A stretch of DNA of 64,000 nucleotides from Lachnospiraceae bacterium (lineage in GTDB: Bacteria; Bacillota; Clostridia; Lachnospirales; Lachnospiraceae). How positions within the stretch are numbered: position 1 is the first letter of the stretch; each line of letters begins with the position of its first letter. Below are positions 1 to 64,000 of the stretch, piece by piece. The notes under the pieces are model-generated. The model was not told the origin of the DNA. It made no database searches and was given only the letters and a program-made list of their open reading frames with translations. The stretch is from assembly GCA_029054245.1 (NCBI GenBank), contig JAIDFQ010000041.1, positions 124,001-188,000 on the forward strand. The letters run 5' to 3'. The translations under genes and the position numbers were made by a program.

Positions 1-492
1 GATCGGAAGATCATCGCTCTTATTCTTATCCGCACTTACATAGCCTCTTCCTCTGGTAATTGTAAGTTCCATGTACAGCTTGGTATTCTTGCCGCTTAAG
101 GTTGCAATTGTAAGCTCAGGATTCAGTATTTCAATATCCTGATCGCACTGAATGTCTGAAGCCTTAACGACTCCCTCGCCTTCATATTCGATGTATGCGG
201 TTTTCGGTTCGTTTGTATCGCTGTTATTTCTAATTGCAAGGCTCTTGATGTTCATGATAATTTCAGTCACATCCTCCTTGACGCCTTCAATGGAACTGAA
301 TTCATGAAGTACACCTTCAATCTTGACCTGGCTTACAGCAGCGCCAGGAAGTGAAGAGAGCATAATTCTTCTAAGTGAATTACCAAGTGTGATACCGTAA
401 CCTCTTTCCAGAGGTTCTACGACAAATCTGCCATACTTTTCATCCTCAGAGATTTCTGCTACCTCAATATTTGGTCTTTCGAAATCAAACAT
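1..492 (-). CDS. rpoA: RNA polymerase alpha subunit (5' part)
   Basis: N-terminal 164 residues of the alpha subunit, which dimerises and nucleates assembly of core RNA polymerase. The protein begins [13 protein letters not shown] and carries the alpha-NTD hallmark [12 protein letters not shown] near residues 32-43. The reading frame is open to the left edge, so the C-terminal domain that contacts UP elements and activators lies outside the window. Its ATG at 490-492 is preceded by a GGAGGG-type ribosome binding site. It is the last visible gene of the ribosomal superoperon, 79 bp after rpsD; rplQ would be expected next. Confidence 0.97.
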
Positions 493-526
493 TGCAAATA
501 CCCTCCTTTACGAACAATATAGATAC

Positions 527-556
527 GCTTAGACAGCGCATAACGCTGCCTAAAGC
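527..556 (-). other. Intergenic hairpin rpsD-rpoA
   Basis: GCTTAGACAGCG pairs with CGCTGCCTAAAGC across the loop CATAA, giving a stem of about 12 bp with small mismatches in the gap between rpsD and rpoA. No U-run follows, so it is not an intrinsic terminator. It may be an RNA processing or stability signal; the function is inferred. Confidence 0.5.
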
Positions 557-571
557 ATCTTTTATATGGTT

Positions 572-1165
572 TTATTTAGAATATAATTCGACGATAAGCA
601 TCTCATTTACAGGAACGTCAATCATTTCTCTTGTAGGAAGGTTCTTAACAGTCCCCTTTAACGCTTCCTGGTCCACATCAATCCATTCAGGAACCAGTCT
701 TCCTGCTGTTACTTCAAGGATATCTTTGTATCTCTGTAAGGATTTTGATTTCTCTCTGATTTCAATCACATCCCCTGCCTTAATTAAATAAGAAGGAATG
801 TTAACCTGCTTGCCATTTACCAGCACATGCTTATGACCAACTACCTGTCTGGCTTCTCTTCTGGTTCTGGCAAATCCCATTCTGAATACTACGCTGTCAA
901 GTCTTCTTTCAAGCATGACCATAAGATTTTCACCAGTCATACCTTTCATTCTGTCAGCCTTATCATAGTAGTTTCTGAAAGGTTTTTCAAGCACACCATA
1001 AATGAATTTTGCTTTCTGCTTCTCGCGTAGCTGAAGTCCATATTCACTTACTTTTTTACCTGCTCTTGCATTTGTTCTGTTTGACTTCTTGTCATATCCC
1101 AAAAATACGGGATCAAGACCAAGTGATCTACATCTCTTTAATACCGGAACTCTGTTTACTGCCAT
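572..1165 (-). CDS. rpsD: 30S ribosomal protein S4
   Basis: Primary 16S rRNA-binding protein that starts 30S body assembly; in many bacteria S4 is also the translational repressor of the alpha operon. 197 residues, of the shorter Firmicutes type. The S4 RNA-binding domain is visible as [20 protein letters not shown] (residues ~87-106), followed by [16 protein letters not shown]. It lacks an N-terminal zinc-binding cysteine cluster, so it is a C-minus paralogue. The ATG follows AGGAGG. It lies between rpsK and rpoA, and the leader at 2077-2337 is a plausible site for its autoregulation. Confidence 0.97.
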
Positions 1166-1239
1166 TTTTTTTTCCTCCTGTTATTGTTTACAGCGCATAA
1201 GGCGCCTTCTTCCAACTATTTTAAATGATACTTTTACGA

Positions 1240-1638
1240 CTATACACGGCGACGCTTAGGCGGACGGCATCCGTTATGAGGAACGGGAGTCACATCTCTG
1301 ATACTTGTTACCTCCAGACCACATGCAGAAAGCGCACGAATTGCTGCTTCACGTCCTGAACCGGGTCCCTTTACCATAACGTCTACTGTCTTAAGACCAT
1401 GTACCAGAGCAGCCTTAGTAGCTGTCTCAGCTGCCATCTGTGCTGCGTATGGAGTAGATTTCCTTGAACCTCTAAATCCAAGACCACCAGCACTTGCCCA
1501 GCTAAGAGCATTTCCTTCATTGTCTGTCAATGTAACAATCGTGTTGTTAAAGGAAGACTGAATATGTGCCTGTCCATGTTCAACGTTTTTCTTGACACGT
1601 TTTTTTGTCACTTTTTTCGTAACTTTTTTTGCTGCCAT
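1240..1638 (-). CDS. rpsK: 30S ribosomal protein S11
   Basis: Platform protein of the 30S subunit that lines the E-site mRNA path. 132 residues, normal for the family. It has the lysine-rich N-terminal tail, the core motif [15 protein letters not shown] (residues ~25-39) and the conserved C-terminal [13 protein letters not shown]. Gene order rpsM-rpsK-rpsD-rpoA is the standard alpha operon. The upstream GTAGG is a weaker ribosome binding site than those of its neighbours. Confidence 0.97.
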
Positions 1639-1707
1639 TTAAACTAACCTACTTTCTTTAAAATCATTGTGAATTGTTTCAAAACCGCCTGACCTTTTGT
1701 GCCAAAA

Positions 1708-2076
1708 TTATTTCTTCTTATTAGCAACTGTTCTCTTAGGTCCTTTTCTTGTTCTTGCATTTGTCTTTGTCTTCTGTCCACGTACAGGAAGACCTTTCCT
1801 GTGGCGGATACCTCTGTAGCATCCGATTTCCTGAAGTCTCTTAATGTTCATGGCAACTTCTCTTCTCAAGTCACCCTCAACCATGTAACCAGCGTCAATT
1901 ACTTCGCTGATCCTCTTAACTTCATCATCCGTCAGCTCTCTGACACGAGTATCAGGATTAACCTTTGCCTGCTCTAAAATCTTATTAGAGCTTGCTCTTC
2001 CAATTCCATAAACATAGGTCAAACCAATTTCTACACGTTTTTCTCTGGGTAAGTCAACACCTGCAATACGAGCCAT
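1708..2076 (-). CDS. rpsM: 30S ribosomal protein S13
   Basis: Head protein of the 30S subunit that contacts P-site tRNA and forms intersubunit bridges to 23S rRNA and L5. 122 residues, with N-terminal [19 protein letters not shown], the helix-hairpin-helix [12 protein letters not shown] (residues ~24-35) and the basic tail [18 protein letters not shown]. The ATG follows GGAGG. It is the first gene of the alpha operon segment and is preceded by an unusually long 261-bp structured gap. Confidence 0.97.
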
Positions 2077-2337
2077 TTACATTTCCTCCATTTTCTTTTG
2101 CGCATATCATATACGCTGATACTAATTGATTGGGGTAATTTTAACCCAACCGGATTTCACCGATCTTACGCGAATGCTTTACGCACAGTTCTTTTGCGCG
2201 CAAGCTCATCACGAACCAAGAAGTAATCACTAAGGCTCTTTTGTACAATTATATAAATCAGTACAGCTCTCATTATCCACTGCACTGCAGCCGCTTCATA
2301 ATAATTGGACAAGAACCCTTCTGCCTTGGGCAGTGGA
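2077..2337 (-). promoter_or_regulatory. Structured leader upstream of rpsM
   Basis: A 261-bp gap between rpmJ and rpsM in an operon whose other gaps are mostly 10-80 bp. It holds a hairpin TGTAC/GTACA (2242-2265) and a longer-range inverted repeat ATCCACTGC/GCAGTGGAT (2275-2283 with 2330-2338) whose distal arm touches the rpmJ stop codon. S4-responsive leaders precede rpsM or rpsD operons in several bacteria, so an S4 autoregulatory site is the natural reading. That is inference from position and structure; no sequence match was tested. An internal promoter could also lie here. Confidence 0.45.
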
Positions 2338-2451
2338 TTATCCTTGTCTTTGTTTGTGCTTCGGATTCTCACAGATTACTCTGATACGTCCTTTTCTCTT
2401 GATGATTTTGCACTTTTCGCAAATCGGTTTTACTGATGATCTAACCTTCAT
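2338..2451 (-). CDS. rpmJ: 50S ribosomal protein L36
   Basis: 37-residue zinc-ribbon protein of the large subunit. The C-x2-C-x12-C-x4-H ligand set is intact (C11, C14, C27, H32), so this is the zinc-binding paralogue. The ATG at 2449-2451 is preceded by GGAGGG, which rules out the longer in-frame extension to 2553. It sits in the usual slot between infA and rpsM. Confidence 0.97.
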
Positions 2452-2572
2452 GTTAAACCCTCCTTTCAAAAAAGACCGTTTTACATTATAGCATGATATA
2501 TCTACAAATGCAAGCACTTTCTTACATTTGTTCTGCTTTACCTGACTGTTCAACCTTATGACTTTACCATAA

Positions 2573-2791
2573 TTATTTATCTCTCCAAATGATCCTACCT
2601 TTGCTTAAATCATACGGGGATAATTCCAATGTAACTTTATCGCCGGGAAGAATACGGATAAAATTCTGTCTTAACTTTCCGCTTATATGAGCCAATACCC
2701 TGTGCCCATTTTCAAGCTCCACCTGAAACATGGTGTTGGGAAGCTTTTCCACTACAGTTCCTTCAATTTCAATTACATCAGCTTTTGACAT
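2573..2791 (-). CDS. infA: Translation initiation factor IF-1
   Basis: 72-residue OB-fold factor that occupies the A site during 30S initiation together with IF-2 and IF-3. The S1-like fold is evident, with the signature [19 protein letters not shown] at residues ~35-53. The start follows TAAGGAGG. It is placed after the KOW protein and before rpmJ, the typical Firmicutes arrangement. Confidence 0.97.
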
Positions 2792-2821
2792 GTGTTACCT
2801 CCTTAACATGCGGGTATCCTC

Positions 2822-3091
2822 CTACTTTTGGCACCCCTTTTTCATTCTTACTTTAATAGCATACTTAATCTCTTCATTATATATGATACTCTGGTTTCTT
2901 ATTTTCTCCATCAGGTCCTCATCAAGGTCTGTCTTTACCAGCTGCAGATGCTTCTTTTTCTTCCTTTTAGGGGAATCAGTCGTTCTTGATCTTCCATCTG
3001 CCAGATAAACAAAATCTCCCTCTTCCCGGATGATTACATACATCTGCCCCTTATCGTGCCCTGCCTTGGAGATGGCAAACATTCCTGTCAT
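2822..3091 (-). CDS. KOW-domain RNA-binding protein (L14e-like)
   Basis: Small basic protein of 89 residues with an N-terminal KOW-type beta barrel: FAISKAGHDKGQMYVI, then a strand pair ending YLADGRSR, then a lysine-rich linker KRKKKKHLQL. It resembles the L14e/L6e/L27e-like KOW proteins that Firmicutes encode between map and infA. A ribosome- or RNA-associated role is expected, but the exact function is not established. The ATG at 3089-3091 is favoured because GGAGG lies five bases upstream; an ATG four codons earlier is possible. Confidence 0.8.
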   Translation of the reverse strand: MTGMFAISKAGHDKGQMYVIIREEGDFVYLADGRSRTTDSPKRKKKKHLQLVKTDLDEDLMEKIRNQSIIYNEEIKYAIKVRMKKGCQK

Positions 3092-3116
3092 ACGTTCCTC
3101 CATTTTGCCGCAGAAC

Positions 3117-3881
3117 TTAATCTGGGTCTGGCAGCAGCGTTAAGATTTCTGGATCCCCTTCTGTAATGAGCACTGTATTTTCATAGTGTGCCGAAAGAGA
3201 ACCATCCTCCGTCACCACTGTCCAGTCATCATCCAGCCACTCCACATAACAGCTGCCCATATTGATCATCGGTTCTATTGCCAGGGTCATCCCCGGACGG
3301 AGCTTGATTCCCCTCCTCCACTGCTTGAAATTGGGTATCTGGGGCTCTTCGTGAAGACTCGTGCCGATTCCGTGTCCCACTAAATCTCTCACGATTCCAT
3401 AACCAAACTGACTGCAATAAGCGTCAATGGCATTTGATATATCGTACAGATGGCAGCCTGCTCTGGCAAATTTAATTCCCTCAAAGAAACTCTGTCTTGT
3501 AACCTCGATCAGCTTTGCCGCCTCGTCGCTCACCTTCCCCACAGGGTAAGTACGCGCCGCATCTGAGTGATAACCCTTATAAATAAGCCCTGCGTCCAGG
3601 CTGACGATATCACCTTCCATAAGAATCCTGTCTTTAGAAGGAATTCCGTGAACTACTTCATCATTTACAGAGACACATATCGATGCCGGATAGCCGTTAT
3701 AATTCAGAAAATTAGGCACACATCCATAGCTGCGAATCAGGTTTTCTCCCAGAAAATCGATTTCCCAAGTGGACATTCCCGGTTTTATTGCTTCTCCCAG
3801 CTTTAAGTGAACCTCTGCAAGAATTTTGCAGGATTCACGCATCAGCTCAATTTCTCTTTCTGATTTAATCGTTACAGCCAT
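3117..3881 (-). CDS. map: Methionine aminopeptidase, type I
   Basis: Cytosolic metalloprotease that removes the initiator methionine from nascent proteins. 254 residues, pita-bread fold. The five metal ligands are recognisable: D96 (VSLDAG), D107 (HSDAART), a His in VGHGIGTSLHEEP, a Glu in AIEPM and a Glu in HYENTVLIT. H78 in VHGIPS is the conserved substrate-contacting histidine. ATG 3881 follows AAGG; a TTG two codons upstream has no better site. It lies 16 bp after adk, the usual secY-adk-map order. Confidence 0.96.
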   Translation of the reverse strand: MAVTIKSEREIELMRESCKILAEVHLKLGEAIKPGMSTWEIDFLGENLIRSYGCVPNFLNYNGYPASICVSVNDEVVHGIPSKDRILMEGDIVSLDAGLIYKGYHSDAARTYPVGKVSDEAAKLIEVTRQSFFEGIKFARAGCHLYDISNAIDAYCSQFGYGIVRDLVGHGIGTSLHEEPQIPNFKQWRRGIKLRPGMTLAIEPMINMGSCYVEWLDDDWTVVTEDGSLSAHYENTVLITEGDPEILTLLPDPD

Positions 3882-3897
3882 TTGCAATCCTTGCCTT

Positions 3898-4539
3898 TCA
3901 ACCTAAGATGGACACGATTGCTGCAAATACATCTTTCATATCCGCCGTGCCGTCCACTGTCTTCAAAATTCCCTTGGCGTTATAGAAATCAATCAGCGGC
4001 TGTGTCTGCTTATGATAAACATCAAGACGGTTTCCAACTGTTTCCGGTTTATCATCATCGCGGAGAACAAGTTCCTTTCCGCAGGCATCGCATATTCCTT
4101 CTTTCTTAGGTGGAATATGTTCTACATGGTACGTAGCGCCGCAGCTTAAGCAGGCACGCCTGCCGCCCATTCTTCTGATAATGTTTTCATCCGGTACGTC
4201 CACGTTAATGGCAAAATCAATCTTATCATTGATCTCTGCTAATGCCTTGTCAAGCACCTCTGCCTGGGGAATCGTCCGCGGAAATCCATCCAGCACATAC
4301 CCATTTTCACAGTCATTCTTTGCAACTCTGTCAAGCAGAATCTTCACCGTCAGTTCATCCGGCACCAGAAGTCCCTGATCCATGTATTTTTTGGCTTCCA
4401 TACCAAGTTCTGTGCCATTTTTGATATTTGCCCTGAAAATATCACCTGTGGAAATATGGGGAACATGATATTTATCTGCAATCATTTTTGCCTGTGTGCC
4501 CTTGCCAGCACCAGGCACACCTAACATAATTATTTTCAT
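3898..4539 (-). CDS. adk: Adenylate kinase
   Basis: Catalyses ATP + AMP to 2 ADP and keeps the adenylate pool balanced. 213 residues, long-lid form. The P-loop GVPGAGKGTQ is at residues 7-16, followed by the AMP-binding ISTGDIFR and DGFPRT. The LID has a four-cysteine zinc site (C-x2-C ... C-x2-C, around residues 130-153), typical of Gram-positive enzymes. The start codon lies about 100 bp after secY, and that gap holds a strong hairpin. Confidence 0.97.
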   Translation of the reverse strand: MKIIMLGVPGAGKGTQAKMIADKYHVPHISTGDIFRANIKNGTELGMEAKKYMDQGLLVPDELTVKILLDRVAKNDCENGYVLDGFPRTIPQAEVLDKALAEINDKIDFAINVDVPDENIIRRMGGRRACLSCGATYHVEHIPPKKEGICDACGKELVLRDDDKPETVGNRLDVYHKQTQPLIDFYNAKGILKTVDGTADMKDVFAAIVSILG

Positions 4540-4564
4540 TATGATTTCCCTCTCATGCTAATAT

Positions 4565-4616
4565 AGAGGCAAAAGAAAAGCTGCGTCCTGCGCGCCCGGG
4601 CTTTTCTTCAACCTCT
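4565..4616 (-). other. Intergenic hairpin secY-adk
   Basis: AGAGG-caa-AAGAAAAGC pairs with GCTTTTCTT-caa-CCTCT: two perfect stems of 5 and 9 bp separated by a symmetric internal loop, with an 18-nt GC-rich apical loop. No U-tract follows on the transcribed strand, so it is unlikely to be an efficient terminator. It may set the ratio of secY to adk-map-infA mRNA through processing; this is inference. Confidence 0.5.
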
Positions 4617-4641
4617 AATCTATTTAATATCAAACGACTCA

Positions 4642-5955
4642 TCAGTCATTTAAGAATCCTTTGTAATTACGTACCAACATCTGTGATTCGATCTGCTTCA
4701 TCGTTTCGAGCACTACGCTGACGATAATAATCAGACTGGTTCCTCCGAAGGAAACCTGTGCACCAAATATACCATTAAATATAAACGGTACAACACATAC
4801 GATTGTAAGACCTGCCGCACCTATAAAGATAATGTAATTCAGGATCTTTGTCAGATATTCGCTGGTTGGCTTGCCAGGTCTGATACCCGGAATAAAGCCG
4901 CCCTGCTTTTTCATATTCTCTGCAATCTCTATTGGATTGAACGTAATAGAAGTATAAAAATATGCAAAGAAGATAACCAAAATAATATACACAAGTAAAC
5001 CAATAGAATAAACAGGCTCTGATGGCTTACACCAATTACTTGAATTTAATCCCCGGAGAATCTGTCCCCACACACCGCCGCCATTATAATTGAAAAAGCT
5101 GCTTACAATAATTGGCAGCTGCATCAGAGAGGATGCGAAGATAATGGGAATAACACCAGCTGTATTAATCTTCAATGGAATGGAGGAAGTCTGTCCGCCT
5201 ACCATTTTTCTTCCCTGCACTTTTTTTGCATATTGTACAGGAATCTTGCGGACACCATCATTTAAAATAATGACCATAACGATCATTGCCAAAATAATGG
5301 CAAGAATAATAATTGCCGCTACAGCTCCCACCGCAATCGCTTTTCCAAATACGAATTGTTCAAACAGCTGATCAATATCCTGTGGTATCCTTGAAATGAT
5401 GTTGATAATAAGCACAATAGAAATACCGTTGCCCACACCTTTTTCCGTAATCCGTTCACCTACCCACATAAGGAAGGCACTGCCGGCAGTAAGCGCTGTG
5501 ATGATTGTAATCACACTAAGGGCATTCTTTTCATTGAGCATATTTCCGCTCCAGAATGCTGCCGCCATTGCGGAGGCTTCAATCAGCGCAAGTCCTACCG
5601 TCACATAACGGGTAATGGAAGCAATCTTCTTTCTTCCATCTTCCCCTTCCTTCTGCATCTCTTCCAGCTTCGGAATCGCAATCGTCAAAAGCTGCATGAT
5701 AATGGAGGATGTAATATACGGCGTAATGTTAAGGGCAAGAATGGACATCCTTTCAAACGAACCGCCTGTAAATGCATTAAAAAAGCTGAAATCATCGCCC
5801 ATTTTCTGATTGAACCAGTTTAGAAACTCCTGTGTCTTTACACCCGGCACGGGCAGCTGTGACCCAAGACGAATCACAACCAGCATGCCTAATGTAAATA
5901 AAAGCTTGTTTCTAATCTCTTTGATTTTAAATGCGTTTTTTAGGGTTGTAAACAT
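4642..5955 (-). CDS. secY: Protein translocase subunit SecY
   Basis: Ten-helix channel subunit of the SecYEG translocon in the cytoplasmic membrane. 437 residues. The N-terminus MFTTLKNAFKIKEIRNKLLFT leads into TM1 (RLGSQLPVPGV). Further hallmarks are the plug region FNAFTGGSFERMSILALNI and the cytoplasmic loop with FIPGIRPGKPTSEYL near residues 345-360, the ribosome- and SecA-binding loop. One base separates its start from the rplO stop codon, indicating translational coupling. Confidence 0.97.
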   Translation of the reverse strand: MFTTLKNAFKIKEIRNKLLFTLGMLVVIRLGSQLPVPGVKTQEFLNWFNQKMGDDFSFFNAFTGGSFERMSILALNITPYITSSIIMQLLTIAIPKLEEMQKEGEDGRKKIASITRYVTVGLALIEASAMAAAFWSGNMLNEKNALSVITIITALTAGSAFLMWVGERITEKGVGNGISIVLIINIISRIPQDIDQLFEQFVFGKAIAVGAVAAIIILAIILAMIVMVIILNDGVRKIPVQYAKKVQGRKMVGGQTSSIPLKINTAGVIPIIFASSLMQLPIIVSSFFNYNGGGVWGQILRGLNSSNWCKPSEPVYSIGLLVYIILVIFFAYFYTSITFNPIEIAENMKKQGGFIPGIRPGKPTSEYLTKILNYIIFIGAAGLTIVCVVPFIFNGIFGAQVSFGGTSLIIIVSVVLETMKQIESQMLVRNYKGFLND

Positions 5956-5956
5956 A

Positions 5957-6406
5957 TTACATCACCTCTGCAGTTCCACCAGCAGCTTCAATTTTTTCTT
6001 TCGCGGATGCACTGAAAGCATTTGCTTTTACTGTAAGCTTCTTGGTAATTTCTCCATTTCCGAGGATCTTAACGCCATCTTTAGGATTTCTAACGATGCC
6101 GCTTACCATCAATGCTTCAATATCCACTACAGCACCGTCTTCAAATCTGTCATTTAATACAGCTAAATTAATACCAACGATTTCCTTTGAGCTTGGGCAG
6201 GTAAACCCTCTCTTAGGAATTCTTCTGTATAAAGGCATCTGACCACCTTCAAAGCCCGGTCTCGGTGCTCCTGAACGAGCCTTCTGACCCTTGTGTCCTT
6301 TTCCGGCTGTCTTACCGTTTCCTGAACCGTGTCCACGACCTCTTCTAAAATTATCACTATGCTTAGAACCCTCAGCAGGTCTTAAATTTGATAATTCAAT
6401 ACTCAT
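5957..6406 (-). CDS. rplO: 50S ribosomal protein L15
   Basis: Late-assembly large-subunit protein. 149 residues from ATG 6406, chosen because AAGGAGG lies eight bases upstream; a GTG three codons earlier overlaps that site. It shows the glycine-rich N-terminal arm [21 protein letters not shown] and the conserved [17 protein letters not shown]. Confidence 0.96.
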
Positions 6407-6428
6407 TGCTGACACCTCCTTATCTTTA

Positions 6429-6617
6429 TTAAACTTCTTCTACTTTAACTAAATGCCTAATCTGCTGAATCTGACCTCTGGTAGCCGCATTGTCAGGCAG
6501 CATGATTGACTTATTCAGCTTTCTAAGTCCCATAGAATTAACGGTAGCTTTGTGCTTGGGAACTGCTCCGATAGGAGACTTTACTAAAGTAATCTTTAAC
6601 ATTTTCTGATCTGCCAT
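6429..6617 (-). CDS. rpmD: 50S ribosomal protein L30
   Basis: 62-residue large-subunit protein with the compact beta-alpha-beta fold: [18 protein letters not shown] then LGLRKLN-type helix (here MGLRKLNKS) and C-terminal [10 protein letters not shown]. Bacterial-length form without the archaeal extension. It sits between rpsE and rplO as in most spc operons. Confidence 0.96.
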
Positions 6618-6631
6618 CTTATCGTCCCCTC

Positions 6632-7141
6632 CTATGCCATAATCTCTTCTACAGATTTTCCACGCTTCTTTGCTACTTCCTCAGGTGTCTTAAGCGCATT
6701 TAAACCTGCAATCGTTGCAAGTACAACGTTCTGCTTATTGTTGGATCCCAGTGACTTTGTACGGATATTCTTGATGCCGGCAAGCTCGCAGACAACACGT
6801 GCAGGACCACCTGCAATAATACCTGTACCTTCAGGAGCCTTCTTTAAAAGAACGGAAGCAGAACCGAATTTTCCTGTAAAATCATGTGTGATACTCTTAT
6901 TGTCATCAATTGCCACAGAAACCATGTTCTTAATCGCATCCTCTTTTCCTTTGCGGATCGCCTCAGGAATTTCTGTCGCCTTACCAAGACCAGCGCCTAC
7001 ATGACCATTCATGTCTCCAACTACTACCAGGGCTGTAAAACGCATGTTACGGCCTCCCTTAACAACCTTGGTTACGCGCTTGATGGAAACTACTTTTTCT
7101 GTTAATTCCATGCCGCTGACATCGATAATTGTATGTCTCAT
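6632..7141 (-). CDS. rpsE: 30S ribosomal protein S5
   Basis: Decoding-fidelity protein at the mRNA entry side of the 30S subunit. 169 residues. The double-stranded RNA-binding-like N-terminal half contains [19 protein letters not shown], and the C-terminal half has [19 protein letters not shown]. The loop residues where spectinomycin resistance usually arises (VKGGR) look wild type. Confidence 0.97.
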
Positions 7142-7158
7142 GTTAAGTTTCTCCCTTC

Positions 7159-7527
7159 CTAGAATTTAAGACCAGCTTCTCTTGCTGCGTCAGCTAATGC
7201 TGCAATCTTACCCTGGTATATAAAGCCGCCTCTATCAAAGACTACGGTATCAATACCTTTTTCAAGTGCTCTCTTGGCAATAACCGTTCCTAAATATGCT
7301 GCTGCATCAACGTTATTGGTCTTTTCCAGCTGCTCTTTCACTTCTTTTTCAACGGTAGAAGCTGCAGCCAAAGTATTTCCAACTGTATCGTCAATAATTT
7401 GAGCATACATATGATTATTACTTCTGAATACTGCAAGACGAGGTCTTTCAGCTGTACCGCTAAAGCGGTTACGTATTTTCATGTGCTTTTTAACACGAAC
7501 TTTTTGTCTTGACTCTTTACTAACCAT
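7159..7527 (-). CDS. rplR: 50S ribosomal protein L18
   Basis: 5S rRNA-binding protein that helps dock 5S rRNA, with L5 and L25, into the central protuberance. 122 residues. The basic N-terminal tail is followed by [20 protein letters not shown] and the C-terminal [28 protein letters not shown], split here by description only. Standard length and position between rplF and rpsE. Confidence 0.96.
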
Positions 7528-7544
7528 CTTTACACTCTCCTTAT

Positions 7545-8087
7545 CTATTTCTTACCAGTCTTACCAACTTTACGTCTGATTGTTTCATCAGCATACTTGA
7601 TACCCTTGCCCTTATAAGGTTCAGGTCTTCTCTTATCTCTGATTTCAGCTGCGAATTGGCCAACTTTTTCTTTGTCAATACCCTTAACGATGATGATGTT
7701 CTGACCTTCCAGTACGGTTTCAATACCTTCAGGGTCAATCATCTCAACAGGGTGAGAATATCCTAAAGATAAGGTTAACTTGTTGCCGGATTTGGCTGCT
7801 CTGTAACCAACACCATTTACTTCCAGTTTCTTTTCATAGCCGTTCGTCACACCAACCACCATGTTATTGATCAGTGTCCTTGTAAGACCATGCAAAGACT
7901 TCATTTTCTTTAAATCATTGGGTCTGGAAACAAGTATTTCTTCTCCCTCGACCTTGATTTCCATTTCAGCCGGAAGCACTCTTTCCAGTGTTCCTTTAGG
8001 ACCTTTTACAGTCACTTTGTTATTTTCTGCAATCTCTACAGTTACGCCTGCAGGAATCGCGATTGGCATTCTTCCTATACGTGACAT
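7545..8087 (-). CDS. rplF: 50S ribosomal protein L6
   Basis: Large-subunit protein near the factor-binding site, formed by two similar alpha/beta repeats. 180 residues from the ATG at 8085-8087 ([15 protein letters not shown]), which follows an AGGAGGT site; the frame stays open another 20 codons upstream but without a start signal. The C-terminal motif [14 protein letters not shown] is the family signature. Confidence 0.97.
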
Positions 8088-8130
8088 GCCCGTACCTCCT
8101 ATTAATATTTGATGCTTGATTTTTATGTGG

Positions 8131-8532
8131 CTACCATACATATGCAAGGACTTCGCCGCCTACCTGCAGTTCTCTTGCTTTCTTATCGGTTACAACGCCC
8201 TGATTGGTGGAAATGATTGCAATACCAAGTCCGCCAAGTACTCTGGGCAGTTCTTCCTTTCCGGCATAAATACGAAGACCCGGTTTGGAAATTCTCTTTA
8301 ATCCATTGATGATCTTGTCATTTCTGTCTGCACCATACTTAAGTGTGATGCGGATTGTCTTAAAACTGCCTTCATCAATCAGATCATATTTCTTTATATA
8401 ACCTTCCTCCAGAAGAATATCTGCAATAGCCAGTTTCATTTTGGAAGAGGGAACATCTACTGTATCATGTTTTGCAGTATTTGCATTACGGATTCTTGTA
8501 AGCATATCTGCAATAGGATCACTCATTGTCAT
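8131..8532 (-). CDS. rpsH: 30S ribosomal protein S8
   Basis: 16S rRNA helix-21 binding protein and, in enteric bacteria, the translational repressor of the spc operon. 133 residues with the N-terminal [14 protein letters not shown] and C-terminal [20 protein letters not shown], containing the conserved STNQG-type RNA-contact loop (usually STSKG). The start ATG follows AGGAGG. The 189-bp gap upstream of it is the most repeat-rich in the operon. Confidence 0.97.
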
Positions 8533-8601
8533 TTTATTTCCTCCTATACGATTTCAATGCAATATCCTTTATCATCAGCCCGACACACAAGCACTCATGC
8601 A

Positions 8602-8631
8602 AGTATATCATTCGGAATTTGCCGCAGGCAA
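8602..8631 (-). promoter_or_regulatory. Candidate internal promoter before rpsH
   Basis: On the minus strand TTGCCT (8626-8631) and TATACT (8602-8607) are separated by 18 bp. The -10 matches consensus at 5 of 6 positions and the -35 at 4 of 6. The -35 overlaps the 9-bp hairpin at 8615-8635. It would give rpsH and downstream genes independent transcription. Motif match only. Confidence 0.35.
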
Positions 8632-8635
8632 ATTC
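8615..8635 (-). repeat. Perfect 9-bp stem hairpin
   Basis: GAATTTGCC, loop GCA, GGCAAATTC: a perfect 9-bp stem with a 3-nt loop in the rpsN-rpsH gap. No U-run follows. The same 9+3 design occurs at 13464-13484 with unrelated sequence. Confidence 0.8.
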
Positions 8636-8641
8636 TATAGG

Positions 8642-8695
8642 TTCGCCCCGCGAACCGTTTTCGCCCCGCGAACCGTTTTCGCCCCGCGAACCGTT
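8642..8695 (-). repeat. Three perfect 18-bp tandem repeats
   Basis: TTCGCCCCGCGAACCGTT occurs three times in perfect tandem (8642-8659, 8660-8677, 8678-8695). Each unit contains the inverted repeat TTCGC-CCC-GCGAA, and the first copy extends to a 7-bp stem (8640-8656). Transcribed, the array can form three adjacent mini-hairpins just downstream of the S14 gene. Its GC content is far above that of the surrounding operon. Confidence 0.9.
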
Positions 8696-8721
8696 AAGCT
8701 TGACCGAAAGTCAACGTTTTG

Positions 8722-8907
8722 TTACCAGCTGGCTTTCCTCACGCCGGGAATCTGACCTTTGTAAGCTAATTCACGGAAGCAAATTCTGCAGATTCCGTAT
8801 TTTCTAAGAACAGCATGCGGACGTCCACAAACTCTGCAGCGGGTGTACGCTCTGGTAGAGAATTTCGGTTTGCGCTGCTGTTTAATCTTCATTGATGTTT
8901 TAGCCAT
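8722..8907 (-). CDS. rpsZ: 30S ribosomal protein S14, zinc type
   Basis: 61-residue S14 of the short zinc-binding class (rpsN type Z). The two CxxC pairs are intact: [20 protein letters not shown] spans the zinc ribbon at residues ~24-43. This is the housekeeping, zinc-replete form. The ATG follows AAGGAGG. It sits between rplE and rpsH; no zinc-free paralogue is in the window. Confidence 0.97.
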
Positions 8908-8921
8908 GAATTTACCTCCTT

Positions 8922-9461
8922 CTATTTAGCAAATGGCATATTAAACAATCTTAATAATTCACGTGCTTCTTCATCTGTCTTTGCTGTTGTAACAAAGATG
9001 ACATCCATTCCTCTTACCTTATCTACCTTATCATATTCGATTTCAGGGAAGATAAGCTGTTCTTTGATACCCATTGAATAATTGCCTCTTCCATCAAATG
9101 AGTTAGGGTTCACACCCCTGAAGTCACGCACACGGGGCAGTGCAAGATTTACAAGGCGATCTAGAAAATCGTACATCTTCTCCCCACGTAAGGTAACTTT
9201 ACATCCAATTGCCATACCTTCTCTGATTTTGAAGTTAGCAACGGACTTCTTCGCTTTGGTAAGTACCGCTTTCTGACCGGAAATAATCTCAAGATCCTTC
9301 ACAGCAGATTCCAATACTTTCGCATTGTCTTTTGCTTCGCCGACACCCATATTGATAACAATCTTATCGAGCTTCGGTACTTCCATAACATTCTTATAGC
9401 CGAACTTTTTGATCATAGCGTCTACGATCTCATCATTATATATCGTTTTAAGTCTGCTCAC
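8922..9461 (-). CDS. rplE: 50S ribosomal protein L5
   Basis: 5S rRNA-binding protein of the central protuberance that also contacts P-site tRNA. 179 residues with [19 protein letters not shown] and the conserved [20 protein letters not shown]. It uses a GTG start (9459-9461), with AAAGGAG about ten bases upstream. Confidence 0.96.
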
Positions 9462-9485
9462 GCTTCCAGTTCTCCTTTCCTAGAA

Positions 9486-9797
9486 TTAATCAATTACTTC
9501 GCCTGTTGACTTTGCAAAACGTACTTTCTTGTCGTTTTCAAACTTGAATCCAACTCTTGTCGTCTGTCCCTTGTGGACATACATAACGTTTGAAATATCA
9601 ATGGGCGCTTCTTTTTGAATAATTCCGCCATTCTGGTTCGCTGCTGAAGGTTTTGTATGTTTCGTAACCATGTTGATGCCTTCTACAACAACCTTATGGT
9701 TTTTAGCGTCAACAGCTACTACCTTCCCTTCTGTACCTTTATCTTTGCCGGCGATTACCTTTACGGTATCACCTTTCTTAATTTTTAAAGTTGCCAT
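9486..9797 (-). CDS. rplX: 50S ribosomal protein L24
   Basis: Assembly-initiator protein near the peptide exit tunnel. 103 residues with the KOW motif [19 protein letters not shown] at residues ~7-25. The ATG at 9795-9797 is preferred over a GTG three codons upstream, which lies inside the GGAGG ribosome binding site. Confidence 0.96.
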
Positions 9798-9809
9798 GCT
9801 ACGCACCTC

Positions 9810-10178
9810 CTATAATACTTCCGGAGCCAGAGAAACAATCTTCATAAACTGTTTTTCACGAAGCTCTCTTGCTACCGGTCCAAAAATACGTGTTCCTCTG
9901 GGAGTCTTATCATCTTTAATGATAACAGCAGCATTTTCATCAAATTTAATATAAGAACCATCTTTGCGACGTGCGCCCTTAACAGTACGGACAACAACAG
10001 CCTTTACGACATCGCCTTTTTTTACAACGCCGCCTGGTGTTGCATCTTTAACCGTAGCAACAATCACATCACCGATACTTGCATATCTTCTTGTGGATCC
10101 ACCCATAACTCTGATGCAAAGGATTTCTTTTGCACCTGTATTGTCAGCGACTTTCAGTCTGCTTTCCTGTTGAATCAT
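9810..10178 (-). CDS. rplN: 50S ribosomal protein L14
   Basis: Large-subunit beta-barrel protein that forms an intersubunit bridge and is the docking site for RsfS. 122 residues: [20 protein letters not shown] at the N-terminus and the strongly conserved [13 protein letters not shown] near residues 95-107. The start follows AAGGAG. Confidence 0.97.
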
Positions 10179-10202
10179 GCCAATTCTCCTTCCAAAATAT
10201 TC

Positions 10203-10460
10203 CTATTTAGCTTTCTCTACGATTTCTACAAGTCTCCATCTCTTATCCTTGGATAATGGTCTTGTTTCCATCACTTTAACGGTATCACCGATGCCGCACT
10301 CATTGTTCTCATCATGCGCTTTTAACTTGTAAGTACTCTTAACGACTTTCTTGTAAAGCGGATGTTTAACGTGCTCTTCGATTGCAACAACGATTGTCTT
10401 ATCCATTTTATCACTGATAACTTTACCGGTACGTGTTTTTCTCAGATTTCTTTCTTCCAC
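10203..10460 (-). CDS. rpsQ: 30S ribosomal protein S17
   Basis: Primary 16S rRNA-binding OB-fold protein of 85 residues. Signature [17 protein letters not shown] (residues ~12-28), then [19 protein letters not shown]. It starts with GTG (10458-10460), with AAAGGAG ten bases upstream. Confidence 0.96.
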
Positions 10461-10510
10461 GACTTTTAGTCTCCTTTCTTTGACATTCCTGCAACTTGAT
10501 TTTTAAGGTC

Positions 10511-10717
10511 TTATGCCTCTTTCTGCTTCTGTGTAATCACTGTCTGAATTCTTGCGATATTTCTTCTGACTTCTTTGATTCTTGCGGTATTATCCAGCTG
10601 ATTCGTTGCATTCTGGAATCTCAAATTGAAAAGTTCTTTTTTAGCTGCCACTAAATCCTCTGCCAGCGCTGCAGCTGATTTTGCCTGTAAATCTTCTACA
10701 TACTTGTTAGTTTTCAT
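10511..10717 (-). CDS. rpmC: 50S ribosomal protein L29
   Basis: 68-residue two-helix protein at the tunnel exit, part of the docking platform for SRP and trigger factor. Contains [20 protein letters not shown] and [10 protein letters not shown]. The start ATG 10715-10717 lies inside the end of rplP (11-bp overlap), with GGTGG as its ribosome binding site, so the two genes are translationally coupled. A longer in-frame extension to 10843 is only rplP sequence in another frame. Confidence 0.96.
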
Positions 10718-11144
10718 TTGATGCACCACCTTCCAAGTCTGCCTTAGAAACGACCTTGCATTTGCAAGGAAGCTTATGTGTTGCAAGACGCAACGCTTCT
10801 TTTGCGATTTCTTCGGAAACTCCTGCGATTTCAAACATAACACGTCCGGGCTTAACTACTGCTACCCAGTACTCCAGTGTACCTTTACCGGAACCCATAC
10901 GTGTTTCTGCGGGTTTTGCTGTTACTGGTTTGTCAGGGAAAATCTTAATCCAGACTTTACCGCCACGCTTGATATAACGAGTCATAGCAATACGGGCTGC
11001 TTCAATCTGGTTTGATTTAATCCAACATGGCTCTAATGCAACAATACCGTATTCACCGTAAGTAATTGTGTTGCCACGGGTTGCTTTTCCTCTCATGGTG
11101 CCACGGAACTGTTTACGACGTTTAACTCTTTTAGGCATTAACAT
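10707..11144 (-). CDS. rplP: 50S ribosomal protein L16
   Basis: Large-subunit protein at the A-site tRNA elbow and needed for late 50S maturation. 145 residues beginning [15 protein letters not shown], with [16 protein letters not shown] and the conserved [20 protein letters not shown]. Its ATG shares one base with the rpsC stop (TAATG), a tight translational coupling. Confidence 0.97.
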
Positions 11145-11815
11145 TATTTATCGCTCCCTTCCTGCACTGTCTTTTCTTCATTCTTTTTGGTAGGAAGTAC
11201 TTCACCCTTGTAGATCCATACTTTTACACCTACTTTACCATAGGTTGTATCAGCTTCAGCGAATCCATATTCAATATCAGCACGTAATGTCTGAAGAGGA
11301 ATCGTTCCTTCGCTGTAGAACTCTGTACGAGCCATATCTGCACCACCCAGACGTCCTGAACAGGAAGCCTTGATACCCAGTGCGCCTGCCTTCATGGTTC
11401 TGCCCATGCAGGATTTCATGGCACGTCTGAAAGAAACACGGTTTTCAAGCTGCTGTGCGATGTTCTCTGCAACCAGCTGTGCATCTTTGTCAGGTCTCTT
11501 GATTTCTTTGATGTCTACCAATACTTTCTTTCCTGTCATTTTGGAAAGCTCTTTCTTGGTCACTTCAATTTCAGCGCCGCCCTTACCAATTACAACGCCG
11601 GGCTTAGCTGTATAAATGATAACTTTTACTCTGTCAGAAGCTCTCTCGATTTCAATCTTGGAAACTCCAGCACTGTATAATTTCTTTTTCAGAAATTTTC
11701 TGATGTCATAGTCTTCTACAAGGAAATCAGAAAAATCTGCTTCTGCGTACCATTTAGAATCCCAATCCTTAATAATACCGACTCTTAAGCCGTGAGGATT
11801 AACTTTCTGTCCCAT
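11144..11815 (-). CDS. rpsC: 30S ribosomal protein S3
   Basis: Head protein with mRNA helicase activity at the entry channel. 223 residues: N-terminal [17 protein letters not shown] domain with [20 protein letters not shown] (residues ~68-87), and C-terminal [15 protein letters not shown]. The acidic C-terminal tail is usual for Clostridia. It follows rplV by 15 bp. Confidence 0.97.
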
Positions 11816-11830
11816 AAAATTTCTCTCCTC

Positions 11831-12235
11831 CTATCTTTCATCCAGCACAATTGTGATATGGCTCATTCTCTTTTCGATTCTGTAAGCTCTTCCCTGTGCC
11901 CTCGGTCTTACTCTTTTCATTGTAGGTCCCTTATTTGCATAACATTCTGCAATATAAAGGTGCTCCGGATTCGGATACTTTGTAGGGTCCTGACTGTACA
12001 AATATTCAGCATTTGCACGGGCAGACTCTAATAATTTCTTGATGATGCTGGAAGCATATCTGGGATTGTATTCCAGAATACCAAGTGCAGCTTCCACATC
12101 CTTGCCTCTGATGGCATCTAATACGAAACATGCTTTCTGAACAGACACTCTTGCGTAAGATAACTTAGCTGAAGGTCTTGTATCTTTCTGCGCATTTCTC
12201 TCTCTTTTAATTTGGGATCTATGTCCTTTTGCCAT
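11831..12235 (-). CDS. rplV: 50S ribosomal protein L22
   Basis: Exit-tunnel protein whose extended loop helps form the constriction and carries macrolide-resistance sites. 134 residues: SPSAKLSYARVSVQKA-type N-terminus (here RPSAKLSYARVSVQKACFV) and C-terminal loop GPTMKRVRPRAQGRAYRI. No deletion is apparent in the loop. The start ATG follows AGGAGG. Confidence 0.96.
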   Translation of the reverse strand: MAKGHRSQIKRERNAQKDTRPSAKLSYARVSVQKACFVLDAIRGKDVEAALGILEYNPRYASSIIKKLLESARANAEYLYSQDPTKYPNPEHLYIAECYANKGPTMKRVRPRAQGRAYRIEKRMSHITIVLDER

Positions 12236-12246
12236 GATGAAACCTC

Positions 12247-12528
12247 CTATCTTACTTTAGACTTCTTTTCGTCTTTTCCGTGTCCTCTATAAGTTCTGGT
12301 TGCAACAAATTCACCAAGCTTATGTCCAACCATATCTTCCGTCACATATACCGGCACATGCTTTCTTCCGTCATGCACTGCAAATGTGTGTCCCACAAAA
12401 GAGGGGAAGATTGTGGAACGACGGGACCAGGTCTTGATGACCTGCTTCTGTCCTGCTGCATTCATTGCATCTACTTTTTTAAGCAGACTTGCATCTGCAA
12501 AAGGTCCTTTTTTCAGTGATCTAGCCAT
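12247..12528 (-). CDS. rpsS: 30S ribosomal protein S19
   Basis: Head protein of 93 residues that pairs with S13. Contains [32 protein letters not shown] and [15 protein letters not shown]. Normal length and position; the ATG follows AAGGAGG. Confidence 0.97.
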
Positions 12529-12547
12529 TTTCTTCTCTCCTCCTTAA

Positions 12548-13393
12548 TTATTTGATGGCTTTGCCGTCTCTTCTTCTTACAATCAGCTTGTTAGAAGCTT
12601 TTTTCTTCTTACGCGTCTTAAGTCCGAGAGCAGGCTTGCCCCAAGGTGTGCAGGGACCGGGACGTCCGATGCCGGTCTTTCCTTCACCACCGCCGTGAGG
12701 ATGGTCGTTGGGGTTCATAACAGAACCACGTACGGTAGGACGAATGCCCATGTGACGTTTACGTCCAGCCTTACCAATCTTAATCAGGCTGTGATCAACA
12801 TTACCTACAACACCCACGGTTGCGCGGCAGTTAATCGGCACCATTCTCATTTCGCCTGAAGGAAGACGAAGGGTTGCATATTTTCCTTCTTTTGCCATCA
12901 GCTGTGCGCTGTTACCAGCAGAACGAACCAGCTGACCTCCCTTGCCGGGATATAATTCAATGTTGTGTACCTGTGTACCAACGGGAATTGCTGATAAAGG
13001 AAGGCAGTTGCCCACTCTCACTTCAGCCTCAGGTCCGTTCATGACCTTCATGCCATCTTTTAATCCTTCGGGAGCAATGATATATGCCTTTTCCCCGTCT
13101 GCATAACAGATCAGTGCAATGTTTGCAGTTCTGTTCGGATCATATTCGATTCCAATAACGGTTGCAGGAATTCCATCCTTGCTGTTTCTTTTAAAATCAA
13201 TGATCCTGTATTTTCTCTTAGACCCGCCTCCGCGGTGTCTTACTGTAATTTTACCCTGATTGTTACGACCGGAGTTCTTCTTTAATGAAGTAACAAGTGA
13301 CTTCTCAGGTGTTGTCTTTGTGATTTCTGAGAAATCTGAACCAGTCATATTTCTTCTGGAAGGTGTATATGGGTTATATGTCTTAATTCCCAT
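12548..13393 (-). CDS. rplB: 50S ribosomal protein L2
   Basis: Largest and most conserved large-subunit protein, required for subunit association and peptidyl transferase assembly. 281 residues from ATG 13393 ([17 protein letters not shown]), which follows AAAGGAG; the frame extends ten codons upstream without a start signal. The C-terminal [20 protein letters not shown] contains the conserved histidine near the catalytic centre. Confidence 0.97.
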
Positions 13394-13463
13394 GACTCTT
13401 TCTCCTTTCAAGTCCCATTTCATATCGCACTTTTTTGTGCATAGTTATTACTTATACCATTTG

Positions 13464-13484
13464 GAAGAATGCACAGCATTCTTC
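13464..13484 (-). repeat. Perfect 9-bp stem hairpin
   Basis: GAAGAATGC, loop ACA, GCATTCTTC in the unusually long (153-bp) gap between rplW and rplB. A second weaker hairpin AGATGC/GCATCT lies beside it at about 13510-13530. No terminator-type U-run follows. It parallels the 9-bp hairpin at 8615-8635. Confidence 0.75.
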
Positions 13485-13546
13485 ATGGATGAAACTATAG
13501 AAATGCTTAGATGCTGTTCTTTGGCATCTTCGCTTTTCTTTTCATC

Positions 13547-13846
13547 CTAGAGTCCAGCAAAAATTTCAATTTCCTTGCTGTCTTCTGTCAGCCACACAAT
13601 TGCCTTTTTGGTCTTGGCTGTCTTGCCGTAGGTCATGCCGCGCCTTTTGGTCTTTCCATCCATGTTCATGGTGTTGACCCTTGCAACCTTTGTTCCTTCA
13701 AACATCTTTTCAACGGCTTCTTTAATCATTGTCTTATTTGCTTCGGGATGAACCAGAAATGTGTATTTTTTCTCGCTCATGCCTGCCATACTCTTTTCGG
13801 TAATAACCGGTTTAAGGATTACGTCATAATATTGAATTGCTGCCAT
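13547..13846 (-). CDS. rplW: 50S ribosomal protein L23
   Basis: Exit-site protein that is the main docking point for trigger factor and SRP. 99 residues with [15 protein letters not shown] near the N-terminus, [20 protein letters not shown], and [17 protein letters not shown]. Its ATG shares one base with the rplD stop codon (TAATG). Confidence 0.96.
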
Positions 13847-14466
13847 TATGCATACACCTCCTCAATCTTAGCTACGGCATCCTTGGTGAGCACCAATGTA
13901 TCACCTTTAAGGATATCGTAAACATTCATCATGTTAACCTGTGTTGTATCAACAGTGGGAAGGTTTCTTGCAGATAAAACGATCTTTTCATCATTGTCAG
14001 CAATTACGACTAACGCCTTGCTTACTTTCAGATTGTCCATCACTGCTTTGAACTTCTTTGTCTTAATTTCATCAAATTTGAGCTCATCTACCACAATCAG
14101 CTTGCCGCCCTGCACTCTGCTTGTGAGAACGGATTTAAGCGCTGCTCTCTTTTCTTTCTTATTCAATTTAAATGAATAATCTCTGGGAACTGGTGCGAAT
14201 ACAACACCGCCGCCTTTCCACTGGGGAGATCTTGTTGAACCCTGTCTTGCATGACCGGTTCCTTTCTGTCTCCAAGGTTTTCTACCGCCGCCGGAAACTT
14301 CAGCGCGTGTTTTTGCTTTCTGTGTTCCCTGACGCTTATTTGCAAGATGCTGCACAACTGCCATGTGTACCAGGTGTTCATTTACATCCACACCAAATAC
14401 CGCATCGTTTAATTCCATCGTGCCGACTTCTTTGCCTTCCATATTATAAACAGATACGTTTGCCAT
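13846..14466 (-). CDS. rplD: 50S ribosomal protein L4
   Basis: Tunnel-lining protein and, in enterics, the repressor of the S10 operon. 206 residues. The tunnel loop reads [19 protein letters not shown] (residues ~61-79), the region where macrolide resistance mutations arise; it looks wild type. If L4 autoregulation occurs here, the leader at 15567-15871 would be the target. Confidence 0.97.
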
Positions 14467-14494
14467 CTGAATGGTCCTCCTTTCATCAATCAGC

Positions 14495-15178
14495 TTAAGC
14501 CATAGCCTTAACAGTTTCTTTAATTGTAACTAAGGCTTTCCTCGGTCCGGGCACTGCACCCTTTACAAGAAGCAGATTCTTTTCAGCATCTACTCTTACC
14601 ACCTCAAGGTTCTGTACTGTAACCTTTACGCAGCCCATGTGACCAGGCATTCCCTTGCCCTTAAATACACGGCTCGGTGAAGAGCAGGCGCCATTTGAAC
14701 CCTGATGACGATGGAATTTGGAACCATGCGCCATGGGACCTCTGTGCTGACCGTGTCTCTTGATTGCGCCCTGGAATCCTTTTCCTTTGGAAATAGCAGA
14801 TGCATCGATCTTATCGCCAACTTCAAACATATCCGCCTTGATTTCACTTCCAAGCGTATATTCCTCAGCGTTGTCAAACTTGAACTCTCTGACAAATCTC
14901 TTGCAGGAGACGCCTGCCTTGTCAAAGTGTCCTTTCATAGCCTTGTTAACGCCATGTCTGTGGATAACTTCTTTCTTTCCGCTCTTGTCCTTGTTCACGA
15001 TTCTTTCCTTCTTGTCAACAAAGCCAACCTGTACTGCACTGTAACCATCGTTCTCAACCGTCTTAATCTGCGTCACCACACAGGGTCCAGCCTGAAGTAC
15101 AGTTACCGGAATCAAGCTGCCGTCCTCACTAAAAATCTGGGTCATTCCGATTTTGGTAGCCAAAATACCTTTTTTCAT
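14495..15178 (-). CDS. rplC: 50S ribosomal protein L3
   Basis: Early-assembly large-subunit protein reaching the peptidyl transferase centre. 227 residues: [20 protein letters not shown] at the N-terminus and the extended loop with [20 protein letters not shown] (residues ~144-163). The ATG follows GGAGG. Confidence 0.97.
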
Positions 15179-15248
15179 TTCTTTACCTCCATTTGCTTCT
15201 ACAGCGGGCCTCTATCGGGCCATTCTAGTGTAATGGTTCTTACTGGTT

Positions 15249-15566
15249 TTATTTGTTCTTCATCTTGATATCGATGTACACACCGGCAGGCATCTCCAGT
15301 CTCTGCAGAGCATCTACCGTCTTAGGTGTGGGTGTGATGATATCGATCAGTCTCTTATGCGTTCTCTGCTCGAACTGTTCTCTGGAATCTTTGTATTTGT
15401 GAACCGCTCTTAAGATTGTAACAACTTCCTTTTTCGTAGGAAGGGGCACCGGTCCGCTTACCTGTGATCCATTCTTCTTGACTGTTTCGATGATTTTTTT
15501 GGCAGATGCATCAACCAGCTGATGATCATAAGCCTTGAGTGTGATTCTCATTACTTGACTTGCCAT
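15249..15566 (-). CDS. rpsJ: 30S ribosomal protein S10
   Basis: First gene of the superoperon; S10 is a 30S head protein and also the NusE partner of NusB in antitermination. 105 residues: [36 protein letters not shown] and a C-terminal [16 protein letters not shown]. The start codon is at 15564-15566. Its AAAAGGAGG site is in the loop of a small hairpin (15565-15597) whose stem covers the ATG, which suggests translational control. Confidence 0.97.
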
Positions 15567-15871
15567 AAAAAAAGTCGCCTCCTTTTCGCACTTTTATAAT
15601 GAATTAAGTACGACAAGCGGTGACTGTACACTCTTCCGTGCGTGTCATGCCTTTCTATAAAGTTAAGCCCAGATTTCTCTGCGCACTTTAGGTCGGCACG
15701 CTTAACGCCCGTGTTTCTGTCTTGTTTGACAGACTGTATGTTTGTACAGTGACTTGCCGTCAGGTTCTTAGGTCTGGCATCGCCAGCCTCTTGACATTCG
15801 CTCCACGGAAAACCTGCAATACCTTTCGGTAGGGCAGCAACCTCACGCTTCATCGCTATCATGCCACAGCA
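15567..15871 (-). promoter_or_regulatory. Structured S10-operon leader
   Basis: About 300 nt of untranslated leader between the promoter and rpsJ. Stems include CTGGC/GCCAG (15774-15786), ACTGTA/TACAGT (15733-15750), TCTGTC/GACAGA (15716-15733) and an RBS-sequestering ATAAAAGT/ACTTTTTTAT helix at the end. Length, structure and position fit a ribosomal-protein-responsive leader, with L4 or S10 as candidate ligands. Ribosomal leaders in front of S10 operons are known in several bacterial groups, but I could not compare this one with any of them. Confidence 0.6.
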
Positions 15872-15877
15872 ATTGAT

Positions 15878-15906
15878 AGTATACATGATATTTGTAAATC
15901 ATGCAA
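15878..15906 (-). promoter_or_regulatory. S10 operon promoter
   Basis: Minus-strand TTGCAT (15901-15906), 17-bp spacer, TATACT (15878-15883). This is a near-consensus sigma-A promoter with optimal spacing, placed to start transcription near 15871 and drive the entire rpsJ-to-rpoA superoperon. Confidence 0.8.
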
Positions 15907-15935
15907 GGGTTTTTTAATTTTTTTTATTTATGGGG

Positions 15936-16209
15936 GAGAAGCCCGCAGGGGCAGGGGAGGAAGCTGGGGCAGATGGCAGCGCATATTTATGTTTCAAGGC
16001 TCTGGCGAAAATCGGCAATTTCACTTACAGAATGTTGAGTCCCCAGGGTGAAATCGCCATGCGGCACGGATGCCGCCGGGCTCCGACCCAGTCGCCTTGA
16101 GATACCTAAATACATTCTGTTAGTGAAATCCGATTTAAAGACGATCCTTGAAACATAAATATGCGCTGCCATCTGCCCCGGCTTCCTCCCCTGCCCCTGT
16201 GGGCTTCTC
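15936..16209. repeat. Giant foldback element 1
   Basis: Near-perfect inverted repeat. 15936-15999 is complementary to 16146-16209 at 62 of 64 positions; after an internal loop, about 16008-16035 pairs with 16112-16137 with few mismatches. The 76-nt apical region (16036-16111) contains its own hairpin GCGGCA-CGGA-TGCCGC (16061-16076). The plus-strand left arm is G-rich and includes GGCAGATGGC. The element lies between the S10 promoter and the small membrane-protein gene and encodes no convincing protein. Confidence 0.9.
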
Positions 16210-16293
16210 TTTCCTTTCTCCTATACGATTTTCAAAATATGCAAACCCAGACTTACATATTAATATAATGGTATATGCCTTACTTGTTTCCAT

Positions 16294-16506
16294 CTAAAAA
16301 AAGATTCCAACTGCCAGCACGAGCATGATCGCGCCCCCCACTACCATAATCACTCCGCATATCTTAATTGTCTTTGGCGATTTCAAATTAGGATTTTTTT
16401 CTTTTAATTTTTCATATGGAACCAAAAGATAGCTTAGTCCCAGTGCTCCTACGATAATTGCAAATATACCACTTGATAAAAATTTAAGAAATTCATACGT
16501 TATCAT
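16294..16506 (-). CDS. Small two-helix membrane protein
   Basis: 70-residue hypothetical protein with two predicted membrane segments: FLSSGIFAIIVGALGLSYLL (residues ~9-28) and IKICGVIMVVGGAIMLVLAV (~47-66), joined by a charged loop (EKLKEKNPNLKSPKT). I do not recognise a named family. It starts 20 bp after the putP-like gene on the same strand, behind GGAGAG, so it is probably cotranscribed with the symporter and may be an accessory subunit; that role is inference. Confidence 0.6.
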   Translation of the reverse strand: MITYEFLKFLSSGIFAIIVGALGLSYLLVPYEKLKEKNPNLKSPKTIKICGVIMVVGGAIMLVLAVGIFF

Positions 16507-16526
16507 TTTATCTCTCCGCTCTGTTT

Positions 16527-18083
16527 TTATATATTCTCTTCATCATATCCGCTTTTCTTTTTTTTGACATCCTCAAATTCTTCCAACATTTCAGTAGTAG
16601 GCGCAGGTGTTACAAGGCTTACGATTATGATAGCAGCTACGCCTACTGCAAACCCAACCGCCAGTGAGTAGAGTCCGGTTGCGCTTCCAAGCGTCTGTCC
16701 ATGAATAAGAGGAATGTAATCCCATATGAGTACCGTGAGCGCCCCTGATGCGATACCTGCCACCGCTCCCGGAAAGTTGGTGCGTTTCCAGTAAAGGGAA
16801 AGAAGCACGGTGGGACCAAATGCGGCTCCAAGACCTGCCCAAGCATTGGAAACAAGTCCCATGATAGAACTGTTCGGGTCAAGGGCAATCAAGTATGCCA
16901 GAACTGCAATGACAAGCACCGTAATACGACTGATTCTGAATACCGTTTTTTCGGATGCATCCTTTTTAATGATTCCTTTGAACATATCCTCCGCCACGCT
17001 GGATGCACTGACGAGAAGCTGTGAATCTGCGGTGGACATAATCGCTGCCAGTATACCGCACAGGAAAACGCCGGCAATAATCGGAAGTTTTATATCATCC
17101 GTAAATATTTTAATAATCATGTTGATAAATACTTTTTCTTCTTCACCGCCGGTAAGGACTGTAGGATACAGGTACGCACGTCCCACCACACCGATCACCC
17201 ATGCAAGTATCAGAGAAAGGAAGACCCAGATAATGGCAATGCCCTTGGATTTATTTAACTCTTTTTCATTTTTAACCGCCATAAAGCGAACCAGGATATG
17301 AGGCATACCGCAATAACCAAGTCCCCAGGCAAGTCCCGATATGATATCCACTGCACGGTAAGGCTCACCACCGTTACTGAACAGGCTTAAGAATGCTTCA
17401 GATCCGCCGGCAACGCCGCTCATTTCTATATTAGAGAGAACACTGTCACTTCCCACAATGCTAAAAGCAGCTATCGGTACCGCCAAAAGCGCTACAAGCA
17501 TAAGTGTTCCCTGAATAAAGTCTGTTGTGCACACTGCCATAAAACCCCCCAAGAAAGTATAAACCAAAATAACGATTGCCCCTATGGTCAGCGCGATCTT
17601 ATAGTCCACATCAAATACGGAATTAAACAGCTTGCCGCCTGCTGCCAGCGCCGATGCTGTATATACAAGGAAGAATATTACAATCGTCACTGATGAAATA
17701 AAAAGCAGAATCCTCTTTTTATCATGAAACCTGTTTTCAAAGTAAGTAGGAAGCGTCAGCGCATTATTTGCGCGGATCGTATATCTGCGAAGGCGCCCCG
17801 CAATGAAGAGCCAGTTGAATACGGTTCCTATAAACAGTCCGATGGCGATCCATGCCTGTCCTGTCCCCAATGCGTAAACAGAACCCGGAAGCCCCATTAA
17901 AAGCCATCCGCTCATATCCGAAGCCTGCGCAGATAACGCTGCCACCCATCCGCCAAGCTTTCTGCCGCCAAGGAAATAATCTTCTGTACTGCTGTTTTTC
18001 TTTGCATACATTGCACCTACGCCGACCATAAGCAAAAGATACAATGCAAACGCAACAATAATCCATCCTATTGAATCACTCAT
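16527..18083 (-). CDS. putP: Sodium/proline symporter (SSS family)
   Basis: Sodium:solute symporter of 518 residues with about 13 membrane helices; proline is the likely substrate. The N-terminal half has YFLGGRKLGGWVAALSAQAS and DMSGWLLMGLPG (residues ~35-65), which hold sodium- and proline-site residues in PutP. TM5-6 contain GGFMAVCTTDFIQGTLML, and TM9 has IMSTADSQLLVSASSVAEDM. The C-terminal tail is short and charged. A paralogous substrate cannot be excluded. It is transcribed from its own promoter at 18145-18174. Confidence 0.85.
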   Translation of the reverse strand: MSDSIGWIIVAFALYLLLMVGVGAMYAKKNSSTEDYFLGGRKLGGWVAALSAQASDMSGWLLMGLPGSVYALGTGQAWIAIGLFIGTVFNWLFIAGRLRRYTIRANNALTLPTYFENRFHDKKRILLFISSVTIVIFFLVYTASALAAGGKLFNSVFDVDYKIALTIGAIVILVYTFLGGFMAVCTTDFIQGTLMLVALLAVPIAAFSIVGSDSVLSNIEMSGVAGGSEAFLSLFSNGGEPYRAVDIISGLAWGLGYCGMPHILVRFMAVKNEKELNKSKGIAIIWVFLSLILAWVIGVVGRAYLYPTVLTGGEEEKVFINMIIKIFTDDIKLPIIAGVFLCGILAAIMSTADSQLLVSASSVAEDMFKGIIKKDASEKTVFRISRITVLVIAVLAYLIALDPNSSIMGLVSNAWAGLGAAFGPTVLLSLYWKRTNFPGAVAGIASGALTVLIWDYIPLIHGQTLGSATGLYSLAVGFAVGVAAIIIVSLVTPAPTTEMLEEFEDVKKKKSGYDEENI

Positions 18084-18144
18084 TTTTCTCCTCCGTTTCC
18101 ATGCGCTTTATCTGCTTTTGTGCTATCAGGCGCATTTCTTATAT

Positions 18145-18174
18145 ACTATATATGAGTACTCCCCCATCAGTCAA
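18145..18174 (-). promoter_or_regulatory. Promoter of putP
   Basis: Minus-strand TTGACT (18169-18174), 18-bp spacer, TATAGT (18145-18150), about 60 bp before the symporter start. A good sigma-A match. Confidence 0.6.
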
Positions 18175-18237
18175 CCAGAAATTCTTTGCAGCGTTATTGT
18201 AATAATAAACAAAATCATTTCAAAATGCGAGAATATA

Positions 18238-18266
18238 TTGACACATTTGCACAAAATTGGTATAAT
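18238..18266 (+). promoter_or_regulatory. Consensus promoter of MCP gene
   Basis: TTGACA (18238-18243), 17-bp spacer, TATAAT (18261-18266): both hexamers perfect. Transcription would start near 18273 and give a leader of about 35 nt before the TTG start codon. Confidence 0.85.
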
Positions 18267-18307
18267 TTTCATTGTTTAACTAAAAAGAACGAAAGAGAGG
18301 AAGAACA

Positions 18308-19873
18308 TTGAAAACAACAGAAACTACCCCTTCCAAAAAATATTTATCCGCATTAGACGAATATATAAACAAAGTATATATTCTTGTCCTGCTGCTTGTT
18401 CCAGGCGCCTGTGAGTGTGCCGGGCTCGCCTATACCTTTTCAAAAATCGTAGGATGGCTCCCGACCGTAAGCTGGCTTGCACTTATCATTTTTGACATCA
18501 CATGCCTTATTTACCTTGGAATCGGCATTTACTTTGTTAAGACCGGCTTTACAGACGGTTATGTTGCACAAAACAAATTACTGATTGGCAAGATATTTCT
18601 CGTGGTAATCATGTTGATCCAGTTCAATTTTATCGTGTATATGGTACCCGCCACAGATTTCTGGGGTTTTGCATTCTTCTTTGTTATTTTGACGGCATTT
18701 TTCCTTGATTACAAAATGGTTGCTGCCACAGCAATTGGAATCGCCGCCTCTATCGTCGTATCATGGTTCCTGTACGGCGAAGTACATCTTGCCGCCAAAA
18801 ACGAAACATTTATGGTCAACATGCTAGACCGTATCGTATGCGTCACTTTATCATTGGCGACAATCGTCCTGCTGACCTACCTGATAAACAGATTCCTTGT
18901 AAATGCAAAGAAGGATGAACTAGAGAGAAATACCATACAGATAAACAATGTCCTTTCCTCCGTCCAGACGCTGTCGGAAAAGCTACACCAGGCAGGAACA
19001 TCCCTTTCCCAAATCTCCGAAAACGAAAGCGCATCCGCCCAGGAACTTGCGGCTACAAGCGAGCAATTAGTGGAAAGCAGCAATATGCTAAGCACGAAAA
19101 CAGATGAAAGCGTATCAAACTTAAATGAACTAAGCGAATGGGAAACAGTTGTCGCCGATAACGTTGAAAAAGTAGAAGCTACTTCCAAAAATCTTCTGGA
19201 CAAATCAAAGGAAAATGAACGCTTGCTGAATGATCTTCATGCAATCAACGGTGAAGTGTCCGAATCCATGCGTGCGACCACCGACGTCGCTTCAAAGCTT
19301 TCAGATGCTGTAAAGGAGATCGGCGTTACATTAAAATTGATCAGTGATATTTCTTCTTCCACGAACCTGCTAGCGTTGAACGCTTCTATTGAAGCGGCAA
19401 GAGCCGGTGAGGCTGGCAAAGGATTTGCCGTAGTTGCAACCGAAGTAGGCAATCTTGCCAACAGCACGCAGGACTCTTTAAAGGAAGTAGAGACAGTCAT
19501 TGCCAGAGTCCAGAACAATGTAAAGGAAATTCAATTACAAGTAGAAGAAAATTCCGAAAAGCTCAATACCCAAAACAATTATTTTGCCAACGTATTCAAA
19601 AGCATGGAAGATATGACAGAACTTCTTAACGCATCTGTAGATGCCATCAATACCATGGGAGATGCCCACAGCAAACAGTCGGATGTGATTAAAAAGACAG
19701 TCTCCATCAACCACGATATCGCTGAAAGCATCAGAAACGAAAATGAACAGTTTGCAGCAATCAATGCCATGGCGGAGAGTAACGCCAGTGATACTGCCCA
19801 AGTAGCCGCTCAGGCCAATACGATCAACCAGATGGTAGACGAAATGAGCGATTTGCTAAAACGTGAAGATTAA
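18308..19873 (+). CDS. Methyl-accepting chemotaxis-type membrane receptor
   Basis: 521-residue membrane signal transducer. Five or six helices fill residues ~25-200 with no sizeable extracellular sensor domain, so it probably senses through the membrane or small loops. The cytoplasmic coiled-coil signalling domain carries the hairpin tip [20 protein letters not shown] and [15 protein letters not shown] (residues ~355-385), the CheA/CheW contact region. No C-terminal CheR-docking pentapeptide is seen. It begins with TTG at 18308 after GAGAGGAA. No che or flagellar genes are nearby. Confidence 0.85.
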
Positions 19874-19903
19874 AAAAATTACCGTCCTTATAACAAATAA
19901 AAG

Positions 19904-19938
19904 TCCCCGCTGCTTTTCTCTTGCAGCGAGGATTTTTA
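19904..19938. terminator. Bidirectional terminator
   Basis: TCCCCGCTGC (19904-19913) pairs with GCAGCGAGGA (19923-19932) with one mismatch, followed by a T-run on the plus strand and by TTTTATTT on the minus strand. It serves the convergent MCP and diguanylate cyclase genes. Confidence 0.8.
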
Positions 19939-19948
19939 TTATCCCACT

Positions 19949-22900
19949 TTAATCGGAGTATTTCACATCCCCTTTTGTGGTATGCTTAATCATGTATAGC
20001 ACTTCATCCGCTTTCGAGATTGTTTCTGCAATCGCATCATCCTCCACAATCCCGCTCATGGCGGCTATTCCAATCGAACAGGACAACTCCTTTTCTTTAG
20101 GGATAATGCCTCCTATCGTATTCTTGCTGGCAATCATCCTGCCTGTACCGATCACATCCTTGCCAGTCATTTGTGCTATAATATCTGCAAACCCCTTTCT
20201 TTCTTGAATTGCATCGAGAATACGCCTTCCAATTGCCAGCGCTCTTTCCTTATCCACAAACTTAAGGCTAATTAAAAATTCGTCGCCGCCGAATCTGGCA
20301 GCAAATCCACTGCCCTCTGACACCTGACACAGAATGTCCGCCACCTCTTTTAAGACCCTGTCCCCTGCCGCATGGCCAAAGGTGTCATTATAAAACTTAA
20401 AATTATCCAGATCAATATACAAAAAGGTAATATCCTGTGTAATTTGCCCTTCCACCCAGCTTTTGATCGTCTGGTAAAAGCCATCCCTGTTGTAAAGCCC
20501 TGTCAAATAATCCGTAATTGCCAGTTTTTCCAGTCTGCTGTTTATCCGTTTGATATGTTCTTCATTTTCCAGCTTTTCCACGGAATTTTGCAGCTGCAAT
20601 AACACAAGATTGAAAAATTCCATATCGCTTTCATCCAGCATGAACTTCGTCCGGGGCGCATTCCAGTTATCCTTCATCAAAATATACGCAATAAAAACGC
20701 CGTTTAGCTTATCACCGGCGTAATAAGGAAGGCACACCATGGAACAGATCTGCGTGACCCCAAACAAAGAGATGATGCGATTATATTCCATATAATTCTT
20801 CTTTAGCTTCGAGGTAACAAAGCCTGCACGGTGATCAGAAAAATATCTAGTGATTGTTTCCACATCCGCATCACTTAAAATCACCTGTTTCGTGTCAAAG
20901 CAAATTTGAGGGCTTTCTTCCTTATATCTGATGTACACCATGGCATCAATACTGAAATTCAACATAAAGGTATTCAGTGCATTTTGAACCAGTTCTGTAA
21001 AGCTCTTTCCCGAAATGTCAATCATTTTCTGCCATGCAAGAATGAATTCCATTTGTTTCTTTAAAGCCGCATAATCTTTAATGACCCCTGCCTGCTTTGT
21101 AGCAGTGTGGATTTGCTGCAACGTGATACCCGACAGTTCCGATGTCTTATTATGTTCCTGCTTATACACCGTTCCTTCCCGCACCGCCCTGAGCATATCC
21201 TGCTTCTCTGAAACGCCGCACTTTTTCGCATAGCGTTCTCCTGCATCAAGGGCTGCATTTGCCTCCGCTTCCCTGTCCATCTTCTTTAAAAGTTGGGCAA
21301 GAGAGATCTTATACTGTACCATACTGAAAAACTGGTAGCCCGTACTTCTTTCTGCATAAATTCCTGCACTTTCCATATAAGCAAGGGCTTCGTCAAACCT
21401 TCCCCGATCCATCTCCACCAGGGCGTTGACATAATAGTATAAAAACAGATCGTCATCGCACGATGTATAAGACACATCCAGCTTTCTATTTTGAATTTGC
21501 TCCTCCATAGGTCTGCTCAAAATGTGCCCTAGGAACTGAAGCGCATTATCCAAATAGATCCGTGTATCGAATCTCCTCAAAAGCCTGTGGGCACAAAGTG
21601 CCAACAGTCCAAATATTTTGGATATATTACAGACACGCAGATCATTCAAATGCATAATATTAATGATCTTCATGCAGCTAAGCAAATAGTCATAAGCTGC
21701 TTTATTTTCGCCTGCCAGCATGCAATTGGTCGCCATGTTATACAAGGTTTCTCCAATGTACTCCACTTTACCCTGCTGATAATAGATGACAAGCGCCTTA
21801 TTATAATAACTGTTGGCTTTCTCATACTGTTCCGCCGCACAGCAGCTATACCCCAGTCCATTATAAATATCTGCAAGCGCAGCCGGGTTTTTATCCCCCA
21901 CTATTTCCATGCATTTATAATAGTAGAGATTCGCCACATGGAACAATCCAAACAGAGACGACAACATGATATTTTTTCTGTATGCAATCAAAAGCAGCTT
22001 TTCATTGCCGTTTCTTTTGGCAATTTCTATCCCTTTCCTAAAACGAAGCAGAACCGATTCATCCGCGCTGCTCTCCCCCAGCAGCCTGACATCATTATCA
22101 TATGCAAAAATATACGTGTATGCCAGATGGTTCTCGTAGCCATACCTTTGCGCCTGCTCAAAGAACGAGGACGTAACCTCAATATCCATGGAGCAAAAGA
22201 AAATATTATGCCAGCCCGACATGCGCACCATCACTTCCAGAAGCTCCACCATGAACTGATAATATCCATCCAGCTCCTTCTGCGCCATCTCTCTGCAAAC
22301 GTCTACACATTCTTTTGCCACATTAAGGTTGCCGCTGTACATCTGTATCTGTCCCAATATATACTTATGCCAAAAACTTTTTTCCACAGATCTGTTCTTA
22401 TCCGGCAGGAACTGAATATTGTCACATAGAAGCAGCGCCCTTGGCATATCAGAATACATCGATATCACCGCATAAAGCATATAAAGCTTAAAAACACTGT
22501 CCTCATCTACCGAAAGCTTCTCTACCTCGATCTTATGATAAATAAGGGAAAGGTAGTACTGTGCCTGCGCATAATCCAGCAGATAATACATGTTGTGGAG
22601 TTTCGTCAGGTATTCTTCCATACAGCTGATTTCAAAGCTGAAATAACTGCTTTCCTCCTCCACTTCAATTTCATCCCCGCCAATGGTTACAATGCAGTTC
22701 TCATCCTCCAGCTTTTCCGTCCAGCTTTCCCATGCCTGTGCCACATGCGGCTGCTGTGAATGAAGCTCATTAAAGGTGCCGTAGACAAATATATTGCCCT
22801 CCGCCTCTTCCTGTAATTTATGTAAAAGCAATATGGTAGATTCCGATGCCATGTTCAAATTGTCAAGCAAAAAGAGCATTGGGTATTTCCCTGACAATAC

Positions 22901-23320
22901 TGTAAGAATCTCCACCATTGATTTCAGCATCTGCTGCTTTTCATAATCAATCTCATCCAGCAGGACTTCTTCCTTACGCCTGTACACAGGCTGACTGATC
23001 ATATTCTCAAAGATAGAACGCTGCAACGAGTAAATCTGAAATTGCGCAACAAATTCCTCAGGCGTCTTATCCTGCTCATAAGTCTCATAAAGGTACCTGA
23101 TTCCATCGATAAAGGGCTCAAAAGCGCCTGCCATCTCAGATCCTTTAAATCGCTTATAACAGACACAAAAATCAGGATGCTTTTCTTTTACGGTATCTGC
23201 ATCTTCCTGTGTAATCGCAAATGTATGATAATGTTTTACAATCGTGAACCTGCTTATCTGTGTTCCTTCTATCAGGCTTTCCATCGCCGGCGCTATATAT
23301 GTTTCGTAATAAATTCCCAT
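19949..23320 (-). CDS. Large TPR-GAF-GGDEF diguanylate cyclase
   Basis: 1123-residue cytosolic protein predicted to make cyclic di-GMP. The N-terminal ~230 residues look like a degenerate STAND/AAA ATPase: a Walker-B-like MLFLLDNLN is present, but I see no P-loop. Residues ~240-740 are helical TPR-like repeats, ~745-915 a GAF-like module, and ~935-1120 a GGDEF domain starting DYLTGLYNRDGF with an intact GGDEF signature in ARFGGDEF near residue 1010. The RxxD inhibitory site is absent, so product inhibition by that route is not expected. No membrane helices. The ATG follows AGGAGG. Confidence 0.85.
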   Translation of the reverse strand: MGIYYETYIAPAMESLIEGTQISRFTIVKHYHTFAITQEDADTVKEKHPDFCVCYKRFKGSEMAGAFEPFIDGIRYLYETYEQDKTPEEFVAQFQIYSLQRSIFENMISQPVYRRKEEVLLDEIDYEKQQMLKSMVEILTVLSGKYPMLFLLDNLNMASESTILLLHKLQEEAEGNIFVYGTFNELHSQQPHVAQAWESWTEKLEDENCIVTIGGDEIEVEEESSYFSFEISCMEEYLTKLHNMYYLLDYAQAQYYLSLIYHKIEVEKLSVDEDSVFKLYMLYAVISMYSDMPRALLLCDNIQFLPDKNRSVEKSFWHKYILGQIQMYSGNLNVAKECVDVCREMAQKELDGYYQFMVELLEVMVRMSGWHNIFFCSMDIEVTSSFFEQAQRYGYENHLAYTYIFAYDNDVRLLGESSADESVLLRFRKGIEIAKRNGNEKLLLIAYRKNIMLSSLFGLFHVANLYYYKCMEIVGDKNPAALADIYNGLGYSCCAAEQYEKANSYYNKALVIYYQQGKVEYIGETLYNMATNCMLAGENKAAYDYLLSCMKIINIMHLNDLRVCNISKIFGLLALCAHRLLRRFDTRIYLDNALQFLGHILSRPMEEQIQNRKLDVSYTSCDDDLFLYYYVNALVEMDRGRFDEALAYMESAGIYAERSTGYQFFSMVQYKISLAQLLKKMDREAEANAALDAGERYAKKCGVSEKQDMLRAVREGTVYKQEHNKTSELSGITLQQIHTATKQAGVIKDYAALKKQMEFILAWQKMIDISGKSFTELVQNALNTFMLNFSIDAMVYIRYKEESPQICFDTKQVILSDADVETITRYFSDHRAGFVTSKLKKNYMEYNRIISLFGVTQICSMVCLPYYAGDKLNGVFIAYILMKDNWNAPRTKFMLDESDMEFFNLVLLQLQNSVEKLENEEHIKRINSRLEKLAITDYLTGLYNRDGFYQTIKSWVEGQITQDITFLYIDLDNFKFYNDTFGHAAGDRVLKEVADILCQVSEGSGFAARFGGDEFLISLKFVDKERALAIGRRILDAIQERKGFADIIAQMTGKDVIGTGRMIASKNTIGGIIPKEKELSCSIGIAAMSGIVEDDAIAETISKADEVLYMIKHTTKGDVKYSD

Positions 23321-23506
23321 GGTACTGCACCTCCTGTAAAGACAGGCGTTCCTCCCCCCTGCAATTTGCCTATCAGAACTATCATATCATGAAAATTCAC
23401 GAAATTCCACAGTTATTATACACTATTTCCGGTAACGTTTTCAGTACGGATTTCACTAATCGGCACCGTCTCTTTCTTCCTCTCTTCCAAAAAACCACAG
23501 AACAAA

Positions 23507-23536
23507 TTGACACCCCTGCGCACTGCAACGTATAAT
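23507..23536 (+). promoter_or_regulatory. Promoter of DUF1015 gene
   Basis: TTGACA (23507-23512), 18-bp spacer, TATAAT (23531-23536); both hexamers are perfect and lie about 40 bp before the ATG, which has an AAAGGAGG site. Confidence 0.8.
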
Positions 23537-23577
23537 AATAATCATTATGAATGACTTAGTACAAAGGAGGATCTTAC

Positions 23578-24819
23578 ATGCCCAAAGTCACCCCATTTCA
23601 AAGCATCAGACCAGTACCGGAACTGGCTTCCCGGATAGCTGCCCTTCCCTATGACGTGTACAATCGTGCGGAAGCTCTGTCCGAGATTCAAAAAGAGCCG
23701 CTTTCCTTTTTAAGGATAGACAGAGCTGAGACCCAATTTTCCGATGACGTGGACACTTATGATGCCAGAGTATACGTCAAAGCAAAAGAATTGTTAGATG
23801 CCATGATTGCAGACGGTTCTTTTATCATAGAAGAGGTACCTTGTTATTATCTGTACGAGCTGACCATGGACGGCCGCTCCCAGACTGGCATCGTTGCCTG
23901 CTCAGATCTTGACGATTACCAGAACCAGCAGATCAAGAAACACGAGAACACCAGAGAAGACAAAGAGCTTGACCGCATCCGCCACGTGGATATCACTGAT
24001 GCCCATACCGGTCCCATCTTTCTGGTATACCGCTCCATACAGGAAATCAACGAAATCGTATCTCAAAGCAAAGCACAGCCTACCCTCTACGATTTTACCT
24101 CCTCGGATGGCATCATCCACAGGGTATGGTGCATTTCCGATCCAGCAATAACCGCAAGGCTTAAGGAGCTCTTTGCCCAGATACCCTGCACCTACATAGC
24201 TGACGGTCACCACCGCTGCGCTTCCGCAGTGAAAGTGGGATTAAAACGCCGTCAGGATAATCCTGATTATACCGGAGATGAAGAATTCAACCGCTTTCTC
24301 TCCGTCCTTTTCCCAGACGACCAGCTCTATATCATGCCTTACAACAGAGTCGTCAAGGACTTAAGCGGACAATCAAAAGACGAATTCTTATCTGCCGTAA
24401 AAGCCGCAGGGTTTTTGGTAGAATATAAAGGGCGCAATCCTGTTTCACCTGCTAAAAAGGGGTGCTTTGGCATGTACCTTTCGGACGGCTGGTATCTGCT
24501 TACCGCCCATAATACGCTTTTATCTTCCGATCCTGTAAAAGGACTGGATGTTTCCATCTTGCAGGATAACCTTCTTGGTCCCCTGCTGAACATAACAGAT
24601 CCCAGAACCGACAAACGAATTGATTTCGTCGGAGGTATTCGCGGACTGAAAGAATTAGAACGGAGGGTCGCATCCGATATGACAGTGGCATTCTCCATGT
24701 ATGCCACATCTATATCCGAACTGCTTTCCGTTGCAGACGCAGGACTCCTCATGCCGCCCAAATCAACCTGGTTTGAGCCCAAGCTGCGCAGCGGACTATT
24801 CATCCACAGGCTCTCCTAA
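23578..24819 (+). CDS. DUF1015 family protein
   Basis: 413-residue cytosolic protein of the DUF1015 (COG4198) family. Typical features are the N-terminal PFQSIRPVPELASRIAALPYDV, the motif HENTREDKELDR (residues ~121-132) and the diagnostic IADGHHRCASA near residue 207. Some relatives are discussed as ParB/sulfiredoxin-fold kinases of free serine; in many Clostridia the gene lies beside serA/serC, but not here. Biochemical function is therefore left open. It is monocistronic, with its own promoter and terminator. Confidence 0.85.
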   Translation: MPKVTPFQSIRPVPELASRIAALPYDVYNRAEALSEIQKEPLSFLRIDRAETQFSDDVDTYDARVYVKAKELLDAMIADGSFIIEEVPCYYLYELTMDGRSQTGIVACSDLDDYQNQQIKKHENTREDKELDRIRHVDITDAHTGPIFLVYRSIQEINEIVSQSKAQPTLYDFTSSDGIIHRVWCISDPAITARLKELFAQIPCTYIADGHHRCASAVKVGLKRRQDNPDYTGDEEFNRFLSVLFPDDQLYIMPYNRVVKDLSGQSKDEFLSAVKAAGFLVEYKGRNPVSPAKKGCFGMYLSDGWYLLTAHNTLLSSDPVKGLDVSILQDNLLGPLLNITDPRTDKRIDFVGGIRGLKELERRVASDMTVAFSMYATSISELLSVADAGLLMPPKSTWFEPKLRSGLFIHRLS

Positions 24820-24888
24820 ATCTCTTAACTGATTTAAAGAAGCAAGTAGTTGATGACTTATCAGGTCATTCGTTGACTACGAAAAAAT

Positions 24889-24919
24889 AGAGGGCAGCCC
24901 CACGGCTGCCCTCTGATTT
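24889..24919. terminator. Bidirectional terminator
   Basis: Perfect 11-bp stem AGAGGGCAGCC (24889-24899) / GGCTGCCCTCT (24904-24914) with a CCAC loop, followed by GATTTTT and preceded by AAAAAAT. It terminates both the DUF1015 gene and proB. Confidence 0.9.
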
Positions 24920-25720
24920 TTATGCCTTGAACAATGTTCCAACTTCTTTTCCTTCCAAAATCCTGCTGATATTCACCACGTCATCTCCATTGGCAATCAC
25001 CATATCGACCCCTATTGCATTGGCAATCTCTGCCGCCGCGATCTTCGTCGCCATGCCGCCCGTTCCAAAGGTCGTATCCGCTCCCTTTGCCATCGTATAT
25101 AGCTTGTCATCTATTTTTTCCACACAACTGATAAATTCCGCTTTCTCATTGTTTCGAGGATCATCCGTGTAAAGACCGTCTATATCCGATAAAAGAATCA
25201 GCAGATCCGCCTGCACCATTTCCGCTACGGTTGCTGACAGCGTATCGTTATCCCCAAAATTTTCATCCAGAATCTGATCCGTTGAAACCGTATCATTTTC
25301 ATTGACAATCGGGATAACTCCCATATTCAAAAGCTCCAGAAAGGTATTTTCTGCATTATTTCTGCTGATTTCATTAATCATGGTCCTCTTGGTAATCAGA
25401 ATCTGGGCAATCGTCTGATTGTACTCTGAAAACAATTTCTGATAGATCATCATAAGCCTTGCCTGTCCAACCGCCGCGCACGCCTGCTTTTGAGACAGTC
25501 TCCCGGGCTTTCCCATAATACCCAGCGCCTTTCTCCCTGCACCGATGGCGCCTGACGAGACAAGTACGATTTCCTTATTTTGGTTTTTAATATCCGTCAG
25601 CACCCTTGCCAGCTTCTCCATCTTGAGCAGATTCAAATGTCCTGTATCTATATGCGTAATGGTGGAAGTGCCTATTTTTACCACGATACGTTTTTTATCT
25701 TTTAAAAAATCCCTGTTCAT
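24920..25720 (-). CDS. proB: Glutamate 5-kinase
   Basis: First enzyme of proline synthesis from glutamate (ATP-dependent gamma-phosphorylation). 266 residues of amino acid kinase fold: IVVKIGTSTITH at the N-terminus, LVSSGAIGAGRKAL (residues ~53-66), the substrate loop region INENDTVSTDQI (written here as IVNENDTVSTDQI) and GTGGMATKIAAAEIA. The C-terminal PUA domain of the E. coli enzyme is absent, which is a known short form. proA is not adjacent, so the pathway is split. Confidence 0.93.
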   Translation of the reverse strand: MNRDFLKDKKRIVVKIGTSTITHIDTGHLNLLKMEKLARVLTDIKNQNKEIVLVSSGAIGAGRKALGIMGKPGRLSQKQACAAVGQARLMMIYQKLFSEYNQTIAQILITKRTMINEISRNNAENTFLELLNMGVIPIVNENDTVSTDQILDENFGDNDTLSATVAEMVQADLLILLSDIDGLYTDDPRNNEKAEFISCVEKIDDKLYTMAKGADTTFGTGGMATKIAAAEIANAIGVDMVIANGDDVVNISRILEGKEVGTLFKA

Positions 25721-25784
25721 TCTTTCGCTTCCTTCCTCATACCGTCAGCATCAATTTCATTCTTTCCCATCATACCATGATTGC

Positions 25785-27218
25785 TTAAAATTTCAACGGG
25801 AAATTCATATGTTCTAGGAATCGTTCTTTAAAAGAGTTTTCCTGCGCCAGCTTAACATGCACAAAGCTTACGCTTTCCTCCGTTAACGCCTGCAACGTCT
25901 TTTCAGAAAGCAGTGCCATAGCCGCTCCTGTGCCTGCCAGATTTCCTGCCTGTATCATTTTTTCCATGGGTATATCCGGGAACAGCCCGATTGCCGTACC
26001 GCTTTCCATACTGATATAGCAGCCAAATGCTCCTGCCAGATAAACTTCATCCAAATCCTTTGCCCAAATGCCTGCCTTTTCAAGTAAAATCTCTATCCCA
26101 GTCCTAATTGCACTTATGGAAAGCTGGAGTTGTCTCACATCGGCAGAATGCAGATAAACCGGATTTGCCTGATCTGTAAGCAGGAACCGTGCCGCACCGT
26201 CTTTCGTTTCAATTCTTCTGCTGATTCGCTCGGGTACGCCTGCCCTCTTTGCCTCCTCTCCACTTAGCATATACCCTGTCTGATCCAGAACGCCTATTTT
26301 ATAAAGCAGTGCAAGCGCATCCACCATGCCGGAACCGCAGATTCCAGTCGGCTTACCGCCGCCAATCACCCTGCACACGACATCCTGCACAGGAAACCTT
26401 CCATTGAAAGAAACCATATCCACAGCGCCTGCTGCCGCCCGCATCCCCTGGCTTACCGCACCGCCTTCTAACGCCGGCCCTGCTGCCGCAGAACAGGCAT
26501 ATCTTTGTTCTCCACACAAAAGAAGGATTTCTCCATTGGTTCCGATGTCCACCGCCAACGTTTTATTTCCCCTCGCCTTTTGGTTTACATAACAATGAAC
26601 AGCAAGCGCATCCGCCCCTACATATCCTCCTATTGGGGGTAAAATAATAATTTCCGCGTCTTTTAAAAACGAAAAGCCAAGTTCCCTGCCTTTTTTATGA
26701 ATGGTTCCCTCATAATCCGGCGTAAACGGCGCCCGAAACAGCCCTTCTGGTCTGATTCCAATCAACATTTCGCACATGGCAGTGTTGCCCACGATGGTCA
26801 CTTTCCGAATCTCTTTTCCTCCCGCCACTTTCGCATATTCATCATGCGCAAGCCGCTCCTTCATCACGGCTGCCAGTTCATCCAGCTTCTTTATAATCAG
26901 CGCCTGCATCTTTAAAAGCTTGTCACCGCTTTCCATTGCCGCCTGTATCCGGCTCACTACATCTGCGCCAAAAGCTGCCTGCGGATTAGGTCCTGTTTCC
27001 GCATCCAAAAGTTTTCCTTGCTCTAAATCCCATAGCATTCCTGCTAAGGTGGTAGTCCCTACATCAAAGGAGATGCCCAGGCCGCAACTAGACTGCGGGC
27101 TATAATCTTCCGGGAAGTTTACCCTGATTTGTTTGTTTGTATTTAGTTTTTGGAAAATTCCACAGCCGTAACAGTTAGGGCGTTTACAGCCGGGACATTT
27201 ATTTATTTTGTTTTCCAT
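25785..27218 (-). CDS. RACo-like corrinoid-protein activator ATPase
   Basis: 477 residues of the ASKHA-type DUF4445 family, which reductively reactivates corrinoid proteins using ATP. The ATP-binding fold is shown by SFDVGTTTLAGMLWDL (residues ~48-63), KTLAVDIGTNGEI and LAGAFGCYI. Instead of the usual N-terminal 2Fe-2S ferredoxin domain it has a short cysteine motif C-x2-C-x4-C-x2-C (CPGCKRPNCYGCG) in the first 20 residues, possibly a different Fe-S site. ATG 27218 is preferred because AGGAG lies seven bases upstream. No corrinoid protein or methyltransferase partner is in the window. Confidence 0.75.
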   Translation of the reverse strand: MENKINKCPGCKRPNCYGCGIFQKLNTNKQIRVNFPEDYSPQSSCGLGISFDVGTTTLAGMLWDLEQGKLLDAETGPNPQAAFGADVVSRIQAAMESGDKLLKMQALIIKKLDELAAVMKERLAHDEYAKVAGGKEIRKVTIVGNTAMCEMLIGIRPEGLFRAPFTPDYEGTIHKKGRELGFSFLKDAEIIILPPIGGYVGADALAVHCYVNQKARGNKTLAVDIGTNGEILLLCGEQRYACSAAAGPALEGGAVSQGMRAAAGAVDMVSFNGRFPVQDVVCRVIGGGKPTGICGSGMVDALALLYKIGVLDQTGYMLSGEEAKRAGVPERISRRIETKDGAARFLLTDQANPVYLHSADVRQLQLSISAIRTGIEILLEKAGIWAKDLDEVYLAGAFGCYISMESGTAIGLFPDIPMEKMIQAGNLAGTGAAMALLSEKTLQALTEESVSFVHVKLAQENSFKERFLEHMNFPLKF

Positions 27219-27391
27219 AACGCTCCTGTCGTTTTGTACCATATCTCAACCCATAGCATAACCTTTGAAAATCTATCACTCAGCATAAATTGACAAACCG
27301 TATAACTTTTATAAAAGAATACCACAAAATTCTTGCTTTTTTAACCAAATTTCTCTATTATCTATAATCAGAAGATCGAGCGGAGAAAGCA

Positions 27392-27716
27392 GGAGGCGCC
27401 AGGCGGGGGAGAAAATGGAGCAGGGAGCGGCAGATGGACGGGCTGTCCCTGTATGCTTCTGTCACAGCTCTATGTACAGCGGTAAGAAGGACTAAGCATC
27501 CCTGCGATGGGGATGCTATGCAGGACGCAAACGGCGTATTGGTCCATCCATGGACCAAGTTACGCCTTCGGCGGACCTCCTGTCCGCCGATTGCTGGAGG
27601 TTAAGGGATGCTAAGTCCTTCTAACCGCTTTCCATAAGGTCTGTGACAGAAGCATACAGGGACAGCCCGTCCATCTGCTGCTCCCTGCTCCATTCTCTCC
27701 CCCGCCTGGCGCCTCC
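27392..27716. repeat. Giant foldback element 2
   Basis: Inverted repeat with 27392-27503 complementary to 27604-27716. The outer 76 bp have two mismatches, and the inner ~36 are slightly interrupted. The 100-nt apical region has further perfect hairpins: GGCGTA-TTGGTCCAT/ATGGACCAA-gt-TACGCC (27533-27566) and GGCGGAC/GTCCGCC (27570-27588); GCATCCC/GGGATGC (27497-27517) could compete with the main stem. The plus-strand left arm is purine-rich and contains CAGATGG at the same relative place as in element 1. No convincing protein is encoded. Confidence 0.9.
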
Positions 27717-27748
27717 CTCCCCATCCTAAAAAGAAAGGACCCAATTTT

Positions 27749-28618
27749 ATGTGGATAGCAGACAACTGGAAAGATTATGAAGTAATAGACACCTCCTGCG
27801 GAGAAAAACTAGAGCGTTGGGGCAAATACGTCCTCCTCCGCCCCGACCCACAGGTCATCTGGAACACTCCTAAGCGCGCCAAAGAATGGAACCAATTAAA
27901 CGGTCATTACCACCGCAGCGCCAAAGGCGGCGGCGAATGGGAATTTTTTCATCTTCCCGATGAGTGGAGCATCAAATACCGCGATCTTTCCTTTCATTTA
28001 AAACCCTTCAGCTTCAAGCATACCGGGCTTTTCCCCGAACAAGCCGTAAACTGGGATTGGTTTTCTAAGATTATCAAAGAGGCAGCTCATCCCGGCAAGA
28101 CACTTAAAGTGCTGAATCTGTTCGCCTATACCGGCGGCGCTACCCTTGCCGCTGCTAAAGCCGGCGCAAGCGTCACTCATGTGGACGCATCTAAGGGAAT
28201 GGTCACCTGGGCAAAGGAAAATGCCGCTTCATCCGGTCTATCCGATGCCCCCATACGCTGGCTGGTAGATGACTGCGTAAAATTTGTAGAACGGGAGATA
28301 CGCCGGGGCAATACCTATGATGGTATCATCATGGATCCCCCCTCTTATGGAAGAGGCCCTAAAGGGGAAATCTGGAAAATAGAAGACAGTATCTATCCTT
28401 TTATCGAACAGACCTGCCGTCTTCTCACCAAAGATTCTCTTTTCTTCCTGATCAACTCCTACACGACGGGCTTACAGCCTGCCGTACTTACTTATATGCT
28501 GAATACCGCCATTGTTCAAAAACTGGGCGGACAAGTAACTTCCTCGGAGATTGGTCTTCCTGTAAGCAGCAATGGTCTTATCCTGCCCTGCGGCGCTTCC
28601 GGGCGCTGGACGCGTTAA
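27749..28618 (+). CDS. Class I SAM-dependent RNA methyltransferase
   Basis: 289-residue methyltransferase of the RlmI/RlmK-like family without the N-terminal PUA/EEHEE part. Motif I is VLNLFAYTGGATLAAAKAGA (residues ~121-140), motif II ends VTHVDASKG, and the catalytic-site motif IIMDPPSYGRG is near residue 195. 23S rRNA is the expected substrate for the family; the exact base is unknown. The start ATG follows AGAAAGGA, immediately downstream of foldback element 2. Confidence 0.85.
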   Translation: MWIADNWKDYEVIDTSCGEKLERWGKYVLLRPDPQVIWNTPKRAKEWNQLNGHYHRSAKGGGEWEFFHLPDEWSIKYRDLSFHLKPFSFKHTGLFPEQAVNWDWFSKIIKEAAHPGKTLKVLNLFAYTGGATLAAAKAGASVTHVDASKGMVTWAKENAASSGLSDAPIRWLVDDCVKFVEREIRRGNTYDGIIMDPPSYGRGPKGEIWKIEDSIYPFIEQTCRLLTKDSLFFLINSYTTGLQPAVLTYMLNTAIVQKLGGQVTSSEIGLPVSSNGLILPCGASGRWTR

Positions 28619-28622
28619 GAGA

Positions 28623-29093
28623 TTACCTGCTTTTTAGTATAGCCGCAACCCATTCCCTATAGCCGGGAATCCACCGGGCGGCTATATTGTTTTCCATATA
28701 CGTATAAGGCGCTCTGTCTGGAAAATAAAGGTACATGCGGTACCCATAAATGGCAAGCATGCATGCGGTCACGATACCAAGTGCTACGCCAAGACCCTTT
28801 ATCTTGCTGCCTTTGACATAACGGAAGTATCCACAGTACAACGCAAAAATCAGAACGGGCAGAATCGAGGGATTGATTGAAAGTGCACGCCTTACCTGCC
28901 CTGCAGCTAAAAAGAGCGATGCCCTGGTAAGCCCGCAGCCTGCGCAGGGCATCCCTGTCAATACCAGCGCAGGGCAGAACGCATCAAATATGGCATGCAT
29001 CACCAGATAATAGACAAAAACCGCAAGGAAAGCCCAGCGGAATCCTTTTAGATCTGCATAAATTCTATTTATGATTTTTCTTATTTTTTTCAT
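28623..29093 (-). CDS. DUF2752 membrane protein
   Basis: 156-residue protein with three or four membrane helices and the DUF2752 hallmark GMPCAGCGLTRA (residues ~48-59), a cysteine-containing motif of unknown role. The ATG at 29091-29093 lies inside the 3' end of ktrA (29-bp overlap), with no clear ribosome binding site; a TTG five codons upstream is an alternative. Translational coupling to ktrA is likely. It ends only 4 bp from the convergent methyltransferase, and no terminator is visible there. Confidence 0.75.
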   Translation of the reverse strand: MKKIRKIINRIYADLKGFRWAFLAVFVYYLVMHAIFDAFCPALVLTGMPCAGCGLTRASLFLAAGQVRRALSINPSILPVLIFALYCGYFRYVKGSKIKGLGVALGIVTACMLAIYGYRMYLYFPDRAPYTYMENNIAARWIPGYREWVAAILKSR

Positions 29094-29745
29094 GTTCAAA
29101 ATTCGCAAGAAGACGCTTTACATCTTCAATCTGTCCAATCACCATCAAATGCTCTTTTTCCTCAAACTCATGATCTGCCATGGGCATCAGTCTAGTGCTT
29201 TCATTCTTTTTAATGCCAAGAATACTCACTTTATATCTGGCACGGAAATTCACCTCTTTGATGGTCTTTCCCACCCATTCCTTCGCCACTGGAATTTCAA
29301 AAATGGAATATTCAGAGTTTACACTGATATAGTCGAACACATGATTTGCGCTATAACGAATCGCTGCTTTCTGGGCAATATCCCGGTCAGGGTAAATGAC
29401 CTCATCTGCTCCGTTTTGAAGGAGGAACTTTGCCTGAATATCCCGGGTCGCCTTGCTGATAACATATTTAGCGCCATTTTCCTTCAGCAGAGAGGTTACT
29501 TCCAGACTGCCCTGGAAATTTTTGCCTATGCATACAAAACAGAGATCAAAATTATTGACGCCTATGCTTTTTAGAACCTCCTCATTGGTGCAGTCGCCAA
29601 TCTGTGCATTCGTCACGATGGGCATCATGCTCTCTACCCTTTCCGCTTGCACATCCATAACCATAACTTCATTTTTAAGTTCTACCATCTTTTTACAAAG
29701 ATGTTTGCCAAATTCGCCAAGTCCTATAATTAATACTGATTTCAT
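29065..29745 (-). CDS. ktrA: Potassium channel gating subunit KtrA (RCK)
   Basis: 226-residue cytosolic RCK protein that gates the KtrB channel in response to nucleotides. The Rossmann nucleotide site is VLIIGLGEFGKHLC (residues ~4-17), with an acidic ligand end VMVMDVQAERV. An RCK_C-like domain occupies ~135-215. A single RCK unit of this length fits KtrA rather than the double-length TrkA. It follows ktrB by 14 bp. Confidence 0.88.
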   Translation of the reverse strand: MKSVLIIGLGEFGKHLCKKMVELKNEVMVMDVQAERVESMMPIVTNAQIGDCTNEEVLKSIGVNNFDLCFVCIGKNFQGSLEVTSLLKENGAKYVISKATRDIQAKFLLQNGADEVIYPDRDIAQKAAIRYSANHVFDYISVNSEYSIFEIPVAKEWVGKTIKEVNFRARYKVSILGIKKNESTRLMPMADHEFEEKEHLMVIGQIEDVKRLLANFEHEKNKKNHK

Positions 29746-29759
29746 ATCCGCTCCATTCC

Positions 29760-31115
29760 CTATCCTATCATAATTTTTTCAACCGGAAACTGAACCGGCG
29801 CAACCTTTTTGCGTTCCGTAAAAGAAAGCGCAAAAGACATGCTTCCAATTCGTCCGCAGTACATCAGCAAAACAATAACGATCCGTGAAGCGGTGGACAG
29901 GCTTCTGGTAAGTCCTGTACTCATCCCCACCGTTCCAATCGCAGAAAACACTTCAAACATTACATCCTCCACAGGCAGATCTGGCTGCTTAAAGCATATA
30001 AAGATGATCGCAAGAACCGCCATCAAAAGACTGATGACCACAACATTACTTGCTTTCCTTATCACATCGTCATCCAATCGTCTGCGGAACATATTAACCC
30101 CCTTGCTGTCCCGTAAATTCGACCATACATACGCCACTAAAACCAACGCTGTCACCGTCTTGATGCCGCCTGCTGTGGAACCGGGGCTTCCTCCGATGAA
30201 CATAAGAAGCATGGTCAGCAGTTTAGACGCATGGGTCAACCCTCCTGTGTCAATGGTATTGAACCCTGCCGTTCTTGCCGTCACAGAGCTGAATGCTGCT
30301 GCAAGGAACTTATCCTTTCCGTTCATCCCCACAAGAAGATTCTGATTTTCAAACAAAAAATAAAAAAAAGTTCCTGCCACAAGAAGAAAGATCGTGGTAA
30401 ACAATGTGATCTTGGTATGCAACATATATTTCTTCCAGTGAAGAGCGTTTTTCTTTATATCGCTCCATACAAAAAATCCAATTCCGCCCAGAACCACCAG
30501 TGCCATCAGCACAACATTAATCAGGATATCGCCATGAAATTCCACAAAGGAAGAATATTGCCCTGAATAGGTTCCCATCAAATCAAATCCTCCATTGCAA
30601 AATGCGGAAATGGAGTGAAAAATACCAAAGAAAATGCCTTTCGGAACGCCAAAAACCGGAATGAACCGCGCCGCCAAAAGCACCGCTCCTGCGCTCTCAA
30701 ATAGCACCGTTCCTTTGAAGGTCATTTTGACCAGGCGGATGACTCCGCCCATCTGCATATAATTCATACTTTCCTGAAGGATTCCTCTTGCTCGCAGGGA
30801 AATCCTTTTGCGAAGAAGAACCGCCAAAAGTACGCCCATGGTCATAAATCCAAGCCCTCCCACCTGTATCATGAAAAGGATGACCGTCTGCCCAAATATA
30901 GTCCAATGAGTTGCCGTATCCGCAACCACAAGTCCGGTCACACAGGTGGCGCTTGTAGCTGTAAAAAGCGCTGTGAGAAAACCTGTCTTCTCTCCTGCCG
31001 CAGTAGATACTGGCAGCATCAAAAGTCCTGTTCCTGCAAGAATCACCGTCAGATATCCCACCGCTATAATGCGCACATAAGTAATTTTATCCTGTATCTT
31101 ATTTAAAAACTTCAT
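29760..31115 (-). CDS. ktrB: Potassium uptake channel KtrB/TrkH
   Basis: 451-residue membrane subunit of a Ktr-type potassium transporter. The fourfold M1-P-M2 layout is recognisable, with selectivity-filter-type turns such as TSATCVTGLV (residues ~53-62), CNGGFDLMG, TARTAGFNT and IGTVGMSTGL. The C-terminal half has GGSPGSTAGGIKT, a family signature. It is first in an operon ktrB-ktrA-DUF2752. Expression starts in the divergent region facing trpS. Confidence 0.9.
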   Translation of the reverse strand: MKFLNKIQDKITYVRIIAVGYLTVILAGTGLLMLPVSTAAGEKTGFLTALFTATSATCVTGLVVADTATHWTIFGQTVILFMIQVGGLGFMTMGVLLAVLLRKRISLRARGILQESMNYMQMGGVIRLVKMTFKGTVLFESAGAVLLAARFIPVFGVPKGIFFGIFHSISAFCNGGFDLMGTYSGQYSSFVEFHGDILINVVLMALVVLGGIGFFVWSDIKKNALHWKKYMLHTKITLFTTIFLLVAGTFFYFLFENQNLLVGMNGKDKFLAAAFSSVTARTAGFNTIDTGGLTHASKLLTMLLMFIGGSPGSTAGGIKTVTALVLVAYVWSNLRDSKGVNMFRRRLDDDVIRKASNVVVISLLMAVLAIIFICFKQPDLPVEDVMFEVFSAIGTVGMSTGLTRSLSTASRIVIVLLMYCGRIGSMSFALSFTERKKVAPVQFPVEKIMIG

Positions 31116-31224
31116 ATCTGCTCCTGTTTCAAAAGATGCCAGCCCGCCGACTGAACTATTACCATTCTATACCAAATAACTCTTATGGTCAAAAAATTTT
31201 ATAGGAAATTTTCATCTTATAGTG

Positions 31225-31328
31225 TATAATAGTTCTCAAAGGCATTTTGCCAAATGCAACAGCAGTCGTTAAGGTCAAGCGAACTTGACTCCGACTCGTT
31301 GCTCGCGAAAATAAAAGGAGAACATGCT
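31225..31328 (+). promoter_or_regulatory. trpS promoter and leader
   Basis: A perfect -10 TATAAT (31225-31230) lacks a good -35. The ~90-nt leader forms GCAAC/GTTGC and AGTC/GACT outer pairing around an inner TCAAG-CGAA-CTTGA hairpin. It is too short for a T-box and lacks the TGGNACCGCG antiterminator sequence, so the control mechanism is unknown. Confidence 0.5.
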
Positions 31329-32417
31329 ATGCCAAAAATTATTTTAACCGGCGACAGACCTACTGGACGCCTTCATGTAGGACATTATGCAGGCTCTTTG
31401 AAAAGAAGAGTGGAACTGCAAAACTCCGGTATATACGATAAAATCTTTATTATGATTGCTGATGCCCAGGCTCTCACTGACAATGCTGAGCAGCCCGAAA
31501 AGGTGCGTCAGAACATTATTGAAGTAGCGCTTGATTATTTATCCTGCGGACTCGATCCTGCAAAATCCACACTGCTGATCCAATCACAGATTCCTGAGCT
31601 TTGCGAGCTTTCTTTTTACTATATGAATCTTGTGACTGTTTCAAGACTGCAGCGGAATCCTACTGTGAAATCAGAAATTCAGATGCGTAACTTTGAAGCC
31701 AGCATTCCCGTAGGTTTCTTTACGTATCCCATCAGCCAGGCGGCAGATATCACCGCATTTAAAGCTACTACCGTACCCGTTGGGGAGGATCAGCTTCCTA
31801 TGATAGAGCAGACCAAAGAAATCGTGCGGAAGTTCAATTCCGTTTATGGCGATACCTTAGTAGAGCCCGATGTCCTGCTGCCTGACAACAAAGCCTGCCT
31901 CCGCCTTCCGGGCATTGACGGCAAGGCAAAAATGAGTAAATCCTTGAACAATTGTATCTATCTTTCCGATACAGAAGAGGACGTGCGCAAGAAAGTCATG
32001 TCCATGTTTACCGACCCGAATCATCTGCAGGTTTCCGATCCCGGCAAGGTGGAAGGTAATCCTGTCTTTATTTATCTGGATGCCTTCTGCAAAGATGAAA
32101 TGTTTGCTGACTACCTTCCTGAATATGCAAATTTAGAAGAGCTGAAGGCACACTATACCAGAGGCGGACTTGGCGATGTGAAGGTAAAGAAGTTTTTAAA
32201 TAACGTGCTTCAGGAAGAATTATCTCCCATCCGCAGCCGAAGAAAGGAATGGGAAAAAGACATCCCTGCCGTTTATGAAATTCTTCAAAAAGGCAGCATA
32301 GAGGCCAGAAAAGTTGCTGCGGACACCTTAGACGGCGTCAAAGGCGCTATGAAGATCAACTATTTTGACGATCAGGCGCTGATTGCGGCGCAGGCTCAGA
32401 AATATACCCAGGCATAG
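31329..32417 (+). CDS. trpS: Tryptophanyl-tRNA synthetase
   Basis: Class I aminoacyl-tRNA synthetase charging tRNA-Trp. 362 residues from ATG 31329, which follows AAAGGAG; the frame is open 25 codons further upstream, but that part is the leader hairpin. The HIGH-type motif appears as [10 protein letters not shown] (residues ~13-22) and the KMSKS loop as AKMSKS near residue 199. The spacing and sequence resemble the TrpRS branch with [12 protein letters not shown]. Confidence 0.95.
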
Positions 32418-32475
32418 ACTTATTTTGCACTGCTTTGCCTTTCATTATTGTATCTGACAACAGGAGTATTTATTT

Positions 32476-32979
32476 ATGAAAGCTTACCAGATTAAGGATG
32501 TGAAAAATTTTATGGGAAGGCTCCTTGGTAGCGATGCCTTTGATTCCTTCCTGTTGGCAGAAGCCTCTATTACCACCTATAACACCTTTGTGATAGACGG
32601 TCACATCGAAAAGGAGTTTTTTACCGGCGATATCAATGACGACCATATCCTTCCGCCCTATGCCTTTTCTGAGTGGAAGAATATGCGTTCTCTGTGCTTC
32701 GACTTGATCAAGGGAAAACGCACCCCCGTTGGTTTCAAGCTTGTACTGCACCTGAAACCAGAGATCATCCAGCAGATCCTGACACAGGGAAATGCAGGCG
32801 TTTCTTCCTCCGACATGAAAGCCTTTGTTCTGAATATAAAATACGATGGCAGTATGCTCACCTGCATCACTGCCACCGCTTTCTATACCTTTCTTCCTGA
32901 CAAAACGCCCGACAAGCTCTGGGATGATTTTGTCACTTATTTTCTCTCAGAAAAAGAAATTTCCTTTGAAGAAGCTTAA
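32476..32979 (+). CDS. Conserved hypothetical protein (DUF5721-like)
   Basis: 167-residue soluble protein beginning MKAYQIKDVKNFMGRLLGSDAFDSFLL... in family style; it resembles conserved Lachnospiraceae proteins that I believe are grouped as DUF5721. No catalytic motif is evident. It contains no membrane segment, and its C-terminus is acidic. It lies 58 bp after trpS on the same strand with CAGGAG as ribosome binding site, so cotranscription with trpS is plausible. Confidence 0.65.
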   Translation: MKAYQIKDVKNFMGRLLGSDAFDSFLLAEASITTYNTFVIDGHIEKEFFTGDINDDHILPPYAFSEWKNMRSLCFDLIKGKRTPVGFKLVLHLKPEIIQQILTQGNAGVSSSDMKAFVLNIKYDGSMLTCITATAFYTFLPDKTPDKLWDDFVTYFLSEKEISFEEA

Positions 32980-33010
32980 CGGCTAGCTGCCGGCGGCAAG
33001 CCGCCAATGA

Positions 33011-33976
33011 CTACTTGCTGGTATCCACAGCGGCGCCCTTAAGATCTTCTTCTAACAGCTTCATATCGTCCATGATCTTCTTTACTTCCCTCTGCACATC
33101 TTCCATGGATTTTTCCGCTTCGATGACAAGCTCGGTAGACGCTGCTACCTGTTCTGCAAATGCTTCCTTTTCTTCCTTGTCCTCTTTCCGCTTTTCGACC
33201 TTTTCCTCTTCTTCCTTTTCTTTCTCTGCTTTTTCTTCGGCTGCTTCCTTCTTCTCTTCCATCTCCTCGTCGATGTGATCCTTGGCTTCATCCACCAGCA
33301 TGCCTACAATCTCATCTCTTGCCGCATCCATGACCTCATCCGCCGCCTTCTGCGCTTTTATCATTGCTTTGGATTTTAATGTTGCTTCCTTGAGCACGGA
33401 AATCGCTCCGTTTTCTGCCTCAATCTGCTTCTTTGCTTCTGATATCTCCTCCTCATAGGGCGATCCGCTGTTTAACAAATCCATGGAACGCTGCTGATAT
33501 TCTGTAAGCCCTTCCTCTTCTATCTGCGCGATACGCTCCTTCTCCTGTTCGGTGAGCTCAATCTGAGAATCGCCTTTGAATGATTTTCTCTGCTTTTCCA
33601 GCAGTTTCAAATCCTGCTCTTCCTGAGAGTCTTCTTCAATGCCATAATGCTCTTTCAGCTCCTGCCTTGCCTCTTCAATCAGTTTCAGCTCATCATTTGC
33701 TTTTTCTATGGTCTTTCTGTGCTTTTTAATATTGTTCCTGCTCTCAGCAAGACCATCCTCTATCTTCCGGTCACTTTCCCGTGCATCACCGATGATCTTC
33801 ATCACCTGCTTTTTGGCTTCCTGCTGCTTCCTGGCAATGGGATCTAAGTTCCCGTTTAAACCGCCTGCAAAGATATTTTTCTGCCCATTCTGCCTGTCTT
33901 GTTCCTTTGAAATTTGCTGATGCCTCTCACTGCGGGTGCTGTCTCCCATAAAAATTGCCTGATTCTGTACTTTCAT
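33011..33976 (-). CDS. Charged coiled-coil protein, unknown function
   Basis: 321-residue protein, very rich in Glu, Lys and Ala, with long predicted coiled coils (residues ~55-120, ~165-225 and ~230-310). A run of Lys/Glu blocks such as EKAEKEKEEEEKVEKRKED is the most extreme segment. No membrane helix, signal peptide or ATPase motif is seen. ATG 33976 is favoured because AAGGA and a GGAGG lie upstream; an extension of 18 codons is possible. It is monocistronic, and I do not recognise the family. Confidence 0.6.
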   Translation of the reverse strand: MKVQNQAIFMGDSTRSERHQQISKEQDRQNGQKNIFAGGLNGNLDPIARKQQEAKKQVMKIIGDARESDRKIEDGLAESRNNIKKHRKTIEKANDELKLIEEARQELKEHYGIEEDSQEEQDLKLLEKQRKSFKGDSQIELTEQEKERIAQIEEEGLTEYQQRSMDLLNSGSPYEEEISEAKKQIEAENGAISVLKEATLKSKAMIKAQKAADEVMDAARDEIVGMLVDEAKDHIDEEMEEKKEAAEEKAEKEKEEEEKVEKRKEDKEEKEAFAEQVAASTELVIEAEKSMEDVQREVKKIMDDMKLLEEDLKGAAVDTSK

Positions 33977-34325
33977 AGATCCTTCTACCTCCATTAAATA
34001 GGGTATTCCTTTACCCCGATTTTGCGGCATACACTTTTCATATGCCCGTAAATAGTCCTACGCCTTATCTTTTATATCGTCCTTTTTTATAAAAAAAGTT
34101 AGCTTTCAGACGGTACTTGTAACAAACAAGCCAATTAATGCAATAAAAGCATTTGACAGCAAAATAGGGATGTGTTACTCTTAAATTCCTTTCGCGTTGC
34201 CACAGTCTTAAAGGCGCGGAACTACAATTTCATACTTACCTGCGGTAATTCTCTGGCAAAGCCCCAGAGAGAGCAGACCGACTTGGCAAGTTATACAATT
34301 ATAAAACTACCAGGAGGAAGCAGAC
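33977..34325. other. Gene-free divergent region
   Basis: 349 bp between the coiled-coil gene and the ABC exporter operon. Plus strand: TTGACA (34153-34158), 17-bp spacer and a poor -10 TACTCT (34176-34181), then about 140 nt of possible leader with a CTCTGG/CCAGAG hairpin near 34250 and a long-range TTGCCA/TGGCAA pairing. I could not match it to a known riboswitch class. Confidence 0.45.
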
Positions 34326-35114
34326 ATGATTACAATGCAGCATGTATGCAAGACCTATAAGGTCTCAAAACGTGATGCCGGATTCTCTTCGGCATTAAAG
34401 GCTCTGTTCCATAAGGAATATGAGTACATTCACGCACTCGACGACGTTTCTTTCACCATAAATGACGGTGAAATGGTGGGCTACATAGGTCCCAACGGCG
34501 CCGGAAAGAGTTCTACCATCAAAATTTTAAGCGGTATCCTTACCCCTGAGGAAGGCACCTGCCTCGTAAACGGATTGATTCCCTGGAAAAACAGAATTGA
34601 ATATGTGAAAAATATCGGTGTCGTCTTTGGTCAGCGCACGCAGCTGTGGTGGGATGTGCCCATATTGGATTCCTTCGAGCTGCTGAAAGAGATTTACCGT
34701 ATCGACGATGTGCGCTATCGCCGGAATCTTTATCAGCTATCGGATATGCTGCAGCTTTCCGACCTCTTAAAAACGCCTGCCAGGCAGCTTTCTTTAGGAC
34801 AGAGGATGCGCTGCGAGATTGCCGCCTCTCTTCTGCACGATCCTAAGCTTCTTTTTCTGGATGAACCCACCATCGGTTTAGATGCCGTTTCCAAACTGGC
34901 TGTCAGAGATTTCATCCTGCAGCTGAACCGTGAAAAAAAGACCACCGTCCTTTTGACAACCCACGATATGCAGGATATCGAAGCGCTTACAAACAGAATC
35001 ATTCTGATTGGTAAAGGAGCCATCCTTTTAGACGGAAAGCTGGAGGATATCAAGAACGGATCTGATTCCTCCGAAGAGGCGCTGGCTGACTTTTACCGCA
35101 GCCATGATCTTTAA
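34326..35114 (+). CDS. ABC-2 exporter ATP-binding protein
   Basis: 262-residue ATPase. Walker A GPNGAGKSS (residues ~56-64), a Q-loop region with FGQRTQLWWD, signature LSLGQRMRCE, Walker B LLFLDEPTIGLD and the switch histidine in TTHDMQDIE are all intact. FGQRTQLWWDVP after Walker A is typical of the ATPases paired with DUF990/ABC2_membrane_6 permeases. It is the first of three genes in an operon; the ATG follows GGAGG. The exported substrate is unknown. Confidence 0.9.
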   Translation: MITMQHVCKTYKVSKRDAGFSSALKALFHKEYEYIHALDDVSFTINDGEMVGYIGPNGAGKSSTIKILSGILTPEEGTCLVNGLIPWKNRIEYVKNIGVVFGQRTQLWWDVPILDSFELLKEIYRIDDVRYRRNLYQLSDMLQLSDLLKTPARQLSLGQRMRCEIAASLLHDPKLLFLDEPTIGLDAVSKLAVRDFILQLNREKKTTVLLTTHDMQDIEALTNRIILIGKGAILLDGKLEDIKNGSDSSEEALADFYRSHDL

Positions 35115-35125
35115 GGAGGTGCACC

Positions 35126-35929
35126 GTGAAAAAATACATTGCTTTTTTCCGCCTCCGCTTTAGCATGGGTCTGCAGTACCGGGCGGCTGCATTTGCCGGA
35201 ATCATCACCCAGTTTGCATGGGCTTTCATGGAACTGATGATGTTCCGCGCTTTTTACCGGGCAGATGCCGCTTCCTTCCCCATGACCTTTCAGGCGACAA
35301 GCGCCTATGTGTGGATGCAGCAGGCATTTCTGACCCTTTTTATGGCATGGATGATGGAAAATGAAATCTTTGACTTAATTGTGAACGGAAATATTTCCTA
35401 TGAGCTGTGCCGCCCCGTCAACATCTACAATATGTGGTTTTCCAGAAGCCTTGCGAACAGATTATCCAAAGCCGTGCTGCGCTGTCTGCCGATTCTTTTG
35501 GCGGCAGCTTTTCTGCCTGCCCCGTATGGACTGATGCTTCCCGCAAGCCCCTTAGCATTTTTGCTTTTTCTCTTTACCCTGTTTGCCGGCGTCGGCGTGA
35601 CGGTTGCCTTTTGCATGCTCGTGTATATGCTTTCATTTTTTACCATATCCCCTGCAGGGATTCGTATTGTGGCTGTCTCCATGGTCGAATTTCTCTCGGG
35701 AGCCACTATCCCTCTTCCCTTTTTCCCGGAAAAGGTACGTGCCGTTTTAGAGCTTCTTCCTTTTGCCTCCATGCAGAATGTGCCCTTGCGTATTTACAGC
35801 GGGGACCTTTCCGGCGCTGCCGCAGAGCGTGCTCTTTTATTGCAGCTCTTCTGGCTTTTTGCGCTGATTGGAATTGGACGGCTTTTAGATGCTTTTGCCA
35901 TGAGAAAAGTTACGATACAGGGAGGTTGA
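35126..35929 (+). CDS. ABC-2 type permease 1
   Basis: 267-residue membrane protein with about six helices, of the ABC-2 family type found with the ATPase upstream (11-bp spacing, AAGGAGG). The amphipathic N-terminus KKYIAFFRLRFSMGLQYRAA and the conserved loop NGNISYELCRPVNIY (residues ~90-104) fit this permease group. It probably heterodimerises with the next gene product. Confidence 0.82.
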   Translation: MKKYIAFFRLRFSMGLQYRAAAFAGIITQFAWAFMELMMFRAFYRADAASFPMTFQATSAYVWMQQAFLTLFMAWMMENEIFDLIVNGNISYELCRPVNIYNMWFSRSLANRLSKAVLRCLPILLAAAFLPAPYGLMLPASPLAFLLFLFTLFAGVGVTVAFCMLVYMLSFFTISPAGIRIVAVSMVEFLSGATIPLPFFPEKVRAVLELLPFASMQNVPLRIYSGDLSGAAAERALLLQLFWLFALIGIGRLLDAFAMRKVTIQGG

Positions 35930-35932
35930 GCG

Positions 35933-36706
35933 ATGCGGTTATATGGAAAATTTTTTGTTATGCATTTGAAAAGTCTGATGGAATACAAGACCTCTTTCTT
36001 TTTGACGTGCATTGGTCAGTTTTTCGTTTCATTTAATGTATTTCTGGGGATGTATTTTATGTTCCAGCGATTTCCCAATGTGGAAGGTTTTACTTACAAT
36101 GAAGTTCTCTTATGTTTTGGTATCACGCTGATGGAATTTTCGCTGGCAGAATCTGTTGCCAGAGGATTTGACACCTTTGATGGTATGATCAAACAGGGGG
36201 AATTTGACCGGGTGCTCGTAAGACCCCGGCATGAAATACTTTTAGTACTGGGCAGCCGCATTGAATTTTCCCGGATTGGGCGCATCCTGCAGGCTATCGT
36301 CATGTTTGTTTACGGATTTGCGGTAAGCGGTGTGCACTGGACACTGTCCAAAATCATAGCCGTATTGCTTATGCTGATTGGAGGCACCGTTGTATTTAGT
36401 GGGCTCTTTCTGATTTATGCATCCATCTGCTTCTTTACCATAGAAGGACTGGAATTCATGAATATCTTTACGGACGGCGCACGGGAATATGGAAAATACC
36501 CTGTCTCCATTTACGGCAAAAGAATCCTTCAGCTATGTACCTTCGTGATTCCTTATGGACTGATCCAGTACTATCCCTTCCTCTTTTTGCTGGACCGCGG
36601 AAAGCCTTGGTACAGCCTGCTGCCGCTGGCGGCATGCTTATTTATCATCCCCTGTTTTCTATTATGGAAGCTGGGCGTAAGACATTATACCTCCTCCGGG
36701 TCTTAA
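35933..36706 (+). CDS. ABC-2 type permease 2
   Basis: 257-residue permease with about six helices and the DUF990-like loop GEFDRVLVRPRHEILL (residues ~89-104), matching the RP-containing loop of permease 1. It starts 4 bp after permease 1 and completes the exporter. A weak GC-rich inverted repeat lies just after its stop codon, but no clear U-run is present. Confidence 0.82.
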   Translation: MRLYGKFFVMHLKSLMEYKTSFFLTCIGQFFVSFNVFLGMYFMFQRFPNVEGFTYNEVLLCFGITLMEFSLAESVARGFDTFDGMIKQGEFDRVLVRPRHEILLVLGSRIEFSRIGRILQAIVMFVYGFAVSGVHWTLSKIIAVLLMLIGGTVVFSGLFLIYASICFFTIEGLEFMNIFTDGAREYGKYPVSIYGKRILQLCTFVIPYGLIQYYPFLFLLDRGKPWYSLLPLAACLFIIPCFLLWKLGVRHYTSSGS

Positions 36707-36848
36707 CTTACCCCCGGGAGGCACTCTGTCTTTACGATGTCATTTAAGAATAATGGCATGGATATTAATGTCTCACACTTTTTCACAATTATTGTATATT
36801 TTTCATACTTTCCTGCATAAAACATCTTAAAATTCTGCATTATTGACA

Positions 36849-36877
36849 TTGTCTGTCAGATACATCACTGCTAAAAT
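36849..36877 (+). promoter_or_regulatory. Promoter of small ORF
   Basis: TTGTCT (36849-36854), 17-bp spacer, TAAAAT (36872-36877); the predicted transcript starts about 40 nt before the ATG at 36923. Confidence 0.5.
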
Positions 36878-36922
36878 AATGCCGATGAAAATGAAATGGG
36901 TAAAAACGAGGAGGAAGAAGAG

Positions 36923-37162
36923 ATGAAAATTTATAACATTGATGATGCCGAAAAGTTCCTTGATACAATCAAACAGTGCAAGGGGTCTGTAGAACTGATC
37001 TCCAAACAGGGAGACCGCCTTAACTTAAAATCTGAACTGACAAAGTACCTTGCGCTTTCTAAACTTTTTAATGATGATGCTTTTATCAACGAAATGGAGC
37101 TGATTGCTTCCGATCCTGATGATGTAAAGCTTCTGGTAGACTACATGATGATGGGAAAATAA
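36923..37162 (+). CDS. Small conserved acidic protein, unknown function
   Basis: 79-residue soluble protein starting MKIYNIDDAEKFLDTI, mostly helical by composition, with no cysteine pairs or membrane segment. The ATG at 36923 is chosen because GAGGAGG lies eight bases upstream; the nine upstream codons encode only Glu-rich sequence created by that site. It has its own promoter and a strong terminator, which supports it being a genuine gene. Family not recognised. Confidence 0.65.
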   Translation: MKIYNIDDAEKFLDTIKQCKGSVELISKQGDRLNLKSELTKYLALSKLFNDDAFINEMELIASDPDDVKLLVDYMMMGK

Positions 37163-37173
37163 TGATTTACAAT

Positions 37174-37212
37174 AGCCCCAGAGCATCCATTTAAGTTCTG
37201 GGGCTGTTTTTA
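37174..37212 (+). terminator. Intrinsic terminator
   Basis: AGCCCCAGA (37174-37182) / TCTGGGGCT (37197-37205), 14-nt loop, followed by GTTTTT. Ends the small 36923 gene. Confidence 0.85.
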
Positions 37213-37512
37213 TGCTTTAACCGCTCCGCTGCCGATTTTCCACTTTCGGGATCAAGGCGAAGATCCAAAGGTCCTTCATTTTTATAGGAAAATCCCCGCT
37301 CTGGATTATCAATCTGCATGGAAGATACACCCAAATCTGCAAGAAGGAACTGAAATGGTCCATATTTTTCCGTCACCTGATCGATATCCGCAAAATTTTG
37401 GCGCAGCACCGTCAGAATGTCTTCCCCATACCCTTGCGCATGCAACCGCATTTTTGTCTTTTCAATCTCTAACTGTACTTTCTTGGGTGGGTTCCTTTGT
37501 AACGCACCCTTC
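37206..37512 (-). pseudogene. Remnant of rsmH (16S rRNA methyltransferase)
   Basis: A fragment of the RsmH/MraW methyltransferase, which normally is about 310-370 residues and N4-methylates C1402 of 16S rRNA. Only a central piece survives: [18 protein letters not shown], then [20 protein letters not shown] and [20 protein letters not shown]. An in-frame TAA lies near 37510 upstream, and the frame closes soon after AERLK at a terminator, so both the SAM-binding N-terminus and the C-terminal half are missing. It cannot be functional. The fragment is probably debris of a duplication or rearrangement; the intact gene would be elsewhere. Confidence 0.8.
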
Positions 37513-37667
37513 TTTTATGGGACCATTCTCCCTGCATCTGTTTTTCCATCTTATATCCTATACTCACTTTCATAAATTTGTGCTATTATTGTATCATGTT
37601 TGCTGTTTTGTTTCTATGGGGGTAAACTTTAAATAGAATGGATTTTAATGAAAAAGGAAGATGATGC

Positions 37668-39029
37668 ATGGAAAATACAGAGAAAACCGTTTTATTTGAA
37701 CAAATGCCTGTTCCAAAGGCTGTTATGACATTAGCGATTCCAACCATTTTAAGTTCCCTGGTCATGGTAATCTATAATCTGGCGGATACTTATTTTGTGG
37801 GTATGGTAAATGATCCCATCCAGAATGCGGCGGTAACGCTGGCTGCGCCGGTACTGTTAGCCTTCAACGCGGTCAACAATCTGTTCGGCGTAGGCTCATC
37901 CAGCATGATGAGCCGGGCGCTGGGCAAAAAAGACTACGATACCGTATACCGCAGTTCCGCCTTCGGCTTTTACTGTTCCGTGTTCTGCGGTCTTATGTTT
38001 TCCCTTCTTTACACCCTGTTCAGCCGTCCCCTTCTTGTGGTGCTGGGTGCCAGTCCGGAAACCATTGCCGCCACTGCACAATATCTGAAATGGACCGTCA
38101 CCTTTGGCGCAGCGCCTTCTATCCTCAATGTGGTCATGGCGTATCTGGTCCGCTCCGAGGGTTCCTCTCTTCACGCCAGCATTGGTTCCATGAGCGGATG
38201 TCTTCTCAACATTGTGCTGGACCCGATTTTCATCCTTCCCTGGGGACTTAATATGGGCGCCGCCGGAGCAGGACTTGCCACTTTTATCTCCAATTGCGCA
38301 GCATGTATTTATTTCTTCGTTCTCCTGTTCGTCAAACGAGGAAACACCTATGTATGCATACGTCCTGGCATGTTCCGCTTCAATCAGCATATTGTTGTGG
38401 GAATCTGCAGTGTAGGCATACCTGCCGCCATCCAGAATCTTTTGAACGTGACAGGCATGACGGTTCTCAACAACTTCACCTCTTCCTACGGTTCAGACGC
38501 CGTAGCTGCAATGGGAATCGCACAAAAAATCAATATGGTGCCTCTTTATTTTGCACTGGGGCTCTCTCAGGGAATTATGCCGTTAATCAGCTATAATTAT
38601 GCTTCCGGCAATGTCAAGCGAATGAAAAACACCCTTTCCTTTACCATAAAGATTTCCCTTTCTTTTATGGTCATGGTTTCTGTTTTCTATTACTTTGGGG
38701 CAGGCTTTTTGACTTCCCTCTTTATGAAAAACGATGTCATTATCTCCTACGGCACCCGCTTTCTTCACGGACTTTGCATCGGCCTGCCATTTCTTTGCAT
38801 GGACTTTCTTGCAGTGGGTGTCTTTCAGGCTTGCGGTATGGGGAAAAAGGCGTTCGTATTTGCACTGCTTCGAAAAATCATACTGGAGATTCCGGCTCTC
38901 TACATTTTGAACTGGCTGTTCCCGCTTTATGGTCTTTCGTATGCGCAGTTTACGGCAGAAGTGATTTTGGCGGCTGCAGCTGTGATTACGCTGCTGGATA
39001 TTTTCAGAAAACTTGAGACTTCACAATAG
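37668..39029 (+). CDS. MATE family efflux transporter
   Basis: 453-residue, 12-helix multidrug and toxin extrusion protein. The N-terminal VPKAVMTLAIPTILSSLVMV and NLADTYFVGMVND are typical of NorM/DinF-type MATE. It is on the opposite strand from the MATE genes in the downstream cluster, behind AAGGAAG. Cation-driven export of an unknown compound; its membership in the glycoside island is doubtful. Confidence 0.88.
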   Translation: MENTEKTVLFEQMPVPKAVMTLAIPTILSSLVMVIYNLADTYFVGMVNDPIQNAAVTLAAPVLLAFNAVNNLFGVGSSSMMSRALGKKDYDTVYRSSAFGFYCSVFCGLMFSLLYTLFSRPLLVVLGASPETIAATAQYLKWTVTFGAAPSILNVVMAYLVRSEGSSLHASIGSMSGCLLNIVLDPIFILPWGLNMGAAGAGLATFISNCAACIYFFVLLFVKRGNTYVCIRPGMFRFNQHIVVGICSVGIPAAIQNLLNVTGMTVLNNFTSSYGSDAVAAMGIAQKINMVPLYFALGLSQGIMPLISYNYASGNVKRMKNTLSFTIKISLSFMVMVSVFYYFGAGFLTSLFMKNDVIISYGTRFLHGLCIGLPFLCMDFLAVGVFQACGMGKKAFVFALLRKIILEIPALYILNWLFPLYGLSYAQFTAEVILAAAAVITLLDIFRKLETSQ

Positions 39030-39102
39030 AAAGGGCATCAGGGAGGAAGAGATACGCGCTCTGCCCCTGCGTCACTGCTGTCCTGCCTGCGCATTCCCTT
39101 AA

Positions 39103-40434
39103 CTAACTGACATTCGTTAAATTTTTTATCCAATTTCCTCTGTTTACTTTTATAAATACGGGAACGCATTTGAAAACCTGGTCTGCATTCAGGCATGCCA
39201 CCACCACAACCGGCGACGCCTTGACCACAAATGCCATAAAAAGAGATAAGGGAATCACGATCGTCCATATACAGATGATATCCATTTTCACTACAAAAGA
39301 AGATTCACCGCCGCCTCTGATAATTCCCCCTCCTGTGGGCATCTGATAGGACATTCCCACAATAGCGACGCAAAGAACAATCAAAAAGGCATTTGCCATT
39401 TCCCTTGTGCTCTCTGAAAGCTGATAAATAGAAAGAACGGGGACTCTGATTCCATAAAGAATCATTCCCGAAAGAATGCCCACACATACGAAAAACTTTT
39501 GCAGCCAAAGGGCATTTTTCCTCACAGCATCATAATCTCCCGCTCCTACCCCATTTCCTATAAGGACGGCGGCGGCGGAAGAAGCCCCCAACGCTCCTGA
39601 CTTCACCATCAGATAGATATTAGACGCCACACTGTTGGCTGCAATGGCGGCTTTATCCATATGTCCAAGAATGACCGTCTGAAGCATGGTATTCAGCCCC
39701 CACAGACCTTGCGCTGCCATCAAAGGCAAAGCCGTACGATAATAATCTTTGCTCAGTTCCTTATCCCGCATGAGTAAATCAGAAAACCGAAGTTTCAACT
39801 CTCCACCTTTTAAACGGATAAAAACAATCAACACCATAAGCTCTAAGATTCTGGCAGCAATCGTTCCTATGGCAGCTCCCCTCACGCCCATCTCGGGCAG
39901 CCCAAAACGTCCATAAATCAAAACATAATTGATCCCACAATTGACAAAGAACGTCATCATGGAAAGATAAAGGGCAATCTTTACCACCGCCATGCTTCTT
40001 AAAAGCGCCAGCAATACCTGGGTAATGACAAAGAAAAAATAGGTAAAACGAATCATGCCAAGATAGGCTGTCCCTTCCTTGATAATCATTTCATCATTTG
40101 TAAAAAGCCGCATGGTATGGTCTGGAAAAAGACTTACCCCCACAAACAGCAGCCCTGCAAAAAGGACTGCCGTCTGCATAGCCACTGCGCTGATTCTCTT
40201 CATAGGCGTTGTAAGCCGCTTTCCCCAATACTGACTACAGATCACTACAAGCGCCTCCCCTACAGCAAGGGTAAGCTGCTGCAGCACAAACTGGATTTGA
40301 TTGACAGACGCCACTCCCGAAAGGGATACTTCGCTGTAAGCGCCCAGCATCATATTGTCGGCAAGATTTACCGCCAGCGTAATAATGTGTTGAAGTACCA
40401 GCGATAGATATAATGGAATGAATTTCTTTCCCAT
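39103..40434 (-). CDS. MATE family transporter
   Basis: 443-residue, 12-helix MATE protein of a different subgroup from the neighbouring ones. It starts KFIPLYLSLVLQHIITLAVN and has the LADNMMLGAYSEVSLSGVAS helix-1/2 region. Conserved GGGIIRGGGES lies near residue 365. It is the last gene of the long minus-strand operon, 18 bp after another MATE gene. Role in product export is inferred from position. Confidence 0.8.
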   Translation of the reverse strand: MGKKFIPLYLSLVLQHIITLAVNLADNMMLGAYSEVSLSGVASVNQIQFVLQQLTLAVGEALVVICSQYWGKRLTTPMKRISAVAMQTAVLFAGLLFVGVSLFPDHTMRLFTNDEMIIKEGTAYLGMIRFTYFFFVITQVLLALLRSMAVVKIALYLSMMTFFVNCGINYVLIYGRFGLPEMGVRGAAIGTIAARILELMVLIVFIRLKGGELKLRFSDLLMRDKELSKDYYRTALPLMAAQGLWGLNTMLQTVILGHMDKAAIAANSVASNIYLMVKSGALGASSAAAVLIGNGVGAGDYDAVRKNALWLQKFFVCVGILSGMILYGIRVPVLSIYQLSESTREMANAFLIVLCVAIVGMSYQMPTGGGIIRGGGESSFVVKMDIICIWTIVIPLSLFMAFVVKASPVVVVACLNADQVFKCVPVFIKVNRGNWIKNLTNVS

Positions 40435-40452
40435 TTTCTCCTCCCTTTTTTA

Positions 40453-41811
40453 TCATTCTACCAGGCTTTTTTTCATCCATTTCCCACTGCGGAAACGTAT
40501 CAGCCCATATATTCCTGATGCCACATAACTGATTGGTGTTGCGATAAAAATTCCCAGATATCCCAAAGGCGTATACCATGCCAGGATATAACTGACCACC
40601 ACCCTCACCAGGATTTCAATCACACTGATGGATAGACCTGCCGATGCATCTCCCGCTCCAATAAGCGTACTTTTTGTAAGCCATGCCATACCGCAGAAAT
40701 AGGTGCTGAATGCGGCAGTGATCAAATACGCATACCCAATGTCCCTCATCGCGCTGTCTGCATCCGCCGAAAAAAGCCCGATCAAGAATTTTCCTCCTGC
40801 CACCAGCACGATTGCCGAAAATATGCAATAAATCGTAATAATGTAAAACCCTGCCCAAAAGCCCTTCTTTACCCTCTTTTGCTGACCGGCGCCTACATTT
40901 TGTCCTGCAAAGACCTGCATCGCCTGGGTAATTCCGCCCGGAGGATTCGCGATCAGCCGCTCCAGCTGAATACCTGCATTGTATCCTGCCATCACAAACA
41001 TGCCAAAACTGTTTACCAGATTCTGCAGCAGGATATTTCCAATCGCCATAGTAGAACTTTTCATGGATGAAGGCACGCCGATTCTGGCGGTAAGGATCAA
41101 TATTGATTTGTCGATCTTCATGTCCTTTCTTCCAAAACGAATGACGGGATTCTTCTTAAGCATCAATCCCCAGCTCACTGCCGCCGAACATATAGTGGCA
41201 AGTATGGTGGCGTAAGCAACGCCTTCTACCCCCATGCCAAGCTTCACCACAAACACAAGATTGAGCAATACATTCATGATACTGCACACCACCAATACAA
41301 TCAGCGGCGTTACCGAATCGCCCAGCGCTCTTGAGAGGGAATTTGCCATGTTATATAGAGAAGTTGCCACCTCCCCCAGGAAAATAATCCTAAGATAGAC
41401 AGTGGAAGACTCTAGTACGCCGTTTTCCGGCGTAACATGGATCAACATCAGAAGAGGCTTTGCAAAAATGGCACCCAATATCCCAAATACCAAAGCCATA
41501 CCGGCTATCAAATACAGGGAATTGGTAACGGTGCGTCTCACCTTTTCATAATCCTTTGCCCCATAAAACTGGGCTATGATCACAGACATTCCTTCCGTGG
41601 CGCCCGAAATCAGCATCAGCACCATTGTAGAAATACTTGCAGTGGCGCCAACGGCTGCCAGGGCGCTATCCCCTACATATTGTCCCACGATCACAAGATC
41701 TGCTGTGGTATATAAATTTTGCAGGATCATCGTACCAATCAGCGGTATAGCAAAAAGCAGCATCTCCCTGGCTGGATTACCCACAGTAAAGTCTCTTCTT
41801 GTTCCTGCCAT
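40453..41811 (-). CDS. MATE exporter coupled to deglycosidase pair 1
   Basis: 452-residue, 12-helix MATE transporter. Starts RRDFTVGNPAREMLLFAIPL and has TTADLVIVGQYVGDSALAAV; clearly paralogous to the MATE at 57240 (shared RDFTVG, SRALGDSVTP and GVAYATILAT). Its ATG shares a base with the stop codon of the upstream alpha-subunit gene (TAATG), so the two are translationally coupled. A likely job is to expel the aglycone freed by the deglycosidase; this is inference. Confidence 0.82.
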   Translation of the reverse strand: MAGTRRDFTVGNPAREMLLFAIPLIGTMILQNLYTTADLVIVGQYVGDSALAAVGATASISTMVLMLISGATEGMSVIIAQFYGAKDYEKVRRTVTNSLYLIAGMALVFGILGAIFAKPLLMLIHVTPENGVLESSTVYLRIIFLGEVATSLYNMANSLSRALGDSVTPLIVLVVCSIMNVLLNLVFVVKLGMGVEGVAYATILATICSAAVSWGLMLKKNPVIRFGRKDMKIDKSILILTARIGVPSSMKSSTMAIGNILLQNLVNSFGMFVMAGYNAGIQLERLIANPPGGITQAMQVFAGQNVGAGQQKRVKKGFWAGFYIITIYCIFSAIVLVAGGKFLIGLFSADADSAMRDIGYAYLITAAFSTYFCGMAWLTKSTLIGAGDASAGLSISVIEILVRVVVSYILAWYTPLGYLGIFIATPISYVASGIYGLIRFRSGKWMKKSLVE

Positions 41812-42815
41812 TATGCCTCACCCAAAAGGCGTTTTAACATCATGTGATGTCTTCTGCACTGCTCTACAGGATCCATATAAATATCACAGCCTATATCAAA
41901 ATAATCTCTTTGTCCCTCATATTCGGAAGAAATACATCCTTCCCATCCTATTTCCTGCATAACCTGAATGGGTCCTGCATAGTCGATGGAAGGTTCCTTG
42001 CATTCTTCTGTCATCTCATAGAATTTGCCATGGCAATGCTTGGTATAAGGCAGAACCTCTCTAAGCCATGCCGGATCATCATGAATAGAGCCTTTCAGCC
42101 TCTCGGCTGCTTCCTTTTCAACGCTGCCGCCTCCCAGCTTCTCAATATCGGAATCCTCCAAAGGACATCCTGCCCGATAAGCCTCATCAATTGCCTCTAA
42201 GATTTCCGTCTTCGCCCCTGCCCTTTCATATTTATGTTTGGAAGATAACGACATGCCTACTGTAAAGATGCCAAAATCCACCACAAACCCTGCGGATTTG
42301 GTATTTTTCCTCTGAATCTCTTCCAGAAAATCCTGGGTCCACCAGGTATGGATGCCTCTGGGCGCATGAACCTCTGTGGCGATCTGAACCCCCAATTCTT
42401 CCGCATAGTCAAAGCAGGCAGAAAGAATCTCAATGTCCTCATGCCGTATGATGCCGGTACGATACACAGGAAATCCCATCTGATGCGCAACGTAAAGATC
42501 CTTTCTCGTCCATTCAATGGTTTCCTTTACAGACATATGCCTGTTGGAAAACATGGTGGTAAAGAAATTGGCATCATAAGCAGCCGGAAAAGTACCGTAT
42601 TTTTCCATCCATCCAAACCAGGTATCCAGATCCTTCTGGGACAATACTCTGTCCACACTCCTAAGACTTGGAAGAGGCATCTGATCCGGCAATACCTCAA
42701 TTCCCTTTGCATCGATCTCATTGGCTGTCTTCGCGATACATCCCTCTAAGTCCAGCTTCCCCAAATAATAGTCTTCCTGTAGACTGTATAATGAAACACC
42801 TCTTGTTATAGCCAT
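41811..42815 (-). CDS. C-glycoside deglycosidase alpha subunit 1 (TIM barrel)
   Basis: 334 residues of the xylose-isomerase-like TIM-barrel family, in the branch whose members act with a DUF6379 beta subunit to split the C-C bond of 3-keto C-glycosides. Candidate metal and catalytic residues lie in TEVHAPRG (Glu, His; residue ~143), VVDFGIF (Asp), KHCHGKFYEM (His) and SSEYEGQRD (Glu). Known relatives bind Mn(II) through such a Glu-Asp-His-Glu set. It starts 28 bp after the beta-subunit gene. A plain sugar epimerase role is the alternative. Confidence 0.75.
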   Translation of the reverse strand: MAITRGVSLYSLQEDYYLGKLDLEGCIAKTANEIDAKGIEVLPDQMPLPSLRSVDRVLSQKDLDTWFGWMEKYGTFPAAYDANFFTTMFSNRHMSVKETIEWTRKDLYVAHQMGFPVYRTGIIRHEDIEILSACFDYAEELGVQIATEVHAPRGIHTWWTQDFLEEIQRKNTKSAGFVVDFGIFTVGMSLSSKHKYERAGAKTEILEAIDEAYRAGCPLEDSDIEKLGGGSVEKEAAERLKGSIHDDPAWLREVLPYTKHCHGKFYEMTEECKEPSIDYAGPIQVMQEIGWEGCISSEYEGQRDYFDIGCDIYMDPVEQCRRHHMMLKRLLGEA

Positions 42816-42842
42816 AGATTGCTCCTTTCAAAACTCTTTCAT

Positions 42843-43232
42843 CTATATTGTAAATTCCGCGTAAGCAATACTGCCAAAGCCCTTGGGCGCATAGATGACG
42901 TCAACCGCCACATCCACATCGATTCTGTGCTTTCCCTTGGAAAGTCCGCCTTCCTTCAGCACCCTCACCTGGAGCTTTGCGCCATATTCCCAGAAATGCC
43001 GGTAACAGGTTATGATCTCGGACATTTTAAATTCCTCTCCATCCTCTGTTATAATCCTCATATCTTCCTGAGGAACCTTAGCTCCATCGATTTTGAGAAT
43101 AATATGTTCAATTTGACTGAGCGGAGCTCCCATATAATAAGGAATGCGAAGTCCCACCTGACAGCCTGCGATCTTGCCGTCTACCGTTACATTTTCCATT
43201 TTGTTATCTGCAATGATATATTTTTCGTTCAT
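42843..43232 (-). CDS. C-glycoside deglycosidase beta subunit 1 (DUF6379)
   Basis: 129-residue all-beta protein of the DUF6379 family, the small subunit of C-glycoside deglycosidases. Features: CQVGLRIPYYMGAPLSQIEH (residues ~24-43) and the C-terminal GGLSKGKHRIDVDV, which matches GGLSKGHHKLGI in the second beta subunit. In characterised enzymes the beta subunit completes the active site at the alpha interface. It lies directly before alpha 1 and after the isomerase gene. Confidence 0.78.
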   Translation of the reverse strand: MNEKYIIADNKMENVTVDGKIAGCQVGLRIPYYMGAPLSQIEHIILKIDGAKVPQEDMRIITEDGEEFKMSEIITCYRHFWEYGAKLQVRVLKEGGLSKGKHRIDVDVAVDVIYAPKGFGSIAYAEFTI

Positions 43233-43266
43233 AACCCCACCCTTTCAAAACCAAGTCAATCCATGA

Positions 43267-44100
43267 TTACCAACCAAGTATTTTCAAATATTCCCTGCTC
43301 CTTCTTGCTGCCTCTAAAGGCGACAGTTCATAATGCTCATCCTGCTCCACCACGACCCATTTAGAGCCAGCTTCAAGCGAAGCCTCCAAAATCGGCTCCC
43401 AAATCTGCTGACCAAATCCTACCGGTCTGAATTCAAATATACCGGCATCCTCCTTTGACTCTTCTGTCTCTATTCCTATCAGCTTATAAAGATTTTTGGG
43501 ATTTCCTTCCTTGATGAAATCTTTCAGATGAACAATTTCACATCTTTCCCCATATTTTTTTACATAAGCTGCCGGGCTCTGTCCCGCCACCTTGATCCAG
43601 CACACATCCGGCTCAACCATAAGAATGTCCGCAGGTATCTGGGTATAAATATCATCAAAGCCAAAGCTTCCATCAGGCAACGTTACAAACTCAAAGTCAT
43701 GGTTATGGTAAAGAAGTTTGATGCCATGATCCTTCATGACCTTTCCAATCCGTTTCATCTCTTCGATCACTTTGGGATAGCCCGGCGTATTATGACGATA
43801 CTCCTCTGGAAGATACGGCACCACCACATAATCTACCCCAATCGCCTTATAATCTTCTGCCACCTTCTCGGGATCTGCCATCATTTCCACCAAAGGGACA
43901 TGGGCGCTGATCGGGATAAGTCCCACTTCATCAAGTATTCTCTTGATATCGGCAGGGGCAATCCCATAAAGTCCTGCCAGTTCCACACCGTCATATCCCA
44001 TATCCTTAATCTGCTGCATCACATTTTGAAAATTGTCAGGCGTATTTTCCAAAAGATCACGAAGTCCATACACCTGAATACCAACTGGAAGTCTGTTCAT
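43267..44100 (-). CDS. Sugar phosphate isomerase/epimerase family protein
   Basis: 277-residue TIM-barrel protein with MGYDGVELAGLYG (residues ~33-45), YHNHDFEF (metal- or base-type His/Asp), VEPDVCWIK and VHLKDF, a set shared with IolE- and YcjR-type epimerases. It is distinct from the two alpha subunits and shorter. In this operon it may process the keto-sugar or enediolone released from the glycoside; the exact reaction is not derivable from sequence. Confidence 0.75.
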   Translation of the reverse strand: MNRLPVGIQVYGLRDLLENTPDNFQNVMQQIKDMGYDGVELAGLYGIAPADIKRILDEVGLIPISAHVPLVEMMADPEKVAEDYKAIGVDYVVVPYLPEEYRHNTPGYPKVIEEMKRIGKVMKDHGIKLLYHNHDFEFVTLPDGSFGFDDIYTQIPADILMVEPDVCWIKVAGQSPAAYVKKYGERCEIVHLKDFIKEGNPKNLYKLIGIETEESKEDAGIFEFRPVGFGQQIWEPILEASLEAGSKWVVVEQDEHYELSPLEAARRSREYLKILGW

Positions 44101-44124
44101 AAAATTTTCCTCCTTCTATCTGAC

Positions 44125-44159
44125 ATTGCCACCACTTCCTTAGGGCAAGCGGTGGCAAT
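44125..44159 (-). other. Intercistronic hairpin
   Basis: ATTGCCACC (44125-44133) / GGTGGCAAT (44151-44159), perfect 9-bp stem with a 17-nt loop and no U-run, between the GFOR-like oxidoreductase and isomerase genes. Probably a stability or processing element in the long operon. Confidence 0.5.
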
Positions 44160-44168
44160 TTCTGTTTA

Positions 44169-45425
44169 TCAATAAGCTACATCAAATTTGTGCAGGGAAC
44201 CATTGATCTCCATCTCTGGAACATACAAGGTAGGAGATTTTGCAATGATTTCATCCAGCGCAACTTCTCTGCCTTCCTCTTGGGAAAGGAACATACCGTC
44301 TGTAATCAAAAGCTGCTCTAATGCGATCTCTGGCGTATTATACCTTGTGGTATCATCTAAAATGCCCAGCTTGTAAGCCAGCCACATGCACTGATTGTCA
44401 TTATACAGCATCATTTTGGGATCTAACCTTTCCTCCACTATGCCGTTGGCATCACAGTTTAACTCGGTGTTTATCACTCTTCCACCCACATTTCCATAAA
44501 ATCTTAATTCCGGCTCTCCCCCAAACATCTTTCTCTGTCCAGGATTTCTGGCAAATTTTCCGCCTACGGTATCCGTATCCGTAAATTCCAGACCACCTTT
44601 CGTACCCAAGATATATGTCATGGCATACTCCTTGATGTTGTTTGCCGAAGTGGAAAGGAAATGGAATCCTACTCCGTTTTCAAATTTTACAAAACCGTCA
44701 CAAATATCTTCCACACCAAAACCATCGGCATTTGTAATCAGTTTCTGGTCGATTTCCACCTCTCTGCGGCAGAATCCCGACACCGATTTTACTTTCGGCC
44801 TTCCCAGTACAAAAAGGATCTGTCCAATCACATAGATTCCTAAATCAATGGAAGGTCCATGTCCGGCAATTCTCCGAGAATAAAAGTCTGTTGTGAACTC
44901 CGGGAGATCATAGCCGGGGCGGCGTCTCATGGTACACTGCTCCAAGTTTACATAATAGGGCGTACCGATGTCGCCATTTGCAATCATATCTCTGGCTGCT
45001 CTGGTCTGAGGTGTCATAAGAGAGCTGATCTGTACATGAAATTTACGTCCCAGCTTTGCTGCACAGTCCACCATCATTTTGGCGTCATGGTAGCTGGCTG
45101 CAGCAGGTTTTTCACAATAACAGTCAAATCCGGCTTTCATGACTTCAATGGAAATAGGGGTATGGAGATTGTTATGTACACACACGTCAACGGTATCAAT
45201 ATCATCACGCTTTAAAAGCTCACGATAATCGGTATAAAGATCCTTTTCCTCCATGCCATATTGTTCTCCCCATGCCTTCAGCCTCTCAGGGATGACTTCC
45301 GCAACAGCCACCACCTTCGCAGTAAAGCCAAGCTTTTCAGCATTGCGCTGAATGTTGGAATAAATCACCATATGTCTGTGGGATATCATCCCACCGCCTA
45401 TAATCGCAACTCTGATTTCTTTCAT
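44169..45425 (-). CDS. Gfo/Idh/MocA oxidoreductase 1 (GFOR-like)
   Basis: 418 residues from ATG 45425 (CAGGAGG upstream). Rossmann motif VAIIGGGMISHRH (residues ~5-17) and the catalytic-lysine motif CEKPAAAS (~95-102) are present. The usual D-x-G-x-H active-site segment reads SIDLGIYVIG, i.e. Tyr in place of His, as in glucose-fructose oxidoreductase. It may oxidise or reduce a pathway sugar with a bound nucleotide. It is the less typical of the two oxidoreductases in the island. Confidence 0.82.
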   Translation of the reverse strand: MKEIRVAIIGGGMISHRHMVIYSNIQRNAEKLGFTAKVVAVAEVIPERLKAWGEQYGMEEKDLYTDYRELLKRDDIDTVDVCVHNNLHTPISIEVMKAGFDCYCEKPAAASYHDAKMMVDCAAKLGRKFHVQISSLMTPQTRAARDMIANGDIGTPYYVNLEQCTMRRRPGYDLPEFTTDFYSRRIAGHGPSIDLGIYVIGQILFVLGRPKVKSVSGFCRREVEIDQKLITNADGFGVEDICDGFVKFENGVGFHFLSTSANNIKEYAMTYILGTKGGLEFTDTDTVGGKFARNPGQRKMFGGEPELRFYGNVGGRVINTELNCDANGIVEERLDPKMMLYNDNQCMWLAYKLGILDDTTRYNTPEIALEQLLITDGMFLSQEEGREVALDEIIAKSPTLYVPEMEINGSLHKFDVAY

Positions 45426-45457
45426 TTTCTTTCCTCCTGTTCCATTTCTTTTTGGCA

Positions 45458-47110
45458 TCAGTCACCATATATATTGGAGAAGTTTGTAAGTCCAAGTCCC
45501 CAAAGCTCAATATTTTCAATACCGGGACGGGTCAGTACAAAAGTTTTGGTTGTATACAGTCCGATGGATACATATTCTTCTCTGAACATCTTCTGCAGTT
45601 CAGCGTATGCTGCCTTTCGTTCTGTCACATCAGCAAGTGCATAACAGCGCGCTGCAATCTCGGAATATTCTTCGTTCTGATAACCACAACCGCCCATAAC
45701 TGCTGAGTAATCATACTTGATACCATCCGTGCATCTTACCGGCTCTGAGTAGAGTGCATACTGCTGAGTGGAAGCATACATGTCAAAGTCCCCTTCTGCC
45801 AGCGCTGCAAAATGAACCGGTGTTTCCGCAAGTTCAAATTCCACCTCAATGCCTCCTGCACGAAGCTGTTCCTGTACCATGGACATCATCGGTGTGACAG
45901 AACTGCCTCTCATTCTAAGTGTAAGACCGTTTGCATATCCTGCCTCTTCCAAAAGAGCCTTTGCGCCATCCACATCCACCACTGCCGTATCGGATTCACA
46001 GATACCGTCTCCCATAGGTCCATTGGTGGCAATTACGGTATCACAAAGTTCTCCATAGCCTGCGTTAGCTACCTGGCGGAGCGCATTTTTATCGATCAAA
46101 AGGGTAACTGCCTGTCTTACCCTTACATCCTCTAAAGGACCGCCCTTTCCGCTGTTTAAGAAGATCGTGCTTACTTTGTTGTCATCCAGAAGGACTGCAT
46201 TGACATTCGGATCTGCATCATAGGTGGCAAAATCAGAAAGCAGCATATCCGTAGCAATGTCAACGTCTCCCGACTGAACAGCTAATGCCCTTGCATTGGT
46301 ATCATTGATGAACACATATTTAAAGCCTGCATAGTAGCCCATATTATCCTTGTCCCAGTAATCCTCATTGCGCTCCAGCTCGATATATTCACCGGGAACC
46401 CATTCTTTCAATTTATATTTGCCTGTGCCTGCACCTGCCAGATACTGAACCTGTGCGCCTGCGCCTCCCGCTGCCTCAAGCTCGGTTTTGTTTACCACTT
46501 CAAAGTTATTAAAACCAAGCATTTCAAATGCCTGCGCATAGGGCTCATTCAATACCAGGACCATATTATAGTCGTCCTCAATCTCAAACTGGGCAGGGTC
46601 ATAAAAACCGTACACGTCAGAAGCCATAGCTCCCAGTTTTCCCTGTTCAAAAAGGTACTGGATATCAGCTGTAGTCAATTCTTCTCCGTTGTGGAAACGA
46701 ACGCCTTCCCGGAGGGTGATATGAATATGCGTATCATCCAGATACTCCCAGTCCGTACAAAGACCTGTCTTTTGCAGGGACACATCAGAGTAATTGGCAA
46801 GCACCAAAGGTTCATACACATTTCTTAAAATATACTGAACCGGATTTCCAATAAAATTAACGCTGGGAATTAAGGTGTTCGGCTCTGAGGCAAGCGCAAT
46901 GGTAATGATCTTGTCACTTAATTCTCCCGCTGCAGGCGCCGCTGCCACATCTCCTGGTGCCGTTTCATCTCCCCCGGACTGCTGGGTAGTTTCTGCAGTA
47001 CTTTCTCCCGAAGAACCTGTCTGATTGGAAGCATCAGGAGAGCTGCCGCATCCGGCAAGCGCCGATGCCATCATAGCCACAAGTAAAATGATTGATAATC
47101 GTTTTTTCAT
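45458..47110 (-). CDS. Solute-binding lipoprotein, family 5
   Basis: 550-residue extracellular substrate-binding protein of the oligopeptide/nickel-type ABC class. The lipoprotein signal ends in ALAGCGSS (lipidated Cys near residue 21), followed by a Ser/Thr/Gly-rich linker. Family-5 features are VYEPLVLAN, the signature region WEYLDDTHIHITLREGVRFH (residues ~112-131) and LERNEDYWDK. Position in the island suggests a glycoside or oligosaccharide ligand rather than peptide, but this is inference. It lies 63 bp after the second ATPase. Confidence 0.88.
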   Translation of the reverse strand: MKKRLSIILLVAMMASALAGCGSSPDASNQTGSSGESTAETTQQSGGDETAPGDVAAAPAAGELSDKIITIALASEPNTLIPSVNFIGNPVQYILRNVYEPLVLANYSDVSLQKTGLCTDWEYLDDTHIHITLREGVRFHNGEELTTADIQYLFEQGKLGAMASDVYGFYDPAQFEIEDDYNMVLVLNEPYAQAFEMLGFNNFEVVNKTELEAAGGAGAQVQYLAGAGTGKYKLKEWVPGEYIELERNEDYWDKDNMGYYAGFKYVFINDTNARALAVQSGDVDIATDMLLSDFATYDADPNVNAVLLDDNKVSTIFLNSGKGGPLEDVRVRQAVTLLIDKNALRQVANAGYGELCDTVIATNGPMGDGICESDTAVVDVDGAKALLEEAGYANGLTLRMRGSSVTPMMSMVQEQLRAGGIEVEFELAETPVHFAALAEGDFDMYASTQQYALYSEPVRCTDGIKYDYSAVMGGCGYQNEEYSEIAARCYALADVTERKAAYAELQKMFREEYVSIGLYTTKTFVLTRPGIENIELWGLGLTNFSNIYGD

Positions 47111-47173
47111 AATCCCTTTTCCTTTCTTTTGTTTGTTTTTTTATTCCAAAGGACGCATCCCATTGGTTTTCTT

Positions 47174-48130
47174 TTAATTGATCTCCTCTACCCTATGACA
47201 TTTCACCAAGTGCCCTGTGCCCTTATAAGATTTCAACTCTGGCTCGCTCTTAAAGCACTCCTCTTTTGCATACTGGCAGCGCTGGGCAAACCTGCAGCAA
47301 GGTTCCGGATCAATGGGACTTGTGATTTCTCCCTTGATCAAGATTCTTTCCTTCTTATTATGGATAGAAGGCACCGGTATGGCTGACAGCAACGCTTTTG
47401 AATAGGGATGAAGGGTGTTTCTAAACAACTCCTTGGACTCACATTTTTCCACCACCTGCCCCAGATACATCACACAGATTTCATCCGATATGTGTTTTAC
47501 CACAGACATATCATGGGTGATAAAAATATAGGTAAGTCCCTTTTCCTCCTGCAGATCCATCAGAAGATTCAAGATCTGTGCCTGAATGGAAACATCCAGT
47601 GCAGAAACCGGTTCATCACAAACGATAAACTCAGGGCTTAAGGAAAGGGCTCTGGCAATGCCGATCCTTTGGCGTCTTCCGCCATCCAGCTCATGAGGAT
47701 ATACGTTGGCAAGACGCCTTGCAAGCCCCACTGTATCCATAAGGGACAGCACCATCTCATTGAGCTCATTGCGATTCTTTGCCAGATGATACGTATTGAT
47801 GGGTTCCGCAATCAGGGAGGAAACACTCATTCTGGGGTCAAGAGATGCATAAGGATCCTGAAATACCATCTGCATACGCATACGCATCTGCTTAAACTGC
47901 CGCTGATTCATAGAAGTAATTTCCTGTCCGTCAAAATACACCTCCCCAGAAGTCGCTTCCGTCATTTTGATCAGTGTCTTTCCCAGTGTGGATTTACCGC
48001 ATCCAGATTCCCCCACCACGCCAAGGGTCTTTCCTTTTTCAATGTTCAGGGTCACATCATCCACAGCATGGAGAGTGCCGCCAGGCGTATCATAGTACTT
48101 TTTTAGATTTTTTATCTCCACCAATGCCAT
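47174..48130 (-). CDS. ABC importer ATPase (OppF-type)
   Basis: 318 residues from ATG 48130, preceded by AAAGGAG. Walker A GESGCGKSTLG (residues ~38-48), Walker B FIVCDEPVSALD and the C-terminal oligopeptide-type extension with CCRFAQRCQYAKEEC are visible. The signature loop reads ELDGGRRQR rather than LSGGQRQR, so the conserved serine is Asp; this variant may make one of the two ATP sites degenerate. It pairs with the next ATPase gene. Confidence 0.88.
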   Translation of the reverse strand: MALVEIKNLKKYYDTPGGTLHAVDDVTLNIEKGKTLGVVGESGCGKSTLGKTLIKMTEATSGEVYFDGQEITSMNQRQFKQMRMRMQMVFQDPYASLDPRMSVSSLIAEPINTYHLAKNRNELNEMVLSLMDTVGLARRLANVYPHELDGGRRQRIGIARALSLSPEFIVCDEPVSALDVSIQAQILNLLMDLQEEKGLTYIFITHDMSVVKHISDEICVMYLGQVVEKCESKELFRNTLHPYSKALLSAIPVPSIHNKKERILIKGEITSPIDPEPCCRFAQRCQYAKEECFKSEPELKSYKGTGHLVKCHRVEEIN

Positions 48131-48132
48131 GC

Positions 48133-49179
48133 TTATTTCTCCTTTCCTGCCGTTGTGACAATGCACCTTACCAAATGCCCCGGTTCCACCTCCACCAGCT
48201 TCGGATTGCCTTTCATGCAATCGTCGCACTTTTCCTTACATCTGGTAAAAAAGCTACAGTAAGGAAGCAGATTCATGGGATTTGGCATAAGCCCCTCTAT
48301 GGGCGTCAATCGTTCTGTATCCACTTCCAGATTGGGAAGGGAACCAAACAACCCCTTGGTATAAGGATGCATGGGATTGTCGAATATGTGGGTGAGATTT
48401 CCGCTTTCCACAATTTCCCCTGCATATACCACCACGCATCTGTCACAGATATCTGCCACAACACCAAAATCATGGGTAATCAATATCATTGCCGTGCCTA
48501 ATTTCTGCTGAAGGTCTTTCATCATGGCAAGGACCTGTGCCTGAATCGTCACATCCAGCGCTGTAGTAGGTTCGTCAGCAATAATCAAATCCGGCTTGCA
48601 GGCAAGGGCAATGGCAATCACCACCCTCTGCTTCATGCCTCCTGAAAACTGATGGGGATATTCTTTATATCTGTTCGCAGGTATTCCTACCATCTCCAAA
48701 ATCTCACAGGCTCTCTTTACCGCATCTGCGTCGGAAAGATTCTCATGAATCTTCAACACTTCGGAGATCTGATCTCCCACATACATGACTGGGTTCAGGG
48801 CTGTCATGGGGTCCTGGAACATCATCGTGATCTTTTTCCCCCTGATGGTGCGAAGCATGCGCTCTAAGCCCTTCTCCTCATGCTTCCTCCTTCTTCTTAT
48901 GCCAAAGTCAAAAAGTTTTTTCGGTTCAGGAGACTTTGGCAGCAGCTCCTCTCCTTCAAAAACAATACTGCCGTTTATCACATGGGCAGGGGGTTTTGGC
49001 AAAAGCCCCATAATACTCATACCAATGGTGGTCTTTCCTGCCCCTGTCTCTCCTACCATACCTAGTATCTCGCCGGGCTTTATCTCAAAGGATACATCAT
49101 TTACCGCCTCCGTCACCGCTTCATCCGTTTCATAATGGACGACCAGGTCTTTTACGCTCAATAAATTTTTTTCACTCAT
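48133..49179 (-). CDS. ABC importer ATPase (OppD-type)
   Basis: 348-residue ATPase with Walker [12 protein letters not shown] (residues ~37-47), signature [12 protein letters not shown], Walker [13 protein letters not shown] and the C-terminal cysteine-rich tail [14 protein letters not shown], which in Dpp/Opp ATPases can bind Fe-S. Unlike its partner it has a normal signature loop. Its stop codon is 2 bp from the OppF-type start. Confidence 0.9.
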
Positions 49180-49193
49180 AACCCCTGTCCTCC

Positions 49194-50099
49194 TTACTTC
49201 ATCCTAGGATCAAGAGCATCTCTTAATCCGTTGCCAAAAAGGTTGAATGCTACTACGGTGATCGCTATCATAAGTCCGGGATAAAGAACCATATAAGGCG
49301 CAACTGTCATATAAGTTTTCCCTTCTGAAAGAATGGCTCCCCATTCCGGCGTGGGAGATACCAGACCTACCCCAATATAACTTAAGGTGGAAATCGTAAG
49401 GATATTGGATGAGACCCCGCCCACCGCGTTAATTACGATCATTCCCACTGCATTGGGAACAAGATGACGCAGCATGATTTTGCCATCGGATACCCCAATT
49501 GATTTTGACGAATCCACATATTCGTTATTTCTTACCATAAATATTGCCGCCCGTACGGATTTTGTCATTCCCTGAATGGAGCCCGCTGCAATTGCCACGA
49601 TCAGCTGCCACATGCCATTGCCAAGAATCGCCACCAGCGCGATACAGAGCATGGTAGAAGGAATTGCCTGAATAACGTCTATGATCCTCATGATGATATT
49701 ATCTGTATGACCTCCAAAATACGCCGCTATTAAGCCCAGACCGCCGCCGATCACCAGTCCGATCAGCACGCATATAACACCAATGGGCAGGGAATATCTG
49801 GCGCCATATACACAGCGGGAAAAAATATCCCGTCCTAAATTATCCGTTCCAAAAAGATGAGCTGCGCTTGGGGGCTGCATAACGGCACTGTAATCCTGAT
49901 CCCTGTATCCATAAGGGGCAATCACATCTGCCAGAACTGCCACCGCCAGCAAGAACAGAACAATGATCATTCCTGCCATAGCCGTCTTGTTTCTGCGAAG
50001 CCTCTTCCACGCTTCTTTGCCCGGCGTGCTTACACCGCTTTCGTTGTATTTATTCTTTTTCTTAAGTTTCTCCATTGCAGGAGTGGTTATCTTTGACAT
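49194..50099 (-). CDS. ABC importer permease (OppC-type)
   Basis: 301-residue inner-membrane permease with an N-terminal cytoplasmic stretch, six helices and the EAA-type loop around AAIFMVRNNEYVDSSKSIGV (residues ~185-204), then the conserved HLVPNAVGMIVI. The motif FGTDNLGRDIFSRCVYGAR (~84-102) is diagnostic for OppC/DppC. It lies 2 bp after the OppB-type gene. Confidence 0.92.
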   Translation of the reverse strand: MSKITTPAMEKLKKKNKYNESGVSTPGKEAWKRLRRNKTAMAGMIIVLFLLAVAVLADVIAPYGYRDQDYSAVMQPPSAAHLFGTDNLGRDIFSRCVYGARYSLPIGVICVLIGLVIGGGLGLIAAYFGGHTDNIIMRIIDVIQAIPSTMLCIALVAILGNGMWQLIVAIAAGSIQGMTKSVRAAIFMVRNNEYVDSSKSIGVSDGKIMLRHLVPNAVGMIVINAVGGVSSNILTISTLSYIGVGLVSPTPEWGAILSEGKTYMTVAPYMVLYPGLMIAITVVAFNLFGNGLRDALDPRMK

Positions 50100-50101
50100 A
50101 A

Positions 50102-51085
50102 TCAGACACCTCCATTCGCGGCTGCCGCCTTTGAAGATTTTTTCTTTTTAGCAGGCGCCATGAGATTTGTCTTTAGTCTGGGATCTGCTACTGTGTACAT
50201 CACATCCACCAGAATGCTGATAATGGTACATATAAAGGCGAGTACGATAACGCCTCCCTGAACTGCCGGAAAGTTTCTTGCGGTAACAGCGTCTGCCACA
50301 TATTTACCCACACCAGGAATGGCAAATACCGTCTCCACGATCAAAGCGCCTCCCAATTGTCCCGAAAGTCCGCTTCCAATCCCGGCAATAACAGGTATCA
50401 GGGTATTGCCAAAGCCATGCTTAAAGATAACAACACTTTCCTTCTGCCCCTTTGCCCTTGCCGTCCTGATATAATCCTGTCTGATAATCTCCAGCATATT
50501 GGTACGCACGCCTTTTGCCGTCTGGGAAATAGCGCCAAAGGATACTACGATAATGGGAAGTACCCAGCCCGCCGCTGTACCATTGTACATAGAGGGAAAA
50601 AGATGCAGTCGTACCGAAAACAAATCTATCAGCATCAATGCCAGCCAGAAGGTAGGAAGGGAAGCCCCCACCATGGTAAAAAATACTATCAGGTTGTCTA
50701 CCCAGGTGTTTTGCTTTACTGCCGCCAATATTCCTAAGGGAGTTGCGATTACCTGGCTCAGCGCCATGGCAAGCACCGCCACAATCAGGGTATTAGGAAG
50801 TCTTTGCAATATCTCTGTCATAACAGGCTGCTTCGTCTTATAGGAGGTTCCCAGATCCCCTCTGGTAACAATCCCCACCACGTAATCTACAAACTGAATG
50901 GGAAGGGGATCATTTAACCCCAGTTCTTCTCTCATTGCTTCTTTCTGCTCCTCAGTTGCGGTGGCCGGCAAAAGCTCTAATACCGGGTCACCGGGAGTTG
51001 CCGCTTTCATGAGGAACACCACCACGATCACACCGAACATAACCGGTATGATATATAGGATTCTCTTTATAATATAATTTGTCAT
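50102..51085 (-). CDS. ABC importer permease (OppB-type)
   Basis: 327-residue permease with N-terminal RILYIIPVMFGVIVVVFLM and the OppB/DppB motif LGLNDPLPIQF (residues ~55-65). The EAA loop is ARAKGQKESVVIFKHGFGNT, and the C-terminal VMYTVADPRLK is the family end signature. The lysine-rich tail (AKKKKSSKAAAANGG) is slightly longer than usual. It follows the DgpA-like oxidoreductase by 57 bp. Confidence 0.92.
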   Translation of the reverse strand: MTNYIIKRILYIIPVMFGVIVVVFLMKAATPGDPVLELLPATATEEQKEAMREELGLNDPLPIQFVDYVVGIVTRGDLGTSYKTKQPVMTEILQRLPNTLIVAVLAMALSQVIATPLGILAAVKQNTWVDNLIVFFTMVGASLPTFWLALMLIDLFSVRLHLFPSMYNGTAAGWVLPIIVVSFGAISQTAKGVRTNMLEIIRQDYIRTARAKGQKESVVIFKHGFGNTLIPVIAGIGSGLSGQLGGALIVETVFAIPGVGKYVADAVTARNFPAVQGGVIVLAFICTIISILVDVMYTVADPRLKTNLMAPAKKKKSSKAAAANGGV

Positions 51086-51142
51086 ATATGCGCTCCTATG
51101 GTTTTGTCATCAGTTTCCAGTAATCTGTTTTCTCTAAAAGTA

Positions 51143-52192
51143 CTATTCAAGAAAGATCGCCTCGCCCGTCTTTGCAGAACGCTTGACCGCCTCCATAACG
51201 GTCAGTACCCTCCTGACGGTAGGAATCTTAACAAGCAGCTCTCCCTGCCCATTTATGACATCCTTGAAATTACGGTAAAATTCCAATACATCTGACTCTA
51301 TCTTTGGGAGAGGTTCTTCCACGATTCCGCCGGGCGGCACAGGCGCAAACTGCCTTGTAGGACCTGCCTCTGTCTCCGTAATTTGGGGCGGAAGTTTTTC
51401 CAGCATCTTTCCCGTCCTGTAAATGGCGCCCTTTCCTCCTCCGAGATTTTCCACGATCATGGTTCCCTTATCGCCTCCGGCAAGCCATCTGGGCTGATAT
51501 TTGAGAATATAAGTGGACAGCTCTATATGCACCGTTACGCCATTGTCAAGTTTCATGATGATTTTGAAATAGTCATCCACCTCTTCATGCAGCACATTTT
51601 TCACATCTGCATAAAGAGATTTGATTTTTGCATCCGGCATCATAAAAAGGATCTGGTCGATTAGATGAACACCCCAGTCGTACATCATGCCGCCGCCATA
51701 TTTTTTATACAAATGCCACTCATGCATATAACCGTTACCAGAGTGAAGCTTCGATTCAATTGTAAAAATTTTTCCCAGGGTTCCGTTATCATAGGCATGC
51801 TTGATGGTAAGCATATCCTTGTCCCATCTGCGGTTCTGATGGGCTGTAAAACAAACCCCTGCCTTTTTACAGGCTTCCTCCATTTCATCTAATTCAGCAA
51901 CGTTTAAAGCGGCAGGTTTTTCCGTAATCACATGCTTCCCTGCTGCGGCAGCTTTGATTGCCATTTCTTTGTGCAAATGGTTTGGCACCGTCAAAATCAC
52001 TGTATTGACCTCCGAATCTGCCAAAAGCTCCTGCACCGAATGATACCCTTTTATCCCCTCCTGTTTTGCCTCCTCTACTCTTTCAGGAAGAATATCACAG
52101 GCCGCTTCTACCTTTACACCGCCCTTTGGCGCATTCTTGGCATGATGCTTGCCCATTCCGCCAAATCCAATAATTCCTAATCGAATATCCAT
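51143..52192 (-). CDS. Gfo/Idh/MocA oxidoreductase 2 (DgpA-like)
   Basis: 349 residues from ATG 52192 (CAGGAGGG upstream). Rossmann motif LGIIGFGGMGKHH (residues ~5-17), catalytic TEKPAALN (~94-101), NRRWDKDML (~124-132) and an intact GGGMMYDWGVHLIDQ carrying Asp and His. The latter two motifs resemble the oxidoreductases that make 3-keto C-glycosides before deglycosylation, so this is the best candidate for the first catabolic step. It is the first gene after the regulator's terminator and probably leads the 13-kb operon. Confidence 0.82.
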   Translation of the reverse strand: MDIRLGIIGFGGMGKHHAKNAPKGGVKVEAACDILPERVEEAKQEGIKGYHSVQELLADSEVNTVILTVPNHLHKEMAIKAAAAGKHVITEKPAALNVAELDEMEEACKKAGVCFTAHQNRRWDKDMLTIKHAYDNGTLGKIFTIESKLHSGNGYMHEWHLYKKYGGGMMYDWGVHLIDQILFMMPDAKIKSLYADVKNVLHEEVDDYFKIIMKLDNGVTVHIELSTYILKYQPRWLAGGDKGTMIVENLGGGKGAIYRTGKMLEKLPPQITETEAGPTRQFAPVPPGGIVEEPLPKIESDVLEFYRNFKDVINGQGELLVKIPTVRRVLTVMEAVKRSAKTGEAIFLE

Positions 52193-52300
52193 AACGCCCT
52201 CCTGTTTTTTCGTATTTTTGTGCATTTTTACCATATATTATTTTGTTTTTCAAAAAAGCACTGAAAATACGCATATTTTTTTCTCTTTATCTTACTTATT

Positions 52301-52329
52301 ATTATAAATCTTGCCGGAAATGAATCTAT
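52301..52329 (-). promoter_or_regulatory. Candidate promoter of 13-kb catabolic operon
   Basis: Minus-strand -10 TATAAT (52301-52306) is perfect; the corresponding -35 region (ATAGAT, 52324-52329) is poor, as expected for an activator-dependent promoter. It sits between the AraC gene terminator and the oxidoreductase, about 100 bp before its start. An AraC-type activator site may overlap. Confidence 0.45.
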
Positions 52330-52394
52330 GGCGCAAATTGACATTTTACTACAAACTTATTGGGTTTTATGAGGTTACCATAGATAAAGCAAAA

Positions 52395-52433
52395 GGCTAT
52401 GTCAAAAACAAATATGATGTTTTTGACATAGCC
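52395..52433 (-). terminator. Terminator after AraC gene
   Basis: Perfect 15-bp stem GGCTATGTCAAAAAC / GTTTTTGACATAGCC with a 9-nt loop, followed on the minus strand by TTTTGC. It separates the regulator from the oxidoreductase-led operon. Confidence 0.8.
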
Positions 52434-52448
52434 CCCAAAAGCATGCTG

Positions 52449-54836
52449 CTATCTCCGAAACATAATCTCAATCAGCCCAAAACCATTTGCAAGGACCTCC
52501 AGTTCCAGTTCCATCATTCCTTCCATTACATTTTTTCTTACAAAATACCGTTTTGGAATACTTACATTTTCAAGATATTGCTTATCTTCCTTGGGCATAT
52601 CCATAAAGCCGCCAATTCGCTTCCATTCGTCCAGTATGCTGCCGCTGTATTTATCCACATGCTGAAAACGGACATCATAATAACCGTCCATCAACCCACT
52701 TAGTTTAAATTTCAGCTTTATGGAATGACTGTCTTCAAACGCCTCATGAAGATCTTCATAGCGAAGGGTGTCCTCTTTTTTTAAATAGATACTTTTGAGC
52801 AGCGCCTTTAAATTATGATAAATAATGACATAGTTGCCATGACCATTGGTGGTAATCATATAATTATTGTTTTTTTCAATCAGCTTTCCATAAAGGCGCT
52901 TCAAAAAGCCAAAGGCATAAGCAGCAGGCTTAAAAAACCCATCCCTCGTCATAATTCCAGATCCTCCATGGAGAATGCCGTCAGAGTCAAAGTCTTCCGT
53001 AAAAGCATCGGTACACTGCCAAAAGCATAGCTGATCCACTTCGCCTATGGCGTCAATGGCATTCTTGATGATATAGGCGCCTCTATAGACCGTGTCATTT
53101 AAGATATTCCGGCTGGAAATCGTATTGTTCCAAAGATCCAGATAAAGTTTTTTGTGTGAAGCGCCGCAGTCCTCCATCATTTTCCTGATTTCTTTCAAAC
53201 TGTCCCGCATAAAATTGATGTTTGTCTCCAGCGGCGGTAAGGATACCCCGTCCGGTTTGTAAGGAAACATGGCAAAAGAAATAAAATCTGAATACGCCCC
53301 AAGCTTTTCCTGTTCCTTAAGCTTAGCCGGCAGCTCACCGAGCATAGAACTTACAAATTCTCCTCCACCAAATAGGGCATTGGGCGCATATTTCTTCACC
53401 GCCTTACTGCTATCTGCGTATTTCTGAGGCTTAAACCATTCATACCACTGTTTGTCCCACGGATAAGGACTCCACATTTCAAATATCCACGTGTTGATCT
53501 CATCCTCCCCATAATAAATCACCAGATGGTTCATAAAACTGTCTATCAGCTGCTTCCACTGCTGTTCATCATATGTCAGGATAAGGCTCTGATGAGCGCC
53601 GGAAGGCATGATACTGTTGCCTAGACCACGGATAATATTTCTGGGCTTAGGCCCTATCTGAATAAACGGCTTCAAATCATTGTTAAGCAAAAAGTTAATG
53701 CAGTCATCCAGACGGCTGAAGTTGGGCCGGTCTCCCGAGATACGCGGCATGATCAAAAGCTCGTCCTGAAAGATTCCCCAAAACCTTACATATTTATATC
53801 CAAGTTCTCGCTTTGCCCGCAGAATATGATGCTGAATCTTATTGTTCAAAAGCTCTGCGGCAGTTCCCACATTGATCACATCCTGCCAGGGCTTTACATA
53901 CGGCGTATATTTCCCTACAAAAGAAGAAATCTTCACCTCAGGCGTCCCTTTATCCGTCATCAAATGGGCAAGACTGTTTTCCACGCTCACCAGCGCCGCT
54001 TCCTTTAAAGTGCTTTTATCTTCTTCGCTGACCCTTTCTTTGTCCCTGAACCGACGCCTATAGGCAGTAGGGGAAACCGCATAGGTTTCCTTAAAAGCCT
54101 TATTAAAAGCTGCCAATCCTGAAAATCCATTGTCATTGGCAATGCGGAGTATGGACTTATCGCTGTTTTCCAGCTCTTCCACAGCCCTTAAAAGACGTAC
54201 CTCGTTGATATATGCCCTGAAATTTTTTCCAAGGCTTTTCTTAAGCACCCGTGACAAATGAGAGTTGGTAATATAAAGCTTATCCGCCATATCCTGAAGC
54301 GTTATCTGCTTGTCATAATTTTCCCAGATAAACCGAATGACTTCATCGGTGTACTTCTGATAAGAATCTGTTTTCTCATCCCGCTCATTTACCTTGCGGA
54401 AATACTTGCCCAGGTATCCCAATATCAGATAACACTTGGAATACTGATCAAATTTGTCTGAATTTCCTCCTCGAAGGCAGCTCCTGATCAGCTCGATCAT
54501 GTAGACCCGAAGCTGACGATAGCGGGTATCATTCCTTTCCGCCTGCGTGCTGTCAAGGTCTATCTCTATATGTTCTCCTCCAATTTCTTCTTCCAGCACC
54601 GATGGCTCCACAGATATCCGAAACAAAATGCCAGGACGAAGGGCAACACAGCTGATAGAACACCCTGCATTCAGAAAATACATATCTTCTTTTTGCAGTA
54701 TGATATTCTGCTCTCCCAGCGTAATGCACAATTTCCCGTCAATGACATATAAAAGCTCCATCCTAGGGCTGTTCCTATGTGTTTCGCTTTTCATCTGCTC
54801 GATTCTGAACCAAACTCCCAAACCAGGCATAGGCAA
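52449..54836 (-). CDS. AraC-type regulator fused to GH39-like domain
   Basis: 795-residue protein. Residues ~1-110 look like a cupin sensor (MELLYVIDGKLCITLGEQ). Residues ~154-262 are the double helix-turn-helix of the AraC family (ITLQDMADKLYITNSHLSRV ... GFSGLAAFNKAFKETY). Residues ~300-680 resemble a GH39 beta-xylosidase TIM barrel (RFWGIFQDELLIM). The usual WNEP acid/base motif reads FEMWSPY near residue 454, and the nucleophile region reads LDLWNNT, so hydrolysis is unlikely and a sugar-sensing role is inferred. The ATG follows AAAGGAGG. Last gene of its transcript. Confidence 0.85.
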   Translation of the reverse strand: MPMPGLGVWFRIEQMKSETHRNSPRMELLYVIDGKLCITLGEQNIILQKEDMYFLNAGCSISCVALRPGILFRISVEPSVLEEEIGGEHIEIDLDSTQAERNDTRYRQLRVYMIELIRSCLRGGNSDKFDQYSKCYLILGYLGKYFRKVNERDEKTDSYQKYTDEVIRFIWENYDKQITLQDMADKLYITNSHLSRVLKKSLGKNFRAYINEVRLLRAVEELENSDKSILRIANDNGFSGLAAFNKAFKETYAVSPTAYRRRFRDKERVSEEDKSTLKEAALVSVENSLAHLMTDKGTPEVKISSFVGKYTPYVKPWQDVINVGTAAELLNNKIQHHILRAKRELGYKYVRFWGIFQDELLIMPRISGDRPNFSRLDDCINFLLNNDLKPFIQIGPKPRNIIRGLGNSIMPSGAHQSLILTYDEQQWKQLIDSFMNHLVIYYGEDEINTWIFEMWSPYPWDKQWYEWFKPQKYADSSKAVKKYAPNALFGGGEFVSSMLGELPAKLKEQEKLGAYSDFISFAMFPYKPDGVSLPPLETNINFMRDSLKEIRKMMEDCGASHKKLYLDLWNNTISSRNILNDTVYRGAYIIKNAIDAIGEVDQLCFWQCTDAFTEDFDSDGILHGGSGIMTRDGFFKPAAYAFGFLKRLYGKLIEKNNNYMITTNGHGNYVIIYHNLKALLKSIYLKKEDTLRYEDLHEAFEDSHSIKLKFKLSGLMDGYYDVRFQHVDKYSGSILDEWKRIGGFMDMPKEDKQYLENVSIPKRYFVRKNVMEGMMELELEVLANGFGLIEIMFRR

Positions 54837-54847
54837 AACCTCCTTTG

Positions 54848-55183
54848 CTAATGTTGATGAAGTGATTTGTGAGATAAAATCTTTCCGTCTTTGATTTCAA
54901 AAAAACCGGCAATCCGAAATAGTGTTTTCCCCTTAGATCTTGCTTTTGCATATACACCTACCCTGGGTTGCTTTGTATCTGCAAAGATCTTCACCATTTC
55001 TATGGCGGCGCCGGCATTGGCAAAGAAATCCTCATTTCTTTTAAGGAACGCCTCCGGTCCTTTCCCTTCAAATCCGGGCGTAATCTCTAAAAACTCTTCT
55101 AAAAAATAGTCCCTGATTCTATCTGTTTCTCTAGCATTTAATATTACATCATACATTTCTTTTATCATTTGTTCTTCTTTCAT
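54848..55183 (-). CDS. NTF2/SnoaL-like small protein A
   Basis: 111-residue protein with a cone-shaped NTF2-like fold signature: helices in the first ~45 residues, then strands ending RIAGFFEIKDGKILSHKSL. SnoaL-like proteins often act as aldol-type catalysts or isomerases, or bind small ligands. It lies 11 bp before the AraC gene and 54 bp after a second NTF2-like gene. Function in the island is unknown. Confidence 0.65.
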   Translation of the reverse strand: MKEEQMIKEMYDVILNARETDRIRDYFLEEFLEITPGFEGKGPEAFLKRNEDFFANAGAAIEMVKIFADTKQPRVGVYAKARSKGKTLFRIAGFFEIKDGKILSHKSLHQH

Positions 55184-55237
55184 TTCTAGTCCCTCTTTTA
55201 TAAAATTTTTTCTTTTTTTTGTAAATATTTGCGTTCC

Positions 55238-55570
55238 CTAATTAGAAAACACATCCCAATGCTCGCAGAGCTGCCCCCGACTATTAATGCGGTAAAAATC
55301 CACCACCGCAAAAGATCCTCTCTGATTTTTCAGTATGACCGCCGCCATATCTTCTCCCAATACAATATCTTCAATTTCAATGTTAAACTTTTTGCCGGAA
55401 GCAAATGCAGCCGCAAAAGTATTGATGAATCCTTCTCTGCTATCCTCCACGCCGGGGTTGTGCTGGATATAGTAGGGCGCTATGATTTTTTTTGCATAGT
55501 CTATATTTTGATTGTGAAAAAATTCCTTGTAAAAATTTCTAATATCTTCCTTTGTCAGCTTTTCTGTCAT
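55238..55570 (-). CDS. NTF2/SnoaL-like small protein B
   Basis: 110-residue SnoaL-like protein with the characteristic YYIQHNPGVEDSREGFINTF (residues ~38-57) and a C-terminal VVDFYRINSRGQLCEHWDV. The YIQHNP histidine is the family's usual catalytic-pocket residue. It is not closely similar to its neighbour, so it is not a recent tandem duplicate. The ATG follows AGGAGG. The gene starts after the terminator of deglycosidase pair 2. Confidence 0.75.
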   Translation of the reverse strand: MTEKLTKEDIRNFYKEFFHNQNIDYAKKIIAPYYIQHNPGVEDSREGFINTFAAAFASGKKFNIEIEDIVLGEDMAAVILKNQRGSFAVVDFYRINSRGQLCEHWDVFSN

Positions 55571-55661
55571 TTTCCTGTCCTCCTATGTATTGCTGTTATT
55601 TTTACTCTATGGTAAGAGACCTCCATTCTTTCGCGTCGCAAATCCTCTCCATAGAACAAAC

Positions 55662-55689
55662 ACAGGGAGGCAGACATCTGCCCCCCTGT
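55662..55689 (-). terminator. Hairpin/terminator after deglycosidase pair 2
   Basis: ACAGGGAGGCAGA (55662-55674) / TCTGCCCCCCTGT (55677-55689), one mismatch in 13 bp, then GTTTGTTCT on the minus strand. The U-tract is interrupted, so termination may be partial, which would allow read-through into the NTF2-AraC genes. Confidence 0.65.
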
Positions 55690-55704
55690 ACTTACTAATC
55701 GTTT

Positions 55705-56745
55705 TTATTCTCCAATAAGCCTTGCCATCATCTCATGGTGACGCCTTACCTGCTCTACCTCGTCTACAAAATCATCCATAGTACGTTCCTGACGGGAACG
55801 CTGTCCCTCAAATTCTGTACACATATAGCCATCCCAATTGTTCTTTTTCAGAACCTCTATCACTTCTTCATAAAGAAGCGCCGGTTCCTCATATTGCCCG
55901 GGTTTACCAGGTATTTCCGTCATATCATGGCATTTTCCATGAATAGAAAATACATAGGGTAATATCAGCTCAAGATCTTCGGGCGCCGCATGCATTTTCC
56001 ACATAAGCGTACGTTTTTCCTCCTCGGAAAGCCTGCCCCCAAATTTCTTTTCCACTTCTGTAGACAATTCTCCTAAAGAAACCTCTTTCATGAGGGCAGT
56101 AATCTCACTGGCAAGTCCCTGATCCTTCATATCCCTCAACATTCTCTCCACCGAATCAAGATGCGGCCCTCGCGCAAAGATACCCATATCAGGAACGAAA
56201 CCAACATGCTTTGTGCCTGTCTTTTTAATAAATTCTACCGTATCCATTACGGCAGTTCCAGGGCTGTCACAAAACAGTCCCTTGATTTCCGGATTTGGTC
56301 TGATGGGAATTGGCGCATGTATCTCCCATGCAATCTTTACATCCAGCTTAACAGCCGTATCAAGGGCACGCTCTGTAACCTCCACCGGCAGTCCCGTCAT
56401 GGTCCTTATATGCTTAAAGCCCATGTCATGAGCCAGTTGTAAGTCCAGCTTAATCAGTTCCGCCGCTTCGGCTTTATTCATAACGTGATCCCTAAAACGC
56501 ATTGTATCAAGAAAACAGTCAAGAGCCACCGGTGTTAAATCATAGCGGGCCATCGTATTCGCCCAATCTGCCAAAAACGCTCTCGACGGGAAAGGATATC
56601 CGGGCACAGTAGCCTCATTAATGATTTCCACGCCATCACATTTTAGGTTATCATGCAGTTCTTTACACATATCATGATAATCCATTTTTCCAAAATACTG
56701 CGCCTGCTGGTAGCTGTAAAATGAAACGCCTCTTTTAATAGCCAT
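55705..56745 (-). CDS. C-glycoside deglycosidase alpha subunit 2 (TIM barrel)
   Basis: 346-residue paralogue of alpha 1, with the same layout: RGVSFYSYQQAQYFGKMDY at the N-terminus, WEIHAPIPI (Glu, His), VPDMGIF (Asp), SIHGKCHDM (His) and CTEFEGQRS (Glu). N-terminal RGVS.YS.Q. and C-terminal QVRRHHEMM match alpha 1, but the barrel loops differ and it is 12 residues longer, so a different aglycone is plausible. It starts 14 bp after its beta gene behind AAAGGAG. Confidence 0.78.
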   Translation of the reverse strand: MAIKRGVSFYSYQQAQYFGKMDYHDMCKELHDNLKCDGVEIINEATVPGYPFPSRAFLADWANTMARYDLTPVALDCFLDTMRFRDHVMNKAEAAELIKLDLQLAHDMGFKHIRTMTGLPVEVTERALDTAVKLDVKIAWEIHAPIPIRPNPEIKGLFCDSPGTAVMDTVEFIKKTGTKHVGFVPDMGIFARGPHLDSVERMLRDMKDQGLASEITALMKEVSLGELSTEVEKKFGGRLSEEEKRTLMWKMHAAPEDLELILPYVFSIHGKCHDMTEIPGKPGQYEEPALLYEEVIEVLKKNNWDGYMCTEFEGQRSRQERTMDDFVDEVEQVRRHHEMMARLIGE

Positions 56746-56759
56746 TTTTATCTCCTTTC

Positions 56760-57206
56760 TTAATCCACAACCATATCATAGTAGTAAACTTCCGTCTGTT
56801 TAAAAGGCATATCTCTGGGATCCGGCGGATTATCAATCCACTCTTGGTCATGAGGCTGCCATCCATATTGCACAAGGACCCCCTGCATAATTCCCAGCTT
56901 GTGATGCCCCTTTGAAAGCCCTCCCGGCTTGTCCACATACACGGTTCCAAATTCTCCATAATCCCAGTGCTCCCAGACTGCCTTGGCAATTTCATCAAAA
57001 TCCCTCGGCGGTTTTCCATTGATTTCAAACTTCTGAAGATTTCTTGGATATTCCTCTCCATCCAAATCAATGTAATACCCATTGTGAAGACTTAAAAAGC
57101 ACCCCCTGTACTCTGCGATACGGACATCGAACTTAAAACCAACTATTTCGCCGTCCCTTACCACGTTTTGAAGACTGTTTTCTCTTACCAGAAAATTGTC
57201 AAACAT
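56760..57206 (-). CDS. C-glycoside deglycosidase beta subunit 2 (DUF6379)
   Basis: 148-residue DUF6379 protein. Shares FKFDVRIAEYRGCFLSLHNG (residues ~24-43) and GGLSKGHHKLGI with beta 1, but has a C-terminal extension of about 20 residues (PRDMPFKQTEVYYYDMVVD). The pairing beta-then-alpha with short spacing is identical to pair 1. Confidence in the family is good; the true substrate is unknown. Confidence 0.78.
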   Translation of the reverse strand: MFDNFLVRENSLQNVVRDGEIVGFKFDVRIAEYRGCFLSLHNGYYIDLDGEEYPRNLQKFEINGKPPRDFDEIAKAVWEHWDYGEFGTVYVDKPGGLSKGHHKLGIMQGVLVQYGWQPHDQEWIDNPPDPRDMPFKQTEVYYYDMVVD

Positions 57207-57239
57207 CCTTTGCTCTCCTTTCTTTTTGTTTATTAAATT

Positions 57240-58631
57240 TTATGCTCCGACATTTGCGGAGGCAGATTCCCGATCCTCTTTTACAATTCTCTTTTTCTTC
57301 CATTTGCCGCTTCTGTAACGGACAACCGCATAGGTGCCCGATGCCATCCACCCAATGGGTGTTCCTAAAAATACCCCAATATAGCCAAGAGGCGTAAAAT
57401 GAGAAAGGAGATAAGCGCTGCCAATCCTTACGGCAAGCTCTATCACCGAAATATAAACGGCAGCAGAAGCATCGCCTGATCCGCTCAAGGTATAACGGAC
57501 CGTAAATACAATACCGCAGAAGAATACGCCTATTGCCGTCACCACCAGGTAATGATAGCCAATCGTTACGGTAGCGGGCGTCTCTGTGAAAAATCCCATT
57601 AAGAACCTTCCAAATGCAATCAGCACAAACGCCGAAAATACAGAATACACTGCTATGATCTTAATACTGGCTTTTAACCCCTGTCCAACTCGCTCGAACT
57701 TGCCGGCGCCAACGTTCTGACCTGCCAGCACCTGCATTCCCTGGGATATTCCCCCAGGCGGATAAGAAATAAAAGCCTCTATCTTCGTTGCCGCAGCATA
57801 TGCCGCCATAACAGGAAGCAATGGCGTGTCAAAGGCATTTACAAGTGCCTGGACAAGAAGAATCCCGATGGTGACAGTGGAAGACTGAAGCGCTGATGGA
57901 AGACCTATTCTAAGTACCAGCTTTGCCATTTCTCCATCCGGACGGATTGTACTTTTGTCAGGATGTACAATGGGCATTTTCTTCCAGATAATCCCCCAGC
58001 AGACAATCGCTGAAAGAATCGTTGCCAATATGGTTGCATAAGCCACTCCCGGAACTCCCATATGGAAACCAGCCACAAAAAGAATATTCAAAAAAATGTT
58101 TAGTATGCTGGTAACAATCAACACGATCATGGGAGTTACCGAATCTCCCAAGGCTCTTGACATGGAATTTCCCATATTGTAAAGTGCCGTGGCGACAGAA
58201 CCTGCAAAGATAATCACCAAATAGGATGTGGCATAGCCAAGCGCCTCACCCGACACATTGATCATCATCAGCAGCTCTCTGGCAAACACCATCCCTATTA
58301 TGCCAAATACAATCGCCATTCCCACAATCATGTATAGACCTGTCGTGATCGTCTTCTTTACTTTTGTTTCATCCTTCGCGCCTATATACTGTGAAAGCAC
58401 CACTGCCATTCCCTGTGTGCATCCGCCAATCAGCATCAGAACCACATTTGTAACACTTCCGCAGGTACCCACTGCTCCCATTGCCGTATCACCCAAATAC
58501 CTGCCCACAATCAGCGTATCTGCCATATTGTACAGATTCTGCAGCAGCATGGATAAAACAAGAGGCCACGCAAAAATCAATAGCTGTCGTCCGGGATCTC
58601 CTACTGTAAAATCCCTCCCTTTCCTGTTCAT
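57240..58631 (-). CDS. MATE exporter linked to deglycosidase pair 2
   Basis: 463-residue, 12-helix MATE transporter paralogous to the one at 40453. Begins GRDFTVGDPGRQLLIFAWPL and has NMADTLIVGRYLGDTAMGAV. The charged C-terminal tail (KKKRIVKEDRES) is a little longer. It is first in the operon MATE-beta2-alpha2, a mirror of beta1-alpha1-MATE. The ATG follows AGGAGG. Confidence 0.84.
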   Translation of the reverse strand: MNRKGRDFTVGDPGRQLLIFAWPLVLSMLLQNLYNMADTLIVGRYLGDTAMGAVGTCGSVTNVVLMLIGGCTQGMAVVLSQYIGAKDETKVKKTITTGLYMIVGMAIVFGIIGMVFARELLMMINVSGEALGYATSYLVIIFAGSVATALYNMGNSMSRALGDSVTPMIVLIVTSILNIFLNILFVAGFHMGVPGVAYATILATILSAIVCWGIIWKKMPIVHPDKSTIRPDGEMAKLVLRIGLPSALQSSTVTIGILLVQALVNAFDTPLLPVMAAYAAATKIEAFISYPPGGISQGMQVLAGQNVGAGKFERVGQGLKASIKIIAVYSVFSAFVLIAFGRFLMGFFTETPATVTIGYHYLVVTAIGVFFCGIVFTVRYTLSGSGDASAAVYISVIELAVRIGSAYLLSHFTPLGYIGVFLGTPIGWMASGTYAVVRYRSGKWKKKRIVKEDRESASANVGA

Positions 58632-58964
58632 TTTCTTTTCCTCCTAACCTCGCTCCTATGTCGAAATTCGTTTTTAAATGACTGATTTTATTGTATTGCA
58701 TTTAAGACGCTAACGTCCCTCACAAATCTTTCCTCTTGTCTGCTCCATATCTTTCATTTTTACTAAAATGGAAAATCCAAAGCAGATTCATATCAATTAT
58801 TCACACCATATTTTTGATATGAGGAATAAATAGCACAATTGAGCAGGAAAAATTTTTGCCGCACAAAAAAGGGGCTGCCGCACTAAGTAATAGTGCGCAG
58901 CCCCTCCCTGTACAAAACCTCCGCTAAATATAGAAACATCATTCCAGAAGATGATTCTGTGCGG
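58632..58964. other. Gene-free region with inverted repeat
   Basis: 333 bp between the MATE gene start and the lipoprotein gene end. It contains a 9-bp inverted repeat TCATATCAA (58788-58796) / TTGATATGA (58814-58822) with a 17-bp spacer, a possible operator for the MATE-beta2-alpha2 operon, a short GACG/CGTC repeat (58706-58717), and the terminator described separately. I see no clear sigma-A promoter with both hexamers. Confidence 0.5.
58865..58905 (-). terminator. Terminator after lipoprotein gene
   Basis: AGGGGCTG-c-CGCACTA (58870-58885) pairs with TAGTGCG-CAGCCCCT (58891-58905), 15 bp with one bulge, followed on the minus strand by TTTTTTG. Ends the MMPL-lipoprotein operon. Confidence 0.85.
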
Positions 58965-61829
58965 TTACTGCTTTTCCACCGCTTCCGTCTTGATAATAAA
59001 CTTCACACTTCCGTCCACGCCCTTTGGAAGCTGTGTAAAGGTATTGTATTCCTTGCCCGCATCAGCCACAGCCTTTAATCTGTCGATTACATCCTCCACA
59101 TCATCTCCAAAAAGGTCTGTCAGTTTACTGATGCCTTCCTCATCAAACTCAAACATGCCATCCACCAGGGCAAGTGCGCCTTCATCCAGTGTCCCCATCC
59201 CTTCATCCAAGGTCAGTACACCATCCCTTAATGTGCCTACGCCATCCTTAAGACTTGCTGCGCCATCGTTTAAGGTTCCGGTGCCCTGTATTAGCTGCTC
59301 TGTTCCGCTCTTAAGTTCCGCAGTTCCGTCCTTTAGTGTGGCAGTGCCATCCTTTAAGGCGGATGCCCCATCCTTCAGTTCTCCGGCGCCGCTTTTTAAG
59401 GTGGAAGCACCGCTCTTTAAGTCGCTGGTACCATCCTTTAAAGTGGCGGCTCCCTCTTTCAAGCTGTCTGCTCCTGCTGCCAGTTCTCCAGCGCCGCTGT
59501 CTAAGGAATCAAGCCCGCTCTTTAATTCATTGACCCCATTATTTAATTCCGCTGCGCCAAAAAGCGCACTCTGGGTTCCGTCTGCCAGGCTTCCCGCACC
59601 CTGCACCAGTGCCGTCATCTTCGCCGCGCTTTCCTGTGAGTTAAGAATTCCTGACAGCTCTGCCAGCTTCTGATCCAGAATCGCTGCATAGGTGATTGCC
59701 GGTCCCCACTTTGCGATTAGTGCATCCTGATCCACAACATTTGCATTTATAGCTGCAATCTGCTCATCAATGGCTGCAATCTGGATCGTGTACGCAGTCA
59801 CTTCCGCCTGAGCGGCTGCCACTTCCTCCATCGCGCTCTGATAAGCATATGCTTTCTGCTGCAGATTGTCTGTGTCTACCGACTGTACCGAAATGGTATC
59901 ACTTTCCACCACTTCCTTTGTCACCATCCCTGTTCCTGTAACGGACTGGGTTTCCACATCCGTGGTCTCATCAATGACCTCTCCTCCCCCTTCTCCGTCT
60001 TCCGATTCTTCCGACACGACCCTGGTGGTGGTATAAACAGGCGCTTCCACAGTTACATCCACATAGCTTTCTTCTTCATGGGTGCCTGTCACCACTTCCA
60101 ATTCCATGGTATCTGCCTGACAGGCTGCCGCCAGCTGCGCCTGCGCTGCCGATGATCTGTCCTGCGCCGCTGCCAGATTTCCGCTGGCGGCATCCAAATT
60201 TGCCTGCATCTGTGCCCTCTGCTGGTTTAGACTTGCCAAAATTCCATTGTAAGATTCCTGCGCCAATCCATCTCCTTCTATACTTGCTTTCTTCAAGGAC
60301 TGATTCAGCAGATAGGAAACCTGCATCAAGGTTGCCGGATTGGAGGGATCGATTCCATCCCCTTGGCTGACCGGGGCGCCGATGCCTGCTTTCAGCATAT
60401 CCATCTGCGCTGCCACCTGATCCACACCATCCTTGACAAGATGGGCTCCGTCATTCAGACTCTGGGCGCCGCTTAAAAGGTTACCGGTCCCTTCACTCAG
60501 CCTTTGTCCGCCATCCTTTAACGTATGTGTTCCCGAAAGCAGTCCCATGACACCGCCCTGCAACGCCACCGTTCCCTCGTAGAGTGCCGATGCGCCGTCA
60601 TTTACCTGCTTGGCTCCGTCATCCAGTTTTCCGGCTCCGTCATACAATTGCCCGGCTCCGCCATACAGTTCTTCGGCTCCATCATACAGCTGTCCGGCTC
60701 CATCTGCCAATTGCCCGGCTCCATCATTCAAAATACCGGATTTGTCATATAGCTCCTTTGTGCCATCCTTAAGCTCAGTAGTGCCATCCCACAGTTCATC
60801 TGTTCCCGAAAGCAGCTCCTTTGTGCCGTCTTTCAGCTGACCGCTTCCGTCTTTTAATTCCACAGTTCCGTCTTTTAGTTTGCCCACTGCTTCCTTCAGT
60901 TCCTCCATGGAATCATTTAAGCTGGACAGATCAAAGGAGTCCGTCAGTTCGATGTCAGAGAGAATATCGCTCATGGCAACTGTCATGGTCATTCCTAATT
61001 CAAAGTTTTCTGCATCTGCTGTTATCTCAATGTAATCCGGTATTTCCAGTTCTTCTACCTCGTCCTTGCCATCTTCCATCTTACTTTTAAGACCGTCCAT
61101 GTCAATGCTCTCCTTAAGCCCGGGAAAAGCCACACCGACCACCACGCTGTTGTTTCCCTCTGAAAGCAGTCTGGCATTGGTCACCTGAATATTGGAAAAG
61201 GTATCCTGCGGCAATATCACCCCGGATATCATGGCAAAGGGAACTTTGATTTCCTGCTCCTTGCCGCCTACCGTCACCGTCCTAGTCTCCTTGTTTTCAT
61301 AATCCATGCGGATCGTCACCCTGCCGCTTTTTCCGGCAAGCTCCTGGGGCGATATTTCCTCTCCGTCAAGCTGATAAGACAGCCTTACCTCCACAGGAAC
61401 TTCTTTATCTGTGGTACCACTGTAGTAAATATCTGCTCCATTTGCCTGCCAGATGAGATTCCCCTCCTCATCGGTTTCAAAGCTCTCATATCCCTTCATA
61501 TTTTGGATATCTGAAAGGCCAGAACGATCCATCAGGCTTTCACTGCCGCTGGCGTTTTTCAGCCAGTCACTTACAATAACCTGGGTTACGCTGCCGTTTG
61601 CATCGGCAAGCACATAAACCGTTTCTTCTTTACCTGCTTCACCGCTGTGGGACGGACTGATCTGGGCATTCAACACGCCATCCAGCACCTGTTCCTGATT
61701 TTCCTGCGTTATGACCGATGCCTGCTGTGCATCCGCTTTTCCACATCCTGCAAGCGCAAGCACCATTGCTGCACTTAACGTAAGGCATACCGCCTTTTTG
61801 ACCATTTTCTCTACTTTTATTTTTTTCAT
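58965..61829 (-). CDS. Heptad-repeat lipoprotein (YhgE-like)
   Basis: 954-residue predicted lipoprotein; signal peptide with lipobox ALAGCGKAD (Cys near residue 29). After a beta-rich region it has two blocks of seven-residue repeats of the type LKDGTxE/LxDGAxx, at residues ~310-475 and ~743-893, of the kind seen in YhgE/Pip proteins. An intervening stretch (~475-740) has coiled coil and Val/Thr-rich sequence. It lacks the YhgE membrane domain. Its ATG overlaps the MMPL stop by 4 bp (ATGA). It is probably an extracellular rod or adaptor working with the transporter; this is inference. Confidence 0.75.
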   Translation of the reverse strand: MKKIKVEKMVKKAVCLTLSAAMVLALAGCGKADAQQASVITQENQEQVLDGVLNAQISPSHSGEAGKEETVYVLADANGSVTQVIVSDWLKNASGSESLMDRSGLSDIQNMKGYESFETDEEGNLIWQANGADIYYSGTTDKEVPVEVRLSYQLDGEEISPQELAGKSGRVTIRMDYENKETRTVTVGGKEQEIKVPFAMISGVILPQDTFSNIQVTNARLLSEGNNSVVVGVAFPGLKESIDMDGLKSKMEDGKDEVEELEIPDYIEITADAENFELGMTMTVAMSDILSDIELTDSFDLSSLNDSMEELKEAVGKLKDGTVELKDGSGQLKDGTKELLSGTDELWDGTTELKDGTKELYDKSGILNDGAGQLADGAGQLYDGAEELYGGAGQLYDGAGKLDDGAKQVNDGASALYEGTVALQGGVMGLLSGTHTLKDGGQRLSEGTGNLLSGAQSLNDGAHLVKDGVDQVAAQMDMLKAGIGAPVSQGDGIDPSNPATLMQVSYLLNQSLKKASIEGDGLAQESYNGILASLNQQRAQMQANLDAASGNLAAAQDRSSAAQAQLAAACQADTMELEVVTGTHEEESYVDVTVEAPVYTTTRVVSEESEDGEGGGEVIDETTDVETQSVTGTGMVTKEVVESDTISVQSVDTDNLQQKAYAYQSAMEEVAAAQAEVTAYTIQIAAIDEQIAAINANVVDQDALIAKWGPAITYAAILDQKLAELSGILNSQESAAKMTALVQGAGSLADGTQSALFGAAELNNGVNELKSGLDSLDSGAGELAAGADSLKEGAATLKDGTSDLKSGASTLKSGAGELKDGASALKDGTATLKDGTAELKSGTEQLIQGTGTLNDGAASLKDGVGTLRDGVLTLDEGMGTLDEGALALVDGMFEFDEEGISKLTDLFGDDVEDVIDRLKAVADAGKEYNTFTQLPKGVDGSVKFIIKTEAVEKQ

Positions 61830-63922
61830 AATGAAACTGCCTCCTGTCCGATTGTTCTCTTTTTACCTTTTGCTCCGCTTCTGATAATGATTCTGTCAAA
61901 TACCATAAACATGGACGGCAGAATAAAAATAACCGATACCATGCTGACCAGCGCACCTCTTGCCATCAGCGTACAAAGCGAGCTGATCATATCAATGTTG
62001 GAATATAAACCCACGCCGAAGGTGGCTGCAAAAAAGGACAATGCACTGACCACGATGGATTTTACACTGCTCTGGCAGGCGATGGTGACTGCTCCCTGCT
62101 TTTCCATCCCACCATAGCGTTCCTTCCGATACCTTGTAGTCATTAAAATTGCATAGTCCACGGTGGCGCCTAATTGAATCGTGCCGATTACCACGGAAGC
62201 AATAAACGGAATCTGCGTCCTCGTATAATATGGAATACCCATATTTACAAAAATTGCCGTCTCAATGACCGCCACCAGAATCACCGGCAGTGACACCGAT
62301 TTAAATACCAGCAGAATGATGATGAAAATAACACCGATGGAAACCACGCTTACCGTATTGAAATCTTTGTCCGTAATCTCAATCAAATCCTTGGTACAGG
62401 GCGCTTCACCCACCAGCATGCCCTTGCTGTCATAGGACTTGCATATGGCGCTTAATTTCTCGCACTGGCTGTTGACCTCTTCGGAAGCCACCTTATATTG
62501 GGAACCGATCAACAGAAGCTGCCAATTGTCGCTTACAAGCGAGCTTATAATTTCACTTGGAATCATTTCATCCGGGATGGCATCCCCTTTGATGGAGTTA
62601 AGCCCCAGCACCCAGTTTACACCGTCAACCTGCCTCATTTCATCCGCCATATGCTTTATGTCCTTTGTGGGAAGATCTGCGCTTAAAAGCAGCATATGGG
62701 TGGCATTCATATCAAAATTTTCATTCAGCTTTTCATTTGCCATAATACTTGGAAGATCCTTGGGAAGAGTCTCATCCAAATTATAATAAACCGCTGTGTT
62801 TCGATAGCCAAATATAGCAGGAAAAAGCGTTATGATAAACAGAACAATAAACACCCTGTAATGCTTTGTCACAAAACCGCCAATCCCTTTCATATCGGGG
62901 AGCAGCGCCCTATGCTTTGTCTTTGCCAGCGCCTTATCACATACCAGGATCAAAGACGGAAGAACCGTCACACATGCAATCACCCCGAAGACCACGCCCT
63001 TTGCCATGACTACGCCCAAATCCATTCCAAGGGTAAAACTCATAAAACACAGGGCGATAAATCCCGCCACGGTGGTCATGGAACTGCTCACCACGGAGGT
63101 AATGGTCTCTCCGATTGCCTTTGCCATTGCTTCCTTTTGGTCCGGCTCTTCCCGCTTATTCTCCTGATAGCTGTGCCAGAGGAAAATAGAATAATCCATG
63201 GTCACCCCCAGCTGCAGAACCGCACTTAAGGCTTTGGTGATGTAAGAAATCTCTCCCATAAAAACATTGCTGCCCAGATTGTAAACGATTGCCATTCCTA
63301 TACTTAGCAGAAACAAGAAAGGAATCAGGAAGGAATCCATGGTAAGGGACAACACCAGGCAGGAAAGCAGGACCGCAATACACACATAGATTGGCGCTTC
63401 CTGCTCTGAAAGCTTCTTTGTATCCGTCACCACCGCTGACATGCCGCTCAAAAAGCAGTTCTTGTCAGCCACTTTTCTAATGTTCTCTATCGCCTCCATG
63501 GTTCCGTCGGCAGAGGTGGTCTCATTAAAGATAATCGCCATCATAGTGGCATCCCCATGATTAAAGGCTTCATACACTGCATCCGGCATCATCTCCATGG
63601 GAACCGATATATCCATGACGGAATCATACCAAATGACCTTCTCCACATGTTCTACCTGCTCAATATCCTGTTTCAATTTCACGATGTCTTTAGGCGCCAT
63701 CCCTTCTACCACAAACATGGAAAAGGCTCCGGTTCCAAACTCTTCAACCAAAATATCCTGCCCTACCATCGTCTCTATGTCTTTTGGCAGATAGGAAAGG
63801 ATATCGTAGTTGACCCTGGTACTCACATATCCCAGAAAGGAAGGAATCAAAAGCGCCAAGCTCAAGATTAGAATTGGTATTCGAAACTGTACCACTCTTT
63901 TACCAAATTTTTCCATATACAC
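61826..63922 (-). CDS. MMPL/RND family transporter
   Basis: 698-residue RND-superfamily membrane protein with 12 helices in two halves. The GxxxDY motifs in TM4-equivalents are seen as GVTMDYSIFLW (residues ~241-251) and GATVDYAILMTTRYR (~587-601), where the Asp is the expected proton-relay residue. Large extracellular loops follow TM1 and TM7. MMPL-type pumps export lipids or hydrophobic molecules. The promoter lies directly upstream within a TetR-type operator pair. Confidence 0.85.
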   Translation of the reverse strand: MYMEKFGKRVVQFRIPILILSLALLIPSFLGYVSTRVNYDILSYLPKDIETMVGQDILVEEFGTGAFSMFVVEGMAPKDIVKLKQDIEQVEHVEKVIWYDSVMDISVPMEMMPDAVYEAFNHGDATMMAIIFNETTSADGTMEAIENIRKVADKNCFLSGMSAVVTDTKKLSEQEAPIYVCIAVLLSCLVLSLTMDSFLIPFLFLLSIGMAIVYNLGSNVFMGEISYITKALSAVLQLGVTMDYSIFLWHSYQENKREEPDQKEAMAKAIGETITSVVSSSMTTVAGFIALCFMSFTLGMDLGVVMAKGVVFGVIACVTVLPSLILVCDKALAKTKHRALLPDMKGIGGFVTKHYRVFIVLFIITLFPAIFGYRNTAVYYNLDETLPKDLPSIMANEKLNENFDMNATHMLLLSADLPTKDIKHMADEMRQVDGVNWVLGLNSIKGDAIPDEMIPSEIISSLVSDNWQLLLIGSQYKVASEEVNSQCEKLSAICKSYDSKGMLVGEAPCTKDLIEITDKDFNTVSVVSIGVIFIIILLVFKSVSLPVILVAVIETAIFVNMGIPYYTRTQIPFIASVVIGTIQLGATVDYAILMTTRYRKERYGGMEKQGAVTIACQSSVKSIVVSALSFFAATFGVGLYSNIDMISSLCTLMARGALVSMVSVIFILPSMFMVFDRIIIRSGAKGKKRTIGQEAVSL

Positions 63923-63936
63923 ACCCCTTTAAATTA

Positions 63937-63994
63937 TGACCAATAGTCATTTTTATTTATATTCAGTATTATACTCAAAAATGACTATTGGTCA
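63937..63994. promoter_or_regulatory. Twin TetR-type operator
   Basis: TGACCAATAGTCATTTTT (63937-63954) and AAAAATGACTATTGGTCA (63977-63994) are perfect reverse complements. Each half contains the imperfect palindrome TGAC-N5-GTCA, a layout favoured by TetR-family dimers. The two copies flank the -10 box of the MMPL promoter, and the right copy overlaps its -35. Confidence 0.8.
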
Positions 63995-63995
63995 A
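63968..63995 (-). promoter_or_regulatory. Promoter of MMPL operon
   Basis: Minus-strand TTGACC (63990-63995), 16-bp spacer, TATAAT (63968-63973). The -35 lies within the right operator, and the start site would lie just before the left operator, so a bound dimer at either site would block RNA polymerase. Confidence 0.75.
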
Positions 63996-64000
63996 TATTT

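Follow-up and report, generated by a model that had tools for sequence, protein, structure and literature searches.

The Dfg system (DfgABCDE) of Eubacterium cellulosolvens is reported to remove glucose from both classes of plant glucosides, DfgAB acting on C-glucosides and DfgCD on O-glucosides (PMC11170127). The Dgp system (DgpABC) of Dorea strain PUE has a single alpha/beta pair, and the strain is reported to deglycosylate only puerarin. Two Lachnospiraceae, Catenibacillus scindens and C. decagia, are credited with homologues of DfgCD and with several dgpBC sets, four in the former and six in the latter (PMC11170127). The soil actinobacterium Arthrobacter globiformis has two C-glycoside deglycosidases (CGDs), AgCGD1 and AgCGD2, of different site preference (PMC8563793); in soil systems the oxidation by CarA and PurA is FAD-dependent. 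Finally, in the AtOGE pathway of Agrobacterium tumefaciens the oxidation is performed by a flavoenzyme, GlycDH, rather than by a Gfo/Idh protein, and the portion of its description used here mentions no CGD.

The locus analysed here lies at positions 39103..58631 of a 64,000-nt stretch of DNA from a gut-type Lachnospiraceae bacterium (GCA_029054245.1, contig JAIDFQ010000041.1, forward-strand positions 124,001-188,000), referred to below as the window. Like the Dfg system, as seen in DfgA-like loci, it combines a CGD alpha/beta pair, an AtOGE-like TIM barrel and Gfo/Idh oxidoreductases. An Opp importer, MATE pumps, SnoaL-like proteins and a further CGD pair come on top of these; its alphas (334 and 346 aa) are longer than DfgA (290 aa) and just distantly related to it. 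With Dgp it shares the pairing of a Gfo/Idh 3-oxidoreductase with an alpha/beta lyase that has the same active-site residues, and with the AtOGE pathway a TIM barrel (TIM3) that keeps the AtOGE metal and catalytic residues. Whereas dgpA of C. scindens is reported to be non-adjacent to dgpBC, the oxidoreductases and lyases of this locus stand in one tight run. In itself the cluster is a repeat of known parts, a sound if fairly ordinary example of a system known from related bacteria. Its gene identities, intact active-site residues, tight clustering and partial recurrence in other genomes are direct observations, and we consider it likely that it serves the uptake of plant glucosides and their deglycosylation by oxidation and beta-elimination, not by hydrolysis.

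Gene content and organization of the cluster

The genes listed in an earlier note on this DNA (two CGD pairs, two Gfo/Idh/MocA oxidoreductases, an importer, three MATE pumps, two NTF2-like proteins and an AraC regulator) are each open reading frames on the minus strand (Table 1), and Pfam gave matches for the ten enzyme, SnoaL and regulator proteins, for the solute-binding protein and for the two MATE proteins compared with it (39103 and 57240).

Table 1. Features of the cluster, in window positions
Feature	Position	Strand	Evidence
Two MATE pump genes downstream of pair 1	39103-40434, 40453-41811	-	PF01554 124.3 bits for 39103
CGD alpha subunit, pair 1 (alpha1; TIM barrel)	41811..42815	-	best solved relative 8qvc_A, E 7e-50
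CGD beta subunit, pair 1	42843..43232	-	PF19906 106.7 bits; best solved relative 9m3a_B, E 1e-17
TIM3, third lyase, AtOGE-like TIM barrel, probable O-glycoside beta-eliminase	43267..44100	-	aligned with 8bvk (AtOGE)
GfoA, Gfo/Idh/MocA oxidoreductase A	44169..45458	-	PF01408; best solved relatives DgpA1 9m3d, DgpA 7xr9
Importer solute-binding protein (SBP_bac_5)	45458..47110	-	PF00496 205.3 bits
oppF, oppD, oppC, oppB importer genes	47174..51085	-	ORFs named from own sequence
GfoB, Gfo/Idh/MocA, probable glycoside 3-oxidoreductase	51143..52234	-	best solved relative 9m37 DgpA2
Terminator-like hairpin 3' of AraC gene	52392..52436	-	19-pair stem
AraC-type regulator with degenerate GH39 domain, probable glycoside sensor	52449..54836	-	HTH_18, Glyco_hydro_39 (Pfam)
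SnoaL/NTF2-like protein 2	54848..55183	-	PF12680 31.0 bits, cut-off 27
SnoaL/NTF2-like protein 1	55238..55570	-	PF07366 42.7 bits, cut-off 28.4
CGD alpha subunit, pair 2 (alpha2; TIM barrel)	55705..56745	-	best solved relative 8qvc_A, E 2e-40
CGD beta subunit, pair 2	56760..57206	-	PF19906 119.1 bits; best solved relative 9m3a_B, E 3e-13
MATE pump upstream of pair 2	57240..58631	-	PF01554 171.5 bits

From GfoB to the MATE gene that follows alpha1 the intergenic gaps range from -1 to 68 bp (with the internal ATG at 48130 as the start of oppF), and the MATE gene at 40453 overlaps that of alpha1 by one base. The opp gene order is the same in three other CGD loci (L008, L061 and L079), and in L011 as far as the sequence goes. 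The MATE proteins at 40453 and 57240 are 54% identical; a fourth such gene, at 37668-39029 on the plus strand, would belong to the same family, to judge from matches that it has in common with other MATE proteins. The GC content of the cluster is indistinct from that of the remainder of the window and gives no support to a foreign island; consequently, we use the word "island" for gene content only.

The AraC-type regulator carries its GH39 domain at the C-terminus. Where the solved GH39 enzymes have W-N-E and T-E motifs, whose glutamates we take to be the acid/base and the nucleophile, this protein has W-S-P and D-L. Since both glutamates are replaced, an active GH39 enzyme fused to AraC can be rejected; the protein probably senses the glycoside. 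The 214-bp gap 3' of its gene holds a hairpin (52436-52392), the stem of which is kept in L061, and a promoter-like site (52405-52377). Transcription may therefore proceed in two units, each containing one of the CGD pairs. Over the region as a whole, 16 terminator-like sites were found, against 16.0 expected from shuffled sequences.

The two CGD pairs

That both beta(DUF6379)-alpha pairs belong to the CGD family, as the earlier note had claimed, is borne out by their CGDB scores, best solved relatives and active-site residues. In a profile check, the betas scored 106.7 and 119.1 bits against CGDB (PF19906; cut-off 27.6), and none of the 14 control genomes had a CGDB match. Alpha1 narrowly misses the Pfam TIM-barrel cut-off (30.2 versus 31.1 bits). 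In both pairs the alpha gene adjoins the beta gene, the spacer being 27 bp long in pair 1 and 14 bp in pair 2. Each alpha has eight matches among solved structures, and these belong to entries that also turn up, through their beta part, as matches of the window betas; with DgpC (7bvr_A) the alphas reach only E-values of 4e-28 and 4e-24. We take 8qvc to be a Deinococcus CGD and 8qrz a Streptomyces CGD (hence the name ScCGD); PDB entries 8tcd, 8tcs and 8tct are presumably gut 3-keto-glycoside lyases.

The metal ligands of AgCGD2 are E147, D179, H269, K271 and E305, and its catalytic residues H149 and E307 (PMC8563793). This pattern (ExH, +32 D, HxK, ExE) is present in both window alphas: alpha1 keeps E148, H150, D180, H262, K264, E298 and E300, and the same columns are kept in alpha2. 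Elsewhere, the catalytic-His column holds Asp in one CGD alpha (L079, 3363-4511) and Asn in seven ORFs that are short partial matches and probably other TIM barrels, while the Lys ligand is replaced by Thr in one alpha (L063) and the His ligand by Gln in one partial match (L044, 11894-13018).

Pairs 1 and 2 are only 36% identical in their alphas and 29% in their betas, and the alphas fall into separate supported groups in the tree, which rules out a recent duplication of one pair. Judged by their sequences, the two pairs are old and deeply different lineages, and this divergence fits the earlier suggestion that the two lyases would handle different aglycones. Both alphas are placed among CGD alphas, apart from the AtOGE-like outgroup, in a tree in which several branches are long. 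The characterised alphas included (EuCGD, a PuCGD fragment and ScCGD only, other solved CGDs having been left out) form a supported group of their own (96/90) without either window alpha, and substrates are therefore not transferable from those three.

Multiple pairs in other loci and genomes

The earlier note regarded two pairs with a dedicated importer in one cluster as unusual, and here the comparison speaks against it. Two to four CGD beta genes are held by 17 of the 80 CGD loci fetched, a share that describes that sample only, because these are the best 80 of 88 retrieved with an alpha profile partly built from the window proteins themselves, and many of them are on short contigs. Among 144 relatives (the window's own genome included), 10 genomes exceed the CGDB cut-off, and 7 of these have at least two copies, in some cases on different contigs. 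The same genome also has a second island with two CGD pairs, in which both alphas keep all the AgCGD2 metal and catalytic residues and the GfoA-TIM3 neighbourhood is repeated, its TIM3 being 78% identical to that of the window. The order importer-GfoA-CGD pair 1 recurs in L011, the alpha of which is 60% identical. Four Catenibacillus species are reported to carry three to six dgpBC sets (PMC11170127). Among the loci compared here the alpha closest to DfgA (L071) is 94% identical to it; in the search around genome G766, 6 of 116 genomes (G766 included) have close alphas, none of them identical to DfgA.

A probable third, AtOGE-like lyase

The "further isomerase" of the earlier note, at 43267-44100, is AtOGE-like: TIM3 resembles the O-glycoside beta-eliminase AtOGE, with which (8bvk) it aligns over residues 3-255 at an E-value of 1e-20. 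Eight of its residues (E40, H67, H132, H134, E163, D165, H191 and E252) are invariant in 13 aligned sequences, itself included. The AtOGE residues H132, D163, H189 and E233 and the catalytic H134 have as their TIM3 counterparts H132, D165, H191, E252 and H134. By this resemblance TIM3 is probably an O-glycoside beta-eliminase of the AtOGE type, and the cluster would thus probably cleave O- as well as C-glucosides by one 3-keto beta-elimination chemistry. TIM3 matches occur in just 14 of the 80 CGD loci, within the locus sequence fetched, which places this gene outside the core CGD system.

Thirteen loci from named genomes have an alpha 88-94% identical to DfgA, and in six of them the DfgA-like pair has a TIM3 and a Gfo/Idh gene as immediate neighbours, in the order alpha-beta-TIM3-Gfo or TIM3-Gfo-alpha-beta; in five others TIM3 is distant (L074) or not seen (L071, L072, L073 and L076). 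By analogy of gene order TIM3 may be equated with DfgC, which, along with DfgD, was reportedly characterised by Braune and co-workers.

Alternatively, TIM3 could be the hydratase of the pathway, converting 2-hydroxy-3-keto-glucal to 3-keto-glucose, a reading that we find rather doubtful. Such a step is needed, and the 3-keto-disaccharide hydrolase/hydratase family PF06439, matched in 4 of the 14 control genomes, has no match in the window's genome, so that the hydration step is here without a known gene. Moreover, the proposed hydratase of A. tumefaciens is likewise annotated as a sugar phosphate isomerase, and the sole NCBIfam match of TIM3 is a dehydratase, IolE (TIGR04379), far under the cut-off (50.5 versus 290 bits). 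However, the sequence and residues of TIM3 match AtOGE, a proven eliminase, whereas the proposed hydratase is larger (41 kDa), and DfgCD, perhaps TIM3 and its neighbour by gene order, are reported to deglycosylate O-glucosides.

C- or O-glycosides as substrates

The earlier proposal that this organism degrades plant C-glycosides stands as regards CGD membership and the active site; the substrates themselves, and which oxidoreductase serves which lyase, are matters on which we can only infer. PuCGD also cleaves a 3-keto O-glucoside (PMC10628242), so CGD membership is no proof that C-glycosides are the natural substrate. The CGD-like pairs might, accordingly, have 3-keto O-glycosides or other 3-keto sugars as their main targets, with C-cleavage a side activity or absent. 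The authors of that study ask whether so wide a spread of these enzymes is compatible with how scarce C-glycosides are in nature, and the window alphas are not part of the group that the three characterised ones form. We nevertheless think this unlikely. Tyr39 of the PuCGD beta is described as indispensable for cleaving C-glycosides but not O-glycosides (PMC10628242); by the offset that the alignment ranges imply it corresponds to Tyr33, which is present in both window betas, and all 104 beta ORFs have Tyr in this column. Furthermore, the operon already includes an AtOGE-like O-lyase distinct from the two pairs. We consider it very improbable that the cluster serves ordinary catabolism of sugars or inositol, with CGD-like folds and no role in plant glycosides, given that the IolE- and IolG-like scores of some members (50.5 of 290 and 128.7 of 355 bits) are far below the NCBIfam cut-offs, so that these roles were rejected, while both betas greatly exceed the CGDB cut-off.

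Oxidoreductases and predicted pathway

The earlier choice of the 51143 oxidoreductase as the candidate for glycoside oxidation is supported by its sequence, the closest solved structure being DgpA2 (9m37; 320.7 bits, E 1e-94). The molecule name of 9m37 mentions a complex with isoorientin. GfoA (44169) scores lower with its best solved relatives, DgpA1 (9m3d, 98.2 bits) and DgpA (7xr9, 87.5 bits).

In the oxidation and beta-elimination pathway that we favor, the Opp-type importer would take up the glycoside, and a DgpA-like Gfo/Idh/MocA enzyme, most likely 51143-52234, would oxidise C3 of the glucose with bound NAD. Cleavage of 3-keto C-glycosides that differ in their aglycones would next fall to the pair of CGD alpha/beta lyases, and that of 3-keto O-glycosides to the AtOGE-like lyase. 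The 2-hydroxy-3-keto-glucal released would be hydrated to 3-keto-glucose, and reduction of the latter to glucose would regenerate NAD+ and close the redox cycle; coupling of this kind through 3-oxo-glucose has been reported for DgpA (PMC11239390). The chemistry of C3 oxidation, elimination and redox cycling is that published for homologous enzymes. If their direction is indeed outward, the MATE pumps may serve to expel the aglycone. The phloretin hydrolase family PF18089 has no match in the genome, which is uninformative as the control genomes have none either.

Relatives of SnoaL/NTF2-like protein 1 occur in 4 of the 80 CGD loci. It is conceivable, if quite improbable, that the two islands hold four mutually old CGD lineages as exchangeable C-lyases on a constant core of AtOGE-like O-lyase and Gfo, with a SnoaL-like protein rather than a PF06439 enzyme hydrating or enolising the 2-hydroxy-3-keto-glucal.

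C-glycosides resist ordinary glycosidases, and it depends on the gut bacteria able to open them whether dietary and medicinal flavonoids, isoflavones and xanthones become active. Because it has four lyase pairs that diverge from one another, two of which share an importer-linked cluster with an O-lyase, this genome offers a good test bed for the division of aglycones and glycosylation sites among such enzymes, as well as for the hydration step.

Two deglycosidase pairs and their active sites

The region 39103-58631 had been described in an earlier note as a catabolic island with two separate C-glycoside deglycosidase (CGD) pairs, and all of the genes named there are confirmed as ORFs on the minus strand. 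Both pairs also held up in profile searches: the beta subunits belong to the Pfam family CGDB and the alpha subunits are best matched by solved CGD chains. For the alpha proteins the structure search is clearer than Pfam, since each matches 8 distinct chains (top 8qvc_A, E 7e-50 for alpha1 and 2e-40 for alpha2), all from entries whose DUF6379-type part also matches the window betas. Pfam also matches GfoA, GfoB, the AraC protein and the two SnoaL-like proteins. The host genome (G000; the window is C36:124001-188000) is 3.85 Mb and 98% complete, and the closest named relatives found for alpha1 are in Lachnospiraceae bacterium IMSAGC_005 (98% identity) and an uncultured Lachnospiraceae genome (97%).

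Features of the CGD cluster and of related loci
Feature	Position	Description
alpha1	41811-42815	xylose-isomerase-like TIM barrel; Pfam 30.2 bits, slightly below cut-off 31.1
beta1	42843-43232	CGDB (PF19906); 106.7 bits, cut-off 27.6
TIM3	43267-44100	third TIM barrel
GfoA	44169-45458	Gfo/Idh/MocA
GfoB	51143-52234	Gfo/Idh/MocA
AraC-GH39	52449-54836	regulator
alpha2	55705-56745	xylose-isomerase-like TIM barrel; Pfam 31.4 bits, cut-off 31.1
beta2	56760-57206	CGDB (PF19906); 119.1 bits, cut-off 27.6
Second island (contig C45)	L005 12603-17001 + L006 1-7577	beta-alpha-GfoA-TIM3-Gfo-lactonase-beta-alpha-MATE
IS110-family transposase	L005 2369-3583	about 9-10 kb upstream of second island
Multiple CGDs	L068 3531-12595	four betas and four alphas within ~9 kb
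Single ORF	L053 7920-9455	matches beta and alpha profiles alike
Single ORF	L079 1392-2876	matches beta and alpha profiles alike

The available text of Mori and co-workers (PMC8563793) gives E147, D179, H269, K271 and E305 as the metal ligands of AgCGD2, with H149 and E307 catalytic. Both window alphas carry the matching set, E148, H150, D180, H262, K264, E298 and E300 (alpha1 numbering), and the same seven residues are present in both alphas of the second island. In the PuCGD beta subunit, changing Tyr39 is reported to abolish C-glycoside cleavage while barely affecting that of O-glycosides (Bitter and co-workers, PMC10628242, available text); judging from the alignment ranges, this residue maps to Tyr33 of both window betas, a column that is Tyr in all 104 of the beta ORFs examined.

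The 104 rows of our alpha tree include 97 other alphas of CGD type and three solved chains, and its outgroup is made up of four TIM3 proteins. It puts alpha1 and alpha2 of the window and both alphas of the second island in four separate groups; the program flags long branches. EuCGD, ScCGD and the PuCGD fragment form one group (96/90) containing none of these four, so that substrates are not transferable to them from EuCGD, ScCGD or PuCGD.

A probable third lyase

The "further isomerase" of the earlier note, TIM3, has among its best solved relatives AtOGE, the O-glycoside beta-eliminase of Agrobacterium tumefaciens (8bvk; E 1e-20, residues 3-255 aligned). The AtOGE residues H132, D163, H189 and E233, the catalytic H134 and the second-site E39, H66 and E161 (roles from the available text of PMC10628242) correspond to TIM3 H132, D165, H191, E252, H134, E40, H67 and E163, and these eight are invariant in 13 of 13 aligned sequences, TIM3 counted. 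As an IolE, TIM3 scores far below the cut-off.

An alpha with 88-94% identity to DfgA of Eubacterium cellulosolvens occurs in 13 loci from named genomes. At six loci, L028, L065, L077, L078, L081 and L082, TIM3 and a Gfo/Idh gene directly adjoin the DfgA-like pair; in L069 and L075 they share its gene run with other genes intervening, and in L074 they lie ~8 kb away; within the fetched stretches of L071, L072, L073 and L076 they were not seen. The Dfg operon is dfgABCDE, where DfgAB is the C-lyase and DfgCD reportedly deglycosylates O-glucosides (PMC11170127 and PMC8398226, available text). PMC8398226 gives EIM58369-EIM58373 as accessions of the Dfg proteins. From gene order, TIM3 may be the counterpart of DfgC.

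Possible transcription units

The run GfoB-importer-SBP-GfoA-TIM3-beta1-alpha1-two MATE has gaps of -1 to 68 bp, taking the internal ATG at 48130 as the oppF start. The upstream run, MATE-beta2-alpha2-SnoaL1-SnoaL2-AraC, is tight save for 134 bp before SnoaL1, and is separated from the GfoB run by 214 bp (52235-52448). This gap holds a promoter-like site and, 3' of the AraC gene, a 19-pair hairpin (inverted repeat GGCTATGTCAAAAA/TTTTTGACATAGCC) that is largely kept in L061. Across the region neither promoter-like sites (44 vs 38.7 in shuffles, sd 6.3) nor terminator-like sites (16 vs 16.0) are commoner than chance; the two elements are therefore supported only by where they lie and by the stem being kept in L061. 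For the inverted repeat, a role as AraC operator is possible besides one as terminator. A further ATGTCAA stretch follows the first by ~85 bp in this gap.

A fourth MATE-like gene (37668-39029) lies beside the cluster on the opposite strand and shares 24% identity with the MATE at 40453. At 58965-63922 are a 954-aa protein lacking a Pfam match, with many DGxxxLxDG-type repeats, and then a large membrane protein whose sequence looks like an RND/MmpL transporter.

Second island and distribution

Four CGDB genes are found in G000, two in the window and two on C45, the latter 6.15 kb apart. The second-island TIM3 is 78% identical to that of the window; the lactonase is seven-bladed, the pump MATE-like, and upstream are two small proteins, one with a weak, below-cut-off cupin match. 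The cultured Hungatella hathewayi DSM 13479 has a locus of the second-island type, beta-alpha-GfoA-TIM3-Gfo-beta-alpha, with no MATE match seen in that locus (L016). L068 is from a sheep-derived Oscillospiraceae genome. Since they match both profiles, the single ORFs of L053 and L079 probably represent CGD fusions; 8qrz, a solved chain, likewise matches both subunits.

Counting the window's own genome each time, CGDB was matched in 4 of the 37 genus genomes, in 11 of 144 relatives (10 above cut-off; 7 of these have at least two copies, which in G004, G072 and G105 lie on different contigs) and in 7 of the 391 genomes from the class (6 above cut-off; four carry one copy, and G520, 2.0 Mb in size, has eight on eight contigs). 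In G009, of the same genus, two CGDB genes are 13.96 kb apart, vs 13.97 kb in the window. Among the best 80 of 88 CGD loci from named genomes, 17 have 2-4 CGDB genes; L011 retains the order OppC-OppD-OppF-SBP-GfoA-beta-alpha and L054 MATE-beta-alpha-OppB. Matches at E 1e-10, raw occurrence in large families and not enrichment, were found in 51 of these loci for GfoA, 45 for GfoB, 33 for AraC-GH39, 14 for TIM3, 14 for each MATE adjoining a CGD pair and 4 for the MATE at 39103; SnoaL-like relatives occur in 4.

Multiple CGD sets in one Lachnospiraceae genome are already in print: according to the available text of PMC11170127, Catenibacillus scindens has four, C. decagia six, C. faecavium and C. 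tixagia three apiece, and C. picagaria none. That of PMC8563793 gives two CGDs for Arthrobacter globiformis. Our literature search, covering few subscription journals, turned up no paper on an operon that combines a CGD pair with both an Opp importer and an AtOGE-like lyase.

Regulator and proposed pathway

The C-terminal part of the AraC protein aligns with GH39 beta-xylosidases; the W-N-E and T-E stretches of solved GH39 enzymes are W-S-P and D-L here, and the protein is likely a non-catalytic sensor. Its best NCBIfam match is AryK (176.1 bits, well under the cut-off of 850).

In the proposed pathway the glycoside would be imported and oxidized at C3; beta-elimination would follow, by CGD for C-glycosides or by the AtOGE-like lyase for O-glycosides, and hydration would give 3-keto-glucose. 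PF06439 has no match in the G000 genome, leaving the hydration step without a candidate from that family. Finally, 3-keto-glucose would be reduced to glucose, regenerating NAD+; a redox cycle via 3-oxo-glucose is reported for the glycoside 3-oxidoreductase DgpA (PMC11239390, available text).
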